DNA of 64,000 nt. Source: Haematococcus lacustris. Taxonomy: Eukaryota > Chlorophyta > Chlorophyceae > Chlamydomonadales > Haematococcaceae. The position numbers and the translations under genes are program-made. The DNA lies in NCBI GenBank assembly GCA_030144725.1, contig JASKMD010000008.1, positions 11,317,344 through 11,381,343 of the forward strand, in the 5' to 3' direction. Below the pieces are notes generated by a model. The model did not search any database. It was given only the letters and a program-made list of their open reading frames with translations, and had not been told where the DNA came from. Within the stretch, counting starts at the first letter, position 1, and every line of letters starts with the position of its first letter. Shown here one piece after another: positions 1 to 64,000 of this stretch.

Positions 1-1400
1 AGCAGGGGCACCGGCGGGGTGGTGTGGGGAGGGGTGATTGGGTGGGGTGGTGTGGGGATTGCAGGTTGGGCGCTGCGTGTTGGCCACTTACCGGTAGCCA
101 CCAGCAACCAGGGAGCGAAAGGGTAGGGAAGAAGGGGGAAGAGGGAGCTTGTGTGTGGAGGGGGGTGGGAAGGGGGTGGTAGTGATGCCACGGTGCCAAG
201 GTATGTTGGTGAAGGTATGCTCTTGGCTGATGGGAAGGGTAGGGAAGGGATGGCAGGTGGCTGCGATGTCAGGGGGTACAAGGCGAGGGGGAGGGGGGAA
301 GTAGGAAAGGAGGGTGGAGTAGGAGGGTGGGGTGGGGTGGGGTGGGGGAGGGGGGGAAGAGAAAGGAGAAGGGGAAAGGTTGGGTATTACGATTTACCAT
401 CAGCCCTGCAGCGAACACAGTGTGTGGTAGTGGTTAGGCTGGGTGATAATGGACACTGAGAGGCAAGGCCGAACCACTCACCGTTAACGCCATGTTGCTC
501 CATGCCGCACCATGTTGGCTCCCTATTGGCTCTTACCTTGGTCTTACCTTTGTGATGCGGGAGGTTGCGTAGTGTTATTAGAGGTGGTGGTGTGGGGGAG
601 GGCTGGAGGGATAGGGTTGGTTGAGGTGGGGGCTGCGATGCCACGTCAAATGAAGGGTGCGAGAGGGAAAGGGGGTTGAGAAGCATGGAAGGGAGTGGGA
701 GGGAGAGGGGGAAGGGAGGGGGTGGTGGTGGTGGTGGGAAGAGGGTGGGTGGGTGAGAGGTGACGGGGAGAGGGGAAGCGGGGGTTGGGGAGAAGAAGAA
801 GTGGGATTGGTGGGATAGGGTAGGGAAGGGTGAAGGAGGCAGGGGGCAGGAGTATAGGCGTCAGACCTGCAGCAAGCAAGGAGCGTACTTACAGTGAGGC
901 TAGCAAAACATCTAAGGAAGCTAGGTGCATGACGGAGGCTAGGTTCAGGAGCGGGGCCACTCACCGCTTGCTCCCTGATCCTCCATGCTCCTCCATGCTT
1001 CATCCTCGTTGGCTCCTACCTTGGTCTGACCTTTGTAGTGGGACGGGCTGCAATGGAGAGGGTACGGGGTGATGAAAGGGGGGGGGGGAGGGAGAGAGGG
1101 TAAGGGAGGGAAGTGCGGGGGAGGGGGGGAGGAAGGGGAGTGAAAGGGGAAGGAGGGTAAAGGGATGTGGACCTGCGGCAAGGAGGTGACAGGTTGTCAA
1201 AGGAGGAGCAATGAATGGTGGGTACAAGATGCACTCACCGAGTTTGATGCACAAGGGGCAGGGAAGATGGGCTCGGAGATGGTGGGTACATGTCAAAGGC
1301 AAAAAGATGGGTCGCTGCATGTGAAACGGTGCATCACCTCGCAACGCATTGGCTACGCGCAAAGCGTGGCGAGTTAATGCCCGTGTGTTATCGCGCAACG
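1..1400. repeat. Purine-rich low-complexity region with diverged cassettes
   Basis: The plus strand is dominated by GGGA/GGGT runs. Two related cassettes, about 474-560 and 955-1045, each pass through CACTCACCG, a stretch of CCATG-containing triplets, TTGGCTCC and TACCTTGGTCT(T/G)ACCTTTGT. The same cassette appears in reverse complement near 2765-2862, so this region and 2.3-3.9 kb are inverted relative to each other. The open frames here have proline, histidine and serine composition and I treat them as chance. I see no gene. Confidence 0.6.
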
Positions 1401-2260
1401 CGTGGCTACGGATCTCCAGGTTGCGAGATTGGCTAGGAGGCTGGCCGCTACGTGAGATGTGGCTGCCTGGCCGACTGTGGCTGCCTGGCTGTGATGTGGC
1501 GATGTTGCGTGGTCTGCTGGCTCAGTGGCCGCCTGGCTACCTAGCCTGGCTACCGAATTGAGGGCAGGGGCTACCGAATTGAGGGCGTGAAGGGCGGCAC
1601 GAACGGCACGAACGGCAGATCGGCTTGCATGTTAGACATGAAATATGAAAAACTAACATCCGCCCAGTACGCGGCGTAGTCACCTAGCCTCGATCCTGCT
1701 AGGAACGTAGCCGCAGCTAGTGCCAGCTAGAAGGTCAGCCTTGAGGATAAGCAGCCTAGAAACTCAGCCTCGCAGCCTTGCAGCCACACTGCCCCTAATT
1801 CGCGTCCCGCATCTAGGTAGCCAGGCGCCTTGCAACCAGCCTCGCAGCCTCGCAGTCATGCCCGAAGCTCAGCTCGCTCCCAGCCACATCGCAGCTAGCT
1901 AGCTAGCTCAGACACACAAGGTAGTTTCAGCTAGCGTTGCAGCCATTTCCATTTCCATTTCCATAACGCAGCCAACCTCGAAGCTAGGCGTACAGCCATT
2001 TACGTAGCTAGCTCAGCCCCGCAGTCATGCCCGAAGAATTGAGGGCGTGAAGGGCGACACGAATTGAGGGCTACACAACCTCGCAAAGTCGCAGCCACGC
2101 AAGAAGCCAACGTAGCCAGCCTAGCAACGCAGCGACACACTACGAGCAAGCCGCGCCGTCATCCATGCAAACCATGCGAAGTTGTCAAGGTGAGTGGCTA
2201 TCCCTGTGCAGGTATGTGGCTCCCTCTACTTAGCTTAACCACTGGCGTGCCTTTTGTGCT
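1400..2260. repeat. Spacer with short repeated motifs
   Basis: This is the less biased centre between two oppositely skewed blocks. It contains several copies of GAATTGAGGGC (about 1556, 1576, 2035 and 2065), often followed by GTGAAGGGC, plus many CTCGCAGCC and GCTAGCTAG motifs. No frame has protein-like composition. I see no gene. Confidence 0.5.
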
Positions 2261-4150
2261 GCTGTAGGATTAATGGTCTTGCCTCTTCCCTTTGCCACCA
2301 CCACCTCCAAGTCCGTCGTCGCACATGCCTTGACATACTCCCTACCGTACCTTGCAGCCTACCGTACCGCAGCCTACCTCGCAGCCTCCCTCCCTCCCCC
2401 CCCCTACCTACCTCCCTCCCGACCTACTCCCTCCCTCCCTCCCTCCCCTCCTCCCTCCCTTCCTCTCCTTTCCCTTCCCCCTGGCTGATTGCAGGTGTAA
2501 TGGGCACCTCCCCTTCCCTCTACACTATACAACCACCCCCTCCCAGTTTGACATTACATTCCCCCCCTCCCTCAACCTCACCCTCACCCTCACCCTGGCA
2601 GTTTCACCACTTTCACCTCTCCCCAACCCCTGCTTCCCCCCTCCCCGTCACCTCCCCCCTGGCATCCCAGCCCCCTCCCTTACCCCAGCAGACAGAAGAG
2701 AGCCCACCCCACCCTTAACGCTCAACCCTACCCTGGCTCTTCCACCCCCACCACTAACAACACCACTCCAAGGTAAGAGCCAACTCCACTCCAAGGTAAG
2801 AGCCAACAGGGAGCCAACATGGCGCAGCATGGAGCAGCACGGCGTTAGCGGTGAGTGGGTTGTAATGGAGGGCTGCTACACCTGCCCCTCCATCTGCCAG
2901 CTCTACATCTCCCTACTCTATTGGTGAGTGCATCCAGTACCCATGTCCAATGTTTGCTTCTGTTGACAAATCGTCACACCGTTGCCGCAGGTCTTGCGCG
3001 CCTACACCTGAGACTATTAATGCCCTCCCGCCATTCTTCCCCACTTCTCTCGCCCTCCCCATGGACCTCCCCTTCCCTTCCCTCCACTTCCTCCTCTACC
3101 TCCTTTCCCCCGCTCCTCCATCATCCCGTCCTCCTCTGGGTCCTATTACCCCCTCCAGCAACAGCAGCAGCCTTCCTCCCCCTCCGCCTCCTCACCCTCA
3201 CCATCTACACATATATACACCCCACCCAAGCAAAAGGTGAGTGCAGGTATGTGGCACCCTATACCTACCCTAACCGCTAGCATGCCCCTTGTCCCGCTGC
3301 AGGATTGATCATCACACCCTTCCCCTTTTCCTCCCCTTTCCCGCGCCCACCACCATCGCCAAGCTGGTCGTCCCTCCACATCCACCTCTCCCCACCCCCA
3401 CTTCCCCCCTCCCCGTCACCTCTCCCCTGACATCCCAGCAACCAAGAGAAAGCCCACCCCATCCACCCTCTTGCCACTACCACCACCACCACCCCCCCCC
3501 TCCCTTCCCCCTCTCCCTCTCTCCCATGCTTGTCAAGCCTACCCTTCCCCTCTCCCACCCTTCGATTGACGTGGCATCGCAGCCCCCTCCTCACCCCACC
3601 TTCCCTTCCCTACACACAACTACACACCCCACCACAGCCCCAACCCACTGGCGCATGGGATATGTTGCCAGGGGTGAGCAGGTAGGAGGCCAGGAGGACC
3701 ACAAAGGTGAGGCCGCGGTGATAGCTAACACAGTGCACAGCCTGGTCACCCTACCTCACGTGCACGCCCCTTGGTTGCAGGTCTGATGGGCACCTCCCCT
3801 CCACTTTCCCTACACAACCACCCCCTCCCAATTTATCCTCCCCGGCCCCCGCTCCCTCTCCCGCCCCGACCCCCGCCCATGCCCCCAACCCATGCCCCTA
3901 CACAACCCAACCCAGGCCCCTACCCAACCCAACCCATGCCCCTAACCCAACCCACCCCGCCTTCAAGCCACCCCGCCCATTTAAACCCAACTGAGCCTCC
4001 CGCCTCCCCGCCTCCCGCCTCCCTGCCTCCCGCCTCCCCGCCTCCCTGCCTCCCGCCTTCCACATCTACCCTCCCTCCCCGTCTTCAATCCTCCACTCCC
4101 ACCCCCTTCCCAGCAGCAGTCATAGCAAGCAGCCAAAAGGTAGGTAGGTG
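2260..4150. repeat. Pyrimidine-rich low-complexity region, inverted counterpart of 1-1.4 kb
   Basis: Long CCT/CCCT tracts alternate with repeated modules. One module ends in GCAGG(A/T) followed by TGATGGGCACCTCCCCT and a TACACAACCACCCCC tail; I see it near 2495-2548, 3778-3830 and 4380-4444. The block at 2765-2862 matches the reverse complement of 474-560. Several modules are bounded by intron-like GGTGAGTG and GCAGG strings, so they may derive from a repeated exon-intron unit. No encoded product is recognisable. Confidence 0.5.
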
Positions 4151-4159
4151 CTATAGTGC

Positions 4160-4830
4160 CCCTACTATCTGCTGCTGCTGCCCCCCTTGCTGTTGCTGCC
4201 CCCCTACTGCTGCTGCTGCCCCCATGCTGCTGCTGCTGCCCCCATGTTGCTGCTGCTGCTGCCCCCCTACTGCTGCTGCTGCCCCCATGCCCCCTACTGC
4301 TGCTGCTGCTACTGCTGCAGCCCCCCTGCAGCTGCTGCTGCTGCTGCTGCCCCCCTACCTTGATTGCAGGTCTGATGATTGCAGGTCTGATGATTGCAGG
4401 TCTGATGAACACATCTCCTCCACTTTCCCTACACAACCACCCCCATTCCAGCAGCAGTCATCAAGCAGCCTAAAGGTAGGTAGGTGCTATAGTGCCCCTA
4501 CTATCTGTTGCTGTAGCACCCCTGCCCCCCTGCTGCTGCTGCTGCAGCCCCCCTGCCCCCCTGCTGCTGCAGCCCCCCTGCCCCCCTACTGCTGCTGCTG
4601 CCCACCCACTGCTGCTGCTGCCCTCCTACCCCCCTGCTGCTGCTGCTGCTGCTGTAAACTGCTGCTGAATGGGGGTGCACCAGCGCTGGTTGCGCCTACT
4701 GTCTGCTGCTGCAGCCCCCCTGCCCCCCTGCTGTTACTGCCCCCCTGTTGCTGCTGCTGCTGCCCCCCTGCTCCTGCTGCTGCTGCTGCCACCCTGCTGC
4801 TGCTGCTGCCCCCCTGCCCCCCTGCTGCAG
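4160..4830. repeat. CTG/CCCCC triplet microsatellite field
   Basis: Runs of (CTG)2-7 are separated by CCCCCCTG or CCCCATG at roughly 4168-4360, 4505-4660 and 4690-4830. Each block is preceded by a conserved lead-in, AGGTAGGTAGGTGCTATAGTGCC, at about 4138 and 4474, so an entire leader plus triplet unit was duplicated. Read in frame the field gives poly-Cys, poly-Ala or poly-Leu on plus and poly-Gln on minus. I read it as a satellite, not a gene. Confidence 0.8.
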
Positions 4831-4831
4831 G

Positions 4832-6530
4832 TCACAGCCAGCCAGCCAGTACTGGTCAGCCAGCCAGTACTGGTCACAGCCAGCCAGCCAGTACTGGTCA
4901 GCCAGCCAGTACTGGTCACAGCCAGCCAGCCAGTACTGGTCAGCCAGCCAGTACTGGTCACAGCCAGGCAGTCAGTACTGGTCAGCCAGCCAGTACTGGT
5001 CAGCCAGCCAGTACTGGTCAGCCAGCCAGTACTGGTCACAGCCAGCCAGCCAGTACTGGTCAGCCAGCCAGTACTGGTCACAGCCAGCCAGCCAGTACTG
5101 GTCAGCCAGCCAGTACTGGTCACAGCCAGGCAGTCAGTACTGGTCAGCCAGCCAGTACTGGTCACAGCCAGGCAGTCAGTACTGGTCAGCCAGCCAGTAC
5201 TGGTCAGCCAGCCAGTACTGGTCAGCCAGCCAGTACTGGTCACAGCCAGCCAGCCAGTACTGGTCAGCCAGCCAGTACTGGTCACAGCCAGCCAGCCAGT
5301 ACTGGTCAGCCAGCCAGTACTGGTCACAGCCAGGCAGTCAGTACTGGTCAGCCAGCCAGTACTGGTCAGCCAGCCAGTACTGGTCAGCCAGCCAGTACTG
5401 GTCACAGCCAGCCAGCCAGTACTGGTCAGCCAGCCAGTACTGGTCAGCCAGCCAGTACTGGTCAGCCAGCCAGTACTGGTCAGCCAGCCAGTACTGGTCA
5501 CAGCCAGCCAGCCAGTACTGGTCAGCCAGCCAGTACTGGTCACAGCCAGCCAGCCAGTACTGGTCACAGCCAGCCAGCCAGTACTGGTCAGCCAGCCAGT
5601 ACTGGTCAGCCAGCCAGTACTGGTCACAGCCAGCCAGCCAGTACTGGTCAGCCAGCCAGTACTGGTCACAGCCAGCCAGCCAATACTGGTCAGCCAGCCA
5701 GTACTGGTCACAGCCAGCCAGCCAGTACTGGTCAGCCAGCCAGTACTGGTCACAGCCAGCCAGCCAGTACTGGTCACAGCCAGCCAGCCAGTACTGGTCA
5801 GCCAGCCAGTACTGGTCACAGCCAGCCAGCCAGTACTGGTCAGCCAGCCAGTACTGGTCACAGCCAGCCAGCCAGTACTGGTCAGCCAGCCAGTACTGGT
5901 CACAGCCAGCCAGCCAGTACTGGTCAGCCAGCCAGTACTGGTCACAGCCAGCCAGCCAGTACTGGTCAGCCAGCCAGTACTGGTCACAGCCAGTACTGGT
6001 CAGCCAGCCAGTACTGGTCACAGCCAGCCAGCCAGTACTGGTCAGCCAGCCAGTACTGGTCAGCTAGCCAGTACTGGTCACAGCCAGCCAGCCAGTACTG
6101 GTCAGCCAGCCAGTACTGGTCACAGCCAGCCAGCCAGTACTGGTCAGCCAGCCAGTACTGGTCAGCTAGCCAGTACTGGTCACAGCCAGCCAGCCAGTAC
6201 TGGTCAGCCAGCCAGTACTGGTCAGCCAGCCAGTACTGGTCACAGCCAGCCAGCCAGTACTGGTCAGCCAGCCAGTACTGGTCAGCCAGCCAGTACTGGT
6301 CACAGCCAGCCAGCCAGTACTGGTCACAGCCAGCCAGCCAGTACTGGTCAGCCAGCCAGTACTGGTCAGCCAGCCAGTACTGGTCACAGCCAGCCAGCCA
6401 GTACTGATCAGCCAGCCAGTACTGGTCACAGCCAGCCAGCCAGTTTTGGTTAGCCAGCCAGTACTGGTCACAGCCAGCCAGCCAGTACTGATCAGCCAGC
6501 CAGTACTGGTCACAGCCAGCCAGCCAGACT
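4832..6530. repeat. 18/24-bp minisatellite built on CCAGTACTGG
   Basis: About 1.7 kb consists almost only of two unit types. One is 18 bp (CAGCCAGCCAGTACTGGT) and the other is 24 bp, with an extra CACAGC. Every unit carries the 10-bp palindrome CCAGTACTGG. Most 24-bp units are followed by one to four 18-bp units, giving irregular higher-order periods. A variant unit carrying GGCAGTCAGTACTGG recurs several times in the first third (about 4970-5340). Because 18 and 24 are multiples of three, several frames stay open across the array; that is a length effect and not evidence of a protein. Confidence 0.95.
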
Positions 6531-7150
6531 CTGTGTCACTTTGCAGGGGCTGGAGCTTGGACGACTACCTTCATCACATTGAGGTCGCCTTGCATTATAA
6601 GGGAATGAGATAGAGGACGGATGGAGTGTCTTGGTTGATGCTACATAGCATGCGAAGCGGTGTACTATGTTATGTTAGTGACATTGATAACAAACACATG
6701 TACATAGTAATCTCAATGACATTGCTTAGTGAGTGTTACAATGTGTTACAGCGTGTTGTCCTCTTGTTGTAGTCGGTGCCTATACAGTACCTAACAAGGC
6801 TCCCAGCCCTGACCTCAGTCCTCAGCCCTAACCCTTCAGCTATCATCCAATTGTGTGTAAGCATATTCGCTTCATCCATAGGACTCGACATTATTGAGAG
6901 ATGTTAACCCATTACAAGCGCACATGATAGCGCACATCGACTGGACATCGCACGTCAGAAAGACTAGGCAGAATGGAGAGTTGTCAACCCATCACAAGCG
7001 CACATTGTAGCGCACATCGACTGGACATCGCACATCGCACATCGACGTAGACAGCCGTTGGGGAGACCAGCGATGCAAGTATTACATATGGGAAGGCTTG
7101 AATGTGATACGCGGAAACTTTGATATCTCCATGCCCTAACTCTGCCAAAG
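6531..7150. other. Spacer with a duplicated segment of about 55 bp
   Basis: No gene is seen. A sequence running from CAACCCAT(T/C)ACAAGCGCACAT through CGCACATCGACTGGACATCGCAC occurs twice, at about 6907-6953 and 6988-7033. The base composition is more balanced than in the flanking satellites. Confidence 0.5.
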
Positions 7151-7154
7151 CTGA

Positions 7155-7240
7155 CAACCAGTACTGGATGCCAACCAGTACTGGTTGAGGTCCAGTACTG
7201 GTTAGCAACCAGTACTGGACCTGAACCAGTACTGGTTGCC
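7155..7240. repeat. Five dispersed CCAGTACTGG palindromes
   Basis: Five copies of CCAGTACTGG occur in about 80 bp with unlike spacers. This is the same 10-bp core as the 4.83-6.53 kb minisatellite. They lie between that array and the CTACAGTACTGTAG array, so they may be a remnant or an intermediate. Confidence 0.75.
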
Positions 7241-7401
7241 TCTCAAAACGGCACGGCATGCCAACGCTCAAATCTCGCCAGCCACTTGGAGTTGATTTTT
7301 TTTTCCAAGTGCGTTGGCTTGCCAATGGGAAACTGAAGACTTCCATCAGAAAAAAAGTACCCTTAGGTGGCACTTATAATGCGATCTTTTCTACGAGTGT
7401 T

Positions 7402-8132
7402 ATAGTACTGTAGAGTTCTACAGTACTGTAGACCTCTACAGTACTGTAGACCTCTACAGTACTGTAGACATCTACAGTACTGTAGATACCTACAGTACTG
7501 ACAATGGTCTCTCGAAGTACCTCGAGGTACCTACAGTACTGTAGATGTCTACAGTACTGTACATGTCTACAGTACTGTAAATGTCTACAGTACTGTAGAT
7601 GTCTACAGTACTGTAAATGGTCTCTCGAGGGACCTCGAGGTACCTACAGTACTGTAGATGTCTACAGTACTGTAGATGTCTACAGTACTGTAGATGTTTA
7701 CAGTACTGTAGATGTCTACAGTACTGTAGATGTCTAAAGTACTGTAGATGTCCACAGTACTGTAAATGGTCTCTCGAGGGACCTCGAGGTACCTACAGTA
7801 CTGTAGATGTTTACAGTACTGTAGATGTCTACAGTACTGTAGATTTCTACAGTACTGTAGATGTCTACAGTACTGTAAATGGTCTCTCGAGGTACCTCGA
7901 GGTACCTACAGTACTGTAGATGTAGACAGTACTGTAGATGTCTACAGTACTGTAGATGTCTACAGTACTGTAGATGTCTACAGTACTGTAAGTGGTCTCT
8001 CGAGGTACCCCGACAGTACTGTAGACACCTACAGTACTGTAGACATCTACAGTACTGTAGACATCTACAGTACTGTTCGTGTACTCGCGAGGTACCCCGA
8101 CAGTACTGTAGATACCTACAGTACTGTAGCAT
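7402..8132. repeat. Palindromic satellite, CTACAGTACTGTAG units with higher-order structure
   Basis: About 35 copies of a perfect 14-bp palindrome, CTACAGTACTGTAG, are spaced by 4 bp. In the centre the spacer is ATGT; in the first 100 bp and last 120 bp it is ACAT, ACCT or similar, so the repeat orientation flips near both ends. Separators with GGTCTCTCGAGG and a GGTACCTCGAGGTACC-like palindrome recur near 7505, 7617, 7766, 7879 and 7993 (spacing 112, 149, 113, 114 bp). This defines a higher-order unit of one separator plus four to six palindromes. Open frames across it are artefacts. Confidence 0.95.
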
Positions 8133-8346
8133 GGCCGTATCTCACCAACCGCGCAAAATCATGAATTTTAGTTTCAACCCCCAATCTTACAATGCCTTCA
8201 TTTGACTATGTACCAAGTCCGAGGCTCCGAATCTCAAAAATGCTGTTACTAATTTGCCTGAGTGATGTATGCTGCTAGGGCAGCGGATTCTTAGGAAGTG
8301 ATGACTTATAGGTGTTATAGGCAATGACAATGACCCTGATCTGCAG

Positions 8347-10990
8347 GGCACTACTACCGGCAGAGCGGCATCACGCAGCACGCCAAGGTGTCCAATGCCT
8401 GGATGGCCGGCATCAAGCCCGAACACGCTGTGCTGTCGCAAGTCACCAACTACACCGCCTCGCTGCAGCGGTACCGGGAGTACGTCGCCATGACGCTGGT
8501 GACCTGGCCCGCCATGTGGGCCGAGCTGTCCAAGCCGCGCTGGTCCAACGCCAGCTTCCGGCTGTACCGATACAAGCAGAGCACGGTGGCCAAGTTCTGG
8601 GCTGAGGTGAGCAGGCCGTCACCTGGCCAGTGTGTGTGCTAGTGTGTGTGCTCACAATGTGTGCTTGTCTTTGCCATGGCTGGACCTGAGCTCACAATAT
8701 GTCTCTCCTTGTGTGCCTTGCCTGCAGACTGTGAGGGGTGCCAGGGTACGCTGCAACTCAGCAGCCACAGGTCGCCCCATAGCCCTGGCCTATGGGGCAG
8801 CAAGCTTCAGCGGCGGCGGCAGCAGGGGCAGCAGGGGTGTGCCCGTCAAGCACATGCTCAGGGAGGCATGCAAGCAGTTCCCAGGGAGTGTGGTGCTGGT
8901 GCATGAGTTTCGCACCAGCCGGGTCAGCTCTGCCCACACCGACGTGGTGGCAGGCCAGCCAGAGTCCTTCAGGTAAGAGACCTCAGGTGCATGTGCATTG
9001 TAGGAGTGGACTCATTACATAGCTGTAGAATGGCCCCTCACACTCAGGCGCCCCCAACATGGGGTTGGTAATATGCATGCAAGTACTCTCTAAATACTGC
9101 ATCGTTTTCGATAGCGTTTGGCACATCGGTAGCTGCAAATCAATGCGCGTCATCTGACCATCAGCGCACGACATTGGAGTCTTTGCTCGCGTACTGCCAC
9201 ATGTGCCCGCGAACAAATCACATCGGCGAGACGGGTCTCCTTGGCACGGTGAGCCACATCGCTGTGACCCCATCTACCTAGCGTAGTGAGCTGATTGTGC
9301 ACAAATGGAATGTCCGGCCAACACCCAACGCGATGTCTGCCGGGCGTGCAGGGCACCTTGACGGGGTGATTGAAACATCTGGGCGTATTCTCTTTCGCCG
9401 AACACACCATTTGGGTCGGCGCACACTAAGGTATCACCGGCTTACACCCCCCCTTCCTCCACTGTGTCCTCCACTGTGTTGCACCCGCTGCACCCATAGA
9501 AAAAGCGATACGTAATGTTTGTTCTTGACCCCTTGGCGCATCTGTTAAAACAAACCGCACGTTAAACTGCCCAGGCCTCTATCAGTTTGACATCTTCAAA
9601 GTGACATCATGTTCTCCAAGCAGAATCAGGGCCACGGGGCTGTGGGGTGGCAGTTGAGCTATGAAACTTTGCACGCAGGTGGATGGCATGTAGGGGACTG
9701 TAACTCTCAGAGGAGCCGAGTCCAAACTCGGTCATGGTGTGGAGTTGTGCGACTGACTGCATGGCCCTGGTCCTGAGATCGGCTAAGGGAGTTGGGGGTC
9801 CACTCCTACAATTTAGTCCCTGCGTTTGTCCCTGCGTTCTACCGACCTTGTCCGATCGGGCTGAAAATTTGATAGATGGCAGTTTTCAGAAAATAAAACA
9901 TATTTGTCAAGAAAAATATTTGGAAAAAGCCAAAAGCTGCTGCGCTGTGGCCCGCAACCTATCCCTGCACTTATCCCTGCACCTACGCCCCAGGGCCGCA
10001 GCGCAGCCGCCTTTGATTTTTTCAAAATATTTTTTCTGAAAAATATGTTTTATTTTCTGCAAACTACCATCTATCAAAATTTCAGCCCGATCGGACAAGG
10101 TCGGTAGAACGCAGGGACAAACGCAGGGACTAAATTGTAGGAGTGTCACAGACCAAAGTGAGCTATTGACATATCTGAGTATGAGCGTGTGTAACAATGT
10201 CTAAAAGAAGCGTAACATAGTAAGTAGCATGCTGTAATTCCCAATGGTCGAGCTGTGGCATTGCCCTCTAGGTAAGGGGGGGAGGTGGGCTCATTGCCAC
10301 ATCGCCGCAACCGCTTTCCGATCCGACTGCTGCTGCCGACGCGCATGCGCATGTAGAGCAGCCTAAGCGACGAAGGCGGTCGCAGCGATGACGGCATGCC
10401 CCGCAACGGCCCATATTTGAATCACTAACTTTGATGCTTTGTTGTGCACGGCCTACTCGGTGTATGTTTATTCTGAATGGGTGAAAGGTAGCTGGCTGGG
10501 TTGGCTACATACTGAGCCAGCTAGCATTGATATTGGCGCAGCGAGTGCAGAGTTACAGCCGTCCTACTACCAGGGGTCGGTTTACTGCCATTTTTTGAAT
10601 GTTGGGGGCGCCTGAGTCACACAGCTGTGAAATAGCCTCACACACCAACATGGCTTGACCTAACACTTGGTTTGGTAATCTTGCAAATGTGCAATGACAT
10701 GTATGTCGCCTTGCAGGTGGCGGCGCCCGGTGCGCAGCATGGCGACGCGGTCCCGGATTCGGGGCCTGATGTGCTCAACAAGCAACGGCATCAGGTTCTA
10801 CGATCGAGACGTGTCAGCCGCGCTCAACATCCGCCGCATTGCAGCCGGGCCGGGCCGCCCCCGCGAGCTCAGCAGCTGGGTGGGCCGCCCAGCTATGCCT
10901 AACCCAGGCAGACCAGGCCAGGAGTGGGTGTGCGTGCGCGACAGAGGCCTGCTGCGGAAGCGGCAGCGGCGGCACCAGCGGCAGCGATAG
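8347..10990 (+). pseudogene. Fanzor (TnpB-like) nuclease, C-terminal half (copy A)
   Basis: Three exons fit in phase: 8347-8606, 8728-8972 and 10717-10990 (stop TAG). Exon 1 gives the helical segment after RuvC-I (YYRQSGITQHAKVS...KFWAE). Exon 2 carries the RuvC-II block LVHEFRTSRVSS with the catalytic Glu. Exon 3 carries RuvC-III, FYDRDVSAALNI, with the catalytic Asp. A basic tail ends the protein. No RuvC-I (DPG) motif or N-terminal half is visible upstream, where the satellite arrays begin, so I call it 5'-truncated. The zinc-ribbon cysteines expected after TSR(V/L) are Ser in this copy. Intron 2 holds a fold-back MITE. Family assignment is firm from the RuvC-II/III spacing; activity is unlikely without RuvC-I. 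It may instead have a distant 5' exon that I cannot see. Confidence 0.8.
9801..10145. mobile_element. Fold-back MITE, 345 bp
   Basis: The two ends are near-perfect inverted repeats over more than 100 bp, beginning CACTCCTACAATTTAGTCCC on the left and mirrored at the right. The arms continue through CCGACCTTGTCCGATCGGGC and an AT-rich stretch. A short GC-rich loop lies near 9930-10010. There is no coding capacity. It sits inside the intron between the RuvC-II and RuvC-III exons of Fanzor copy A. A target-site duplication is not clear (at most TC). Confidence 0.9.
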
Positions 10991-11752
10991 TGACATGTGC
11001 ATCATGCCAAATAAAACAAACAATTCGATTGCCCCTTACAGAGGGGATGTGTGTGCGATAGAGTGTGCATAGGGTAGGATAGGGCTCTATCGACTCCTAG
11101 GGTTAGGGACCTAGGTTAGGGACACACACTGCCCACTACAGCTCAACCATTCTGGTGTGTGTGCCTGCAGCTATAATGAGATGCATTTAAAGGACCCATT
11201 AGAGCTGACAGCTGCAGAGTGGACTTTAGCCTAAAGTTTAGGAGGCGCGCCTGGGCAGCTCCGGGGTGGGCTGGCTGATCAGCAGGCACCTGACTGGCTG
11301 CTGCCCTGCAGGGGCGAGCTGTACAAGGACAGTGGTCTGACTCCATAGTGAGTATCTGCTTGGCATGGCAGCGTGCTGGGTAACTCAGCTGGACAACGCT
11401 TGATGTGTGCCTGATAGGATGTGAGAGCAAGAGCTTGAAGCAAGGCTTGAGCCAGTAAGCAGCATCCCCTCCTACAACTCCTATTCATCACAGCGATTCC
11501 GAACGTACGAAGCGGCGCCACGTCACACCTTGCGTGCCTCTGACTGGGTGCCTCTGCCTTATTACTTTTTGAGCAGTGCTACACCCGCTTGAGCGTCACG
11601 CACGCTTTTGTACTCGCGCATCGCTACATATTGAAGGTTGGTTGGCTGGCCGGTCCCACACCGCGCAAGCTCTAGCGACACCAGTGAACTGACCAGCTAT
11701 CTCATACGCACGGCATACGCATTTCAGTCCGCCAAGCAAAAAACCCCGAGCG
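10991..11752. other. Intergenic region between Fanzor copy A and the SDR gene
   Basis: It contains the duplicated SDR intron-exon segment described separately (11205-11412) and presumably the SDR promoter, although no clear TATA box is visible. Nothing else protein-like is seen. Confidence 0.5.
11205..11412 (+). repeat. Displaced copy of SDR intron 5 end, exon 6 and intron 6 start
   Basis: This segment matches about 13950-14137 inside the SDR gene, including the acceptor CCCTGCAG, the exon GGCGAGCTGTACAAGGACAG... and the donor TAGTGAGT. Divergence is low: several substitutions and a small indel near 11228. The copy lies about 340 bp upstream of the SDR start codon in the same orientation. 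Confidence 0.9.
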
Positions 11753-14700
11753 ATGGATTGGTTCCAAGAGAAGGCTGCGCAAATTGAGAAGTATCTCTCC
11801 GAGGACCTGCTCACTGGCTGGAGTCCCGCCAATGTGCCTAACCTGACCGGTGAGCGTGCGCACGCGGCACTCAGCCCGCCACACACACTCTTTTGACCCC
11901 GACAACGCCTCCGTGATCGCTTGCTCGCACACGACGTGCACATAGGTTTATTGCAGCTTGGTCGTCTATGCAAAGCTCGTTGCCTCTTAACAAGCCAGCA
12001 GCGAGTGCCGGGCCTTGCTCTGTGGCTTGCTTACCTCAGGGAAGGTTGCGCTGGTCACTGGAGCCAACAGTGGCATGGGCTACGCCACAGCCTTGAAGCT
12101 TGCAGAGAACGGTGCTGAGGTACGCTGAGTGGCAATCTAAACCTGCTTGGGAGTGTAGCCATGCGGCAGCAGCAGCCCCATGCCAGCAGCCTCGCCCCAC
12201 CATGACCGTTGAATGGAAGGCTGCATAGGCTGCATGCATCAGAGGAGCTGGGCATGGGGGGCCTTGGCATCTTACATGCAGATACAAGCACAGCCTGATT
12301 TCCATTTCATATCATGGTCACAAGCACCACCGTACCATGACCGTTGTCATCATGAAGGCAACAGTGTGAACTTCAACCCTCCTTCCAATGCTTCTCCATG
12401 GAGTCTTGCGCAGACCAGCTCCCATGGAGTGTTTCTTAGACCAGCTCCCAAACCATTAGTACAATGGTATCATCATGTGATGCCACACGCTGCTGGCTGG
12501 ACAGAGGGCGCTGTTGCACCAGATCTGACAAGCCAGAGAGCCCGATCCGCCGCAGACTTCGCCAGCTGCTGATGCTGCTTCTGCTGCTGATGCTGCTCCC
12601 GCTGATGCTGCTCCTGCTTCTGCCGATGCTGATGCGGCTGGTGGTGGTGGTGGCGGTGGTGGTGCAGGTGTTCTTGGTTACCCGAGACATTAAGGATGGC
12701 ATCCAGGCAGCAGAGAGAATGCGGGCGGAGGTCAGTCCACATCTCAGCCACACAGCCCTTCACCAATGTTGGCACTGCACTCCATTATCTGCTCGCTGTC
12801 GAGTGCAGCAGCAGTGTCCTAGTATCAGCTCATGCCACACCTTACAGAAATACTGCGATGGCCGCTGCCGTTGCCACTGCTGCATTGAGTGATCACAAGA
12901 TCCCCCCGCACCTCACCGGCATTGGTTGAGTGCAGGTTGGCAGCCATGGCAAGGCGTTGAAGCTGCACCAGCTGCAGTGCGACATGAAGTCTCTTCAGTG
13001 AGTGCGGCTGGTGTGTGTGGCTGGGGTGTGTTCCCCAACAAGCTGCCCAAGCAGCAGCCAGACCCTAGTCAAGGGCCTGAGACCCTGTAAATTCACCCGC
13101 GTCAATCACATCCATTGGGTGCTGCCGCAGGATAGCCTGCTCTGGCATCATGGGTCGCTGCTGCCGGCTGCTCTTGCTGTTACTGCTACTGCACTTCCTG
13201 CTGGACTGCGCCTGTTGTGACAGCTGCTGATCAGGGTGTCGTTCCTGGTGTTGGTCCAGGAATGTGGTGCAGCTGGCAGAGGAGTTCAAGAAGCAGAGCC
13301 AGAAGCTGGACATCCTGGTGAACATGGCAGGGGTCTTCTACCCCGGACCCTTGGACAAGGTGGGCAAGGCAAGGAGAGTAAAGACAGGCATGGAAGGTAG
13401 TCAACTTCTGCCGCCGCTGCAGCTGCAATGACCAATGCTACAGCTCCTGCTGCCGCTGCTGCCGCTTCTGCCGCTGCTGCTGCTGTTCTGGGATTCAAAG
13501 TGTGTGCCAGCCTTGTTCAGCTGCCGCCGTTCCGTACACCCTTGCTCATGAGTGCCCTGATCCTGCCATTAGCCTAGAGCCTGCTGTTGCCTTTGATGCA
13601 GACCAAGGAGGGCATTGAACAGACGCTGGGCATCAACTTCTTCGCCCCTGCACTGTTGTGCCTGCTGCTCCTGGATCGGCTGAAGGCCACGCATGGCTCC
13701 CGCATCGTGAACATGGGCAGTGCAGCAGAGGCAGCGGGCAAGCTGCAGTGGGACAACCTGAAGTGAGTTGGCTAGGTTGAGGCAGGGGCGTGGAGTGAGG
13801 ACCTGATGTGAAAGAGCTGTGCAGCTTAACTGCGGGGAACACCAACTCCCACTGAGGAGGGCCCCACCTCCACCCACACATGCACCCAAGTAAAGAAATG
13901 TGTGATAGGACTCATTGTAGGGTCGCTCCATTAGAGCTGGGCCATCTGAACAGCTGCAGAGTGGACTTTAGGAGGCACGCCTGGGCAGCTGCTGGGGTGG
14001 GCTGGCTGACCAGCCGGCACCTGACTGGCTGCTGCCCTGCAGGGGTGAGCTGTACAAGGACAGTGGGCTGACTCCATAGTGAGTGTCTGCTTGGCATGGC
14101 AGCGTGCTGGGTAACTCAGCTGAACAACGCTTGATGTATGCAGTCCCTTGGGGTTCCCTTAGGGTGTTAAGGCAGGGTGGAGCAACACAGGGGTAGAACA
14201 GCACCTGGCACCACAACTGCTTGAGACGTTGCATGCTCCATGTTTGAATGTATAAAGTACTGCATGAAGCCACAGGCGTGGACAAGCCCAGCCAGCAGGT
14301 TCCCTGACGCACCCTCCACACACTCACATGAACCCCTGGTCAATCCCTCACCTTTCTTGGTGTGCTGCAGCAATGTGGGCGGTATTCAGTGAACCCACAC
14401 ATCGGCAGCTGCCTTGTGATGATGACGGTTGTGGCTCCGTATGGGATGTAGCCTCGTGCATAGCCTGCGCTAGGCCCTGCTGCTGCCAGGCCCTGTGGTG
14501 GCTGGGTGTGCACCTGCAGTGGCACCAGCAAGCTCTACCTCACCACCTGGTCCAAGGAGCTGTCGGTGCGACTCCCTGACGTGGACGTGTTCACCGTGCA
14601 CCCAGGTCAGTCCTGACCCTGCAACCTGGACCTGACCTACCCTTCCTTCTGCTGCCACTCCCATCCCACCCTTGCCCTGGGCACCCCTTCAGCGCACCCC

Positions 14701-15899
14701 TGCTGCACTTTTGCTTGAGTGCGTCCTAGGGATTTGCCCGCTGTGCTGTGCTGTGCTGCTGTCAGTAAGCAAGGGGGTGTGCTGAGTGCTGCTGCACATG
14801 ACCCGGCAGGGTACACTGACTGCTCATGCACTTTATTTGCTTTATTTATAAGTCTGCCATTGCAGGTCTGGTGGCCACCCCCCTGCACAGCAAGAGCGAC
14901 TGGAAGTACCCCCTGAACGCCATCGTCAAGATTTTTGTGGGTGGTGCACCACGCAGTGCAGCCAGGCCAGACAGTGCCAGCACCTCGTGCTGTCTGTCGA
15001 GCCAGGCTGTATCAGAGTCTGATGGGTCAACATCAGATGGTTGAACAGGTTCAAAGGGTTTGTACCGCTGCCAGTTGGGATGTCAACGGCGGTAAGCTAG
15101 ACATCCCCTACTGTTCATGGGGGCCGCGCTACGCCTGGCAAACCATGCATCAGCCCCATGACGTGGATGCCCCATGCAGGCCCCTTACCTGGGTCAAGGC
15201 TGGAAGCGAGGAGCCATCAGCACCATCTATGCCGCCACAGAGCCTAGCCTCACTGGTGAGCTGTGGAGCAGCTCCTACACCCGACTAAGCCAACAGCCAC
15301 CATCCAGCCATCAGCCACCAGACAGTCAGTGCATCCAGCTGGTGGTGGCGGACTGACAGCTGCCCGGTGCCTCCTCCTCACTATCTGTGGTGGACTGTTA
15401 CTAGGATATCATCATCATTCGCTTGTTCAGGTGTCAGGCGCTGGACTGCCCTGTCTTGCAGCACCTACTGCCATCAGTCTTACACTGTTCACTTCACTGC
15501 TGGCGGTCACTCCCGCTGGCAGCAGTCAGCCTTGCCAGCCATGACATTGGTTTCTTCCATCTAGCCATGCACTGCTGCTACTCCTCACAGGCCGGCGCTG
15601 GGGGTATTTCTGCCCCAACCTGTTCATGACCTACCATAATGTGGAGCGCACTCCCTTCAATCACCGCATCATCTACAACGAACATACTGGATGGAGGTGA
15701 GTGTCCGTGCAGGGCTCAAGAATGGTGGCTGCATGCATGCATGTATGCATGCGTGTTGTGAGATGTGAGGCATTGTGCACAGGACTGTTCTTTGTGCTCT
15801 TACAGGCTGTTTGAGGAGACTGGAAGGATTTTGGCAGCAGCCATTGGCAAGGACAAGATGCCAGCCTTGCCGCAGTCACCTTTCAAGCCAGACTATTGA
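11753..15899 (+). CDS. Short-chain dehydrogenase/reductase (retinol dehydrogenase-like)
   Basis: Twelve exons join in phase to a 328-aa protein: 11753-11849, 12040-12119, 12936-12997, 13260-13359, 13602-13762, 14043-14078, 14371-14388, 14520-14605, 14866-14936, 15180-15255, 15591-15696 and 15806-15899. Exon 2 opens the Rossmann fold with GKVALVTGANSGMG, the TGxxxGxG dinucleotide motif. LDILVNMAGV replaces the usual NNAG. SRIVNMGSAAE carries the catalytic-Ser strand, and the later HPGLVATPL is typical of classical SDRs. The active-site YxxxK should lie at the exon 7/8 junction, but this model reads HGTSKLYL, with His in place of Tyr; either a splice choice is wrong or the residue has changed. 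Substrate cannot be told; NAD(P)H-dependent carbonyl reduction is the family role. A TGTAA signal follows at 15990. Confidence 0.88.
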
Positions 15900-16383
15900 G
15901 AGTCTTGATGTGGAGCTGATATAAAACCTGGTGATGCATTGTTGCCACAGCTGTTGAATGCATGATTGAGGCTAAGTTAGCATGAGTGATGTAAGAGATT
16001 GATACATCCTGGTAAATGAGATAGTTGAGAATGCCTTATTGTAGGCATTGGTTGTAAACATTATCTGCCAGTCAAACTTCATCTCGACTCGCTGTTGACA
16101 TTTACGCACGCACATGTACTCCGGCACTGCAAAGCCGTGTGGCAAGGACGGGCAATAGAAACTATACAAATGGAAGATGGCACTCGAGAGGTTGCAGCCC
16201 GCCGATTTAGTGATGATGTTCTAACGGTTGAAAAGGCTGTGCACAAGCTGGCTCAGTTTTTGTGGCACCCATTGATACAACAGCTCACTTGCAAATGGTA
16301 ACTTTCTCTGAAAGAGCAAATGCCACACTTCAGGTTAGCCCAGTAATCCATCCGCATTGCCTACTACAAGCATTGCAAGAGAA
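15900..16383. other. SDR 3' region and CP12 promoter
   Basis: This 484-bp tandem-gene spacer has two TGTAA poly(A)-type signals (15990 and 16054), matching the green-algal consensus. I find no additional ORF or RNA gene. Confidence 0.5.
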
Positions 16384-17069
16384 ATGGCACTCTCCCTGCG
16401 TGCGTCGTCGTCTGCAACTGTCCGTGCAACAAGCCGTGTAGCCGTTAAGGCTACTCGTCCTGTGGTCCGGTCTGTGCGCGTCTTTGCCGACCAAGTGAGT
16501 AAACGTCCCCACAGCGCTGCACGCAGTAGATTTAGGATTGTGATAGACCGCCTTTCTTGAGCTGCGAGCACGTTGGAGTGCAGGCTACACACAGCCACGC
16601 AGCTCTCGGGAGCCATCTCTATAGTATCAAGTAGAAGATCTTTAGGATGAGGCGAAGCAAGATAGAGCTGATGTGTGCAGGCGAAGTCCCCTGTGGAGAC
16701 CGCGATTCAGGAGGCCGAGGAGGCCTGCAAGGACGGCAGCACTAAGGATTGCGCTGCGGCCTGGGACACCGTAAGTTTTCTGGCAGTGCACTCGCATCGC
16801 ACATTCACTTCTGCTCCTAGTCCTACATCACTACAGCTATCCGCTGTGCTAATCCGTAGGTCGAGGAGGTGTCTGCAGCAATCAGCCACAAGAAGGCAGC
16901 GGAGAAGGCGCTGGACCCTCTCGAGCAGTACTGTGAGGGTGCCCCTGACGCAGACGAGTGCCGAGTGTACGGTAAGTACACATTAGTGTGCTCTATAATG
17001 ACCTTAACGCAGACGCATGTCTTCCTCCTGACCCGGCATGGTAGCTGGCTGCTGAATGCAGAGGACTAA
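16384..17069 (+). CDS. CP12: CP12, chloroplast regulator of the Calvin cycle
   Basis: CP12 is a small, redox-controlled, largely disordered stromal protein that clamps GAPDH and phosphoribulokinase into an inactive complex in the dark. Four exons (16384-16494, 16681-16770, 16860-16971, 17062-17069) join to 106 aa. Exon 1 encodes a 37-aa chloroplast transit peptide rich in Ser, Arg, Ala and Val. The mature part has an N-terminal Cys pair (EACKDGSTKDCAAAW), the conserved AWDTVEEV core, and a C-terminal Cys pair within EQYCEGAPDADECRVY, ending in the typical ED. The last exon encodes only the final two residues, which shows the model is complete. A TGTAA signal lies at 17405. Both disulfide pairs are intact, so normal redox regulation is expected. 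Confidence 0.96.
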
Positions 17070-18483
17070 GCAGGAGGGAAGACACACTGGCCAGACAACG
17101 AGGCCGGCTATCCAATCCTACACCACCTCCCCCGGCAGAGCTCTGCGTGAAGCTTCTGACAACCAGCCAGCTATTGCCCAGCAGCAGCAAGGACACACAG
17201 CGCTGCAGGCTATAGTAAGACATGCGTCCATAAGGCGCCTGGTTTGAGATGTTGAGCACCAGCGTGGCAACATGCTTGAACAGTGGTGACACGGCGTGTG
17301 GAGGGCATGTGAAGGCGGTGGCACGTGAACTCTGCTTGCATGGAACTGGCTGCTGCAGTAGCAGCTGTCTCGGCAGCTGGGTATACCAACGTGCTCGTGC
17401 AACCTGTAAGGATCAGGCTGGCTGTGGCGTGGGGTTGGTGCTCAACTAAAAGTCTGCAAGCGCAGCTTGACTAACAATGACTGCTGTGCGGCTGGCTGGT
17501 GTCTTGAGATGTCCTTTCAGCGCTTGTATTGGGTCAACTGCTGCATAAGCAGGGAGCTTGGGAAGCAATGTTAAATAGGGCCATGGCATGCCTCTCAACT
17601 CGAGCAACACATGGTCACCCCCGTCATTGGCCGCACCCCTGATAAACTCCGGCCGGTCTTTAAGAGTTTTACAGCGATTTTTGCGCAGGGCGGTGCAGCC
17701 ACCTTTCTTTCTTTCATTCTTTCCCTCCCCTGCGCACTGGATGCCTTCGCCCCCTGACGGCTGCATACGGCTCAGCTGTGAGCTTCAGGCCGCCACTGCA
17801 CTGCTCCACGACACAGGACCAACCCTGCCCACCTCGCCTGCAAGTAAGGCTCCCTGATGCGCATATGAGGGGGATGCGTGAGGCGGGCATGCCTCGAGCT
17901 GCATGGCCACTGGAGGGACATGTACCCATGCACCCTACCCAAACAGCAATATCAACACATGGGTGGCTGCTCTGCCTTCCTCGCCCACCTAACAATCCAC
18001 CGTCCAGGCCAGCAAAACTCATTCAACAAGGAACAACATGTTAGCCTGTGGGTTATCTCACTCAGCTACTCCAAACAAGTTGAAGCAACCTCGGTCGCAC
18101 CCTTGATGACTGCCAACCCCACCCTTGATGACCCTTGATGACTGCCAACCCTTGATGACTGCCAACCCCACACTCCAACCTTTTGCGTCCCTAGCTCCTC
18201 AGCTTCTCTGGCTCCTCCGCTTCTCGAGGTCTCTACCCCGCTCCCTTTAGCTCCCTTCCCCTTCCTTCTCTGAGTTCTTTCTCTCCTAGGTAGTTCCACT
18301 TCTCTTTCCCTTTTTCTCTGTTCTCTCCTTAGTCTTTTACCTTTGGAGGTTGGCTTGTATCCACCCGAGCCCTACCTCCTTAGTGTAACAACTACTACTA
18401 CCGGTGGCACGTTCCTGGGGCAAACCCCCTGACCACTGAGCACCTCATCAAAACTAACAGCTTAACGCTTGAAAGGGTAACAG
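17070..18483. other. Intergenic region downstream of CP12
   Basis: It includes the CP12 3' UTR to about 17410. A short tandem of CCCTTGATGA(C/CTGCCAA) units lies at about 18105-18170, followed by a pyrimidine-rich stretch to 18340. No frame shows recognisable protein sequence. Confidence 0.5.
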
Positions 18484-18503
18484 CCTGTGCAAACTACTAG
18501 GGC

Positions 18504-19262
18504 CTACGCATTGTTGCGGGCCCGGCCATCAATGCCCCGCCGGTACTCTGCAGCCCGGTGCAGCCGCTGCCTGACCTTGGGCAGCCGGTCATTGACCCGC
18601 TTGTAGCCCTGCTGGTACTCCTTGCCAACGGGTGGCAGAGCCTCCAGGTCATCCCAGCGGCACAGCTCCAGGGGGCGTTGCTTGCTCTCCCCAATGCGCT
18701 GGAAGTTGAGGCAGGCGTTGGTGTCCCGGTCCAGCCACCTGCCCCATGGGGGGGCCTGGGGCGGTGGCAATGGGCCAGGTGGGGCCTGGACTGGGGGCTG
18801 GGCAGGGGGAGGGGGAGGGGGTGGGGCCTGGGCTGGGGGGAGGGGAGGGGGGGTCTGGGCAGGGGCAGGTGGGGGGGCCTGGGCAGGGGCGGGGGGGGGG
18901 GTCCTGGGCAGGGGCAGGGGGGTTGGGCGGCACCTCATGGCACCACTTCAGGCCCCGCACACACTTAGCGTGCCGCAGGCTCCAGGCTGGGCGCAACAGC
19001 CGGTGGTTGACCTGGCCTGCTGGGGGTACCCAGTCTGCGGGCCTAGGGCGGTCATCTGGCAGGTGCAGCTCACAAGGCTGGCGGGCGTGCACAGACGAGC
19101 TTACACGGCTGGTGCGGAGCTCATCCACGATCACAAGCCTGTCAGGCCTGGGATCCGTGCTGGGCCTGCTGGGCTGCTCCACCACCTTGCGAAACCCCGC
19201 CCGCACCGCCCCAGCCTTCCACCCACCCTGGCTGAAGTAGCCCGCTCCCAGGTCTGTGCGGG
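18504..19262 (-). pseudogene. Fanzor C-terminal fragment (copy B), one frameshift
   Basis: Read on minus, one frame (to about 18950) gives the RuvC-II block with RLVIVDELRTSRVSS and the RGLKWC segment. A second frame gives WLDRDTNACLNF (RuvC-III) and the basic C-terminus, ending at 18504. The switch falls in a Pro-rich linker encoded by long G runs, including about 11 consecutive G near 18891-18901, so a homopolymer slip in the DNA or in the assembly could explain it. The upstream boundary fits an acceptor at about 19262. Just upstream, on minus near 19305, an ATG starts MPPRRKRKRKR, which resembles the basic N-terminus of other copies and could mark an internal deletion derivative. Confidence 0.75.
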
Positions 19263-19496
19263 GCAGACGGGGCGCTTGCGTTTCCTTTTCCTTCTCGGCG
19301 GCATCTCAGGGATTCAGCAACACCATCCAAGCGGAGTGGTCGTGCTAGGGGGTGCATCAGGTCGCCATCTAATCGGAGTGCCGGCAACCGGAGTGGGGCG
19401 GAAATGAGATCCATTACACAATCATTACTTAGCCGGACGAACTTGAAAATGAAATGTGTTTCAGTGTTTTGAGCGCCTACAATGGCCAGGCAGCCT

Positions 19497-19510
19497 TCAC
19501 TGTGCATCAA

Positions 19511-19541
<31 letters not shown>

Positions 19542-19950
19542 GGCCTTGGGTGGCTTGTCTCGCACCCCCTTGTAGCCCAGGCCAGGGTACTCCTTGCCCT
19601 TGGCTGGCAGAGCTGCCTGCTGTGTCCACCAGCACAGCTCTAGTGAGCGCCACCTGCTCTCCCCAATGCGCTGCATGTTAAGTGGTGCAATGCAGTCCCT
19701 GTCCAGCCACCTGCCTGGCTGTGGAGCCGGCTTGGCCTCGGCGGGCTGGGTGGGCTCAGCTGTCTGCTCAGCCTTGATGCGCTTGCCGCGCTTAGCTGGT
19801 AGGGAAGTCCTGGGTCCAGGCTCTGAGGCTGCTGGCTGTGTGTCTGCCTGGCTACTGCAAGGGGCCTGTGGGGGCTGGCGGGGGGCCACTACCGGACACC
19901 ACACCAGGCCCCGCACTGGCTGGTTACGCGGCTGGCTGGGCACTATAGGG
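19497..19950 (-). pseudogene. Fanzor RuvC-III exon fragment (copy C)
   Basis: A single open frame carries VRGLVWCPVVAP, a Lys/Ala/Pro linker, then WLDRDCIAPLNMQRIGES and a polyglutamine end. The catalytic Asp remains, but the canonical DRDxNAA is changed to DRDCIAP. Nothing of RuvC-I or RuvC-II is attached. A short stretch near 20075-20105 matches part of the central exon of copy D (near 22165-22195), so the copy is internally deleted or rearranged. After the stop codon it shares GTGAAGGCTGCCTGGCCATT with the sequence at 25222-25243, a likely element 3' end. Confidence 0.75.
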
Positions 19951-20277
19951 GATTGTATACATGAGCATCAGCATCAGCATAGCCTGAGTTAGTGGATCAG
20001 CAGGCGCAGATAAAGGATCAGCAGGATTACGTACATGGGACAGCAGGGGCAGGGTTGGAGGGGCAAATGGAAAGTGGCAGGGCAGGGGCAGGGTGTCCTG
20101 CAGGGGTGTGGGTGCAACATGTGCAGCACGGGGTCAGCTGTGGTCCAGGCCCCTTGGCATCAGGGTGGGGTACTCTGGCTGCCCGTCAGGGAGTTGGGAA
20201 GATACTAATTATTATGTTAGGGTTTTATTGGGAAGATACTAGTTTTTATTGGGAAGATACTATTGGGAAGATACTAG
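19951..20277. other. Spacer between Fanzor copies C and D with short repeats
   Basis: It contains GGATCAGCAGG repeats near 19992-20030 and four TTGGGAAGATACTA units at about 20200-20280. Near 20075-20105 there is a short match to the central exon of Fanzor copy D. No gene. Confidence 0.6.
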
Positions 20278-23200
20278 TTAGATAGGCTGCTGCTGCTGCT
20301 CCTGGGCCTTGGGGGGCTTGTCTCGCAGCCGCTTGTACCCCAGGCCAGGGTACTCCTTGCCCTTGGCTGGCAGCTTCCCCTGCTCTGGCCAGAAGCACAG
20401 CTCCAGCGGCCGCCACCTGCTCTCCCCAATGCGCTGCATGTTCAGAGCTGCATTGCAGTCCCTGTCCAGCCACCTGCCTGGCTGTGGTGCTGGCTTGGCT
20501 TTGGCAGCCTTGCCCTGGGCCTTGCCCTTGCCCTTGGTGGGCTCAGCTGCCCCTGGCTCAGCCTTGGTGCGCTTGCTGCGCTTGGCTGGCTGGGGTGTGC
20601 TGGGCCCTGGCTCTGAGGCTGCTGCCTGTGTGGCTGCCTGGCCGCTGCGGGGGGCCTGTGGGGGCCTGCGGGGGGCCACTACCGGGCACCACACCAGGCC
20701 CCGCACTGGCTGGCCACGCTCCTGGCTCCAGGCTGGGCGCACCAGGCGCTCTTCCACCTGCCCTGCTGGGGGCCTCCAGCCTGCAGGTCTTGTGGCACTG
20801 AGTGTGTCCAGCTCCACCTCACAGGGCTGCTTGCCATTCACTGCTGAGCTGACCCGGCTGGTGCGGTGCTCATCGACAAGCACCACCCTGCCCCCATCCT
20901 GGTCTTTGCCCCTGGGCCTGCACACCACCTTGCGGCAGGCACGCAGCACCGCATCAGCACCCCACCCACCCCCAGTGCCAATGGTAGCTGCTCCAAAGAA
21001 CACCACCAGCTGCTTGGCACACCCATGGCGCTTCATGGACAACTCCTCCATGCCCTCCTCCAACTGCAGCCATGCACACAAGGCACACATGTGGTGGCTG
21101 ATATGGTGGCACCAGGTTAGGCAGGGCACAGTCAAGTACTTTTTTGTTTCGTCACCTCTCAGTCCCTTTCCCTCCCTCCCTCCCACTTACCCACCCACCC
21201 ACCCTCACCTTGTTAAAGAACTACCCACCCACCCACCCTCACCTTGTTAAAGAACTGCTCCAGCGCCCGGTCCTGGGCTCCGTACAGCCTCAGCCGCTGC
21301 CGTGCCCACTTGGGGTCCAGGTACACCTCCCACACCGCATCCCAGGTGGCCAGGGTGACGGTGATGTGCTTCAGGTTGGCCTCCAGGGAGGTGCCGGCTG
21401 AGCTTGCTGCTGCCAGGTGCTGGAGGTGGGGCTTGATTGGAGCCAGCCACCGCTCTGTGTCACGGCGGGCATTGTTCAGGCCGCTGGCATGCTTCACCTC
21501 GCCCTTGGTCAGCTTCCACCGGCGCAGCTGGTCTGCCTTGAGCTGGCCTGTTGCTGGATCCCACACCCCAGAGGCTGCGCTGACTGCCTGGGTGACGCCG
21601 GGGTCGATGCCCACCCCAATCTGTGTGTCTGGGTCAAACACAAACTCACGCACCTCAGCTATGCCCCTGCCTATGTGGGGGAGCCCCACTGCATGAGCCG
21701 CTGCTGCTGCTGCACTTGGGCGGCTGCTGGTGCTGCTGCTGCTGGCAGCTGGAGGTGGTGGGGCTGGAGGAGGGGGAAGGGGGCGCGTGTAGTGCACGCA
21801 CACGCTGACACCATCGGTGTCCACCAACCTCTCGAAATGAAACTCCTTGTTGCGGAGCTTGTTGGTGTTGAACCACCTGGCCCAGTGATGGCTCAGTGCT
21901 GGCTGGGAGGTGAAAGCTTCCCGGGTTTCCTTGGTCAGGCCCAGCTGCCTGCACACCCCATGCAGCACCCTGCTGTCCACCTTGATGAAATGCACCCCCA
22001 CCCTGGCCATGGGGGTGAGGGTGAAGGGGGGTGGGCAGGTCAGGGTCCGGGGACCAACCCCACGCCTCTTGCCGCGCTTTGGCTGCCCTGGCACAGGGGG
22101 GGGGTGGGGCTGCTGCCACTGCTCTAGCCACCGGCACACATGCACTGCATGGCGCATGCGGCAGGGCAGGGGCAGGGTGTCCTGCAGGGAGCCTTCCTTC
22201 TTCATGCCCAGTAGGCGGCGGTGCTTGTTGGCCTCCTCTATCAAGTCCGCCACATGGCCCTTGTCCAGGGTGGCGGCCTTCAGCTCCGAGCTGTGGGCGT
22301 TGATGCCATACCCACACGCCATCCTGATGAACAGCTGCGCCTCCTCCCCGCTCCAGCCTAGCTTGGCCCTGGCTGCCTTGGCGTACAGCTTGACAATGCG
22401 CTCTGCAGGTCAGGTCAGGTCAGGTATCAGGTCAGGTATCAGGTCAGGCATCAGGTCAGATCAGGTCAGGTCTAGGTCAGGTCAGGTATCAGGTCAGGTA
22501 TCAGGTCAGATCAGGTCAGGTCTAGGTCAGGTCAGGTATCAGGTCAGGTCTAGGTCAGGTATCAGGTCAAGTATCAGGTCAGATCAGGTCAGGTCTAGGT
22601 CAGGTCAGGTATCAGGTCAGGTCTAGGTCAGGTATCAGGTCAGGTCAGGTCAGGTATAAGGTCAGGTCCAGGTCCAGGTCTAGTCACCATCATAACTTGC
22701 CTGGGTTGGAGTAGTGCTGCTGCATGGCCACCGCCAGCTGCATGGAGTGTGCGTCGATGGTGTTGGCGTCACCCGTCAGTTTGATGCTGCCCAGCTCCTG
22801 CAGCTTGGCCACAAGCGCCTGGTTGCTGGGGTCCTCAAAGGCTGGCATGAGCATGGGGTGGCGGTTGCACACATGGCGCCGCTGCAGCTGGTTGTAGCAT
22901 GTCTTGAAGTTTGGGTCGGCGAAGAACTTGCAGAAGTCTTTCAGCTGCCTGAGCATCAGGGGGTCCTCGCAGTCAAGGGGCAAGGGAGGGCCAGTGGGTG
23001 GTGCGGGTGCAAGGGCTGCTAGGCGGGCGCTGCAGCGCCTTTGGGGGGGTTGCGCGACTGGCTCAGGTTCTGACTCTGACTCTGACTCCGAGTCAGACTG
23101 TGGCTCTGGATCAGAGTCACAGTCTGACTCGGAGTCAGAGTCAGAGTCACACTCCATGCTGGCAGGCTGGGCAGGCTGAGCAGGCTGGGCAGGGGCCCGT

Positions 23201-23754
23201 GGGGGGAGTGGGGGTAGGGGGGGAGCATCAGGGGGTTGGGGAGGCTGCACGGCTGGAGGCTGAGGGGCGCTGGGGGAGCCTGGGGTAGGGTAGCCCACAA
23301 GGCAGGTGAGAAATATGCGCAGTACAAACAGCGAAGCGATGAAGCGGAGCTGAGAGTGGGTTTCAGCCCGCAGCCGGAGGTGCTCCCTCAGCTTGCGCCT
23401 GGTCTTCTTGCAGCCGCGCAGCACTGCGCCCTCGGGGACCTTAATCACCTGCAGCCAAGCACAATTAACATTTTGACAGGCCATTTCGACAGGCCAAGAC
23501 AAAAGGCGGGGTCAACACAAACAGTGCGGGGACACATAAGGCGGGAGCAGACCCACACCTGACGTTGACGCGTGGCCCAGCCATCACGGCGCGCCTGCCG
23601 TTGCTTGCCTTGGGCGGAACGAGACGCTGCGATGGAACCAACAGGAGCGACGGGTTATCTCACAGCGCGTAACTCACGTCTAGGGCTCACGTCACGGCTG
23701 GGGAGACGCACCTTTACGTTTCTTGTCGCTACCCTTCCGCTTCTTCTTAGCCAT
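20278..23754 (-). CDS. Fanzor-type RNA-guided nuclease, near-complete (copy D)
   Basis: Fanzors are eukaryotic relatives of transposon TnpB that use a RuvC nuclease and a guide RNA to cut DNA. Three large exons stay in phase: 23448-22701, 22402-21243 and 21063-20278, giving about 897 aa. A likely N-terminal exon starts at 23754 with MAKKKRKGSDKKRKG, a strong nuclear localisation signal, but its junction to the next exon is unresolved in my model. All catalytic positions are present: Asp in VGIDPGVTQAV (RuvC-I), Glu in VLVDEHRTSRVSS (RuvC-II) and Asp in WLDRDCNAALNM (RuvC-III). TDGVSVCVHY marks the WED-like strand before RuvC-I. The middle segment is Pro-, Asp- and Glu-rich. Zinc-ribbon cysteines are largely lost. 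The first long intron uses a GC donor and holds AGGTC repeats. Expression and guide RNA are unknown. Confidence 0.82.
21205..21254. repeat. Small tandem duplication of an exon-intron boundary
   Basis: CACCCTCACCTTGTTAAAGAACT occurs twice, the second copy at the 3' end of Fanzor copy D exon 3 (minus). The duplication therefore repeats the splice donor, giving two possible GTGAGG donors. Confidence 0.8.
22403..22690. repeat. AGGTC/AGGTATC pentamer-heptamer array in Fanzor copy D intron
   Basis: About 290 bp of GTCAGGTCAGGTATCAGGTCAGG-type units fill almost the whole intron between exons ending at 22701 and starting at 22402 (minus). On the sense (minus) strand it reads CCTGACCTGATACCTGAC and runs directly into the acceptor CTGCAG. 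Confidence 0.95.
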
Positions 23755-23789
23755 CACGCGATGCGCAGTGCGACGGGCGGTGGCTTGGG

Positions 23790-23995
23790 TTTCCCGTGAA
23801 AAATACACGCTCATGCCACTTCTTCATGCCAGCCTGCTCCTTCAAGTCAGCCACATGCTCCTTATCCAGGTGGCCCGCAGCTGCGACTCTTGGCGTCGAT
23901 GCCATACCCACACGCCATCCTGATGAACATTTGAGCCTCCACCCCGCTCTATCTCTGGCTGCCTTGGCAGAGCTTGACAAAGCGCTCTGCATGTG
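23790..23995 (-). pseudogene. Fanzor central-exon fragment (copy H)
   Basis: Minus-strand frames match the start of the large central exon of copy D: an acceptor TGCAG, a KAARDRAGW-like segment (KAARAKLGW in copy D), then MACGYGID and DKEHVADLK. Frameshifts and stops break it. It ends about 35 bp upstream of the copy D start codon, so the two copies are head to tail. Confidence 0.75.
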
Positions 23996-24002
23996 CATGC
24001 AG

Positions 24003-25218
24003 TCGCGTCGGGTCGGGTCGGGTCGGGTCGGGTCGGGTCGGGTCGGGTCGGGTCGGGTCGGGTCGGGTCGGGTCGGGTCGGGTCGGGTCGGGTCGGGTCG
24101 GGTCGGGTCGGGTCGGGTCGGGTCGGGTCGGGTCGGGTCGGGTCGGGTCGGGTCGGGTCGGGTCGGGTCGGGTCGGGTCGGGTCGGGTCGGGTCGGGTCG
24201 GGTCGGGTCGGGTCGGGTCGGGTCGGGTCGGGTCGGGTCGGGTCGGGTCGGGTCGGGTCGGGTCGGGTCGGGTCGGGTCGGGTCGGGTCGGGTCGGGTCG
24301 GGTCGGGTCGGGTCGGGTCGGGTCGGGTCGGGTCGGGTCGGGTCGGGTCGGGTCGGGTCGGGTCGGGTCGGGTCGGGTCGGGTCGGGTCGGGTCGGGTCG
24401 GGTCGGGTCGGGTCGGGTCGGGTCGGGTCGGGTCGGGTCGGGTCGGGTCGGGTCGGGTCGGGTCGGGTCGGGTCGGGTCGGGTCGGGTCGGGTCGGGTCG
24501 GGTCGGGTCGGGTCGGGTCGGGTCGGGTCGGGTCGGGTCGGGTCGGGTCGGGTCGGGTCGGGTCGGGTCGGGTCGGGTCGGGTCGGGTCGGGTCGGGTCG
24601 GGTCGGGTCGGGTCGGGTCGGGTCGGGTCGGGTCGGGTCGGGTCGGGTCGGGTCGGGTCGGGTCGGGTCGGGTCGGGTCGGGTCGGGTCGGGTCGGGTCG
24701 GGTCGGGTCGGGTCGGGTCGGGTCGGGTCGGGTCGGGTCGGGTCGGGTCGGGTCGGGTCGGGTCGGGTCGGGTCGGGTCGGGTCGGGTCGGGTCGGGTCG
24801 GGTCGGGTCGGGTCGGGTCGGGTCGGGTCGGGTCGGGTCGGGTCGGGTCGGGTCGGGTCGGGTCGGGTCGGGTCGGGTCGGGTCGGGTCGGGTCGGGTCG
24901 GGTCGGGTCGGGTCGGGTCGGGTCGGGTCGGGTCGGGTCGGGTCGGGTCGGGTCGGGTCGGGTCGGGTCGGGTCGGGTCGGGTCGGGTCGGGTCGGGTCG
25001 GGTCGGGTCGGGTCGGGTCGGGTCGGGTCGGGTCGGGTCGGGTCGGGTCGGGTCGGGTCGGGTCGGGTCGGGTCGGGTCGGGTCGGGTCGGGTCGGGTCG
25101 GGTCGGGTCGGGTCGGGTCGGGTCGGGTCGGGTCGGGTCGGGTCGGGTCGGGTCGGGTCGGGTCGGGTCGGGTCGGGTCGGGTCGGGTCGGGTCGGGTCG
25201 GGTCGGGTCGGGTCGGGT
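24003..25218. repeat. Pure (GGGTC)n array, about 1.2 kb
   Basis: Roughly 242 uninterrupted copies of GGGTC form the array; I see no variant unit inside it. It lies at the position corresponding to the intron just before the central exon of the Fanzor family, where copy D has the related AGGTC array. All six frames are open because the 5-bp unit encodes no stop (VGSGR or PDPTR peptides). Its purity suggests recent expansion or an assembly-collapsed tract. Confidence 0.97.
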
Positions 25219-25699
25219 ACAATGACCAGGCAGCCTTCACAATGATGCGCTCGCAGCCTTTGTTTGATTACAACTCATGCTTTCACTTTGGTGTAGCATG
25301 AGGGCTGTAGGCTGTTCAGGAGTTGCAACTGGCCAGGGGTGCCAGGCAGGCAGGCAGTCCAGGCACCACCCACCGCTCCTACGCCTGTCCACCGCTGATC
25401 TTTGCCAGTCCCAGCGTATGTCCCGATCTCAGCTGTGTCTCACGGCTGCGGACCCATATAGGCACTAGCCTATTCTGGACACCTGTTTGTTTGTGGGCGC
25501 AAAGTGTCCCTGGTTCATGGCTGCAGCATGAGAAGCCTCGCGGAGACATGCTTTCCATATCATCTTCACATGTCCCTGTCTCGGTCGTCCCTATGCCGGC
25601 TAACTTGCAACACATTCCGCGCGGAAACACTACACTGCACCGCGGAAGCCAGCGCGATACTCCGTTGCCTCTCACGGTGATGTTCCCTGGAGGACGGCA
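25219..25699. other. Spacer with Fanzor 3'-end sequence and a dispersed repeat
   Basis: 25218-25243 (TACAATGACCAGGCAGCCTTCAC) matches the sequence just after the copy C stop codon. 25255-25320 contains a dispersed motif, TTGATTACAACTCATGCTTT...GCATGAGGGCTGTAGG, also found at about 47066-47107 and 53832-53877. The rest up to the PLGG1 stop codon shows nothing recognisable. Confidence 0.6.
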
Positions 25700-28600
25700 C
25701 TACGCGATGATGCCGATGAGCACCTGACGCACGGCCGGTACGGTGGCTAGGAAGGTGGAGATGATGCCGACCATCGAGTAGCTGAGGGCGCAGAAGGGCA
25801 ACGCCTCCGGCTCCTGAGGTGCAGCGTGCAGGTGACAGTGTCATGACCGTTTGACAGCCACCCCTGTGAGCAATGGCTGGGGTTGCGGGAGCCCTGCTGG
25901 TCAACGAGCTAGTCAGGCAAGCTTCTACTGCCAACCTGCTGTTTCCTTGCCCTCTCAGTGTGTCTGGCTCGGCCTAGCAGTGCAGCCGGCACTGGCCTCC
26001 CAGCCATCAAGCAGCAGCAGAGTAGGCTGGGTCCTTCAACACCCACAGCAATGGCAACAAGCATGACGGCGCCATGCCCACCAGGCCTTGTCGTGCCCCA
26101 CCTTTGATGTCAGCGAAGCGGTGCCCAGGCCACCAGCTGTGCCTGCTGCCGCCAGGCCCCGGGCAATGGTGTCACGAATGCCCAGGGCAGACATCAGGCT
26201 GGGGCCAAAGTTGGCGCCCAGCATGCCCTGCAGCAGTACAGCCGCCGCTGTGATGGCGGCAGGCGCCTCGAACTGAGCGCCAATAGGCAGGGCCAAGGCC
26301 ACGGTGACGCTGCGGGGAATGAGCGCTAGCGCTAGGTCTGCGCACCAGGGGCACCAGGGGCATTAAGGGCATCAGGGGCATCAGGGGCATCAGGGGCACC
26401 GGGGCAGGTGGAAGCGAGGCGGGGTTGCAAGGCATGAGGTAGCTGCATGGTGGAAGCACATGAGCCAGGCATGGTAGCAAAGACTCTGTGCAAGGTCTGT
26501 CTGGCCCTTTGGTGATGCTGGTGTTGACACCAATGATGCTGGTGGGGCAGGTGATAGTGGTGATGGTGGTGAAGGTGTGGTGATGCTATGGATGATGATG
26601 TCGACCCCTCCACCTACAAGCCCCAGCTTATGACATCTCAGCAACCCTCCTCCCATGCCGCCCCTCCTCCCTCGCTACCTCCTCTCTCAGGAGTTGGCCC
26701 CCTGGTGCCTTCACTGTGTGTCACCCCTGCTGCCCTGCTTGCTGCATCCTGCAGCCGAATGTGCGCTGCAGCTGTCTACACCCTCGTCGCATCCACATTG
26801 CCATGACCGTGCCCATGCTGCTGCCCTCCAGCTGCCACCTGTGCCTACCTTGCGCCCATGGCCTCAACCAGCCAGCTCAGCCTCACACTAGCTGGCTTAC
26901 CTGTCTGCAGCCCCAAGCCCCTGGCTGCAAAGGCAGTGGAGAAGAATGAGAAGAGTGAGGACAGGAAGGTGGCGCCCAGGATCTCAGGCGCATGGCGGCG
27001 CATGGTGTCCCGCTGCTGGTAGATGCGGAAGCCCATGGAGATGATGACCACCCCCAGGAAGGACATCAGCAGGTCCCCTGCCCCCATGGCCCCGGCACCC
27101 TGCAGCAGAGGCGTGGCGCAGGACCAGCTGCAGGCTGGACAGGCTGACAGAGTGTGGTGGGGGATTGTGGGTGGTATGCACATCACTGGTGTTGTCATTG
27201 CTTCGCTCCCCAGTGTGAACACAATGAATACCCAGGCCCGTACCCACTCACAAGCTCATAGCAATGCCCTGACTGGGCACATGGCTGAGGTCAGCAGCTA
27301 TTGCAAATACTGCAAATGAGACAGTAGCAAAGGGACTGTATAGCGTGAGTCGACCTCCAAAAGTTGAGCTTTCGCAGTGAACGCTAGCATTAGCTGGAAA
27401 CAAAGCTTCATGGTGGTGCCCATGACCTGGGCCCTAGTGGCCAATAGCGAGGCTAGCTCTTTGCTGGACCTGTGAGGTGCGTGATGCCCGCATCAAGCCC
27501 ACATTGAGCTGAGCTCATGGCTCTGCCTGGGCCTGCATCACTAGCTGCCATGCGTGGCCATGCGCCAGCCAGAGTGACCTGTGTGACCAGAGTAGTGTCC
27601 GAAGGCAAACTGCCAGGCACGAGGCTCCGCCGGGCCACCCATCACTAGCCCCCAACACCCGGCAGCTGTGAGGCGCTGTGCAGTGGGGTGCGATGCTGTA
27701 ACTCTCATGAGGCGAGTTTTTGCTACCACCGACCAGCATGGTGCAGGTGCATGTCATGATTGTGATTGTAATGGTGGTAGTGCGCCTGCTGGTGCCGCTG
27801 CTGCCGCTGGTGCCGCTGGTGCCACCGCTGCTGCCGCCGCTGCTGCCGCCACTGCTGCCGCTGCTGCCGCCGCTGCCGCCGCTGCCGCCGCTGCCGTTGC
27901 TGCCACCGCCACTGCTGCTGCTCCAGCTCATCCTTGTGAAGTTGTGTGTTCAACAATTGCTTGTGCCACCTCATGCGCCCACCCACCCGCCAGGGTCTTC
28001 AGGCCTGGTCCCACCACTCTGTACCTACCCACCCCTCTTCTCTGCCCCTGCCCTACCTTCGAATAGTAAACCTTTTGCGCGGCGGCATACGAGATGCCCA
28101 TGATGCGTCCATGCAGCCATGCGCCTGCGTTTGCGGCCAAGGCTGTCATGACCACTGGGTGCAGCACGGCCTGCACCGCCTTGGGCATGGCGTTGCCCAA
28201 CAGGAAGCCGAGCAGCGTGGCAGACAGGTTGAAGGGCAGCGCCATCTGGGACCCCAGGCCAGCTGGGTCAGCCAGGGTGGCGGCCAGCGATGCGACAGCT
28301 AGGCCGCCCCAGGCTACCCAGTGGGCTGCCAGGTAGGGTGACGCGGCCTTGGCTTTGCTGACCTGCGGGGTGGCCGGCAGCAGAGCTTGTGGCAGGGGGC
28401 AGGTGGCTGGAGAGAGGCTGGGAGGGTCGGGATGATGAGCTGGGGCGGGAGAGGGAGGGCGAGGGGAAGGAGGGACAGGGGCGGAGGGAGGAAGGGTCCA
28501 TGGTCAGGAGTTCAGAGGCTGGGCCGGCGGTGGGCAACCCACATCAAGCAGGGCAAATGTGGGCTGTTGGAGATGGAGATGAAATAAATACACAAACAAA

Positions 28601-30465
28601 GAATGCCTACAAACTGGTTTGAATAGTGGCAGTGGTTGATACTCTGTCTGGGAGGGGTGTATGGTGGTGAGGTGCGCAAGTAGGGAGGTGGGGAGGGGAG
28701 CCAAGGGTTAGTGCAGGCTCTGCTTCCCACCTCCTTGTTCTCTGTCTTGACTAGTGCCCTGATGGCCACAGCTGTCTGGGCTGTGAACAGCAGCGTGGCC
28801 ACCATGCCTCCGCACAGGATGATCACAATCTTCAGCAGCTGGTCCCCTGCACCCGTTCATCAAGCTCATGCGCTTGGTGCTGAGCCCTGGCAGCCCACCA
28901 GCCTTGCTCAGCTACCAGTAGGGTGATCCTCGTGTAGTTAAATAAAACCAGTAAAAGTGTTCTTTGTAATTTCAAAAAAAGAAAAACATGTCTCATTTCA
29001 ATACCCACGGTGGTGTGTGCCCATGTGCCCACACCGACCGCTTCACACCCACCCAGCACTACCCTGCTCAGCCTGCAGCCTGCTACTGTTGTACCAGCTG
29101 CTGCACCAGTCCCAGAGTCCAGAGGGGTCCAAGATCAGTGGGGTGGGTCAGGTCAGCTGCTGCAGGCAGGCTGGGGGCGCTGCCTGATGCCTGCTCGCCC
29201 ACCCACTCACCCACCGGCAATGCCTGACAGGTTGAGGGGCAGGGTGACCAGGGAGGCGACGTAGAACAGGGGCAGCCACTTGGCAATCCAGTTCAGGCAC
29301 GGGCCAAACCAATCCAGGATGGCAGCGGCGCTCTTTTCGCCCACAACAAGCAGGGCTGCCACCACGCCAAACATGCCGACCTGCAGCAGGGGGAGCAGGG
29401 AGGAGCTGGGGTCTAGATCCAGATCCGGGTCAAAGTCAGAGCATAGGCCAGGGTCAGGGTTGCGGTCAGGGCCAGGGTCAGGAGTGCCCCAAACTTGGCA
29501 TATAGTCAAGTTGCTGCGCTGCCCCTGCCCCTGCCCCTGGCCTTGCCCCAGGCCCAGGCCCTGGCCCTGGCCTTGCCCCAGGCCCTGGCCCTGGCCCTGG
29601 CCCTCCCGCGTGCTCCCCATAGCTTCTTCTCCACCCCCTCCCAGGCGCTGGCGGCCCCCAGCACACACCAGGGGTCCTGGGAATTTAATGCCCTGAGCCA
29701 GCAGAGCTGTCTTCAGCGCCACATCCACTCCATACAGAGCCGCTGCACACATTGCAAGCCGCAAGTCGCATCAACGGGCTCACTGGGCGCTGTGCTCAGA
29801 TGGCCCTTAACTGCACAAGCCACTACCCCGCTGTTGCTGCCACGTGGCAGTCTTGGCTGAAGCTCAGTGCTGGTGGCAGGCAGTTGGGTGGCGGCCTGAG
29901 CAGCTCACCAAGGCCTGCCCATAGCTGCAAGTAGTCGGCAACGTCGCTGCGAGGGGCTGGGGTGGCGGCAGGTGAGGCAGAGGAGTGGGCAACATGCGAT
30001 GGCAGCCCACAGCCGCGCACACGGGTGGGTGGGAGGGCGCTGGTACTGCGCCGCTGTGCATGCTTGACGCTCCTGGGTGATCATCAGGAAGGCATGCAGA
30101 CCTGCTCGTTGAGCTGATACGTCGTCCTTGTTGGCATTGGGGTCAAGGAATGCTTCTGCCGAGTCACATGGACGTGGTGCTAGCAATGGAGCAATAGCTG
30201 GGGACGTGCATGGTGCTCACCATGGACTCAGAGTTGGCTGCTGCGATGGAAAGACGGCGCTAGGGATGAGGCCTGAATAGTCACGCAAGGTGGGCGTTCA
30301 TGCGCAATTCGGTGCTACAGCAGGCCGATGGCCCTTTCCTTGGGTGTGCTCGGCAGCGTGTTGAGTGTCAATCTCACCTGTTAGCTGGCGTTTTTCGCCC
30401 GAGAGCGACAACGACGATGGAGTGTGTGCACGTGCGCTACACAGCGCTTTGCGCTGCGATAGCAT
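25700..30465 (-). CDS. PLGG1: Plastid glycolate/glycerate transporter (LrgA-LrgB fusion)
   Basis: PLGG1 exchanges photorespiratory glycolate and glycerate across the chloroplast envelope. Exons on minus: 30465-30378, 30240-30221, a poorly resolved exon near 30164-30111, 29946-29909, 29742-29669, 29380-29215, 28846-28731, 28362-28057, 27099-26901, 26337-26102 and 25813-25700. All junctions from 29946 downstream are in phase; total about 470 aa, near the plant length. The first exons encode a Ser/Arg-rich transit peptide. The LrgA-like part includes GEKSAAAILDWF and WLPLFYVASLVTLPLNL. The LrgB-like part has AGDLLMSFLGVVIISM, LIPRSVTVALALPIG, GMLGANFGPSLMSALG and, near the end, EPEALPFCALSYSMVGI. 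Many hydrophobic segments fit a 12-helix carrier. It lies divergently from the SFT2-like gene, 522 bp between start codons. Confidence 0.93.
27770..27930. repeat. GCTGCCGCC triplet repeat in PLGG1 intron
   Basis: Imperfect (GCTGCC/GCCGCT)n repeats fill part of the intron between exons 28362-28057 and 27099-26901. They give poly-Ala and poly-Gly frames that I consider non-coding. Confidence 0.85.
29395..29620. repeat. Hexameric CCCTGG/CCCTGC repeats spanning a PLGG1 intron
   Basis: In sense (minus) orientation the intron after the exon ending at 29669 begins with GTGTGTGC and then GGGCCA/GGGGCA repeats. Its 3' end carries CCCTGACC-type repeats just before the acceptor at 29381. The two ends are partly complementary. 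Confidence 0.85.
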
Positions 30466-30987
30466 GTCGCAGTTCTGCGATAGACGAGCTTTGTCGCGAC
30501 TACGTTACGAAATTGGGCGCACTAGCGTCGCCTTGGAGCGGTTGCCCGTTTCTCCTTGATCAAGTTAGAGATGGTGAAGATGTTGTCGAGCACCAACCCA
30601 AAGGGCCATGCCAAGCGGGCAATTTGCCCGGCAAACGGAGCCAAAAAGTGATGTAGTGCGGGGGGAACTCCCGTCACCAACATATGTGAGAGAGCGGTTA
30701 CGAGGCTGCACCTGCGCCCGGTTGCCAGCTGCTGTGGAGGTTGCACACCACCGGACACATTGTCCCTAAACATAAACATATAAGGCCTACAAAACCCAGA
30801 CAGTAGGAAACTCAGAGTCTTCAATCCTAAGAGCTTCGGTCTGACACTCCTTGGTCTGGCACTGATGGATTCATCATGCGCATGGTATTTTGTTTACATG
30901 CATCCTTCTGTAGGGGGCTTTTGATTGGGTTGTTTATACATATCACATTGGCATAAGTGCTGCCCGCACTTCCCTAACCATAGCAGT
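30466..30987. promoter_or_regulatory. Divergent promoter region, PLGG1 and SFT2-like genes
   Basis: These 522 bp separate two start codons that point away from each other, so the region must hold both promoters. No canonical TATA box is evident on either strand. Codon-like composition is absent. Confidence 0.5.
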
Positions 30988-33315
30988 ATGGCCCAGTCTC
31001 TTGTGGACAAGTTTAAGCAGGCTATGAGCGCAGACGAAGAGCAACAAAGCTCGTCTTTGCTCAAACAAGTGGATGCGGCTGTGACATTGAGCTGGAAGCA
31101 GGTGATGAAAGTTCACGGGAAAGCGACGGCATCCAGCGCGAGCACTCGCGAGTTACCCAGCTTATGATTACCTCGCTGGTTGATGCGATGCAGCGTTTCA
31201 TCGGGTTTGGGGTAAGCACTGGGGTAAGCACATCGCCAGAGAGCTACCTCTTGACATTGGCGTTCAATGTTGATGCAGACATGCTTAGGCATAGGCATTC
31301 TTCTGACTCTCGTGGTAAGAGACAGTTAGCCGCACAGACCTGTATGTGCCATGACTTGCACAGAGCTGAGGTGCCCCTCCTTGTCGCAGTCCATTCCCAT
31401 GTTGTGGACCTTGAACATTACTGGGTTTGCTATTTTCTATTCGTTGGGCAGCCTCGTCTCCATTTGCAGGTGATAGCATGCACTGCATGCTAGCCCACAC
31501 TGCCACCAGACATAAGCATCCAGAAGCACTGCATGACAGACTGTCCATGGGCATAGCTCCTGTAACTTTGCCAGGCTGATCTGATCACGGCTGCGATGCC
31601 CTACGCCCTCGCTGCCCTGAGCATCCTGCTCCAGGGAAGGCATCTTTGATCAGCTTAGCCACAGTGACAGTCACTGGCTTGGCATGTCAGATCGCACATG
31701 CAGCAGAGCAAAATATGTGCAGTGGAGCAACTTGCACTGAATGTGTAGTTAAAGCAGGCAAGCAGCGTTGACAAGGCTGCAGCCCTGTCACAGGGGTCAG
31801 GCAATAGTGTAGGTGGTAGGCGCCCATGCCATGATGTGCCGTGTGCATGGAAACACAACTCTACACAGCTCCATAATACCATCCTGAGTGGTCCCTCTGC
31901 TCAGTGGGGTGCAGTGTTGAAAGACTGTACTGGGCAGCTGCTGAGGGTGTAGGCTAGGAGCACAAGAGCCACAGACACAGGAACACCCTCCCCAGCAACC
32001 CCCTGCCATCTCCTTAGCTCACCCTGACTGGCTGTGTGCTACAAGCTCTGCTGCACCGGCACTGAGAGCATGTAGGGTCACGTGCATGCCTTGGTGTATG
32101 TGCCTTGCCTGTCCCCCTCCCGGCCCCCTACCCCAGGCCCTACCCCAAGCTCTCCCCTATGCCATCTCCCCTGCCACCCCAGTGCCATGGATGGCATGGA
32201 CTGGCTGCCTACCAAGTAATGGTGGCATCATCATGACCACCACAAGCATCCTCGCACGGCATGGCAGGCACCAACTGCCGTCAGCCATGCGGCAGCGTGC
32301 TTTGCCATGCTGGCGCTGATCACGTTGGCGCCCCTGGGTCCTCCTATCTTTTTTTGCAAAGCATTGTCGCATGTGACTACCCTGCCTGAGCCTGGCTGGA
32401 CCCTGCTGTTGTTGTTGTGGCTGCACCCTCTGTCAGCTCTTGCAAACGTGGTTTGGCATGCCCTGCTTTGCCCTGCCATCTGAGCAGCACAGTGTTTCTC
32501 ATGGGGCCCGTGAAGCAATGCCAACGCATGTTTGAGCAGCATCGAGTCCTTGCCACCTCCGTCTTCCTCATCGCCATCGTGCTCACGCTGTTCCTAGCGT
32601 TCAAGGTGAGCCCACACACATAACCACCCACTTGCCAGGGAGCTGCAGGGTCACGGCATGGCAGGGGCTTGGGGCTGCAGGGCCGCAGAGTGAGGGTCAG
32701 GGCTGAGCGCAGTGGCCTGTCTGCTGTGCTGTGTAAAAGTCGCACTCCCACTTGCTGGGTGCCACATACGCAGCTAGGCCCTAGGCCCTACAGTGGTCAG
32801 CAGCAGGGAGCACACCGGGCGCACCCAGCAGGTAGCCACACATTGTCTAAGTCAGCAGCTATCAGCTACATGGGGAACATTATGCATCATATTGCATGCT
32901 CGTACAGACATGACATTGCCAGGCATCTGCTGTGTGCCCTGGACCTATGCAGTTTGGCAACGCGGGGCTATGCCTCATCATGATCTTGATACAGCTGGCC
33001 GCATTGCTATGGTGGGTGCTGTAATGCGGACTGAGGCACATCGCTGCACAGCCTAGGAAGCATGTGTGAACAGCCGCCTAACTGACTGCTATGTCAACAT
33101 ACACATCAGCACTGCTCATTTGGAGTGCTGCTCACTGTCGGGCAATTTTGCTCTCTGTGCTCGAGCTTCAGTAGCATTGACATATGTTCTATGACAAAGT
33201 CCTCTGGTAATGGCACATATGCCGGACGTGTTACTGGTGACGCAGGTATTGTGTTACTTGGATCCCAGGCGGTCAGGCAACCCTCAAGGCAGCAATCTTC
33301 GGAGGCAGCACATGA
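30988..33315 (+). CDS. SFT2-like vesicle transport protein
   Basis: SFT2/Got1-type proteins are small four-helix Golgi membrane proteins needed for vesicle fusion in retrograde endosome-to-Golgi traffic. Seven exons fit: 30988-31101, 31194-31211, 31279-31314, 31390-31469, 32488-32605, 32953-33011 and 33246-33315, giving 164 aa, the usual family size. The cytosolic N-terminus (MAQSLVDKFKQAMSADEEQ) is acidic. The RFIGFG motif opens helix 1, STVFLMGPVKQ is the hallmark loop before helix 3, and WYCVTWIPGG near the end matches the family WYSLSYIPG block. An alternative acceptor at 32485 would add one Ser. Two exons are under 40 nt. Confidence 0.9.
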
Positions 33316-33852
33316 GTTCAACACACCTGCCATTGCTAAATGGCGCTTTTAGCTTTTATGCTGACATTGCTACTGACTACTTCTTTAGAGCTTTGGCATT
33401 GCATTGCTGCCTTGCTATGTTGATGAGGTGTTTGGCTTTCGTTATGAGATTGTGGGGTGACCGCGAGACGGGAATAAGGACGGGGTTCACAAGTATATAG
33501 TGGGGGTGTTCTACATTGCGTCATCCATCCTAATCTCCATGTCATGAACATCTACATCTTCAAACGCACATTGACTCCCTAGGCTTTAGACGATATGCAA
33601 TGCCTACTGTAGACAATTCACTGGTAAACCCCAGGTGACTCAACAGTCAAGTGTTCAGCTGAGATAACACGAAAACAAACAAATCTGCTTGAAGTACATT
33701 TGGTACACGGCACATGCTTTTGTGCTCTCTGCTAGATACATGCTGGTGATGGGGTGAGGATCATCAAATTCAATGATACATTGTCCAAACCAGCTCGCCC
33801 CCTTTACTACCCCCATCAGCACTTGATGGGACTGGGCTGACCTGTCCAGCAA
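33316..33852. other. Convergent intergenic region, SFT2-like and SAP genes
   Basis: Tail-to-tail spacer holding both 3' UTRs. No additional coding or repeat feature seen. Confidence 0.5.
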
Positions 33853-34551
33853 TCAGAACTTCTGGAGCTTGGCTGCCTGAACCACGGGGTTGGCCTCGGC
33901 TAGCTGCTGACGCTGCAGAGTCTTGTAATCAAACTTGCAGGCGTGCGCTTCAGCGTACCGGTGAGCACTGCAAAACACGGCTTCTGGGTTGCATCTGCAC
34001 GCGAACCCAGTGAGGCCGACCTACGAGTAAAGACACACCAAGCAGCAGCTGTCAGGTCAGTGTCGCTGCCGAGGCCTGCTCTTGATCCATAGGACAGCAC
34101 AGCAAGCGACCCGTACCTTTTTGTTGCACGTTAAGCAACGTGATGGATTAGGCTTGCGCGCGGCAGGCGCGGCCGCGACAACAGTTGCTGGCTCAGCTGA
34201 GGACGTGGATGGGATAGCAGTATCACTGAGGGCTTGGGCAGCACTGGGCTCCGCTTGGACTGGGGCTGGTTGGGGGACAGCCGGGGATTTCAAAGCTTCC
34301 TGGACTGCGGCTTCTGCGGCCTTCTGCTTGCCGTTTTCGAGCTCCTGGTTTCGGTAGCATTTTGAGCACAACCCGCTGGTGCCGACGTTCCTGCGTGCGC
34401 GCAAGGCAACACATACCGAACCCTCGTTTCCACTCACAAGCTCTCACGCCAGCCCCATCCGAGCAAACACTCACGAGTAGAAACCACAGCCGGCTGCGCA
34501 CAGAGTAGGCTGTGCCGCCTTCTCCACGCTGTGTCCCTCCTCGTGAGACAT
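33853..34551 (-). CDS. A20/AN1 zinc-finger stress-associated protein
   Basis: Plant stress-associated proteins (SAPs) combine a ubiquitin-binding A20 finger and an AN1 finger and act in abiotic stress signalling. Three exons (34551-34475, 34390-34117, 34020-33853) join to 172 aa, a typical SAP length. The A20 finger is LCAAGC...GLCSKCYRNQ, about residues 17-42, with C-x3-C-x11-C-x2-C. An Ala/Pro/Ser-rich linker follows. The AN1 finger begins RCLTCNKKVGL near residue 112 and continues CRC...VFCSAHRYAEAHAC, with all Cys and His ligands present. The loop between the second CxC pair and FC is two residues longer than the common plant form. The protein ends QAAKLQKF, the usual SAP tail. Confidence 0.95.
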
Positions 34552-35141
34552 TCTTATGGGCTTACGTGAGTGGTCTCGCTTTAACTGCTGTCAGAGCCGC
34601 TCGAAGGAGCTGTATCCTCCTGCAAAACTAGGCGGAAATGGCCCCACAGTCACCATGCGCTGGGCTAAGTTTTCCCTCACTCCTCTCACTTGCTTCAAAC
34701 AGCTCCAGATCGGTATGCTAGAACTGGCACCTCGACTTCGACACAAAAGCACGTGCACCCTCATATGATTGCTGTCACTGAGCATGCTTGTAGACGCACG
34801 GTTGCCGAGTGCAAAGCTTCCCCTCCTTCCCTTCCCTTCTCTCGTGTGCCTCACTATCGCTACACCAATCGTTGCTTTTGCCATGAATGGCTACTTAGCT
34901 CAGGATGGGGGCTGGGCTGACCTTCTATCAGGATGTGTCGATGTAACCGTATTCCTAACCGACAGGCCGCCATCCTCCTCCTTGTTCGTTCATCCCCCTA
35001 GTGCCTTACTCGCCGGTGTCAATGATGCAGTCACAAGCAATGCACGCGAGCTCCGCAAGGCAGGATCCTGCGGGTTTGTGGCCGTCTAGTGTGCGGCCTG
35101 TTCGCCCAATACTGCCCTGTGCTCCGTCTTATGCACTGCAG
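34552..35141. other. Upstream of the RGG-tail gene; may hold its 5' exons
   Basis: Divergent spacer between the SAP gene and the next plus-strand exons. Splice-like sites are present (for example CCGACAG near 34965 and GATGCAG near 35028), but I could not build a convincing exon chain. The first exons of the RGG-tail protein should lie here. Confidence 0.4.
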
Positions 35142-35434
35142 GACCATCCTTCAAGCACACATCTCATGGCGGAGCGTCCCGGCCAAGCCCACACAGCAAT
35201 GCAAAGCCGCCCAGAAGGAGGTGCGTCAGGCTGGGTCCCTCGGCTTGCGTCCAGCTGAAATTCCTATACTCACCTGCACTGCTGAGGAATGTGCCCGGTG
35301 CCGTACAGGAGGTGGATGGGTACAGGTATGCCGGGGGGGCCAAGTCAGCCAGCACTGGCCGAGGGGGCTACAACCGTGCTGGAGGCAGCCAGGGAGGCAG
35401 AGACAGGGAGTACAGCCGAGGGCCACGCTGGTGA
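35142..35434 (+). CDS. C-terminal exons of an unidentified RGG-tailed protein
   Basis: Two exons in phase, 35142-35220 and 35255-35434 (stop TGA), give an 85-aa C-terminal part. The first encodes TILQAHISWRSVPAKPTQQ and CKAAQKE; the second opens LKFLYSPALLRNVPGAVQEV and ends with a Gly/Arg/Ser tail (GRGGYNRAGGSQGGRDREYS). RGG tails of this kind bind RNA and are Arg-methylated in many RNA-processing proteins. I do not recognise the family of the upstream part. The intron is only 34 bp, so the alternative is a single exon with a frameshift. Confidence 0.45.
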
Positions 35435-36127
35435 GGTGCTGTGTGATCTGCCTTGGTAATGCATGGAAGGAAAATGTGTTAGGTGGGGTTGGGGTGCAGT
35501 GCAGCAGGGGGCCGGGACAGAGCAGCAGATCCTTTCACCAGGTTGTGATCAAGCAGGCAGGTAACTATCTAACGACTAAGTACGCAGGTAACACACATGC
35601 TCATCAGAAGCGTGTTGAGATTGTTCCTTTTCATTCCAGCGCTGCTGGCAGTAAGGTTCTTGGAAGGCGGGAGTGATGCATAGCTTGCAGGGCTGCCAAC
35701 AGTTCCGTGTTGCGTCTGGGGAAGGAGCCGCAGCCCTGAGCCCTGACTCTGCTCTGTTCCTGTGCTGTCCCTCATCACTGTCCAGGGATGAGGGAGGTCG
35801 GGAAGGCGATGAGGAGGGAGGGGAGGAGGCGGCAATGGGTGAAGGGAGTGCTGGTCAGCGTGATGCGGACCCAAGGTAGGAGTCCTGGCCTTCTCAGCAC
35901 CAGGCCAGCCCCTATCAGCACCAGGCCAGGCTTTGCTGGACCCTACACCTGCCTGCCTGCCCACTTGCCTGCCCCTGTGCTGGCTCGTCTGCCGTCATCC
36001 GCACATGCTGGACTAGCTCCTACACAACTGATCTTTCCAGCTGGGCAGCCACAGTCACAGGGACTGCCTGGGCCGGCTGACCTGCAGGGGTGCACGAGGT
36101 CCCCGGTTCGACTCCTCACAGAGCACA
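35435..36127. other. Intergenic region
   Basis: No protein-like frame. A GGTTCGACTCC string at 36105-36115 resembles a tRNA B box but has no matching stem (see rejected list). The AGCACCAGGCCAG motif is repeated near 35897-35932. Confidence 0.4.
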
Positions 36128-38387
36128 ATGTCTAACAACAGCATAAGGGGGATCTCTCCCCGGTCAGCTCTCAGCCCAGAGGCCGCAGAGAAGCGCAAGG
36201 TGAGGCCCGGCAAGGGCCCGCCCCCTACATCTCCCTAGGGTCTCCCTCGCCCACTGCAAACCCCTTGCAGGCCGTATGAGTCATGAAAACATCTGCATGG
36301 GCCTGGCTGGCTGGCTTCATGGGTGTAATACTGCTCCTGCTGTTGTTCCTGCCTCTGACTCTCCTGCTGCCGCTGCTTTTGCTGGCGCAACCACTCGCAT
36401 CCTTGGTGCTGACACCGCCTCTGCCACCGCTAAAGCTGCTGCTGCGGCCTGTTCCTGCCACCACACCGCACTCCCAGCGCCTCACGAAGCCTCACTGTGG
36501 CTGTTGCCTCAAGAGCAGGAGATCAGCACACTCATCATCAAAGCGCCAGGCTGGAGGGCATTGGACCAGCTGGTGCAGGCACGGGGCACTGAGCTGGACG
36601 CTGAGAACTTCTCAAACATCATATACAAGGTGTGGCGTCACATTCTTTGCCTATCCTCTGATAAGCTGCAGACAGCACCCCTTCAATCCCCTGACTTCTA
36701 CCCGCCACCCTCCTACCTGTTGTGTAAGAGGCAAGCAGGTCTGGAAGGAGAAAGCAGTGAGCGTTGTTGTGCCCAAGTAGGTGCGAGATTTACCTTTTCA
36801 CACTGCCCAACAGCTGGGTCACAATGACAGACCCTGCATGCCATGAAACTGCCGGTGCATGCAGACAAGTGCATGCATGGCTACATGTGCATGGTTGTTT
36901 GCTTGCTATCTGTTGCTTCTTGGCTGGCTGCTGTGGGTACACCCCTGTTGGCTGGGTGCTGTCACAGGTGGCAAGTGAAGCCGCCCCCACAGCCCCTGAC
37001 GACCTGGAGGAGTACAATGCGCTGCTGAGGGCGTTGCTGGGCTGGATTGTCCAGCTTCTGCCCACCTTCAGGTCAGGCTATGGCCAGCAGGGCAAGGCAC
37101 AGCCCCTCAGCACTACCCAGCACCCAGCTGCAGGGTCGCACCACCCCTTCCTCCACCATCCCTCTCCCTTCTGTGCAACATCGGCTAGGGGTGGGATCCA
37201 TGCAAGTGTAACATTGCATGGCGTTGCATGTGAGGGTGCGGTGCCTGCACCTTGGCACAGCTGCTTGGGCATTTCGCCAAAAAGAGCACGACAAGGGCGG
37301 CTCTAACCCTGCAAAGGCACCCTACCTCAAAAGGATTGCCTGACGCTGCATGACAGGATCGCTGTGGTATCGCTGTGGTGCAGCATCGCCACCTGATTCG
37401 ACAGCACCAGCCCTGCCTCATCTGCATCCACCTGCACTGCCCTCACATGGCAGGGTCTCCCTGACGCTGACCCTGACCCTGACGCTGACCCTGACCCTGA
37501 CCCTGACCCTGACCCTGACCCTGACCCTGACCCTGACCCTGACCCTGACCCTGACCCTGACCCTGACCCTGACCCTGACCCTGACCCTGACCCTGACCCT
37601 GACCCTGACCCTGACCCTGACCCTGACCCTGACCCTGACGCTGACCCTGACCCTGACGCTGACCCTGACCCTGACCCTGACCCTGACCCTGACCCTGACC
37701 CTGACCCTGACCCTGGCCCTGACCCTGCTGGACTGGCTGCAGGCCTTACCAAGTCATGCGCACCCTGGACGCCATGTCCTACATCCAGCTGTACAACCCT
37801 GATGTGAGTCCCTCTCAACTGTTGGAACAGACACAGCAGGCCAAACTCTGGCTAGCAGCACAGATCACAACCCCCTGGTGCACTCACCCGCCTCGGGGAT
37901 AGAATGGTGGTGGTGATGGTGGTGGTGATGCTCTTGTACCGCTGCTTGGTGGTGAATGACCCCACGGGTAGTAGGTCCACGTCGGGGTGCCTGAGGTGAA
38001 CGGCTGCCGTCACTATAAAGCCAGGGTTGCCAAAGCAAGCAGAGTGCCTGATTAGGACTGATCACAGCTGGGCAGTATGAGGCTGCCAGCTGCTGTGCTA
38101 CCCCACTGACAGCTGTTGCCCTGCCCACTGCCGGCTGATGGGCTCAGGTTGTGACAGGGCTGCTGGACAAGGTGAAGAGCCAGCTGGCGAGCCTGATGCC
38201 AGCGGACTTGTGCCTGCTGCTAACCTTCTGCCTAAAGCTGCAGCACGCCCCTGACCCAGATTGGTTTCAAGAGGTGAGCAGGGGCAGGGGCCCAGGGGAC
38301 GGGCAGGAGCAGGGGCAGGGGCCAGGGGCAGGGGCAGGGGCAGGGGCAGGGGCAGGGGCAGGGACAGGGGCAGGGGCAGGGGCAGGG

Positions 38388-38435
<48 letters not shown>

Positions 38436-41400
38436 GCAGGGGCAGGGGCAGGGGCAGGGGCAGGGGCCAGGGGCAGGGGCAGGGGCAGGGGCAGGGGCAG
38501 GGGCAGGGGCAGGGGCAGGGGCAGGGGCAGGGGCAGGGGCAGGGGCAGGGGCAGGGGCCAGGGGCAGGGGCAGGGGCAGGGACAGGGGGGCCAGGAGCTG
38601 GGGCCCAGGGAAGGGTCAAGGACCCTCATTATGGTAATTAGGGTATTAGGGTAGTCAGGCTGGGCTTGAGGCGTGGGTAGGATGCACAGTATTGCACTGT
38701 GATTTGAGGGGCTCCAGCAGGGGACATGGAGGAGGAAATGAGGTGCCCAGGTTAAGAGGTTTGGCACAACTGTTTTTGGCCAACTGTCAGATTGTCCTCC
38801 ATGTCCGTATGCCCCTGCCTGCTGCCCTCCATGCGCCCTGCCTGCACTGCTCCCTGCCTGCTGCCCTGCTTGCCTCTCTGCGCCTGGCCTCAGTTCTATC
38901 GGCTCACCTCACGCACTGTGGCCACCTGGTACGCCCAAGACCTGTCCACAGCTCTGGCTGCGGTCACTCAACTGGGCAGCTGCCCTCCTACAGAGTGGAT
39001 GGATGTGGCTGCACAGGGCATCATGAAACAGGTGGGGCGGCTGAGGTCAGCGAGCAAGAGGCAGGGGTCAGTCCCAGCGGGCAGTCCCAAGGGGGAGTGA
39101 GAGGTGGAGGTGGCGGGAGCAGTGTCACCACCGGATGACTTGATGAGCCTGCAACCAGGCTCATGGTTACAGTGAGGACTGTGTGGGTGCACGGGGTGGT
39201 CCATGAGGCAAACGTATTGTGTGAAGCATGAAATCATGTGTGACCTTGCTTTACGTGTGAAGCATTACCGGTGGGGCGGGGCTGGATGCAGGCCGGCTAC
39301 TTCAACAACAGATCCCAGATTGCGGTGGCGGTGGCGCTGATGCAAGTGTGTCAGGCTTCAGAATGGCAGCCCAGCCAGGTGAGCGGGTGATCAGGCTGAC
39401 ACCCGAAGGGTGGTGGGAGGGTGATGTGAGGGCGGAGTAAGGGTGGAGTGAGGGCGGAGTGAGGGTGGAGTGAGGGCGGAGTGAGGGTGGAGTGAGGGCG
39501 GAGTGTGGGTGGAGTGAGGGTGGGGCAGAGCGCTCCCCTCTCCCCTGCTCACCCTCCCCTGCCCTCTTCACCCTCGCCTGCTGCGTGGCCTCCTGCTACC
39601 GCCTGGCAGACTGTCTGTGTTGCCACTGCTTGTCTGGTATCACCACCCTCATGTTTGGTACCATGCTGGCAAGGACTTTGTCGCCTCAATCTCCGCCCTC
39701 ATTGAGCTGCACCCTGCTGCTGTCACCCTGCTCATTGCTCCTGACTGGCCTCACCATCATCTGCCTGCCGCCTGCTGGCCTGGTGCCCACCGTGCTGCCT
39801 GGCCCACCTTGCTGACCCTACAGGAGGTGGTGGACGCGCTGATTACTGGGCGGTCACAGCAGATGTTGAGCCCGCCAGGTTACACACTTGAGGAGCTAGC
39901 CAAGCTGGTCTGGGCCACCACCGCATTCACTGCACGACCGGGGCCTGCATGGTTTGCAGCGCTGGAGCTCGCAATTGTGCGGAAAATGAAGTGAGGGAGG
40001 AGGTGGTGGTGGTGGTAGTGGTTGGTGTTTAGTGTAAATGCTGATGGTGGCAGGGAGGGAGGGGCGGAGGGAGGGGGTGAAAGGGTTGGGGTATGGAGAG
40101 GGGCGACAAAAGCAGCTGGTGCTGGTGACAGAGGTAGTGGGAGTGAGGGTGTGGGTTGTGGAAGCAAACTGAGGCTGCCTGCCTGCCTGCCTGCTCTGCC
40201 TGACTCCCCCCACACCCCACCATCCTGTACATCATCACCTCGACTATGAGACCCTGACTTTGAAGCTGAACTGTGGAGCTCATTGCCATCTGGCCATGCA
40301 AAGCTGAACGTCTGCAGCCGCTGGTTGGCCCTCTGTCAGTCTGCCTCTCTCTGTGCAGCTGTGCCATGTAGCTGTATGCAAAAAAGAGGGAGCAACTAGG
40401 CAGCAAGCTGTTCTCATCTGCGGGGCACTGCTGATCTGGCTGTGGCCTGATGAGGCAAGCCGTGGCTCTGCAAGGCCCCTGGCCACCCACCCAGCCTCCC
40501 AGCCTCCTGTGTTGCCTGCAGCTATGGGAGCCCGGACACCATAGCCACCTTGTGCAGCTACCTGAGCGAGAAGCTGCAGCATCCCTGCGGCCCTGAGCTG
40601 CAGGACAGGCTGCAGGTAAGAAGGGAGGGAGGGCTGGGCTGGGCTCGCCAGGGCTCTGGGCACAGGCATGTCAGGGTGAGGGTGAGGGTGGAGGGCGGGC
40701 TGGGCTGGGCTGGGCTGGGCTGGGCTGGGCTGGGCTGGGCTGGGCTGGGCTGGGCTGGGCTGGGCTGGGCTGGGCTGGGCTGGGCTGGGCTGGGGAAGCC
40801 CAGGCTGTGGTTGGGCAGTGGGTGGCCTGGACCTGGGCTGACCTGGCAACTGGCGGCGAGGGTGCTTATGGGAGCCTTGCTGCTGCTGGTGATGGGGAAG
40901 CAGTGGGAGGCGGAGGAGGAGGAGTAAGCACAGAGAGGAGGAGGAGGAGGAGGAGGGAGCAGTGGCAGGAGGAAGAGGAGGAGGAGGAGGAGGAGGAGGC
41001 GGCTGCTAGGGTAGCAGCCAGGGTATCCATCGGAGTGTGTGCAGCGCTTGCACTTCCTGCTGACCCCGCAGAGGTACTACACCCGGGTGATGTACGACAC
41101 CAGCGCTGACAACTTGGCTCGCATCCTCTACATGCTGGCCTACAGCTCCTTCAAGCCCAGCGATAAGTGCGTGACAGCGGCTGCATGAGGAGGAGGATTG
41201 CTTGCTCCGCTGAAGCCATTAGGCATCAGGCAAATTTACAGCCTTCCCCCCTCTCAAGCTCACTGACAGTGGGTGCAGGGCATACAGATGCATGGGCAGG
41301 CAGGGAGGCAGGCTGGCTGTCTGGCTGGCTCACCAGGGACGCAGCACTGGGTGCAGCACCCTTCCCACTTTTCACATATTGATGTAATGTACCATGTATA

Positions 41401-42302
41401 CATATATATGTATTGGTTTTACATATAATATGCCAGCTGGGCGGCACGCTTCAGGCCCTACACCCCCATATCTGTCAGCTGCCAGTGACTGCCACCTTCT
41501 CTGGCCCTGACTCCTAAAGACTGCTACCAGCTGGGACCAACCTCCAGCTTCAGCCGCAGGCCCGTCGCACCACCTGCCTGCTGCCCTGTCGGCTGGCCTT
41601 GCTCTCAGATGGCTGGACGATGCACTCATCTACATGAAGACAGTCATCCGCACCTGCTCCGCGGAGGGCCTGGTGCTGGTCTACAACGCCCTGCCCCTGC
41701 TAGGCTCGGGGCGCCGACTCAGCGATGTGGGTGGGCCTGGCCATGTGTGGGCTCCAGGGGGGATGATTAGGGCATGGCTTGGGCCGTGTATTCACTCGGT
41801 GTCAAGATCGCAAGGATGGGGGGTTACATGGGGCATCCAACCTGGGGCACGTGCCCACCTCCCCTTGTGCCTGCTGCTATCATTACCGCCGCTGCACATT
41901 CTCCCCACCCCACACTTACTGCTGGGTTGTGGTGGCAGCTCACTTCACCGGGCCTGGCCAGCCAGCAGGCAGGCAAGCCAGCTGTGGCTGTCCCCATGCT
42001 TTGAGACCAGCCCCATGCTACACTCCCCCGTGCCCAAAGTGAAGAAGGGCTCATTGTCATCACCCATGCATGGCACTAGTTGTGATGCTGCCATGATTTG
42101 ATTACATACCTTAGGCTTTGGTGAGTGGGCCAGGGGAGCGGTGGAGGTGGCATTGTCAGTTTGGGTCCAGGGCTGAGGCAGCATGTGCTTGTGTGGCTCG
42201 TGCTGGCTGCAGCTGCAAACTGAGGCAGGCGAGCTCTACGCTGAGAAGGTGCCTCCCGAGGAGGTGGCCATGACTGAGTCAGAAGGTGAGGTGCCTGTTT
42301 AA
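36128..42302 (+). CDS. Helical-repeat protein, FASTK/OPR-like (putative organellar RNA binder)
   Basis: Well-phased exons: 36519-36629, 36968-37071, 37743-37803, 38148-38273, 38894-39031, 39292-39378, 39824-39990, 40522-40615, 41045-41166, 41609-41726 and 42213-42302 (stop TAA). A possible first exon is 36128-36199 (MSNNSIRGISPRSALSPEAA). One or more exons between 36270 and 36518, and one near 39610-39760, are uncertain. The protein is a chain of amphipathic helices such as LDQLVQARGTELDAENFSNI and EELAKLVWATTAFTARPGPA. The pattern, a W or NI position followed by hydrophobic helix pairs, resembles FAST-kinase/TBC2-type and OPR proteins that bind organellar RNA in green algae. No RAP domain is visible at the end. 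The family call is inference. Introns carry long CTGACC, GGGGCA and GGGCT arrays. Confidence 0.55.
37454..37735. repeat. (CTGACC)n hexamer array upstream of a 3' splice site
   Basis: About 280 bp of nearly pure CCCTGA units, with a few CTGACG variants, end eight or so bases before the acceptor of exon 37743-37803. The array is 380 bp downstream of the donor at 37072. Confidence 0.97.
38275..38590. repeat. (GGGGCA)n hexamer array right after a 5' splice site
   Basis: The array begins within the donor region: exon end 38273, then GTGAGCAGGGGCAGGGG. It continues for over 300 bp with GGGACA interludes (38375-38430) and occasional GGGGCC. It is strongly G-rich on the transcribed sense strand and could form G-quadruplexes. 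Confidence 0.97.
39410..39525. repeat. 11-bp minisatellite GTGAGGG(T/C)GGA
   Basis: About ten units alternate T and C at position 8, giving a 22-bp period, in the intron after exon 39292-39378. Confidence 0.9.
40685..41000. repeat. (GGGCT)n and (GGA)n arrays in one intron
   Basis: GGGCT is repeated about 21 times at 40690-40793, and GGA/GGAA repeats lie at about 40905-41000. Both lie in the intron after exon 40522-40615 and are G-rich in the sense direction. Confidence 0.95.
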
Positions 42303-43208
42303 GCGATGCATGGCTGCCGAGGAGGTGCCAGCTCATCTACCTGTCCTGGCTCCCGGCTCAGCAGCCCCAGTCCCGGCTCAGCAGTGTTGAGGTGGCCACC
42401 AGCATGAGCAGGTTAGCTCACATGCCAGCGATGAAGAGTAGGGTAAAAGCACCCAGCGTGGACTGCAAAGCGTGGACTGCAAAGCTCGTGGCTCGCGTTA
42501 GCACCAGACAGTGGCTGGGATGGGTGGATGGCCGTATTTGGCAGACATTTAGACGATACCGGGTGTATGTCATTTTGGGGTTGGTCGCACCTGGAGCAAC
42601 ATTTCTTGTATGCATTGTATTTCAACCCGAAGTTCGTTGGTCGCGATGCGTTAGGGGCTCGAGTTTGGGGCTCGAGTCTTTGCTTCCTCACTGCGTTGTT
42701 GTCGTGAGCGGTGCTGTCAGTGCGATGATTGCAAGATTTTTGTCTTCGGTCAACATACACCGATCATGGCAAGTCAACCTCAAAACCTGTGGAACATGTC
42801 ACCGGCTTCATTCGGAAAGACACACCGTGGCCTGACTTTGCACAGTATACATATTAATGGTCGTAGCTAGGGGCGGAGGGCGCAGCGGGCGGCGCGGAGA
42901 GTTGATGCGCAGCTGTGGCGGGCGCAGGAACAGAGGGTGAGCAGGCGCCAGCGCTTGCGGGAAGCGGTAGGGAGCACGCCGAGCAACGGTAGGGGGAAGG
43001 ATGTGGCAGGGCCAGCAACGGCGACATGCGGTGGACTCATCCACATTGAAAGGCACGTCCTGTGTCATGGTTTGCATGGTCCGCGAGGCTAGCGTAGCAA
43101 ATCGTAGCCGGGTACGTTGGCCTCACTCCTTCCTGCCGCGCAGCGTGCGGTAGATGAGACTTCGGTCGTTACTCAGGGAGTGGTGGAGCTTCACTCGAGC
43201 TCCACAGA
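42303..43208. other. Convergent intergenic region
   Basis: Tail-to-tail spacer between the FASTK/OPR-like and AlkB-like genes. Short duplications occur: GTGGACTGCAAAGC twice near 42457-42485, and CCCGGCTCAGCAG twice near 42350-42385. No gene seen. Confidence 0.45.
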
Positions 43209-46200
43209 TCAAGAGCGCAACGCGGTCTGCCGAAATGTGATGCTGATGCGCTCAGGGTCCAGCAAATCTTCGCTTGCGATGGCATGTGTATAGGTGTAGC
43301 GCGCGTCCTTACTGAGCACCTGGCACGCCCGGGGAGGCAACTCAACCACCACCTGCGGGCCAGCCAGCAACAGAGTGACCGCCCATCACACCGGCGAAGT
43401 TTGTAAACGCGCATCCGTGACCATCACTGGGACGAAGTCGAATGACCAGTAGAGCATTCGCCCTTGCGTGCAACCTCCATTCATATGCAGCTTAATCGCT
43501 GCCTCGACCACCCATGCCCACCTCGACTCCTGTCCGCTTAGCCAGCCCCGTCCCCACTGCGCCATCGCTTTCGACACCCGCAGGCAGCCAAGCCCTACCC
43601 GGTGTTTCGGACAGCGCTTGCTTGCCTCCCTCTGAAACGTCATCCGTGCGCGGCCCACAAGCGAAAGGGTGACGATAAGCTCGGTGCTAAGGAAACGATC
43701 GTCCATGTGGGGCGTCAGCTGATGCACCCCGCGTGTGTAGGCGATAGCGTTTGCCTCGCTTGGGCGGAAGCTACGGAGAAGGGGTAAGCAGTTGCGCATG
43801 CGAGCGGCAAGGGCGACTAACTCCTGCGGCAGGGGGTACCGCGGCGCGGACACAGACCGGGCCGCGAGGTTGACCACCACGCCCCATGCCTTGCCTCTGC
43901 GACGTGCATACAGCACCGAGGTACATAAAGCACCACCGGCAAATCACAGCCATAAATGACCCAGAGCCATTAAAAGAAGGGCTGGGCTCAGAAGTTGGTC
44001 TCTGCCCAGGCTTCAGTACTGGGTGGGTGTATAGAGTAGGCTACAACCTTGCTTGCCAGGTCTACGGCTCTCCATCACAATGTGTAGGTGCAGGTGCAGC
44101 AACAACAACAACAACAACAAGCAAAAACAGATAACGCCGTGAACAGCCCTCCAGTCCCTCACTAGGGCCTCCATTTTAGCCGGAACTAGCAGCCACTTGC
44201 AGCCACTAACTAGCTCCGGCTAAAATAGTGTTATTGGGCTGTGTGGAGTAAACCCAGTGCACTAATGGCACATGAGCCGCCTACCACCTACATGATTGCC
44301 TGACCCGAGGGCTATGCAGTAGACACGCTCATGTGAAATCACACTAGGCTGCCGGTGACCATGTGGCATGAATGAGAGACCTGCACGCCGTGAACAGTCC
44401 TGCACCCTCCACATCGCGCCATGAGCCCCATGCATCATGATGATGTATTGGAAAAGTTACAGCATGCATGGGCATGCAAGACTCAACCTGTACGGCCCGT
44501 TGATCCCCCGATGGCTCCATGCAGGTGGACCCTCCACCACATGCTGCAACCGCACCTCCTCCTCCCTGGCAAGGCAGACGTCCATGGCACAAGCATAGTG
44601 TGACTGCAATGACATCACACATGATCTGTTGTGTGCAAGCTGCAGAGAGCAGGTGTCCAAGTCGTGCCTCTTTTGTCTTGAACGCCCTAACCCTGAACAT
44701 GTGCGGCCCAGCTTCACTCTCACCTTCCTCTACCTTTCTCTCACTCTTCCTCACCATGCAGTCCCCTCACACCACCCTCATGGGCTTCCAGCCACGTCCT
44801 CACAGCCACTCCTACCGCTGCCCTTCGAGTCATTCTCTGAACACTCTGAACACAGCCAGCAGTGGGAGCACCCCATGCCCTGGCTGCTGCACTGCCACCA
44901 TGTGCTGCCATGATGCTGAGCACCCTGGCCTAAAGAACCCCACCAATGAATGGGCAGTACTGTTGCCTGGTTTTGAAGGCCACCTAAAGCCTCTGTGGTG
45001 CCGACAGCGGTTGACTTGCACGCCCTGCCCTGCCCTGCCCTGCCCTGCCCTGCCCTGCCCTGCCCTGCCCTGCCCTGCCCTGCCCTGCCCTGCCCTGCCC
45101 TGCCCTGCCCTGCCCTGCCCTGCCCTGCCCTGCCCTGCTCTGCCCTGCCCTGCTCTGCCCTGCCCTGCCCTGCCCTTTGCGGGTGGTTAAGGGGATGAAC
45201 TGGGTGTCCAGGCAGCACTATGGCCGGGTGTGGGGGGTGGCGGTGCTGTTGGGAGCAGGTTACCAGGGTAGGGGCGGGCCAAGGCGGTGCGGGAGGGCTT
45301 CCGTGAGCTGTGAGCCGGCAGACCCAACATCACCACCCCGGACAAGCTGGTGGTCATGGATGACACAGGCTAAACTAAACCTATCAAGCATCAGCCTGTT
45401 CTATTGGACAGGGGGCCCAGTGCTCCCAAGGAATGCAGTGTGCCACCAGGATGGGGTTTGCAGCTGTGAAGGGCGCCTTAACCAGGAAGTGGTAGCAGTG
45501 GAGGGAGAGTACCCGCAGGCCAACACCTTGGCAGGAGATGAGTTGCATGAGTGAGGGTGGTGGACCTGCGATCCCCTCTCCGGTGCAAGCCTCAGCCAAG
45601 CCACATGCCATGCAGACTGTCATCAAGCCACATGCCATGCAGACTGTCATCAAGCCACATGCCATGCAGGATGCAGGGTACCAGACGGCAAGCCTGCAGA
45701 CAGAACCCACGGCCTGCCTCACCCCCCACCAGCCCTGCCTTCCTATAAACCCACCATCAACCCCCTTGTCCCTCACTAGGGCCTCCATTTGAGCCGAACT
45801 AGTAGTGGCCACTAGCAGCCACTAGCGGGAATACTAGGGACCACAGCCATGGAGGACCATCAGCCATCCGGCCCCGCTGGCCCACCTGGTGATGAAGTCG
45901 TGCAGCAGCCACTCGCCATGCAGCTCACCATGGGGCACGGCACGCATGGCGCGCAGGGGCAGCGGGTCGAAAGGTGGGGGTGGGGCCGAGGGGGGGCTGC
46001 GGAATAGAGGCAGGGGAGGGGCAGGAGCTCCACCCCCCAGGCCGTTGTGTGGTGTGGGGTCTGGGTCAGGGGGGAGGGAGGCGCTGGTGCAGGCTGTGGG
46101 GGGGCTGTGGGTGCCCTTGCAGTGGGTCAGGCCAGGCAGGCAGGGAGGGGAAGGGTGGGGAGTTGGGGGTTGTAGCCGCCCACATGCGTCACCATGCGTG

Positions 46201-47000
46201 ACTGCTGGCTGGGGGGAGGCACAGACCAGGGGTGCCTGGCAGGGCTGGGTGGGCTGCAGGGGTCTGGGTCCCTGGGGCGGCAGGTCAGCCGCTCGGGGGG
46301 CTATGCCTGCTCCTGACCCATTGTCTGGGAGGCAGGGCCGAGGGAGGGCCACAGGGGGGGCAGGGGAGGCACAAGGGGCAGGGGATGCCTGCAGGCCGCT
46401 GCTGGTCTGATGGGCGTCCAGCCCCTGCAATGGGCTGGGTGCGTGGTTTGTGCTGCTGGCCACAGGCTGAGGCCCGGCTGACCCCAGTGCGGGGTGGTAC
46501 ATTTGCTGGGGCTGGCCTTGGGTTGGTGGCTGGGTTGGTGGCTGGGGTTGAGATGATGGTGGGTGTTCCTGGAGCTGAAGCTGGGGTTGTGTAGCAGGCC
46601 GCGGCGGCTGCAGGGCGAGGGGCCAGGAGCTTGGGGTTGACATGCCTGGGGGTTGTGATGCTGTTGCGGAAGGGCCACTAATGCTTGTTGCCCTTCCCAC
46701 TGCCGCTCTGGTACTGCCAGTGCTGGTGGGATGTTGCTGGTTGGATGGAGAGGGAGAGGTGCTTGATAGCTGTTGCGGGCATGTGTCCAGGTGGATGCTG
46801 ATGCACTTGGCCGGCACTGCGCACTACAGGCGCATCGCCTTTACTTCTTAGGCCAAGACTGTGTGCAAGGCAAGCTTGCGCCTCATGAATAAAGGTGTCC
46901 CGAAGGTTATGGAGTACTCACCTCGGGCAGTACAGATGGGGCATGTCACGAAGCCCACGGTGGGCTGCAACTTAGCACGCTTTGCAGGATTGTTAAACAT
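43209..47000 (-). CDS. UBZ4 zinc-finger AlkB-like 2OG-Fe(II) dioxygenase
   Basis: AlkB enzymes demethylate nucleic acids or proteins using Fe(II) and 2-oxoglutarate. Exons on minus: 47000-46922 and 46816-45886, at least one unresolved exon, then 43896-43626 and 43352-43209 (stop). The first junction recreates a UBZ4/RAD18-type finger, FVTCPICTARVPAKCISIHL then DTC, a ubiquitin-binding module seen in DNA-repair proteins. A Pro/Gln/Ser-rich linker of about 250 aa follows, then LLHDFIT, the usual opening of AlkB domains. The catalytic core has HMDD (HxD iron ligands), YTHAIAS (distal His) and RISITFRQT (2OG-binding Arg). The last intron appears to use a GC donor (GAG|GCAAGC), and phases agree only with it. 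Its start codon is 151 bp from that of the divergent BASS4-like gene. A large intron (45885-43897) has collected repeats and a Fanzor fragment. Confidence 0.85.
44155..44235. repeat. Small inverted repeat, shared with 45770-45840
   Basis: CCCTCACTAGGGCCTCCATT followed by TTAGCCGGAACTAG is mirrored by CTAGCTCCGGCTAAAATA, giving a hairpin of about 70 bp. A diverged copy of the left part (CCCTCACTAGGGCCTCCATT, then TGAGCCGAACTAG) lies at 45770-45803. Both are in the AlkB-like gene's large intron. They could be the remains of a small transposon. Confidence 0.65.
44935..45365 (+). pseudogene. Degenerate Fanzor fragment (copy I) in an AlkB intron
   Basis: 44935-45010 gives HLKPLWCRQRLT, resembling YLDPKWARQRLR of copy D. 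After a CCCTG array standing where the family intron would be, 45190-45250 gives QHYGRVWGVAVLLGAGYQG, like the segment before RuvC-II. After a frame shift, 45280-45365 gives AVREGFREL, a stop, then PDKLVVMDDT; compare AVRAGFRKV and PDRLVIVDELRT in copy B. The catalytic Glu is Asp here. The match is by eye and moderate. Confidence 0.5.
45013..45178. repeat. (CCCTG)n pentamer array
   Basis: About 33 copies of CCCTG with two CTCTG variants near the 3' end. The array separates the two parts of Fanzor fragment copy I. Confidence 0.97.
45594..45672. repeat. 27-bp tandem repeat, three units
   Basis: The unit AAGCCACATGCCATGCAGAC followed by TGTCATC occurs three times, the last one incomplete. Confidence 0.9.
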
Positions 47001-47151
47001 GCTGGAGCGCAGCTCAAAGAAGCCGAGGCGGTTCTGCGAAAGACAATCGTGTTTAAAGGCAACTCATGCTGTAGCATTTAGGTGTAGCATGAGGGCTGTA
47101 GGGGTTCAGGAGCTGCCCAGCTCGTAACAATGTAATCGTAGTCTGCGAATA
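47001..47151. promoter_or_regulatory. Short bidirectional promoter, AlkB-like and BASS4-like genes
   Basis: Only 151 bp separate the two divergent start codons. The interval contains a copy (about 47066-47107) of a dispersed repeat with GGTGTAGCATGAGGGCTGTA, also found beside Fanzor copies at about 25290 and 53855. Confidence 0.6.
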
Positions 47152-50100
47152 ATGCATACTGGCACTCTGGGCACGTGCCATCTACGCCAGCTCCAACATC
47201 ATCGCTACCAGCCATGCAAAGTCCAGTTTCCCCGACACCTGCGGCCTAGCGCCCTGAATCCTGCGGGAAACCAGCCGGAGCCCCAGCCAACCCCCCAGCC
47301 ACGTCAACATCAGGAGCAGCAGCAGGATGCATCGCAGCAGGCGACCCTGCTTGGCCCTATCCAGGGTATGCAAGACGTCCAAGAAGCTGCCGCAGAGTCA
47401 AACTGCAGCCGGCTTCGCCCTGAGTCAGAGAAATCATCCAGCTCTTCATCGTACCTCGCAGCAACGCACCCCAGCCAGCCTTCCCTCCTGCCCTCCCTCT
47501 TGCGCCATCTTGACCAGCACTGCATTCCACTATTCCTGGTCACTGGCATTCTAGCCGGCCTGGCACAGCCTGCCTGGGGCACCGCCGCTGCCGCTGCCGG
47601 CGCCACCCAGCTCATCACCCAGGCAGTCTTCGTGGCCTCAGGCCTACAGTTGAGGCAGGGCGAGGCAGCCACAGCCCTGGGTGCATCTGGTGAGGCCCTT
47701 CCCCTCATCACCCCTCGCTGTCTCCCTCTCTCACCCTTCCACCTTCTCACCCTCATATATCTCACCTTCTCACCTCTCACCTTCTCACCCTTTCATACCA
47801 CCCCCCATCAACTCTCACCTCTTTCCTCCTCTCCACCCTCCCAGTACGCCCCCTCCCTCACCCCTCCCTCACTGCACTCACCGGGTGTCTGCTCTCACGC
47901 CCAGGGTCACTGGCTTTCGGCCTGGCCTCCATCCTGCTGCTGTCGCCCCTGCTGGCCGTCCCCCTCCTCCTCAGTGCCAGCCAGGTGCTGCCGGTCAAGC
48001 CTGCCTTGGCTATGGGCACAGCCGTGTTTGCAGCCATGCCCACCACCCTGTCCTCCGGCATCACCATGACCACCGCAGGTAAGTGGTGGTGGGCCCTGAC
48101 CCCAGGCTCCACCTAACCTGGACCTAGACCAGGACCTGGGCTGGCTGGCTGGCTGGGGTGCAGCTGCTGCCTGGGGTGTGTGCACAGCCAAGCTATGACA
48201 GCCCCACAAGAGCTCCACAGCTCCACAGGTCCAGCTGCTGCCTGGGGTGTGGGGCGTGGCATGCGGGGTGTGGGGTGTGGGCACAGCTGAAAAATACACG
48301 CTCATGTGAAATCACACTAGGCTGCCGGTGACCATGTGGCATGTGGCGAACTCCTGCTTGTCACAGCACACCTCCGTGGTCGGGGCCCTACAACAGCCCC
48401 ATAGCTCCACAGGCAACACAACAGGGTCAGGTGCCCTGCTCGCCCTCCACAGAACAGGCTTTCACTGCTGGGTGCTGCGACCGCCTGCGCTGTTGCTGGC
48501 TGCAGCGGGGGGCAACACCGCCATGGCCATCCTGCTGACGGTGTCGTCCAACGCCCTCAGCGTGCTCACCCTGCCCCTGCTGCTGCCGGCCTTGCTGGGC
48601 CCTGCACTGGGCGGGGGGCTGCAGCCCCTCCAGTTGCTGCAGCAGCTGGTGACCACGGTGCTGCTGCCCACGGCAATAGGTGGGGGCCGTGCTTGCATGG
48701 CCACAGGGGTGGCAGCATTGTTAGTGCTGTGGGCACTATTGGCATTAGCCTGGCTGCCGGTGCTTCTGCTCTGCTGACATACGCAACCCCCGCAGCTGCA
48801 CCACCTGCAGCTGCTCAAGTTGGCCTGCCTGGGCTGCTGCACGCTCGCCTCTTCATCTTATGCTTCATCTTACATTCTTACATCTTATCTTATTCGCTGC
48901 ATCACTTCTGTTAGCACCTTGGCCCTCAACCTAGAGCCTTCATTGCAATGGAACACTAAGTGTGGTCCTCTAAATAAACGGTGTTTTTGTCTGCGTGAAG
49001 TTTCCATGCACATGGCATGCCACCTACCCTACACTAATGCCTGACCCTGGAAGGCTATGATGTAGAGTTGGCATGACAAACATGCGCTAATTGTAAGCTG
49101 GTGACAGCTCAAGAGGGGAGGGGCGCACACTACTGTGCCTCAGCGGGCTGGGTCTTAGGTGACTTGTCTCGCAGCCACTTGTACTCCAAGCCTCCTTGCC
49201 CTTGGCTAGCAGCAACCCTTGCTCTGGCCATTAGCACAGCTCCAGTGGGCACCACTTGCTCTCTCCACTGCGCTGCATGGTCAGCGCTGCGTTGCAGTCC
49301 CTGTCCAGCCACCTGCCTGGCTGTGGTGCTGGCTTGGCTTTGATAGCCTTGCCCTGTGCCTCAACTGCCTGCTCAGCCTTGGTGCGCTTGCTGCGCTTGG
49401 CTGGCGGGGGAGTACCAAGCCCAGGCTCTGAGGCTGCTGGCTGTGTGGCTGCCTGGCTACTGCTTGGGGCCTATGGGGGCTTGCGGGGGGCCACTACAGG
49501 GCACCACATCCGGCCCTCACTGGCACCTCCAAAGGGAACCTTCAAAGGGTGTGGTTATGACGATCTCTGTCAGCACTGTGCTGGTTGTGGTTGCTTGGAG
49601 GCTGTGTGGGGCTGCAGCCTACTCCATCAGCTGTACTCGCTCTCCTATCGTCTTGCCTCCCACTAGGCCTTGACCCTGACCCTGACCCTGACCCTGACCC
49701 TGACCCTGACCCTGACAGCTGTCGTCTTGCCTCCATCAGGCGCTGCTTGCCTGGCCCTTGGTGCTGCAGGTGCTGCAGCCAGGGGCCTGCTCCCGGGCGT
49801 TGCCACTGCTGTGGACAGCAACCGCCGTCTGCTGGTGCTGTTCAACGCCACCTGCCTAGCCAGCATACCGTGGATGCAGGTATACCTTTAGACTCCTCCT
49901 GCCACTGCTTCGGGGGGGAGGGGGAGGGGGAAGGGGAGGGGGAGGGGGAGGGGGAGGGGGAGGGGGAGGGGGAGGGGGAGGGGAAGGGGAAGGGGGATGG
50001 GTGAGGTGCCGAGGTACTTGCGACTGACGTCCTCCCCCCTCTACAGGTCAGCAAGGCGGCTCAGGCGGGTCTGCAGCTGCTGCCAGCTGACCTGGTCTGC

Positions 50101-51085
50101 GCAGCTGGCCTGGGCTGTGCACTGCACCTTGGGCTGCTGGCAGCCAACACCTGGGCAGTACAGGCACTACAGCTGGGTGGGGCTGACCCATGGGAGCGTG
50201 CGAAGCTGCGGCAGGCGCTGGTGCTGCAGGTGCGTGCCTTGTCTGCAGTTAGCTGAGCTGTGAAGCTGTGAGCGGCTATGGCGTGGGATTGGCGCTACAG
50301 TTGGCCAGCTGGTCCCATGCTGCCCTAGGCACAGCATCAGGCCTGAAGAATGTGCTGCAGCCAACCATGGCGCTAGCTGGCCCCAGCCAAAAGCTACAGG
50401 CATACCAGCTTTGCCCCCCTTGCTCTGCTTCACGACTAGCTCCAGCCAACCAGCTCCTGCCGGGTTTGCGCTCAGCTCAGGGACACACAAGCCACATGAG
50501 GCTGTTGCTCTCACCCTTACACAAAGGCAGCAGCCACGCTGGTCGTGGTGCTGGTGCTGGTGAAGGTGGGCCAGCCACCACCGCTCTGGACCCTCATGTG
50601 ACAGCGCCCTGGGTCCTCACTGTCTTCACCATCACATGCTGCCCAACACTGCCATGCCTGCCGCTGCACATGGCCTCACAAGCGCACCTAGCCATTGACT
50701 GCCTCCCCCTTGTTCCCCCTCCCCCGTGTTGTAAGCATGCATGATGTCAAGTGACACATTGTGTCACACCAGGCATGGGCTTGCTGCCTGCTGGGTGAGA
50801 GTGCCTTGCACACCTTGCCACTGCTGCCACCCCTGGACTTGCCCACAGCGTGGCACGTGGTGCAGGGTGCTCGTCTTGCATGCGCAGTGCTCCCAGAAGA
50901 CGCTGCCGGTGGCTGTTGCAATGATTGCCAAGGGCCTGGGCGGCCAGGGGGTCCCGGAAACTGCGGGTCTGGCCGCAATCAGCGCGGTGGCCGCGCACTT
51001 AGCGCAGGTGCTCATAGACTCCTGCATGGTGCCGGTGTGGGCTGATGAAATCGGCCGGGCGGCGATGGCAAATACCGTCATGTGA
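47152..51085 (+). CDS. Plastid sodium/metabolite cotransporter, BASS4-like
   Basis: BASS-family carriers have ten helices and move organic acids with Na+ across the chloroplast envelope. Exons: 47152-47689, 47905-48078, 48506-48679, 49740-49879, 50047-50229, probably a mini-exon near 50527-50559, and 50888-51085. All major junctions are in phase; the product is about 440 aa. The long N-terminus, rich in Gln, Pro and Ser, fits a transit peptide. Family landmarks are FVASGLQLRQGE, AVFAAMPTTLSSGITMT, AAGGNTAMAILLTVSSNALS and SQKTLPVAVAMI, the last two matching the paired conserved crossover regions. The substrate of BASS4 members is not settled. Intron 3 (48680-49739) contains an antisense Fanzor remnant and a CTGACC array next to its acceptor. 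Confidence 0.92.
48287..48348. repeat. Dispersed repeat shared with 44318-44372
   Basis: ACACGCTCATGTGAAATCAC, continuing ACTAGGCTGCCGGTGACC and ATGTGGCATG, is the same at both sites for about 50 bp. The left part, GAAAAATACACGCTCATG, also occurs at 23800-23817 next to Fanzor copy H. Confidence 0.85.
49127..49516 (-). pseudogene. Fanzor RuvC-III exon remnant (copy E) in BASS4 intron 3
   Basis: On minus, broken frames read WLDRDCNAALTMQRSGESKW, then a stop (LELC*WPEQG), then KWLRDKSPKTQ. This is the terminal exon of the copy D subfamily with stops and frameshifts. It is antisense to the host gene. Confidence 0.8.
49625..49739 (+). repeat. Intron module with duplicated acceptor and CTGACC array
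   Basis: A CATCAGCTGTACTC...CCTATCGTCTTGCCTCCCACTAG stretch is followed by (CTGACC)n (about 49672-49713) and then by TCGTCTTGCCTCCATCAG, the acceptor actually used. The two acceptor-like ends are similar. A closely related module (CATCAGCTGTACTC through CTGACC repeats) lies at 56640-56713 in the anion-transporter gene. Confidence 0.85.
49912..49998. repeat. (GGGGGA)n array in BASS4 intron 4
   Basis: About thirteen GGGGGA/GGGGAA units begin some 30 bp after the donor of exon 49740-49879. They are G-rich on the sense strand. Confidence 0.95.
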
Positions 51086-51295
51086 ACACTGTGCGTCATG
51101 TGGGCGGCATGGGAACACCCACGCTGCCACAACACCGTCTCTCACTATGGAGCAGTGCTGGTGTGTATGTCTGAGTGAGTCCCTGACGCCATGGGGGCCG
51201 CCATTGTCTTTGACGCAACGTTTTGGGTGGCATGACAAACATGTTTCATCATGGGTGCACACAAGTCAACCATGAATCGCTTCATGTCTCTGCTT

Positions 51296-51970
51296 GCACT
51301 AATAGCATTCTCGTACCCTAGCCTGGGGCCTGCAGTGCACTGACAAACAACAACCATATAGTGGAGCACATTACTTGCATCCACCGGACACTATGGGCTT
51401 AGGCGCAGTCATATTGTCGATCACCGGGGTCATGCGGGGTATTACACCTGGTGGTGTTATTCATTTTTCCAGCGAGGGCCATCGCTGTGAAGCGTAAAGC
51501 GTACTTCAGGTAAGTACACAGACATATCCTGCGCTGGTCGGCTTGCTATCCATGGCTTCAAGTTACGCACATCTGAGGCATAACTGCTCGTACTAATACT
51601 CGAAGACTGGGACTAGAGTGCGGATATTAGAGTGCGGGTACGGGCACGCACCACTAGAGCGCGACCGGACTGGTTAAAGGTTAATGTTAAACCGTGTGTT
51701 AAAGTTGACCGTTTGGTCGCGATACGAGTCCCTTTTTGCTGTCGTTCTGGTCGCGACACGGCAATGCACCCAGCGACACTATGCCGGCAGAAGTAGCCAG
51801 TGAGAAGCAGTCCCAGGGTAGCAAAACGGGTATGTTAAAGATTGGTTAAAGATGTGGTTAAACCCAAAACATCAGGATGTTAAACTAACCAGTCGCGCTC
51901 TAGTGTCACGGCATGCTGCATGCGCCATGCAGTGAGAGCATGGAAAAGGTACGATCATTGCATGGCAGAG
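51296..51970 (+). repeat. Left direct repeat (promoter-like), interrupted by a MITE
   Basis: It is homologous to 54068-54555 over several blocks: ACTAATA(G/A)CATTCTCGTACCC, GTGTTATTCATTTTTCCA, GGTAAGTACACAGACATATC, TGCTATCCATGGCTTCAAG, and finally CCATGCAGTGAG...GCATGGCAGAG. Compared with the right copy it lacks two segments of about 40-50 bp, including the TATAAA box, and carries a 254-bp insertion at 51652-51905. The donor-like CAGGTAAGT at 51508 is kept. It lies about 700 bp upstream of the Fanzor N-half start codon. Confidence 0.9.
51652..51905. mobile_element. MITE, 254 bp, inside the left direct repeat
   Basis: The ends are inverted repeats: CACTAGAGCGCGACCGGACT on the left, and its near reverse complement AACCAGTCGCGCTCTAGTG on the right. 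No coding capacity. The right direct repeat (empty site near 54510) lacks it, which proves insertion after the duplication. No clear target duplication is visible. Confidence 0.88.
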
Positions 51971-52217
51971 TAATGACTGCAGAAGGCCAGATAAGGACTC
52001 CTTACATAGGCATATAGGCTGCTTGATACAACAGACTTTGCATGGGCATAATAATGTAATACTCTCTGTAAACTCCCAAAGCCTGTTAATACAATCCTAA
52101 CTTCAGGATACATGTCTAAATCCAGGATACATGTCTCAATATACACTAATCCAATAATGCAAACAAACAAAACTAACAATTCCTAGTATTTGTGATGGCT
52201 TGACGATGTTGTTTTCT

Positions 52218-53801
52218 ATGGCTAAGAAGAAAAGACGAACCGTGCCTAGGCCAGTGCCGGAGGACCCGGACAGTGACATTGAGGACCGCGACGAGGCACT
52301 ACAGCCGGACCTCACCGAGGCGCAGCGGAATAGAAAGGCTTCCGGAGAGGCCCGCGCTGCCCGCGATAGGGATAACACATACCACGCAAGAAAGGCCAAG
52401 TTAGCCCACCTCATCGACCACCTCCCGCAAGCGCTTTGGGATGCCTTCCTGGCCGACGCTGTGCAGCCACGAGTGGAGGCCATCAGCGAGCGTGGGGTGC
52501 TCGCCAGCCTGCTGTTGGGCTTACTCGTGCGCGGCTTGTTTACCATTCGCGTAGCCGACCCACTGGGCCTGCACGACCAGCCCGTGTACACAGACATCCC
52601 AGTTTCCCAGGCAGCCATCCCGGACCTGAGCTGCAGGAACCTGTTCCTGCAGCTGGTCCGCGGCCTGCCCGGAAACGGCGCAAACACTCAGCCAAACGCG
52701 GCAGTGGCTGCCGTGCTGGCCGCGCACCCTGACCTCCGCGCCCGCCTCGCAGCAATCCCCCGCCACCTGTCTGACACCAACATGGTGGACCACGTCGGCA
52801 AGCAGCTGGAGACAGCTTTCAGCAACATGCTCACGCTGCTCTTCGCTGGCAGGCTCAAGAAGTCTGTGTCCCTGGCTGGGGCAAAGGTCCTGGTGGGCAC
52901 TGAGGAACACCGGCGCAGATTTGGATTCTGGGGGGTCGAGGGTGGTGGGCACCTGCCAGCCTGGTCAAAGCGGGAGTGCACCTATGTGCGCCGCTTGGTG
53001 TGCGGCCTGGACGTCAGCTGGCTGGTGGGGGAGGGTGGGGTGGTGCCGACTCCAGCCATGCAGGCTGAGGTGGCTTTGCAACGGGGCCTGCTGGGGCTTG
53101 AGGAGGGGGAGAGGGTGGATGACGACTGGGTGGAGGATCCAGTCAACCGGGGCCGGCTGCTGCGCCATGCGGTGCACACTACCAGAGAGATGGAGGCAGC
53201 CATGGCAGCCTGGCAGCTGGATATGGTGCCTTGGCAGCAGGCTGAGCTCACCAACCCAGGGCTGCTGCCAAGGCCCCCCCGCCCCCCCACACCCTATGCC
53301 CTCACCCCCACCAGCAAGTGCCAGGCTCGGCATGTCTTCATAGACACCAAGGGCCTATACGGCATGATGCATGACGCCGGCATGCGGGGGGTGCTGACGG
53401 AGGAGGGGGTCACCTCCTTGAAGAAGTTCAGGAACGGTGCCCTACCTGACCCAGCGGTGCCGGGCAACTTCATTGCAGGGCCCAAAGACAGCCACGTGAG
53501 TGCTACTTGCAGTCAGGTGCTAGCCAGTCCTCAGGTGCTCCGTCAGCTGCCATGTGTGCTGTCACATGCCTTGTGAGCCTGCAGTCAGCTGCCTTGCGCC
53601 TGCCTTGTGAGCCCACACAAGCTAATGAAGTGCCTTGGTATGTGCATATGGTGGCTACAGGTGGCCAACCGATGGGATGCATTGCTGCCTGACCCTCGCC
53701 GCCAGAAGCTCGCTAGCCCCAAGCACAACTTCGCGCAAATCGTGCACACCGATGGAGTCGCCATCAGCGTGATGTTCAGAGTCGCCATCAGCGTGATGTG
53801 A
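52218..53801 (+). CDS. Fanzor N-terminal half without nuclease domain (copy F)
   Basis: Two exons, 52218-53495 and 53661-53801, join in phase to 472 aa with no internal stop. The start is MAKKKRRTVPRPVPEDPDSD, a nuclear localisation signal followed by an acidic stretch, parallel to copy D. The body is helical. ARHVFIDTKGLYGMMHDAG and the later HTDGVAISVMF correspond to VGVHFIKVDSRVLHGVC and DTDGVSVCVHY of copy D, so this is the recognition/WED half. The reading frame ends within an 18-bp duplication (VAISVMFRVAISVM) just before RuvC-I should begin. No DPG, DExRTS or DRDxN motif follows. It is either a truncated transposon or a shortened protein kept for RNA or DNA binding. The openness over 426 codons of exon 1 favours recent origin or selection. 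Confidence 0.78.
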
Positions 53802-53890
53802 TGCTTTACAACAGCGATCTCGCAGCCTGTGTTTGATTACAACTCATGCTTTATTTTGGTGTTGCATGAGGGCTGTAGGGATCAAAACTG
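53802..53890. repeat. Dispersed repeat at the broken 3' end of copy F
   Basis: GTTTGATTACAACTCATGCTTT...GGTGTTGCATGAGGGCTGTAGG matches about 25255-25312 and, in part, 47066-47107. It may be the end of an element. Confidence 0.75.
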
Positions 53891-54067
53891 ACGCTCCTGC
53901 CAGTCGGCACTCATAGAGGTGGGTTGCAGAAACATCACTGCTAAGCCCAGGCTTGCACACATGTGGCCTTGCCATGCCTGGTCTAGGTCGAAACCCTGGC
54001 ACCACGGCCATGCGCTACGTGTGGGATGGAAGCCGGGTGACTGCTATGGACGAGGCACTAATATGGC

Positions 54068-54555
54068 ACTAATAACATTCTCGTACCCTAGCCTGGGGCC
54101 TGTAGTGCACTGAAAACAACAACAACCATGTAATGGAGCACATCAATTGCATCCACATTAGTTGCTTCCACATTCGCACTTCTGCAAGTGTTGTAATAGT
54201 CAGTTTCACCGGACAATGTGAGCTTAGGCACAGCCATGTTGTCGATTACCGGGAAGACTTCACAACTAGGGTGTGCCCGGGCCAGTATAAATGCGGGGTA
54301 TTATACCTGGTAGTGTTATTCATTTTTCCAACGAGCGAGGGCCGTCGCTGTCAAGCGTAAAGACCTCAGGTAAGTACACAGACATATCCTTACTAGCGGT
54401 GATCGGTTTGCTATCCATGGCTTCAAGTTACACACATGCGAGGCATAACCGCTAGTACAGATACTCGAAGACTAGAGTGCGGATACTGGGACCGGGCACG
54501 CACCACCCATGCAGTGAGCGCATGCAAAAAGTGCGGTCATAGCATGGCAGAGGAT
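54068..54555 (+). promoter_or_regulatory. Right direct repeat: probable promoter and 5' leader of the anion-transporter gene
   Basis: This is the fuller copy of the 51.3-52.0 kb repeat. It has CAGTATAAATGCGG (TATAAA at 54286), then a leader with ATTCATTTTTCCAACG, then a consensus donor CTCAGGTAAGT at 54370. It ends about 220 bp before the ATG at 54777. The order TATA, leader, donor suggests a core promoter and a 5'-UTR intron. Confidence 0.6.
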
Positions 54556-54776
54556 AAAGAGAAATCCTGCTCGCTGCTGAAGTAACGCCAAGCCAAGACC
54601 ACGCAGCTCAGCCGCGACCTCCTGTGCCTCCCATTCTAGCTAACCTTTAACGCCATTTCCGTCTCTGTACGTCTCAATTGCTAACTGATACCGTGCTAGT
54701 GCAGCCTAGCACGACCCAGCTGGACGACCTTGCCGTAGTGCGTGTAGGTTAGCTTCTACCTAGCTCTGCTGGCGAT

Positions 54777-57700
54777 ATGATGTTGCAACGCGGGCTGCAG
54801 CTCAGTAGTGCGGCCCCTACTTGCAAGCGGCCGGTAGTCACCACGACAACGCGCGGTGTTCGGCAGCTTACTGCGGCAACGCCCAGCCGTAGCAGTTCCT
54901 CGAAGACCACCAGCAGCGCCAAGGATGTCTTGGTTCCTTCGAGCCGGACCTCATCACCCTCTGAGGTGCAGCAAGGCGTCTGGGCTTGGCCTGACATCGA
55001 TGCCAGCAGGAAGCTCGCCCTGGCATGCTCACTTGCGTTCGTCCTATCAAACATGGGTAAATCCTATCAAACGCTACTACGTGTGTACAGCTCTAGCCGT
55101 TTGCTCATCGAACTGCTGCTGCCTGCCTGGCCAGATAAAACGAACTTCACCATCGCTGTCATCCCCATGGGCTTGGAGATGGGCTGGAGCTCTACAACAG
55201 CAGGTCTTGTGCAGTCCAGCTTCTTCTGGGGCTTCCTACTCATGCAGGTCAGCACCCTGCAAGCAAACAGTTGCAGCATATTGACAAGCAGCCAGCAACC
55301 CTGCTGCACAGGCTTGCCTGTGCCCCATCCCCCCACTGCACCCTCCACACCCTGCCCTCCTTCCCCTGCACGCTGCCTGCCATGCAGCTGCCTGCCAGCA
55401 TCCTGTCCTCCCGCTTCGGTGGCAGCAACGTTCTCCCCAAAGGCCTGGCTGTCTGGTCAGGCGCCACCGCACTGATCCCCTTCGTGGCAGGCAGCATGCC
55501 AGGCCTGTGCCTCACTCGTGCGCTCATGGGGGCGGGCGAGGCAGTGGCCCCCTCAGCCATTGTGGACATGATCTCGCGCACAGTGGTAGGTTGTGCATAC
55601 ACCTGGGGTGGCCTGCATGGCATGGGCAGGGGCAGGGGCTTGGCGCCCTCCAGCCAGGCCCTCCAGCTGCTGTGCTGTCAGGATGCTGCTGCTGACTTGC
55701 CCGTCACTGCCTTGCAAGTGGCTCATGCAAATGGCACGTGCACACCATGCGGTCGCACCATCTGCCCTGCCCCGCTCCGCCCTACCTAGTAACCTTTGCC
55801 TTTCCCCACCACCCCTGCTTGTATTCTTCTACTCCTTCCACCCATGAGTTTGCTACCTCTGCCCCACCCCTGGCCCTGCCCCCTCCCTGCAGCCCCCAGC
55901 TAAGCGGGCCTCAGCCGTGTCCTTTGCGTACGGAGGGCTGCATGCGGGCAGCCTGGTAGGCCTACTGGCATCCCCTGCCATCATCCAGGCGGTGGGCTGG
56001 CCAGCCGTGTTCTACAGCTTTGGCGCAGTGGGCGGCTTGTGGCTCCTGGCCTTTGCCGCCCTCGTGCGCAACATCCAAGCCTCCGACCCCCAGCTTGCAG
56101 CCAAGCTGCAGCCGCTGTCGGCCCCGTCTGCTGCAAGCACCGGCAGCAGCAAGGCGCGGAGCGCATCCAGCTCAGCCCATAACCAGCAGCAGCAGGAGCA
56201 GGGGGCGGGCATCCCCTACCGCGCCTTACTGCGCCACCGGGGTGTGCATGTGTTGATGGCCACGCACTTTGCGCACAACTGGCACTCCTTCACCAGTGAG
56301 TGGCTTGGCTGGCTGTCAGGGGAGGGGAGTAGGACCAGCAGCCAGCTCAGCAGGCCACACTGGCCCAGTCAGGCTGGCAAAGCAGGTCCAGCTCCGCAAG
56401 CAGATGTGACCAGCCCCCGCCACGCCTCCTCGAAGTGGTCATGGACCCTGTGCCCAGGCTGCCACCACCTGGCCTGGATACCCTGACCTGGGGCACGCCA
56501 TCTCCCTGTCCCAACCCCTGCCGCCCTGCCGCCCTGCCCCTCACCCCCTGCCACCCTGCCGCCCTGCCCTCACCCCCTGCCCACCACCGCCTGCACGTCA
56601 AGGCCAGCTACCCTGTGCCCAGCCCCGCACCTGCTTCTCCATCAGCTGTACTCCCACTCCTATCGTCTTGCCTCCCACTAGGCCCTGAACCTGACCCTGA
56701 CCCTGACCCTGATCTTACCCCCGCACCCGCTGTCCCCCGCAGTGTTGGCCTGGCTGCCCACCTACTTCACCTCGGCCTTGTCAGTGGACCTGATGCACGC
56801 GGCCCAGACCGCCCTGCTCCCGCCCCTGGCAGGCCTGGCCGCCTCCACAGCTGCCGGGCTGCTGGGCGACAGCCTGCTGGCGAGAGGCATGCCCACAAGC
56901 AGCGTGCGCAAGCTGATGCAGACCACTGCATTCCTTGCGCCAGCAGCATTCCTTGCATATGCAGCCCAGGTGTGACGCGGCCTGGGTCACACAACGCATG
57001 GGCTTACATGTTCACAATCGACAGGCTGCAGGTGCCACATGGCAGGGGCTCAAGCTGAAGCCCTGGTTGGCCGAATGTGAAGTAGGGGTTCGTGGTCACG
57101 GTGACGGGTCTGGGCTTCTCACTAATGGTCAGGGCTTGTCACCTGCGTTTGGGGACGGCCTGGTTTGCAGTTGGGCAGGAGAGGGGCAGGAAAAGGTTGG
57201 GTCAGGGTGTGGGTGGGCTGCATGGGGCCTTGCAGCCAAGGGGCCAGGCTCTCCTGGGTCAGGCCCAGAACACCCACCCACATGGCAGTTCTGAATCCAT
57301 TGCTGGCCCTAGATCAGCTTTAATCAGCTTTGAATCCATTGCGCCCTAGCCCCGGCTCTGCCCCACCCCTCCCCCACTGGCCCTGTATGGGTGTTGGAGC
57401 ACCTTGTGCCTGCTCCTGCCTCCCCCGCTGCCCGCAGCTGCCCTGCACTGTGGAGACCAGCACCACCATTGTGGCCTGCATCACCGGGGCTCTGGGCCTC
57501 AGCAGCTTCAGCTTGGCCGGGCTGTACTGCTCACACCAAGACATGGTGAGGGGCGAGGAGGGTGGGTCAGGGTAGAAGAGAATATGGGTGAATGTACATC
57601 AGCAGTGCACTGCGCTCTCAGTAGCGTGGCATGCAGTCGGCCTATGTAACCAAGTGTCACGACCAGTAGGCTATCCACTTCTAGGCCCACTCCCTTCTTG

Positions 57701-59007
57701 CCTAAATCCCCCTCCCCATGCCCCCCTCTCTGCCTTACCCCTCTTGCCTGAATACCCCTACCCATGCCCCCCTCCCTGCCTTCCCCCAGCCCCCCAAACC
57801 ACCCTCCCTGTACCTGCCCCCTGCCATGGCCTGTGTGGCCCGCAGTCGCCCAAGTACGCCTCAGTGCTGCTGGGCCTCACAAACCTTGCGGGCAGCCTGC
57901 CCGGCATTGTGGGCGTGGCCACAGTGGGCCTGCTGTACGACGCCACAGACTCTTGGCCCATCGCGCTGTTCCTGCCTTCAGGGGTGAGGGGGGCGGGGCG
58001 AGGGCAGGGGCGGAGGCAGGGGTGGAGGCAGGGGCGGGGCGGAGACAAAGGCGGGGCGGGGGCCGGGGCTGGTGCCCAGGTGCAGCCCCTCAGCAGTGGT
58101 GGGCGATGGCTATGGCTGGGCGTGTGTCTGGGTATGTGAATGGCTATTTGTATGGCTATGGCTATGTCTATGGCATGTGTGGATGACGCATGTGAGTGAG
58201 GGCTAGACTGAGGCTGGGGCTGCAGCAGTGGCATGGCTGGGGCAAGGGCAGGGCACGGGCAAGGATGGGGTTGTGGCATGGGCACAAGGGGAGCAAGAAT
58301 CGGAGCAGGGGTGTGCTTTACCCTGCATGGCTGAATGTAGCACTGGGTGGTGTACTGAGGCCTGACATGAGCATGACCTCAGCATGTGACATGATGCATG
58401 CCTGAACCACAAAGTGACACTGGTGCAAATACACTGTCACAGACGCATCGCACTATTCTCGAGTATATCATCTTTATGCATGCAAGCCTTGCTCCATTGC
58501 AACAAGGTGTGTTACCTGTGCTTTCAGGTGTTGATGGTGGGTGGTGCAGCTGTGTTTGGGCTGTACAGTCAGCACGAGCCCGTTGACTTTGACGCCCTGG
58601 ACAACAGCCCTTTCCCTATCGAGCGGCAGCTGCAGCGGGCCTGGCAGGGCAGTGGAGCAGCCGGAGTCATGGCCGGCGCCCAGGCCTCCTTAGCGCCTTC
58701 ATGGGCCAACATACAGCGCATGAGGGAGGTGGCCGCCCGCCAGCTGAGCAGGTGGGGTGCCTCTGGGCAGGCAGTGGGGGCCCGGCTGGTGGCCAAGCTG
58801 GGGGTGCCGGCAGGCGATGGCGGTGAGGGTGGTGGGGTGGAGGCGCCGGGGGGCCAGCAGCAGGCGGCAGGGAGGGCCACGGAGCCTAGGGCGCAGCCGG
58901 CCAGTCAGACGGTGCGCAGGTCGCTGTGGGGCCAGCTGGGTGGCAGCAGGGCGGCAAGGCGGCAGGGCAACTCTGCAGACTCTGGCTCCAAAGGGGACCG
59001 CCAGTAA
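54777..59007 (+). CDS. Plastid MFS anion (phosphate) transporter, ANTR/PHT4 type
   Basis: ANTR/PHT4 proteins are SLC17-like major-facilitator carriers that move phosphate or other anions across plastid or Golgi membranes. Eight exons, all in phase, give 648 aa: 54777-55056, 55135-55247, 55388-55585, 55893-56295, 56743-56969, 57438-57545, 57846-57983 and 58528-59007. Residues 1-75 are rich in Ser, Thr and Arg, fitting a chloroplast transit peptide. The hallmark after helix 1 is NMDKTNFTIAVIPMGLEMGW, then TTAGLVQSSFFWGF. Later landmarks are GLCLTRALMGAGEAVAPSAI and KYASVLLGLTNLAGSLPGIV. About twelve hydrophobic segments are visible. The long C-terminal tail of about 130 residues (Gln, Gly and Ala rich) is an unusual extension. 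The usual family Arg/Asn at MDRxN is Lys-Thr-Asn here. Confidence 0.93.
56640..56742 (+). repeat. Intron 4 module with CTGACC array before the acceptor
   Basis: CATCAGCTGTACTCCCACTC then CTATCGTCTTGCCTCCCACTAG precede a short (CTGACC)n array and the real acceptor CCCCGCAG at 56742. About 60 bp match 49627-49690 in the BASS4 gene almost base for base, although the host genes are unrelated. Confidence 0.85.
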
Positions 59008-60248
59008 GCCTTGCTCAGGCACTGACCCACTGTGTTGGTTGGGTCGGTGGGGTTGGGGCGGCAGTTGGCCCTCTGCAGCCACAGCCATAGCTTCAGCCTG
59101 CAAGAGTCAGGTAGGGTGGTGGGGGCTGGTTGAGAACCGCCTGTGAAGCCCCAGCAATGTGAGGCCCATGTGCAGCCTCAAGCCCCGGGGACATGGAGGG
59201 GTGGGTGAGCATGGAAGGGTGGGTGAGCGCTGCTGATGTGAGTGGGGGCAGAGCCCTGTGGCATTGTATGAACTGCACCAGCCAAGCGAATGGCGTTGAG
59301 AGCGTGCTCTGGGTTTTCTTCTGGACACAGGGGCAAGGCCCAGCTGCAGCAGTGTGATTAGGAAGTGGGCCGGTGGCGTTGTAGTGCTCCTCAGCAGCCC
59401 TCCCTGCTGGGTTTCCACCCATTGGTCAGCCATTTTGTGGTTTGCATATGTCCAGCCCTGACCTTAGCCCTGCACCGTGCTGCACCGCTGCGGTGCTGCT
59501 GCTTACAAACACTATAGGGGTGTGAGCCTCATGTGCATCCTCACTCCTGTCATACTTTGTGATCTCCTAAACCTTCCAATGTATATGTCATGGCACATTG
59601 ACCTCTATGGAGTGTGAGAGAGAGTTGCGCTCCCTGGCACGGGCTTATCTGAGATGCTGGTGGGCAGGAGGGTGGGGTGTGTGACCACAGTGGTCACAGG
59701 TCATGCATGAGAGAGTGGGTACCAGTGTCACTTGTAATTCTCAATGCAATTCTCCATGTCAATCAATCATGCAATTGATTTTCCCCATGCATGCAAGTGT
59801 GCATGTCCTGACCAGTGTACGCTCTTGCTTCCACCTTGGTGATGGGCGTGGCTTGCAGTTGTATCTGGCACGCATGTGATGTCGTGCATAGAGAGCTGGG
59901 AGCATGTCATGCAGTTCATGCAACGCTCCAGACAGGTGCATGAGATGGAAGGGAGCATAGTGTCGTGCTGTAAGTGGCATGTTCTGGAAGAGTCTGAACT
60001 TGGTGAGAGAGGGGCGCTCATGGCACCGTTGAGAAAGGAGGTTGGGTTTTAAAGGATGCGTCCATTGTTTTACAGCCTGATCTGCATGCCGGCTCTTTAC
60101 GCTCTCTATGACCCTCAGTTTTTCATTTGATCTGCTGTGGGCGTGGTGTGTGTCATTGCGACTGGCTTGACTGCTCGCCTGTTCCAGATGTTACAAATAG
60201 CTCCTCCTTGCCATTGCCACTCGTGCCAGAGTCATCACAATCTAGGAT
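59008..60248. other. Intergenic region
   Basis: Holds the anion-transporter 3' UTR. GAAGGGTGGGTGAGC-type repeats occur near 59195-59235. No protein-like frame or RNA gene seen. Confidence 0.5.
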
Positions 60249-60525
60249 CAGCGCAATAGAAAAGCCTTCGAAGAGGCCCGCGCGGCCCGCGACAGAGACA
60301 ACACCTACCACGGCCGGAATTGCAAGCTAACCCACCTCACCGGGTACCTCCCGCAAGCGTTGTGGGATGTCTTCCTGGCCGCCGATGCGCTGCCACGAGT
60401 AAAAGCCTGCAGCGAGCGGTCGCGGTCCAGATGTCATTGTCGGGGTCTTCCGGCACTGGCCTAGGCACGTTTCGCTTGTTTTACAGCGTGAGGCAACTAC
60501 AAATACTAGGAATACTTAGTTTTGT
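60249..60525. pseudogene. Folded-back Fanzor N-terminal scrap (copy G)
   Basis: 60249-60421 matches codons about 35-93 of copy F in the plus direction (RNRKAFEEARAARDRDNTYH and PQALWDVFLA). Immediately after, 60428-60520 matches the reverse complement of the copy F start region (about 52165-52285), including GTGCCTAGGCCAGTGCCGGA in inverted form and the upstream TTCCTAGTATTTGT. The piece is therefore a hairpin-like rearrangement of an element 5' end. Confidence 0.85.
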
Positions 60526-60529
60526 CACA

Positions 60530-61135
60530 CATACTAAAGTTAACAACCAATGTTTCACCTTCCCCCCCATTTCTGACCCAACAGCCCCCTCGTCTCTCAC
60601 TCAGGCCAACATTCGAGTCGGACAGCATTCTTACAACCTCGCCTAACCAGCCCAACCCCTAGCCCAACCCCTAGCCCCAGCCCCGCTCCTCTCCAGGGCT
60701 CCTGGCTGTCCACAGGCTGCAGGCCGCCTGCCGTGCAGGGCCCCGGCCCTCCCGCCCTGGTTACATAGTGGCAGCTGCTCGCCCTCTTCAGGGTCAGAGC
60801 TGTAGCAGTGGCACTGCTGTCTTCTGCCCCAGCCAGGCCCCAGCCAGACAACAGCCAAGACTGTGGCACCAGGTCGCCCCACCCTGCTCAACCAGACACA
60901 GCGCAATGCAGCAGCATCAGCAGCAGTCTCAACCATCTGCCCCCCCCCGCCCTACACCCTAGGGGGTGGCGGCCACTCGCTCCCCAACCAAGAATCGCCC
61001 GCTCTCTCGCCCCTTGGGAAATCACCGCACAAGGCATCCAGCGGGGTTAGGTGCGTCTGGGGAGACTCCTACGGGTAAGCTGAGGGCGGTGGGGGCTCAG
61101 GTCGTGGGAGAGGGTCGTGGCTAGGGACCCCCCCC
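60530..61135. other. Region upstream of the LINE endonuclease, probably its 5' part
   Basis: Pro-rich frames run between the folded Fanzor scrap and the endonuclease. A C-rich segment may be the remains of an ORF1 or 5' UTR of the retrotransposon, but no gag-like zinc knuckle is clear. Confidence 0.35.
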
Positions 61136-63011
61136 CCGAGAGCTCAGGTTTGCGGTCAATGGCCTCAAGCATGACACCACCTCAGTCAAGTTCGCAACCA
61201 TTAGGAGGATAGCGGAGTTCATGCAGCATGCGCCCACCCATAGTGCCTTTCACACATCTGTTTCACGTCAGGGGGTGTCGGGTCAGGGGGTGGCCCTTCT
61301 GCTGCGCAAGGAGCTAGCCAGGTACGCCAGGCTCTGGTGCACCAGTATTGCCATGCAACTGCTTTGGGTCAGGCTGGCAGGGTGTGTGTGTGGGCTTGAG
61401 GGTGATGTGCTGATGGGCTACATACCCCCCGCCCACAATGTCTCCGAGCACTTCAACCACTTGCTGCTAGAGCTCCAAGAGGCTACATCGCACACACCAC
61501 ATGTCCTCCTGATGGGTGACCTGAACTCTCACCTAGGCAAGCTCAGCGAGAAGGTGACCTCCATGGCTGGTCCATGTTAGGGCAGGGAGCTGGTTGACGT
61601 GCTATCAGCTACAGGCCTTGTTGCCACCACCGGCAGGGGACATGGGGACATGGGGCAGCGCACCTGCAGAGCTAGCACTCGCACGGAGCACATCATCATG
61701 TCTGAGTCGGTGTACTCTTTGAGCCACACTTCTTCCTTCCGGACGCTTGCCATGAGTTTGACCACTCCCCCATTACCCTGTCATTCAAGGCACCAGGACA
61801 AGCCACTACACCCACCCACACCTGCAATGCTGACTGCCACACTGGCCCACAGTTCCAATGGAAGCCAGATCATGCTGCTCGGTATGTGGGTGCCCTTATT
61901 GCCTTGGAAGAGGAGGTCATGGCTGTCCAACAGGCTGTTGAGCAAGGCACTCACCCTGACTCCATCAACTGCTTTGTGCATGACATCATATCACGGGCTG
62001 CGGGCAGTGCGGGGATGCTCAAGCCAAGGCTCTGCCCACTGGCACGTGTTGACAAGCACATCACTTTCAGGCCTGCCTGGTTTGACCGGTCATGCAAGGA
62101 GGCTAAACCCATCTTCTGGCAGGCTCTGCGTAGCGGGGAGGCCTTGCATCTTTATAGGGCTGGAAATCAGGCCTGTAGGAGAATGGTTGCTAGAGCTAAG
62201 TCTGCGTGGTCCAAGCACAGAGCTGTCCAAGCTCCTAGCAACACAACCCTGGGGATGCTGTGAGGGTGCAAGGCACACCTGTCACCCACTTCATGTATGC
62301 TGATGACCTGACCCTAGTGAGCACCTCGCCCCACGGGCTGCAGCGGCTGGTCTTCCAGCTACAAGGCTTAGTAGACAGGAAACATAGGTGATGGTCTTCA
62401 ATGGCAACTTACACACTGCAACACCTAGTATTGGGTACAAGCATGAGATCCTGCCTGTGGTGAGAGAGTTCAAGTACTTAGGCATGCACTTCCACCCCAG
62501 CGCCACCCCTGCTTTTGCTGCCACTCATATTAGGTCTGGCATGTTCCTCGCCATGCGCCAGGCTTGCAAGCGTGCCAGAGAGTATGGGGTCCTGGAGGAT
62601 CCTTATGCCCTGTGACACCTCATTAGAGCGTTCGTGCTCCCTATGGGGCTGTTTGGCAGCCAGGTATGGGGCACTGCCTTCCTTGAGCATGGTGTGCAGC
62701 TTTCCAACCCAGTGCAAACACGCATGCTCAGCTTTCTCAGGTTTGCTGCCAGGGTACGTAGCATAGTGTCAGGCCTGATGGTGCTGCATGAGTTTGGGGA
62801 GCTGCCCCTCCAGCTTCACTGGCTCAGAGCTGCCTGCAAGTTCTGGAACACTGCCAAACCATCCCACAAAGACCTGTTAATGAGGGTGATCAAGGCAGAT
62901 GTGGAGTTAGGCAGGAGGTGTCAGGCCAGTTGGAGTGCTCAATTCCAGCAGGCCGCCAGAGAGCTGATGGGGGGTGAGTTTACCACCTGGCTCCACCTGG
63001 CTCCACCATAG
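61136..63011 (+). pseudogene. Decayed non-LTR retrotransposon (APE endonuclease, partial reverse transcriptase)
   Basis: 61140-61577 encodes an APE-type endonuclease part: LRFAVNGLKHDT at the start and HVLLMGDLNSHLG near the end, followed by a stop at 61578. After a frameshift near 61720 the linker reads RPAWFDRSCKEA. Near 62250 most of the reverse-transcriptase fingers are missing. The palm resumes at about 62285 with THFMYADDLTLVS, the catalytic YADD box, then a stop and a shift to VREFKYLGMHF. The C-terminal part stays in one frame from 62634 to 63011. At least four disabling changes make it inactive. The family is L1/RTE-like; I cannot be more precise. Confidence 0.85.
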
Positions 63012-63098
63012 AGAGTTTACCATCTGGCTCCACCTGGCTCCACCATAGAGAGTTTACCACCTGGCTCCACCTGGCTCCACCTGGCTCCACCATAGAGA
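62979..63098. repeat. Minisatellite at the junction of two LINEs
   Basis: GAGTTTACC(A/T)CCTGGCTCC... units with one or more extra CACCTGGCTC steps are repeated three times and end CACCATAGAGA. They overlap the last codons of the first LINE. Confidence 0.85.
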
Positions 63099-64000
63099 AC
63101 AACCCTCCCCCCTCCTCACCTCCCTCATCCACCCACCAACCACCCCTACTTCCATCCCCTCTCTCCGTTCTCCTGGAGGCGAATACCTCACCTCTAACAG
63201 ATCCATTGCTACAGCTCTCGGCGCCCACTTCTCGCGGGTCAGCGCTCAACCTCTTACCAACCCACATGCCCAACGAGCGGTTATCGGCCCTTCAGCTTGA
63301 GCTTATTAAAGGCACAGTCCACCTTATCCCCCCCACCCTTGCTGGGTTAGCCGGAGCGGCAGACATCACAGTGGCTGAAGTCCTCACAGCCCTCACCTCC
63401 TGCCCCTCGACATCCTCCCCTGGCCCTGACGGCTTACCCTACAACCTTTGGCGCGTCGACGGTGACTGCTGGGCTCCACTGATAGCCAAGCTCTTCACTG
63501 CTATCGGCACCACTGGAACCCTCCCCACCGGCTTCAACAGAGGTACCATTACCCCCATCCCCAAACCTTCAGCTCCCAACCTCTCTAACCCTACCTCTTA
63601 TCGCCCCATCACCCTCCTCCCCTCTCTTTACCGTCTCCTCGCCAAAATCTTGGCAGCCAGGTTCGGGAAAGCCATGGCCCCAGCCATCGGCAGGGTACAA
63701 TCTGCCTTCCTCCCCGGTCGTCGGATAGAGGATAACATCAACACCACCTCCCTTCTTCCCCACGCCCTCCAGAGTCAAGGGCTCTCAGCAGCCAACATCT
63801 ACTTCGACATAGCCAAGGCCTTTGACACCGTAGACCGCCACTTCCTTTACACCCTCATGCACACCTTGGGAGCCTCGGACGGGATGGTTAATTGGGCTCG
63901 GATCCTCCTTCACAACACCCAGGCTGTTACCCACGTCAACGGCACAGACTCACCCCTTTTCACCTGGTCCGCGGGCGTCCGACAAGGCTGCCCCCTCTCA
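63099..64000 (+). CDS. Second non-LTR reverse transcriptase, cut by the window end
   Basis: One frame is open from about 63099 to 64000 without a stop; the first ATG in it is at 63266. Reverse-transcriptase blocks appear in order: SSPGPDGLPYNLW, TSYRPITLLPSLYRLLAKIL, VQSAFLPGRRIEDNI, FDIAKAFDTVDRHFLYTLM (first catalytic Asp) and GVRQGCPLS. The YADD box should lie beyond the window. Unlike the preceding LINE this frame is undamaged, so the element may be young. It differs in sequence from the first LINE and is probably another family. No endonuclease is seen upstream, so it may be 5'-truncated at the minisatellite. Confidence 0.88.

Follow-up and report, generated by a model that had tools for sequence, protein, structure and literature searches.

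Fanzor-like pieces in the window

The window, a 64-kb stretch of a chromosome-sized Haematococcus lacustris contig, was searched as six-frame open reading frames with two profile HMMs, built from 29 proteins (lineage 1) and 25 proteins (lineage 2). We found eight coding pieces of Fanzor-like genes, and blastn with the complete element described below yielded flanks and two non-coding pieces that consist of the 3' end only, which brought the total to ten. The pieces fall into two homologous lineages whose profiles are 34% identical. In the list, U is the position on the complete 3,698-bp unit, and copy D is taken as the piece at 20-23.8 kb.

8340..10987, plus strand: lineage 2 piece, 5'-truncated after RuvC-I (profile parts 8340-8973 and 10709-10981)
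18507..19335, minus strand: divergent C-terminal piece of lineage 1 (profile 18564-19233; blastn)
19431..19967, minus strand: C-terminal piece of lineage 1, U 3004-3439, 83% identity to the unit (profile 19521-19937; blastn)
20278..23809, minus strand: copy D, lineage 1, near-full element, U 44-3440 (profile 20284-22403; blastn)
21597..21605, minus strand: copy D RuvC-I motif, DPG (GVGIDPGVTQ)
20857..20874, minus strand: copy D RuvC-II motif (VLVDEHRTSRVSS), with Ser at the first zinc Cys position
20446..20466, minus strand: copy D RuvC-III motif (WLDRDCNAALN)
23832..24128, minus strand: internal fragment of lineage 1, U 1211-1534, 74% (profile 23883-23948; blastn)
44143/44144-44323, to 44384 with other sequence, minus strand: 3'-end-only piece, no ORF, U 3518-3697 (blastn)
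45758..45824, minus strand: 3'-end-only piece, U 3633-3697 (blastn)
49019..49524, minus strand: C-terminal piece of lineage 1 that extends into the 3' non-coding region, U 3021-3565 (profile 49234-49518; blastn)
52167..53780, plus strand: N-terminal half of lineage 2, from MAKKKRR (52218) to just before RuvC-I (profile 52218-53780)
60171..60525, plus strand: N-terminal fragment of lineage 2 (profile 60249-60422)

The first-pass annotation had described nine Fanzor copies or fragments between 8347 and 60525, left by repeated insertion of one or two related lineages. The profiles recovered Fanzor-like pieces with fitting outer limits, and both the two lineages and repeated insertion are supported; the count is eight coding plus two non-coding pieces rather than nine. 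When the window was reversed, the best domain E-value with either profile was 0.1, with nothing below, and another lineage 1 profile gave no match.

The RuvC-II and RuvC-III motifs that had been read from the letters were located in copy D and in the 18507..19335 piece (19108-19125 and 18711-18731, minus strand), whereas the 49019..49524 piece, which has in-frame stops, carries only RuvC-III of the two (49285-49305). In the 8340..10987 piece, RuvC-II at about 8.9 kb (VHEFRTSRVSS in that frame) and RuvC-III at about 10.8 kb (DRDVSAALNIRR) are separated by 1.7 kb containing an inverted repeat. Compared with 52167-52492, the 60171..60525 fragment matches directly over 60249-60418 and in inverted orientation over 60419-60525. 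The 23832..24128 fragment overlaps the start of a GTCGG array.

Copy D is part of the annotated H. lacustris protein QJQ45_017515. Its main exons are 23448-22773, 22402-21243 and 21063-20278, with small upstream exons as in that protein. Exon 1 ends at 22773 with a GT donor at 22772, as in QJQ45_017515 and relatives. A GC donor at 22700, adding 24 residues, was considered and dropped, as IKLT is followed directly by ERIVK in QJQ45_017515 and several relatives. Once spliced, copy D is an open reading frame whichever of the two donors is used.

Fanzor fingerprint without a zinc finger

Previous work defined a molecular fingerprint of Fanzors, namely DPG in RuvC-I and an alternative glutamate that precedes the zinc-finger position by six residues (PMC10711439). 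The published Fanzor/TnpB motif consists of D-X(125,275)-[TS][TS], a C4 zinc finger between RuvC-II and RuvC-III, and RD in RuvC-III (PMC3627910); in the first definition of Fanzor the C4 zinc finger was strictly conserved. We found that RuvC-I reads GIDPG in lineage 1 and GVDPG in lineage 2, with D in 27/28 and 24/24 ungapped rows, respectively. The alternative glutamate is E in all 28 and all 23 ungapped rows, and the RD motif of RuvC-III has its D in 29/29 and 24/25. The D-E-D triad is kept in both lineages. The spacing from RuvC-I to RuvC-II (133 pairs; median 184, raw range 81-575 with outliers included) fits D-X(125,275)-[TS][TS]. After the alternative glutamate, however, six residues are followed by Ser, not Cys, in 179 of 182 segments, and CxxC was found between RuvC-II and RuvC-III in 0/182 segments (168 of 240 relatives, zinc positions unconstrained). 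Because the C4 zinc finger is gone, we call these proteins Fanzor-like rather than canonical Fanzors.

PF07282 scored above its cut-off in three relatives, but PDB profile searches with both lineage alignments retrieved no Fanzor at E up to 10. Against the last exon of copy D, PF07282 reached E 0.016, and across the H. lacustris genome it had no match at E 0.001. NCBIfam returned nothing relevant for seven relatives. The AlphaFold models were poor (lineage 1, P0024, pLDDT 30.2; lineage 2, P0135, pLDDT 38.9). Both fold comparisons with the lineage 2 model ranked SpuFz alone first (about 12% identity by Foldseek), and with the lineage 1 model Foldseek gave nothing relevant and no Fanzor among the best 50 of 109 matches. 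A scan of IMG/VR with the lineage 2 alignment found no relative, and one 8-kb piece of the window had no match in a phage DNA comparison. A search for viral Fanzor comparators by motif pattern returned one contig (L001), which was dropped when its sole ORF of at least 150 aa missed the matched site.

It is very improbable that the pieces are unrelated to Fanzor and that the motifs arose by chance in proline/alanine-rich, GC-rich coding sequence. The lack of a PDB profile match, the low-complexity parts and the weak Pfam score of copy D would fit such an origin; three ordered motifs plus the fingerprint in two lineages, the Pfam and SpuFz matches and the silence of the reversed sequence argue against it. 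The fingerprint, PF07282 in three relatives and the SpuFz fold match of lineage 2 support the assignment of the window genes to TnpB/Fanzor-type RuvC proteins, the relationship first suggested for them.

A complete element and its truncated copies

One head-to-tail tandem array revealed a complete element of 3,698 bp, which comprises a gene and a structured 3' end of about 250 nt and runs from GGCCCTGTTCCC to GGGGGCTG. The only gene recognised in it is the Fanzor1-like RuvC nuclease gene. The predicted fold of the 3' end is stable (z -3.19), and its covariation is weak, with 60/500 shuffles reaching the score. Identity among copies is 0.86-0.96 in the 3' non-coding part and 0.87-0.93 in the coding part; as the two are about equal, they show no extra constraint on the 3' non-coding part. 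At gathering thresholds, Rfam matched nothing in the window. A comparison of the two element ends for asymmetric terminal inverted repeats gave only a short match (score 14).

With the array excluded, copies are 3'-biased (13 matches at the 3' side versus 2 at the 5' end), and four 5'-truncated copies have the exact 3' end. A target-site duplication was present in one of the three testable copies of this truncated, exact-3'-end type (44143, but not 45758 or L016), and in neither of two copies with an imprecise 3' end (L003 and 49019). In the positive case, U 3518-3697 lies beside 61 bp of other sequence, and the resulting 44144..44384 piece is bounded by the direct repeat TTCACGGCGT at 44134-44143 and 44385-44394, which is 10 bp if the element end is CTG. 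The single full-ended copy (L012) lacks a duplication. A TTTT or T-rich target was seen at neither of the two sites whose 5' side is defined, where the flanks end in ...GGATTGGCTT and ...GGACTG.

Truncation at the 5' end and variable target-site duplications are the usual marks of target-primed reverse transcription, and SINE-like copying by a borrowed LINE would account for the 3' bias and the one 10-bp duplication. We consider this rather unlikely: copy D and the truncated copy at L017 still contain introns, the tandem units are joined exactly head-to-tail, the shared 3' end has neither poly(A) nor a simple repeat, and the full-ended copy has no duplication.

Copy D had been proposed as a potentially active member. 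Its frame is open once spliced, but relative to the unit it is missing 43 bp at the start and the last ~258 bp (all sequence beyond U3440, with the terminal hairpin), and it is therefore not an intact mobile element. For copy D, the 19.5 kb piece and the 49 kb piece compared with one another, dN/dS is 0.37-0.45, and it is 0.64-0.67 when copy D is compared with the divergent piece at 18.5-19.3 kb. In lineage 1, the triad columns are conserved no better than many other columns, so that triad conservation is uninformative on selection there.

These values bear on whether the proteins are Fanzor descendants that are no longer RNA-guided, the loss of the zinc ribbon having left either a RuvC nuclease that acts unguided or a reading frame that a high-copy element carries as a passenger. 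We regard this as possible though doubtful. The absence of CxxC from all 182 segments, the failure to detect a canonical TNB domain in the genome, the unexceptional triad columns of lineage 1, the higher dN/dS range, and the stops or truncations in array units and several copies all point that way. Against it stand the lower dN/dS range, the open spliced frame of copy D and the D-E-D triad, which both lineages keep despite their 34% profile identity.

Abundance, proposed mechanism and known systems

The interval 8347..60525 had been described as a Fanzor-rich locus, a nest of repeated insertion. We sampled one 10-kb stretch per megabase of the same contig, between 0.5 and 20.5 Mb, with the 11.5 Mb point omitted, and found the family in 9/20 of these stretches and, when they were reversed, in 0/20. 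The sampled contig is thus about as rich, the cluster in the window is ordinary, and we rejected the idea of a special Fanzor locus. The 200-kb sample held 16 clusters (three antisense self-hits removed) versus 8 in the 64-kb window (one removed). Per 10 kb, this makes 0.8 versus 1.25 clusters (0.45-1.5 by bootstrap of the sample before self-hits were removed), and the family covered 9.1% of the sampled bases versus 12.6% of the window. Extrapolation from 19 clusters per 200 kb gives about 29,000 clusters per genome (14,000-46,000), an order of magnitude only, drawn from one contig and with 3/19 clusters being antisense self-hits. The many different long contigs among the relatives listed suggest that the family is also present on other contigs. 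The surprising point is this abundance, rather than the cluster in the window.

On balance, we favour the explanation that the pieces are remnants of a very abundant, apparently non-autonomous H. lacustris DNA element that carries a Fanzor1-like RuvC gene without the C4 zinc finger, with Helitron2-like copying and an omega-RNA-like 3' end. Rolling-circle (Helitron2-like) machinery from elsewhere would copy the element, beginning at its 3' end. That end may be transcribed as an omega-RNA-like scaffold, and the protein would cut DNA matching the sequence adjoining a copy. Copy D could still provide protein; since it lacks the terminal hairpin, the expected source of guide RNA, guides would come from other copies, including those with the 3' end only.

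A more speculative extension, to which we give little weight, is that a Fanzor-derived clade in Haematococcus, functional despite the loss of the zinc ribbon, has become a dominant genome repeat, in which coding copies supply the nuclease and ORF-less 3' ends the guide. Each 3' end within the array adjoins the 5' end of the next unit, so guides made there would direct the nuclease against the family's own sequences. If true, this would give array growth and the abundance of truncated copies a common link to RNA-guided cutting.

A clade without the zinc finger would reveal what the enzyme can dispense with, and it could be missed because both the first Fanzor definition and the published search pattern include that finger. 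The natural guide ends, the array and the 3'-end-only copies offer material to test what Fanzor does for its transposon.

No paper on the Haematococcus family was among the matches listed in the literature searched. In the genome paper (PMC10400597) the term Helitron has 0 occurrences, and that paper was not among the matches listed for Fanzor plus Haematococcus. Our family resembles SpuFz1 of Spizellomyces punctatus (PMC10432273, PMC11423790), the best fold match of the lineage 2 model, in being multicopy with ORF-less ghost copies. SpuFz1 differs in carrying a zinc finger (CCCC) as well as inverted repeats of 30 nt, and the Foldseek identity is about 12%. In Auxenochlorella, a Fanzor element is likewise reported as a leading repeat of a green algal genome, there the most abundant (PMC12636532); interspersed repeats make up just 3.4% of that genome, however, and the element is called uncharacterised.

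A further close comparison is with CRe-1, CRe-2 and CRe-3 of Chlamydomonas reinhardtii, in which Fanzor1 resides in non-autonomous Helitron2 elements at 150, 70 and 35 loci (Bao and Jurka 2013, PMC3627910). Unlike these, the Haematococcus family has no C4 zinc finger, shows no TTTT target at two sites and is apparently far more numerous. Like them, it is green algal, with an intron-containing Fanzor-type gene and copies that frequently show 5' truncation and internal deletions. Full-ended copies lack a target-site duplication in both (one such copy in Haematococcus), and in both a truncated copy has a duplication of similar length, with extra sequence following the 5' duplication.

Fanzor-like pieces in the window and along the contig

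The window is eukaryotic sequence, with a GC content mostly of 0.55-0.65, introns with CAG acceptors and numerous tandem repeats. The first-pass annotation had placed Fanzor copies throughout positions 8347-60525, and six-frame profile searches bore out Fanzor-like coding pieces across this interval; the same searches of the reversed window gave no match with E < 0.1. Altogether, we found eight coding pieces and two more pieces of the 3′ end. The window also contains:

4830-6527, a minisatellite with about 41 copies of a 42-bp unit
7398-8131, AGTACTGTAGATGTCTAC-like units in a tandem array whose reverse complement also matches it
11208-11410 and 13950-14141, a directly repeated sequence of about 200 bp with 89% identity, where the Fanzor-like profiles give no match
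61581-62843, resembling parts of P0045, a relative whose record has a reverse transcriptase domain (PF00078); probably another transposable element

The proposal that this is a special Fanzor-rich locus did not hold. We applied the window's profiles to twenty 10-kb stretches at 1-Mb steps on the same contig, leaving out the 11.5 Mb point, and found the family in 9 of the 20 (E < 1e-3), with matches in 0/20 reversed stretches. With blastn added, the family covered 18,197 of 200,000 bases (9.1%, bootstrap 2.3-19.7%; the sample includes 500 N and the figures are valid for one contig), compared with 8,085 of 64,000 (12.6%) in the window. The sample gave 19 clusters, three being antisense self-hits inside one stretch, L009, and the window nine, one being an antisense self-hit. 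A single array in L009 accounts for 9,952 of the 18,197 bases covered in the sample, over half of them.

Copy D and the two lineages

The coding pieces fall into two Fanzor-like families lacking the C4 zinc finger. Copy D (20278-23809, minus strand), a member of lineage 1, has three exons that join into one open frame. Our first splice model gives 897 residues; the annotated end of exon 1 would give 24 fewer. Copy D is the one piece recovered in the window that could still encode a protein carrying RuvC-I, -II and -III. As a query it matched 651 proteins at E ≤ 1e-3 (7,983 candidates scored); all 120 listed proteins belong to Haematococcus lacustris and are spread over many different long contigs. 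One of them, P0007 (QJQ45_017515), matches 98% of the query region at 100% identity. This model begins MSVYF..MAKKKRKGSDKKRK and extends into both C-terminal pieces downstream of copy D, indicating that the annotation fuses three copies.

In copy D, a 34-bp perfect tandem duplication (21188-21256) spans the donor site of exon 2, giving two possible donors. At 24002-25218 the pentamer GTCGG is repeated 243 times, coinciding with the position of the CAGGT pentamer tract in the first intron of copy D; it may be that intron tract, expanded, in the neighbouring fragment.

The second profile is a much better fit to the pieces at 8.3-11 kb, 52-53.8 kb and 60 kb. A query joined from two lineage 2 pieces matched 247 proteins, and the 120 listed are all from H. 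lacustris. The two lineages are homologous across 476 alignment columns (hhalign 99.96%, E 7e-39), with RuvC-I, -II and -III in register, in agreement with the earlier suggestion of one or two related lineages. Among the matches listed for both lineages, some annotated proteins combine a Fanzor-like stretch with unrelated Pfam domains; these look like gene models fused by a high-copy repeat. Within the 1.7-kb gap of the 8.3-11 kb piece lies an inverted repeat (9801-10145; 153-nt arms, 92% complementary, 39 nt apart), possibly a fold-back element. The 60249-60525 fragment carries the lineage 2 5′ region in direct (60249-60418) and then inverted (60419-60525) orientation.

The complete element and its ends

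A complete element was found in a head-to-tail array in L009 and its neighbour L023, with a period of 3,698 bp. The array spans 12.6 kb and has five units at least partly present (two are complete, a third has an internal gap, another runs off the fetched stretch and the last is 5′-truncated), matching the reference unit at 98.2-99.9% identity. The unit junction reads ...GGGGGCTG-T-GGCCCTGTTCCC.... Its 3′ end recurs with unrelated flanks in three other stretches (L016, L018 and L012) and at 44144 and 45758 in the window, and its 5′ end recurs in L012. Outside the array, 13 matches fall on the 3′ side of the unit (five at the exact 3′ end) versus two at the 5′ end. Copy D corresponds to U 44-3440 of the reference element at 93% identity and lacks the first 43 bp and the 3′ tail.

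The window piece at 44 kb is the 3′ end alone, with TTCACGGCGT repeated on either side; a further 61 bp of different sequence lie between the upstream repeat and the 3′ end. No comparable target-site duplication was found at 45758 or L016, in the flanks of the internally deleted L012 copy, or at L003 and 49019, where both 3′ ends are imprecise; L018, with N, was left out of this test. Retroposition as the origin of the copies is disfavoured, since a truncated copy in L017 retains intron 2 and the L012 deletion stops at a short repeat, not at splice sites.

The 3′ tail and a possible mechanism

The omega RNA of known Fanzors is located at the 3′ end of the element. By analogy, the 3′ tail may serve this role in H. 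lacustris. The final 258 nt of the element, a stretch that takes in the last codons, give a fold of -106.9 kcal/mol (z -3.19; 0/200 shuffles equally stable), and a terminal hairpin, TTTTAGCCGGA...TCCGGCTAAAA, dominates the structure. In a comparison of four copies, 96.7% of pair cells are preserved and a single pair differs on both sides, from U-A to G-C; since the covariation score is attained by 60 of 500 shuffles, the covariation is only suggestive. Identity among copies is about the same in the tail as in the coding part.

Most likely, a Fanzor-derived nuclease gene would be carried by a non-autonomous rolling-circle-like element whose 3′ tail acts as scaffold RNA and which depends on another element for its mobility. 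The homology of the protein is well supported; RNA guidance without a zinc ribbon is unproven, and the main rival is a degenerate or unguided nuclease. The dN/dS values, 0.37-0.45 among copy D and the 19.5 kb and 49 kb pieces and 0.64-0.67 between copy D and a divergent piece, do not decide between these two readings. If RNA-guided, copy D could obtain its guide only from other copies. Except for the TTTT target, which was not seen at the two sites with a defined 5′ side, traits described for the Chlamydomonas Fanzor1 Helitron2 elements (PMC3627910) recur in the ends, truncations and duplications of the H. lacustris element.
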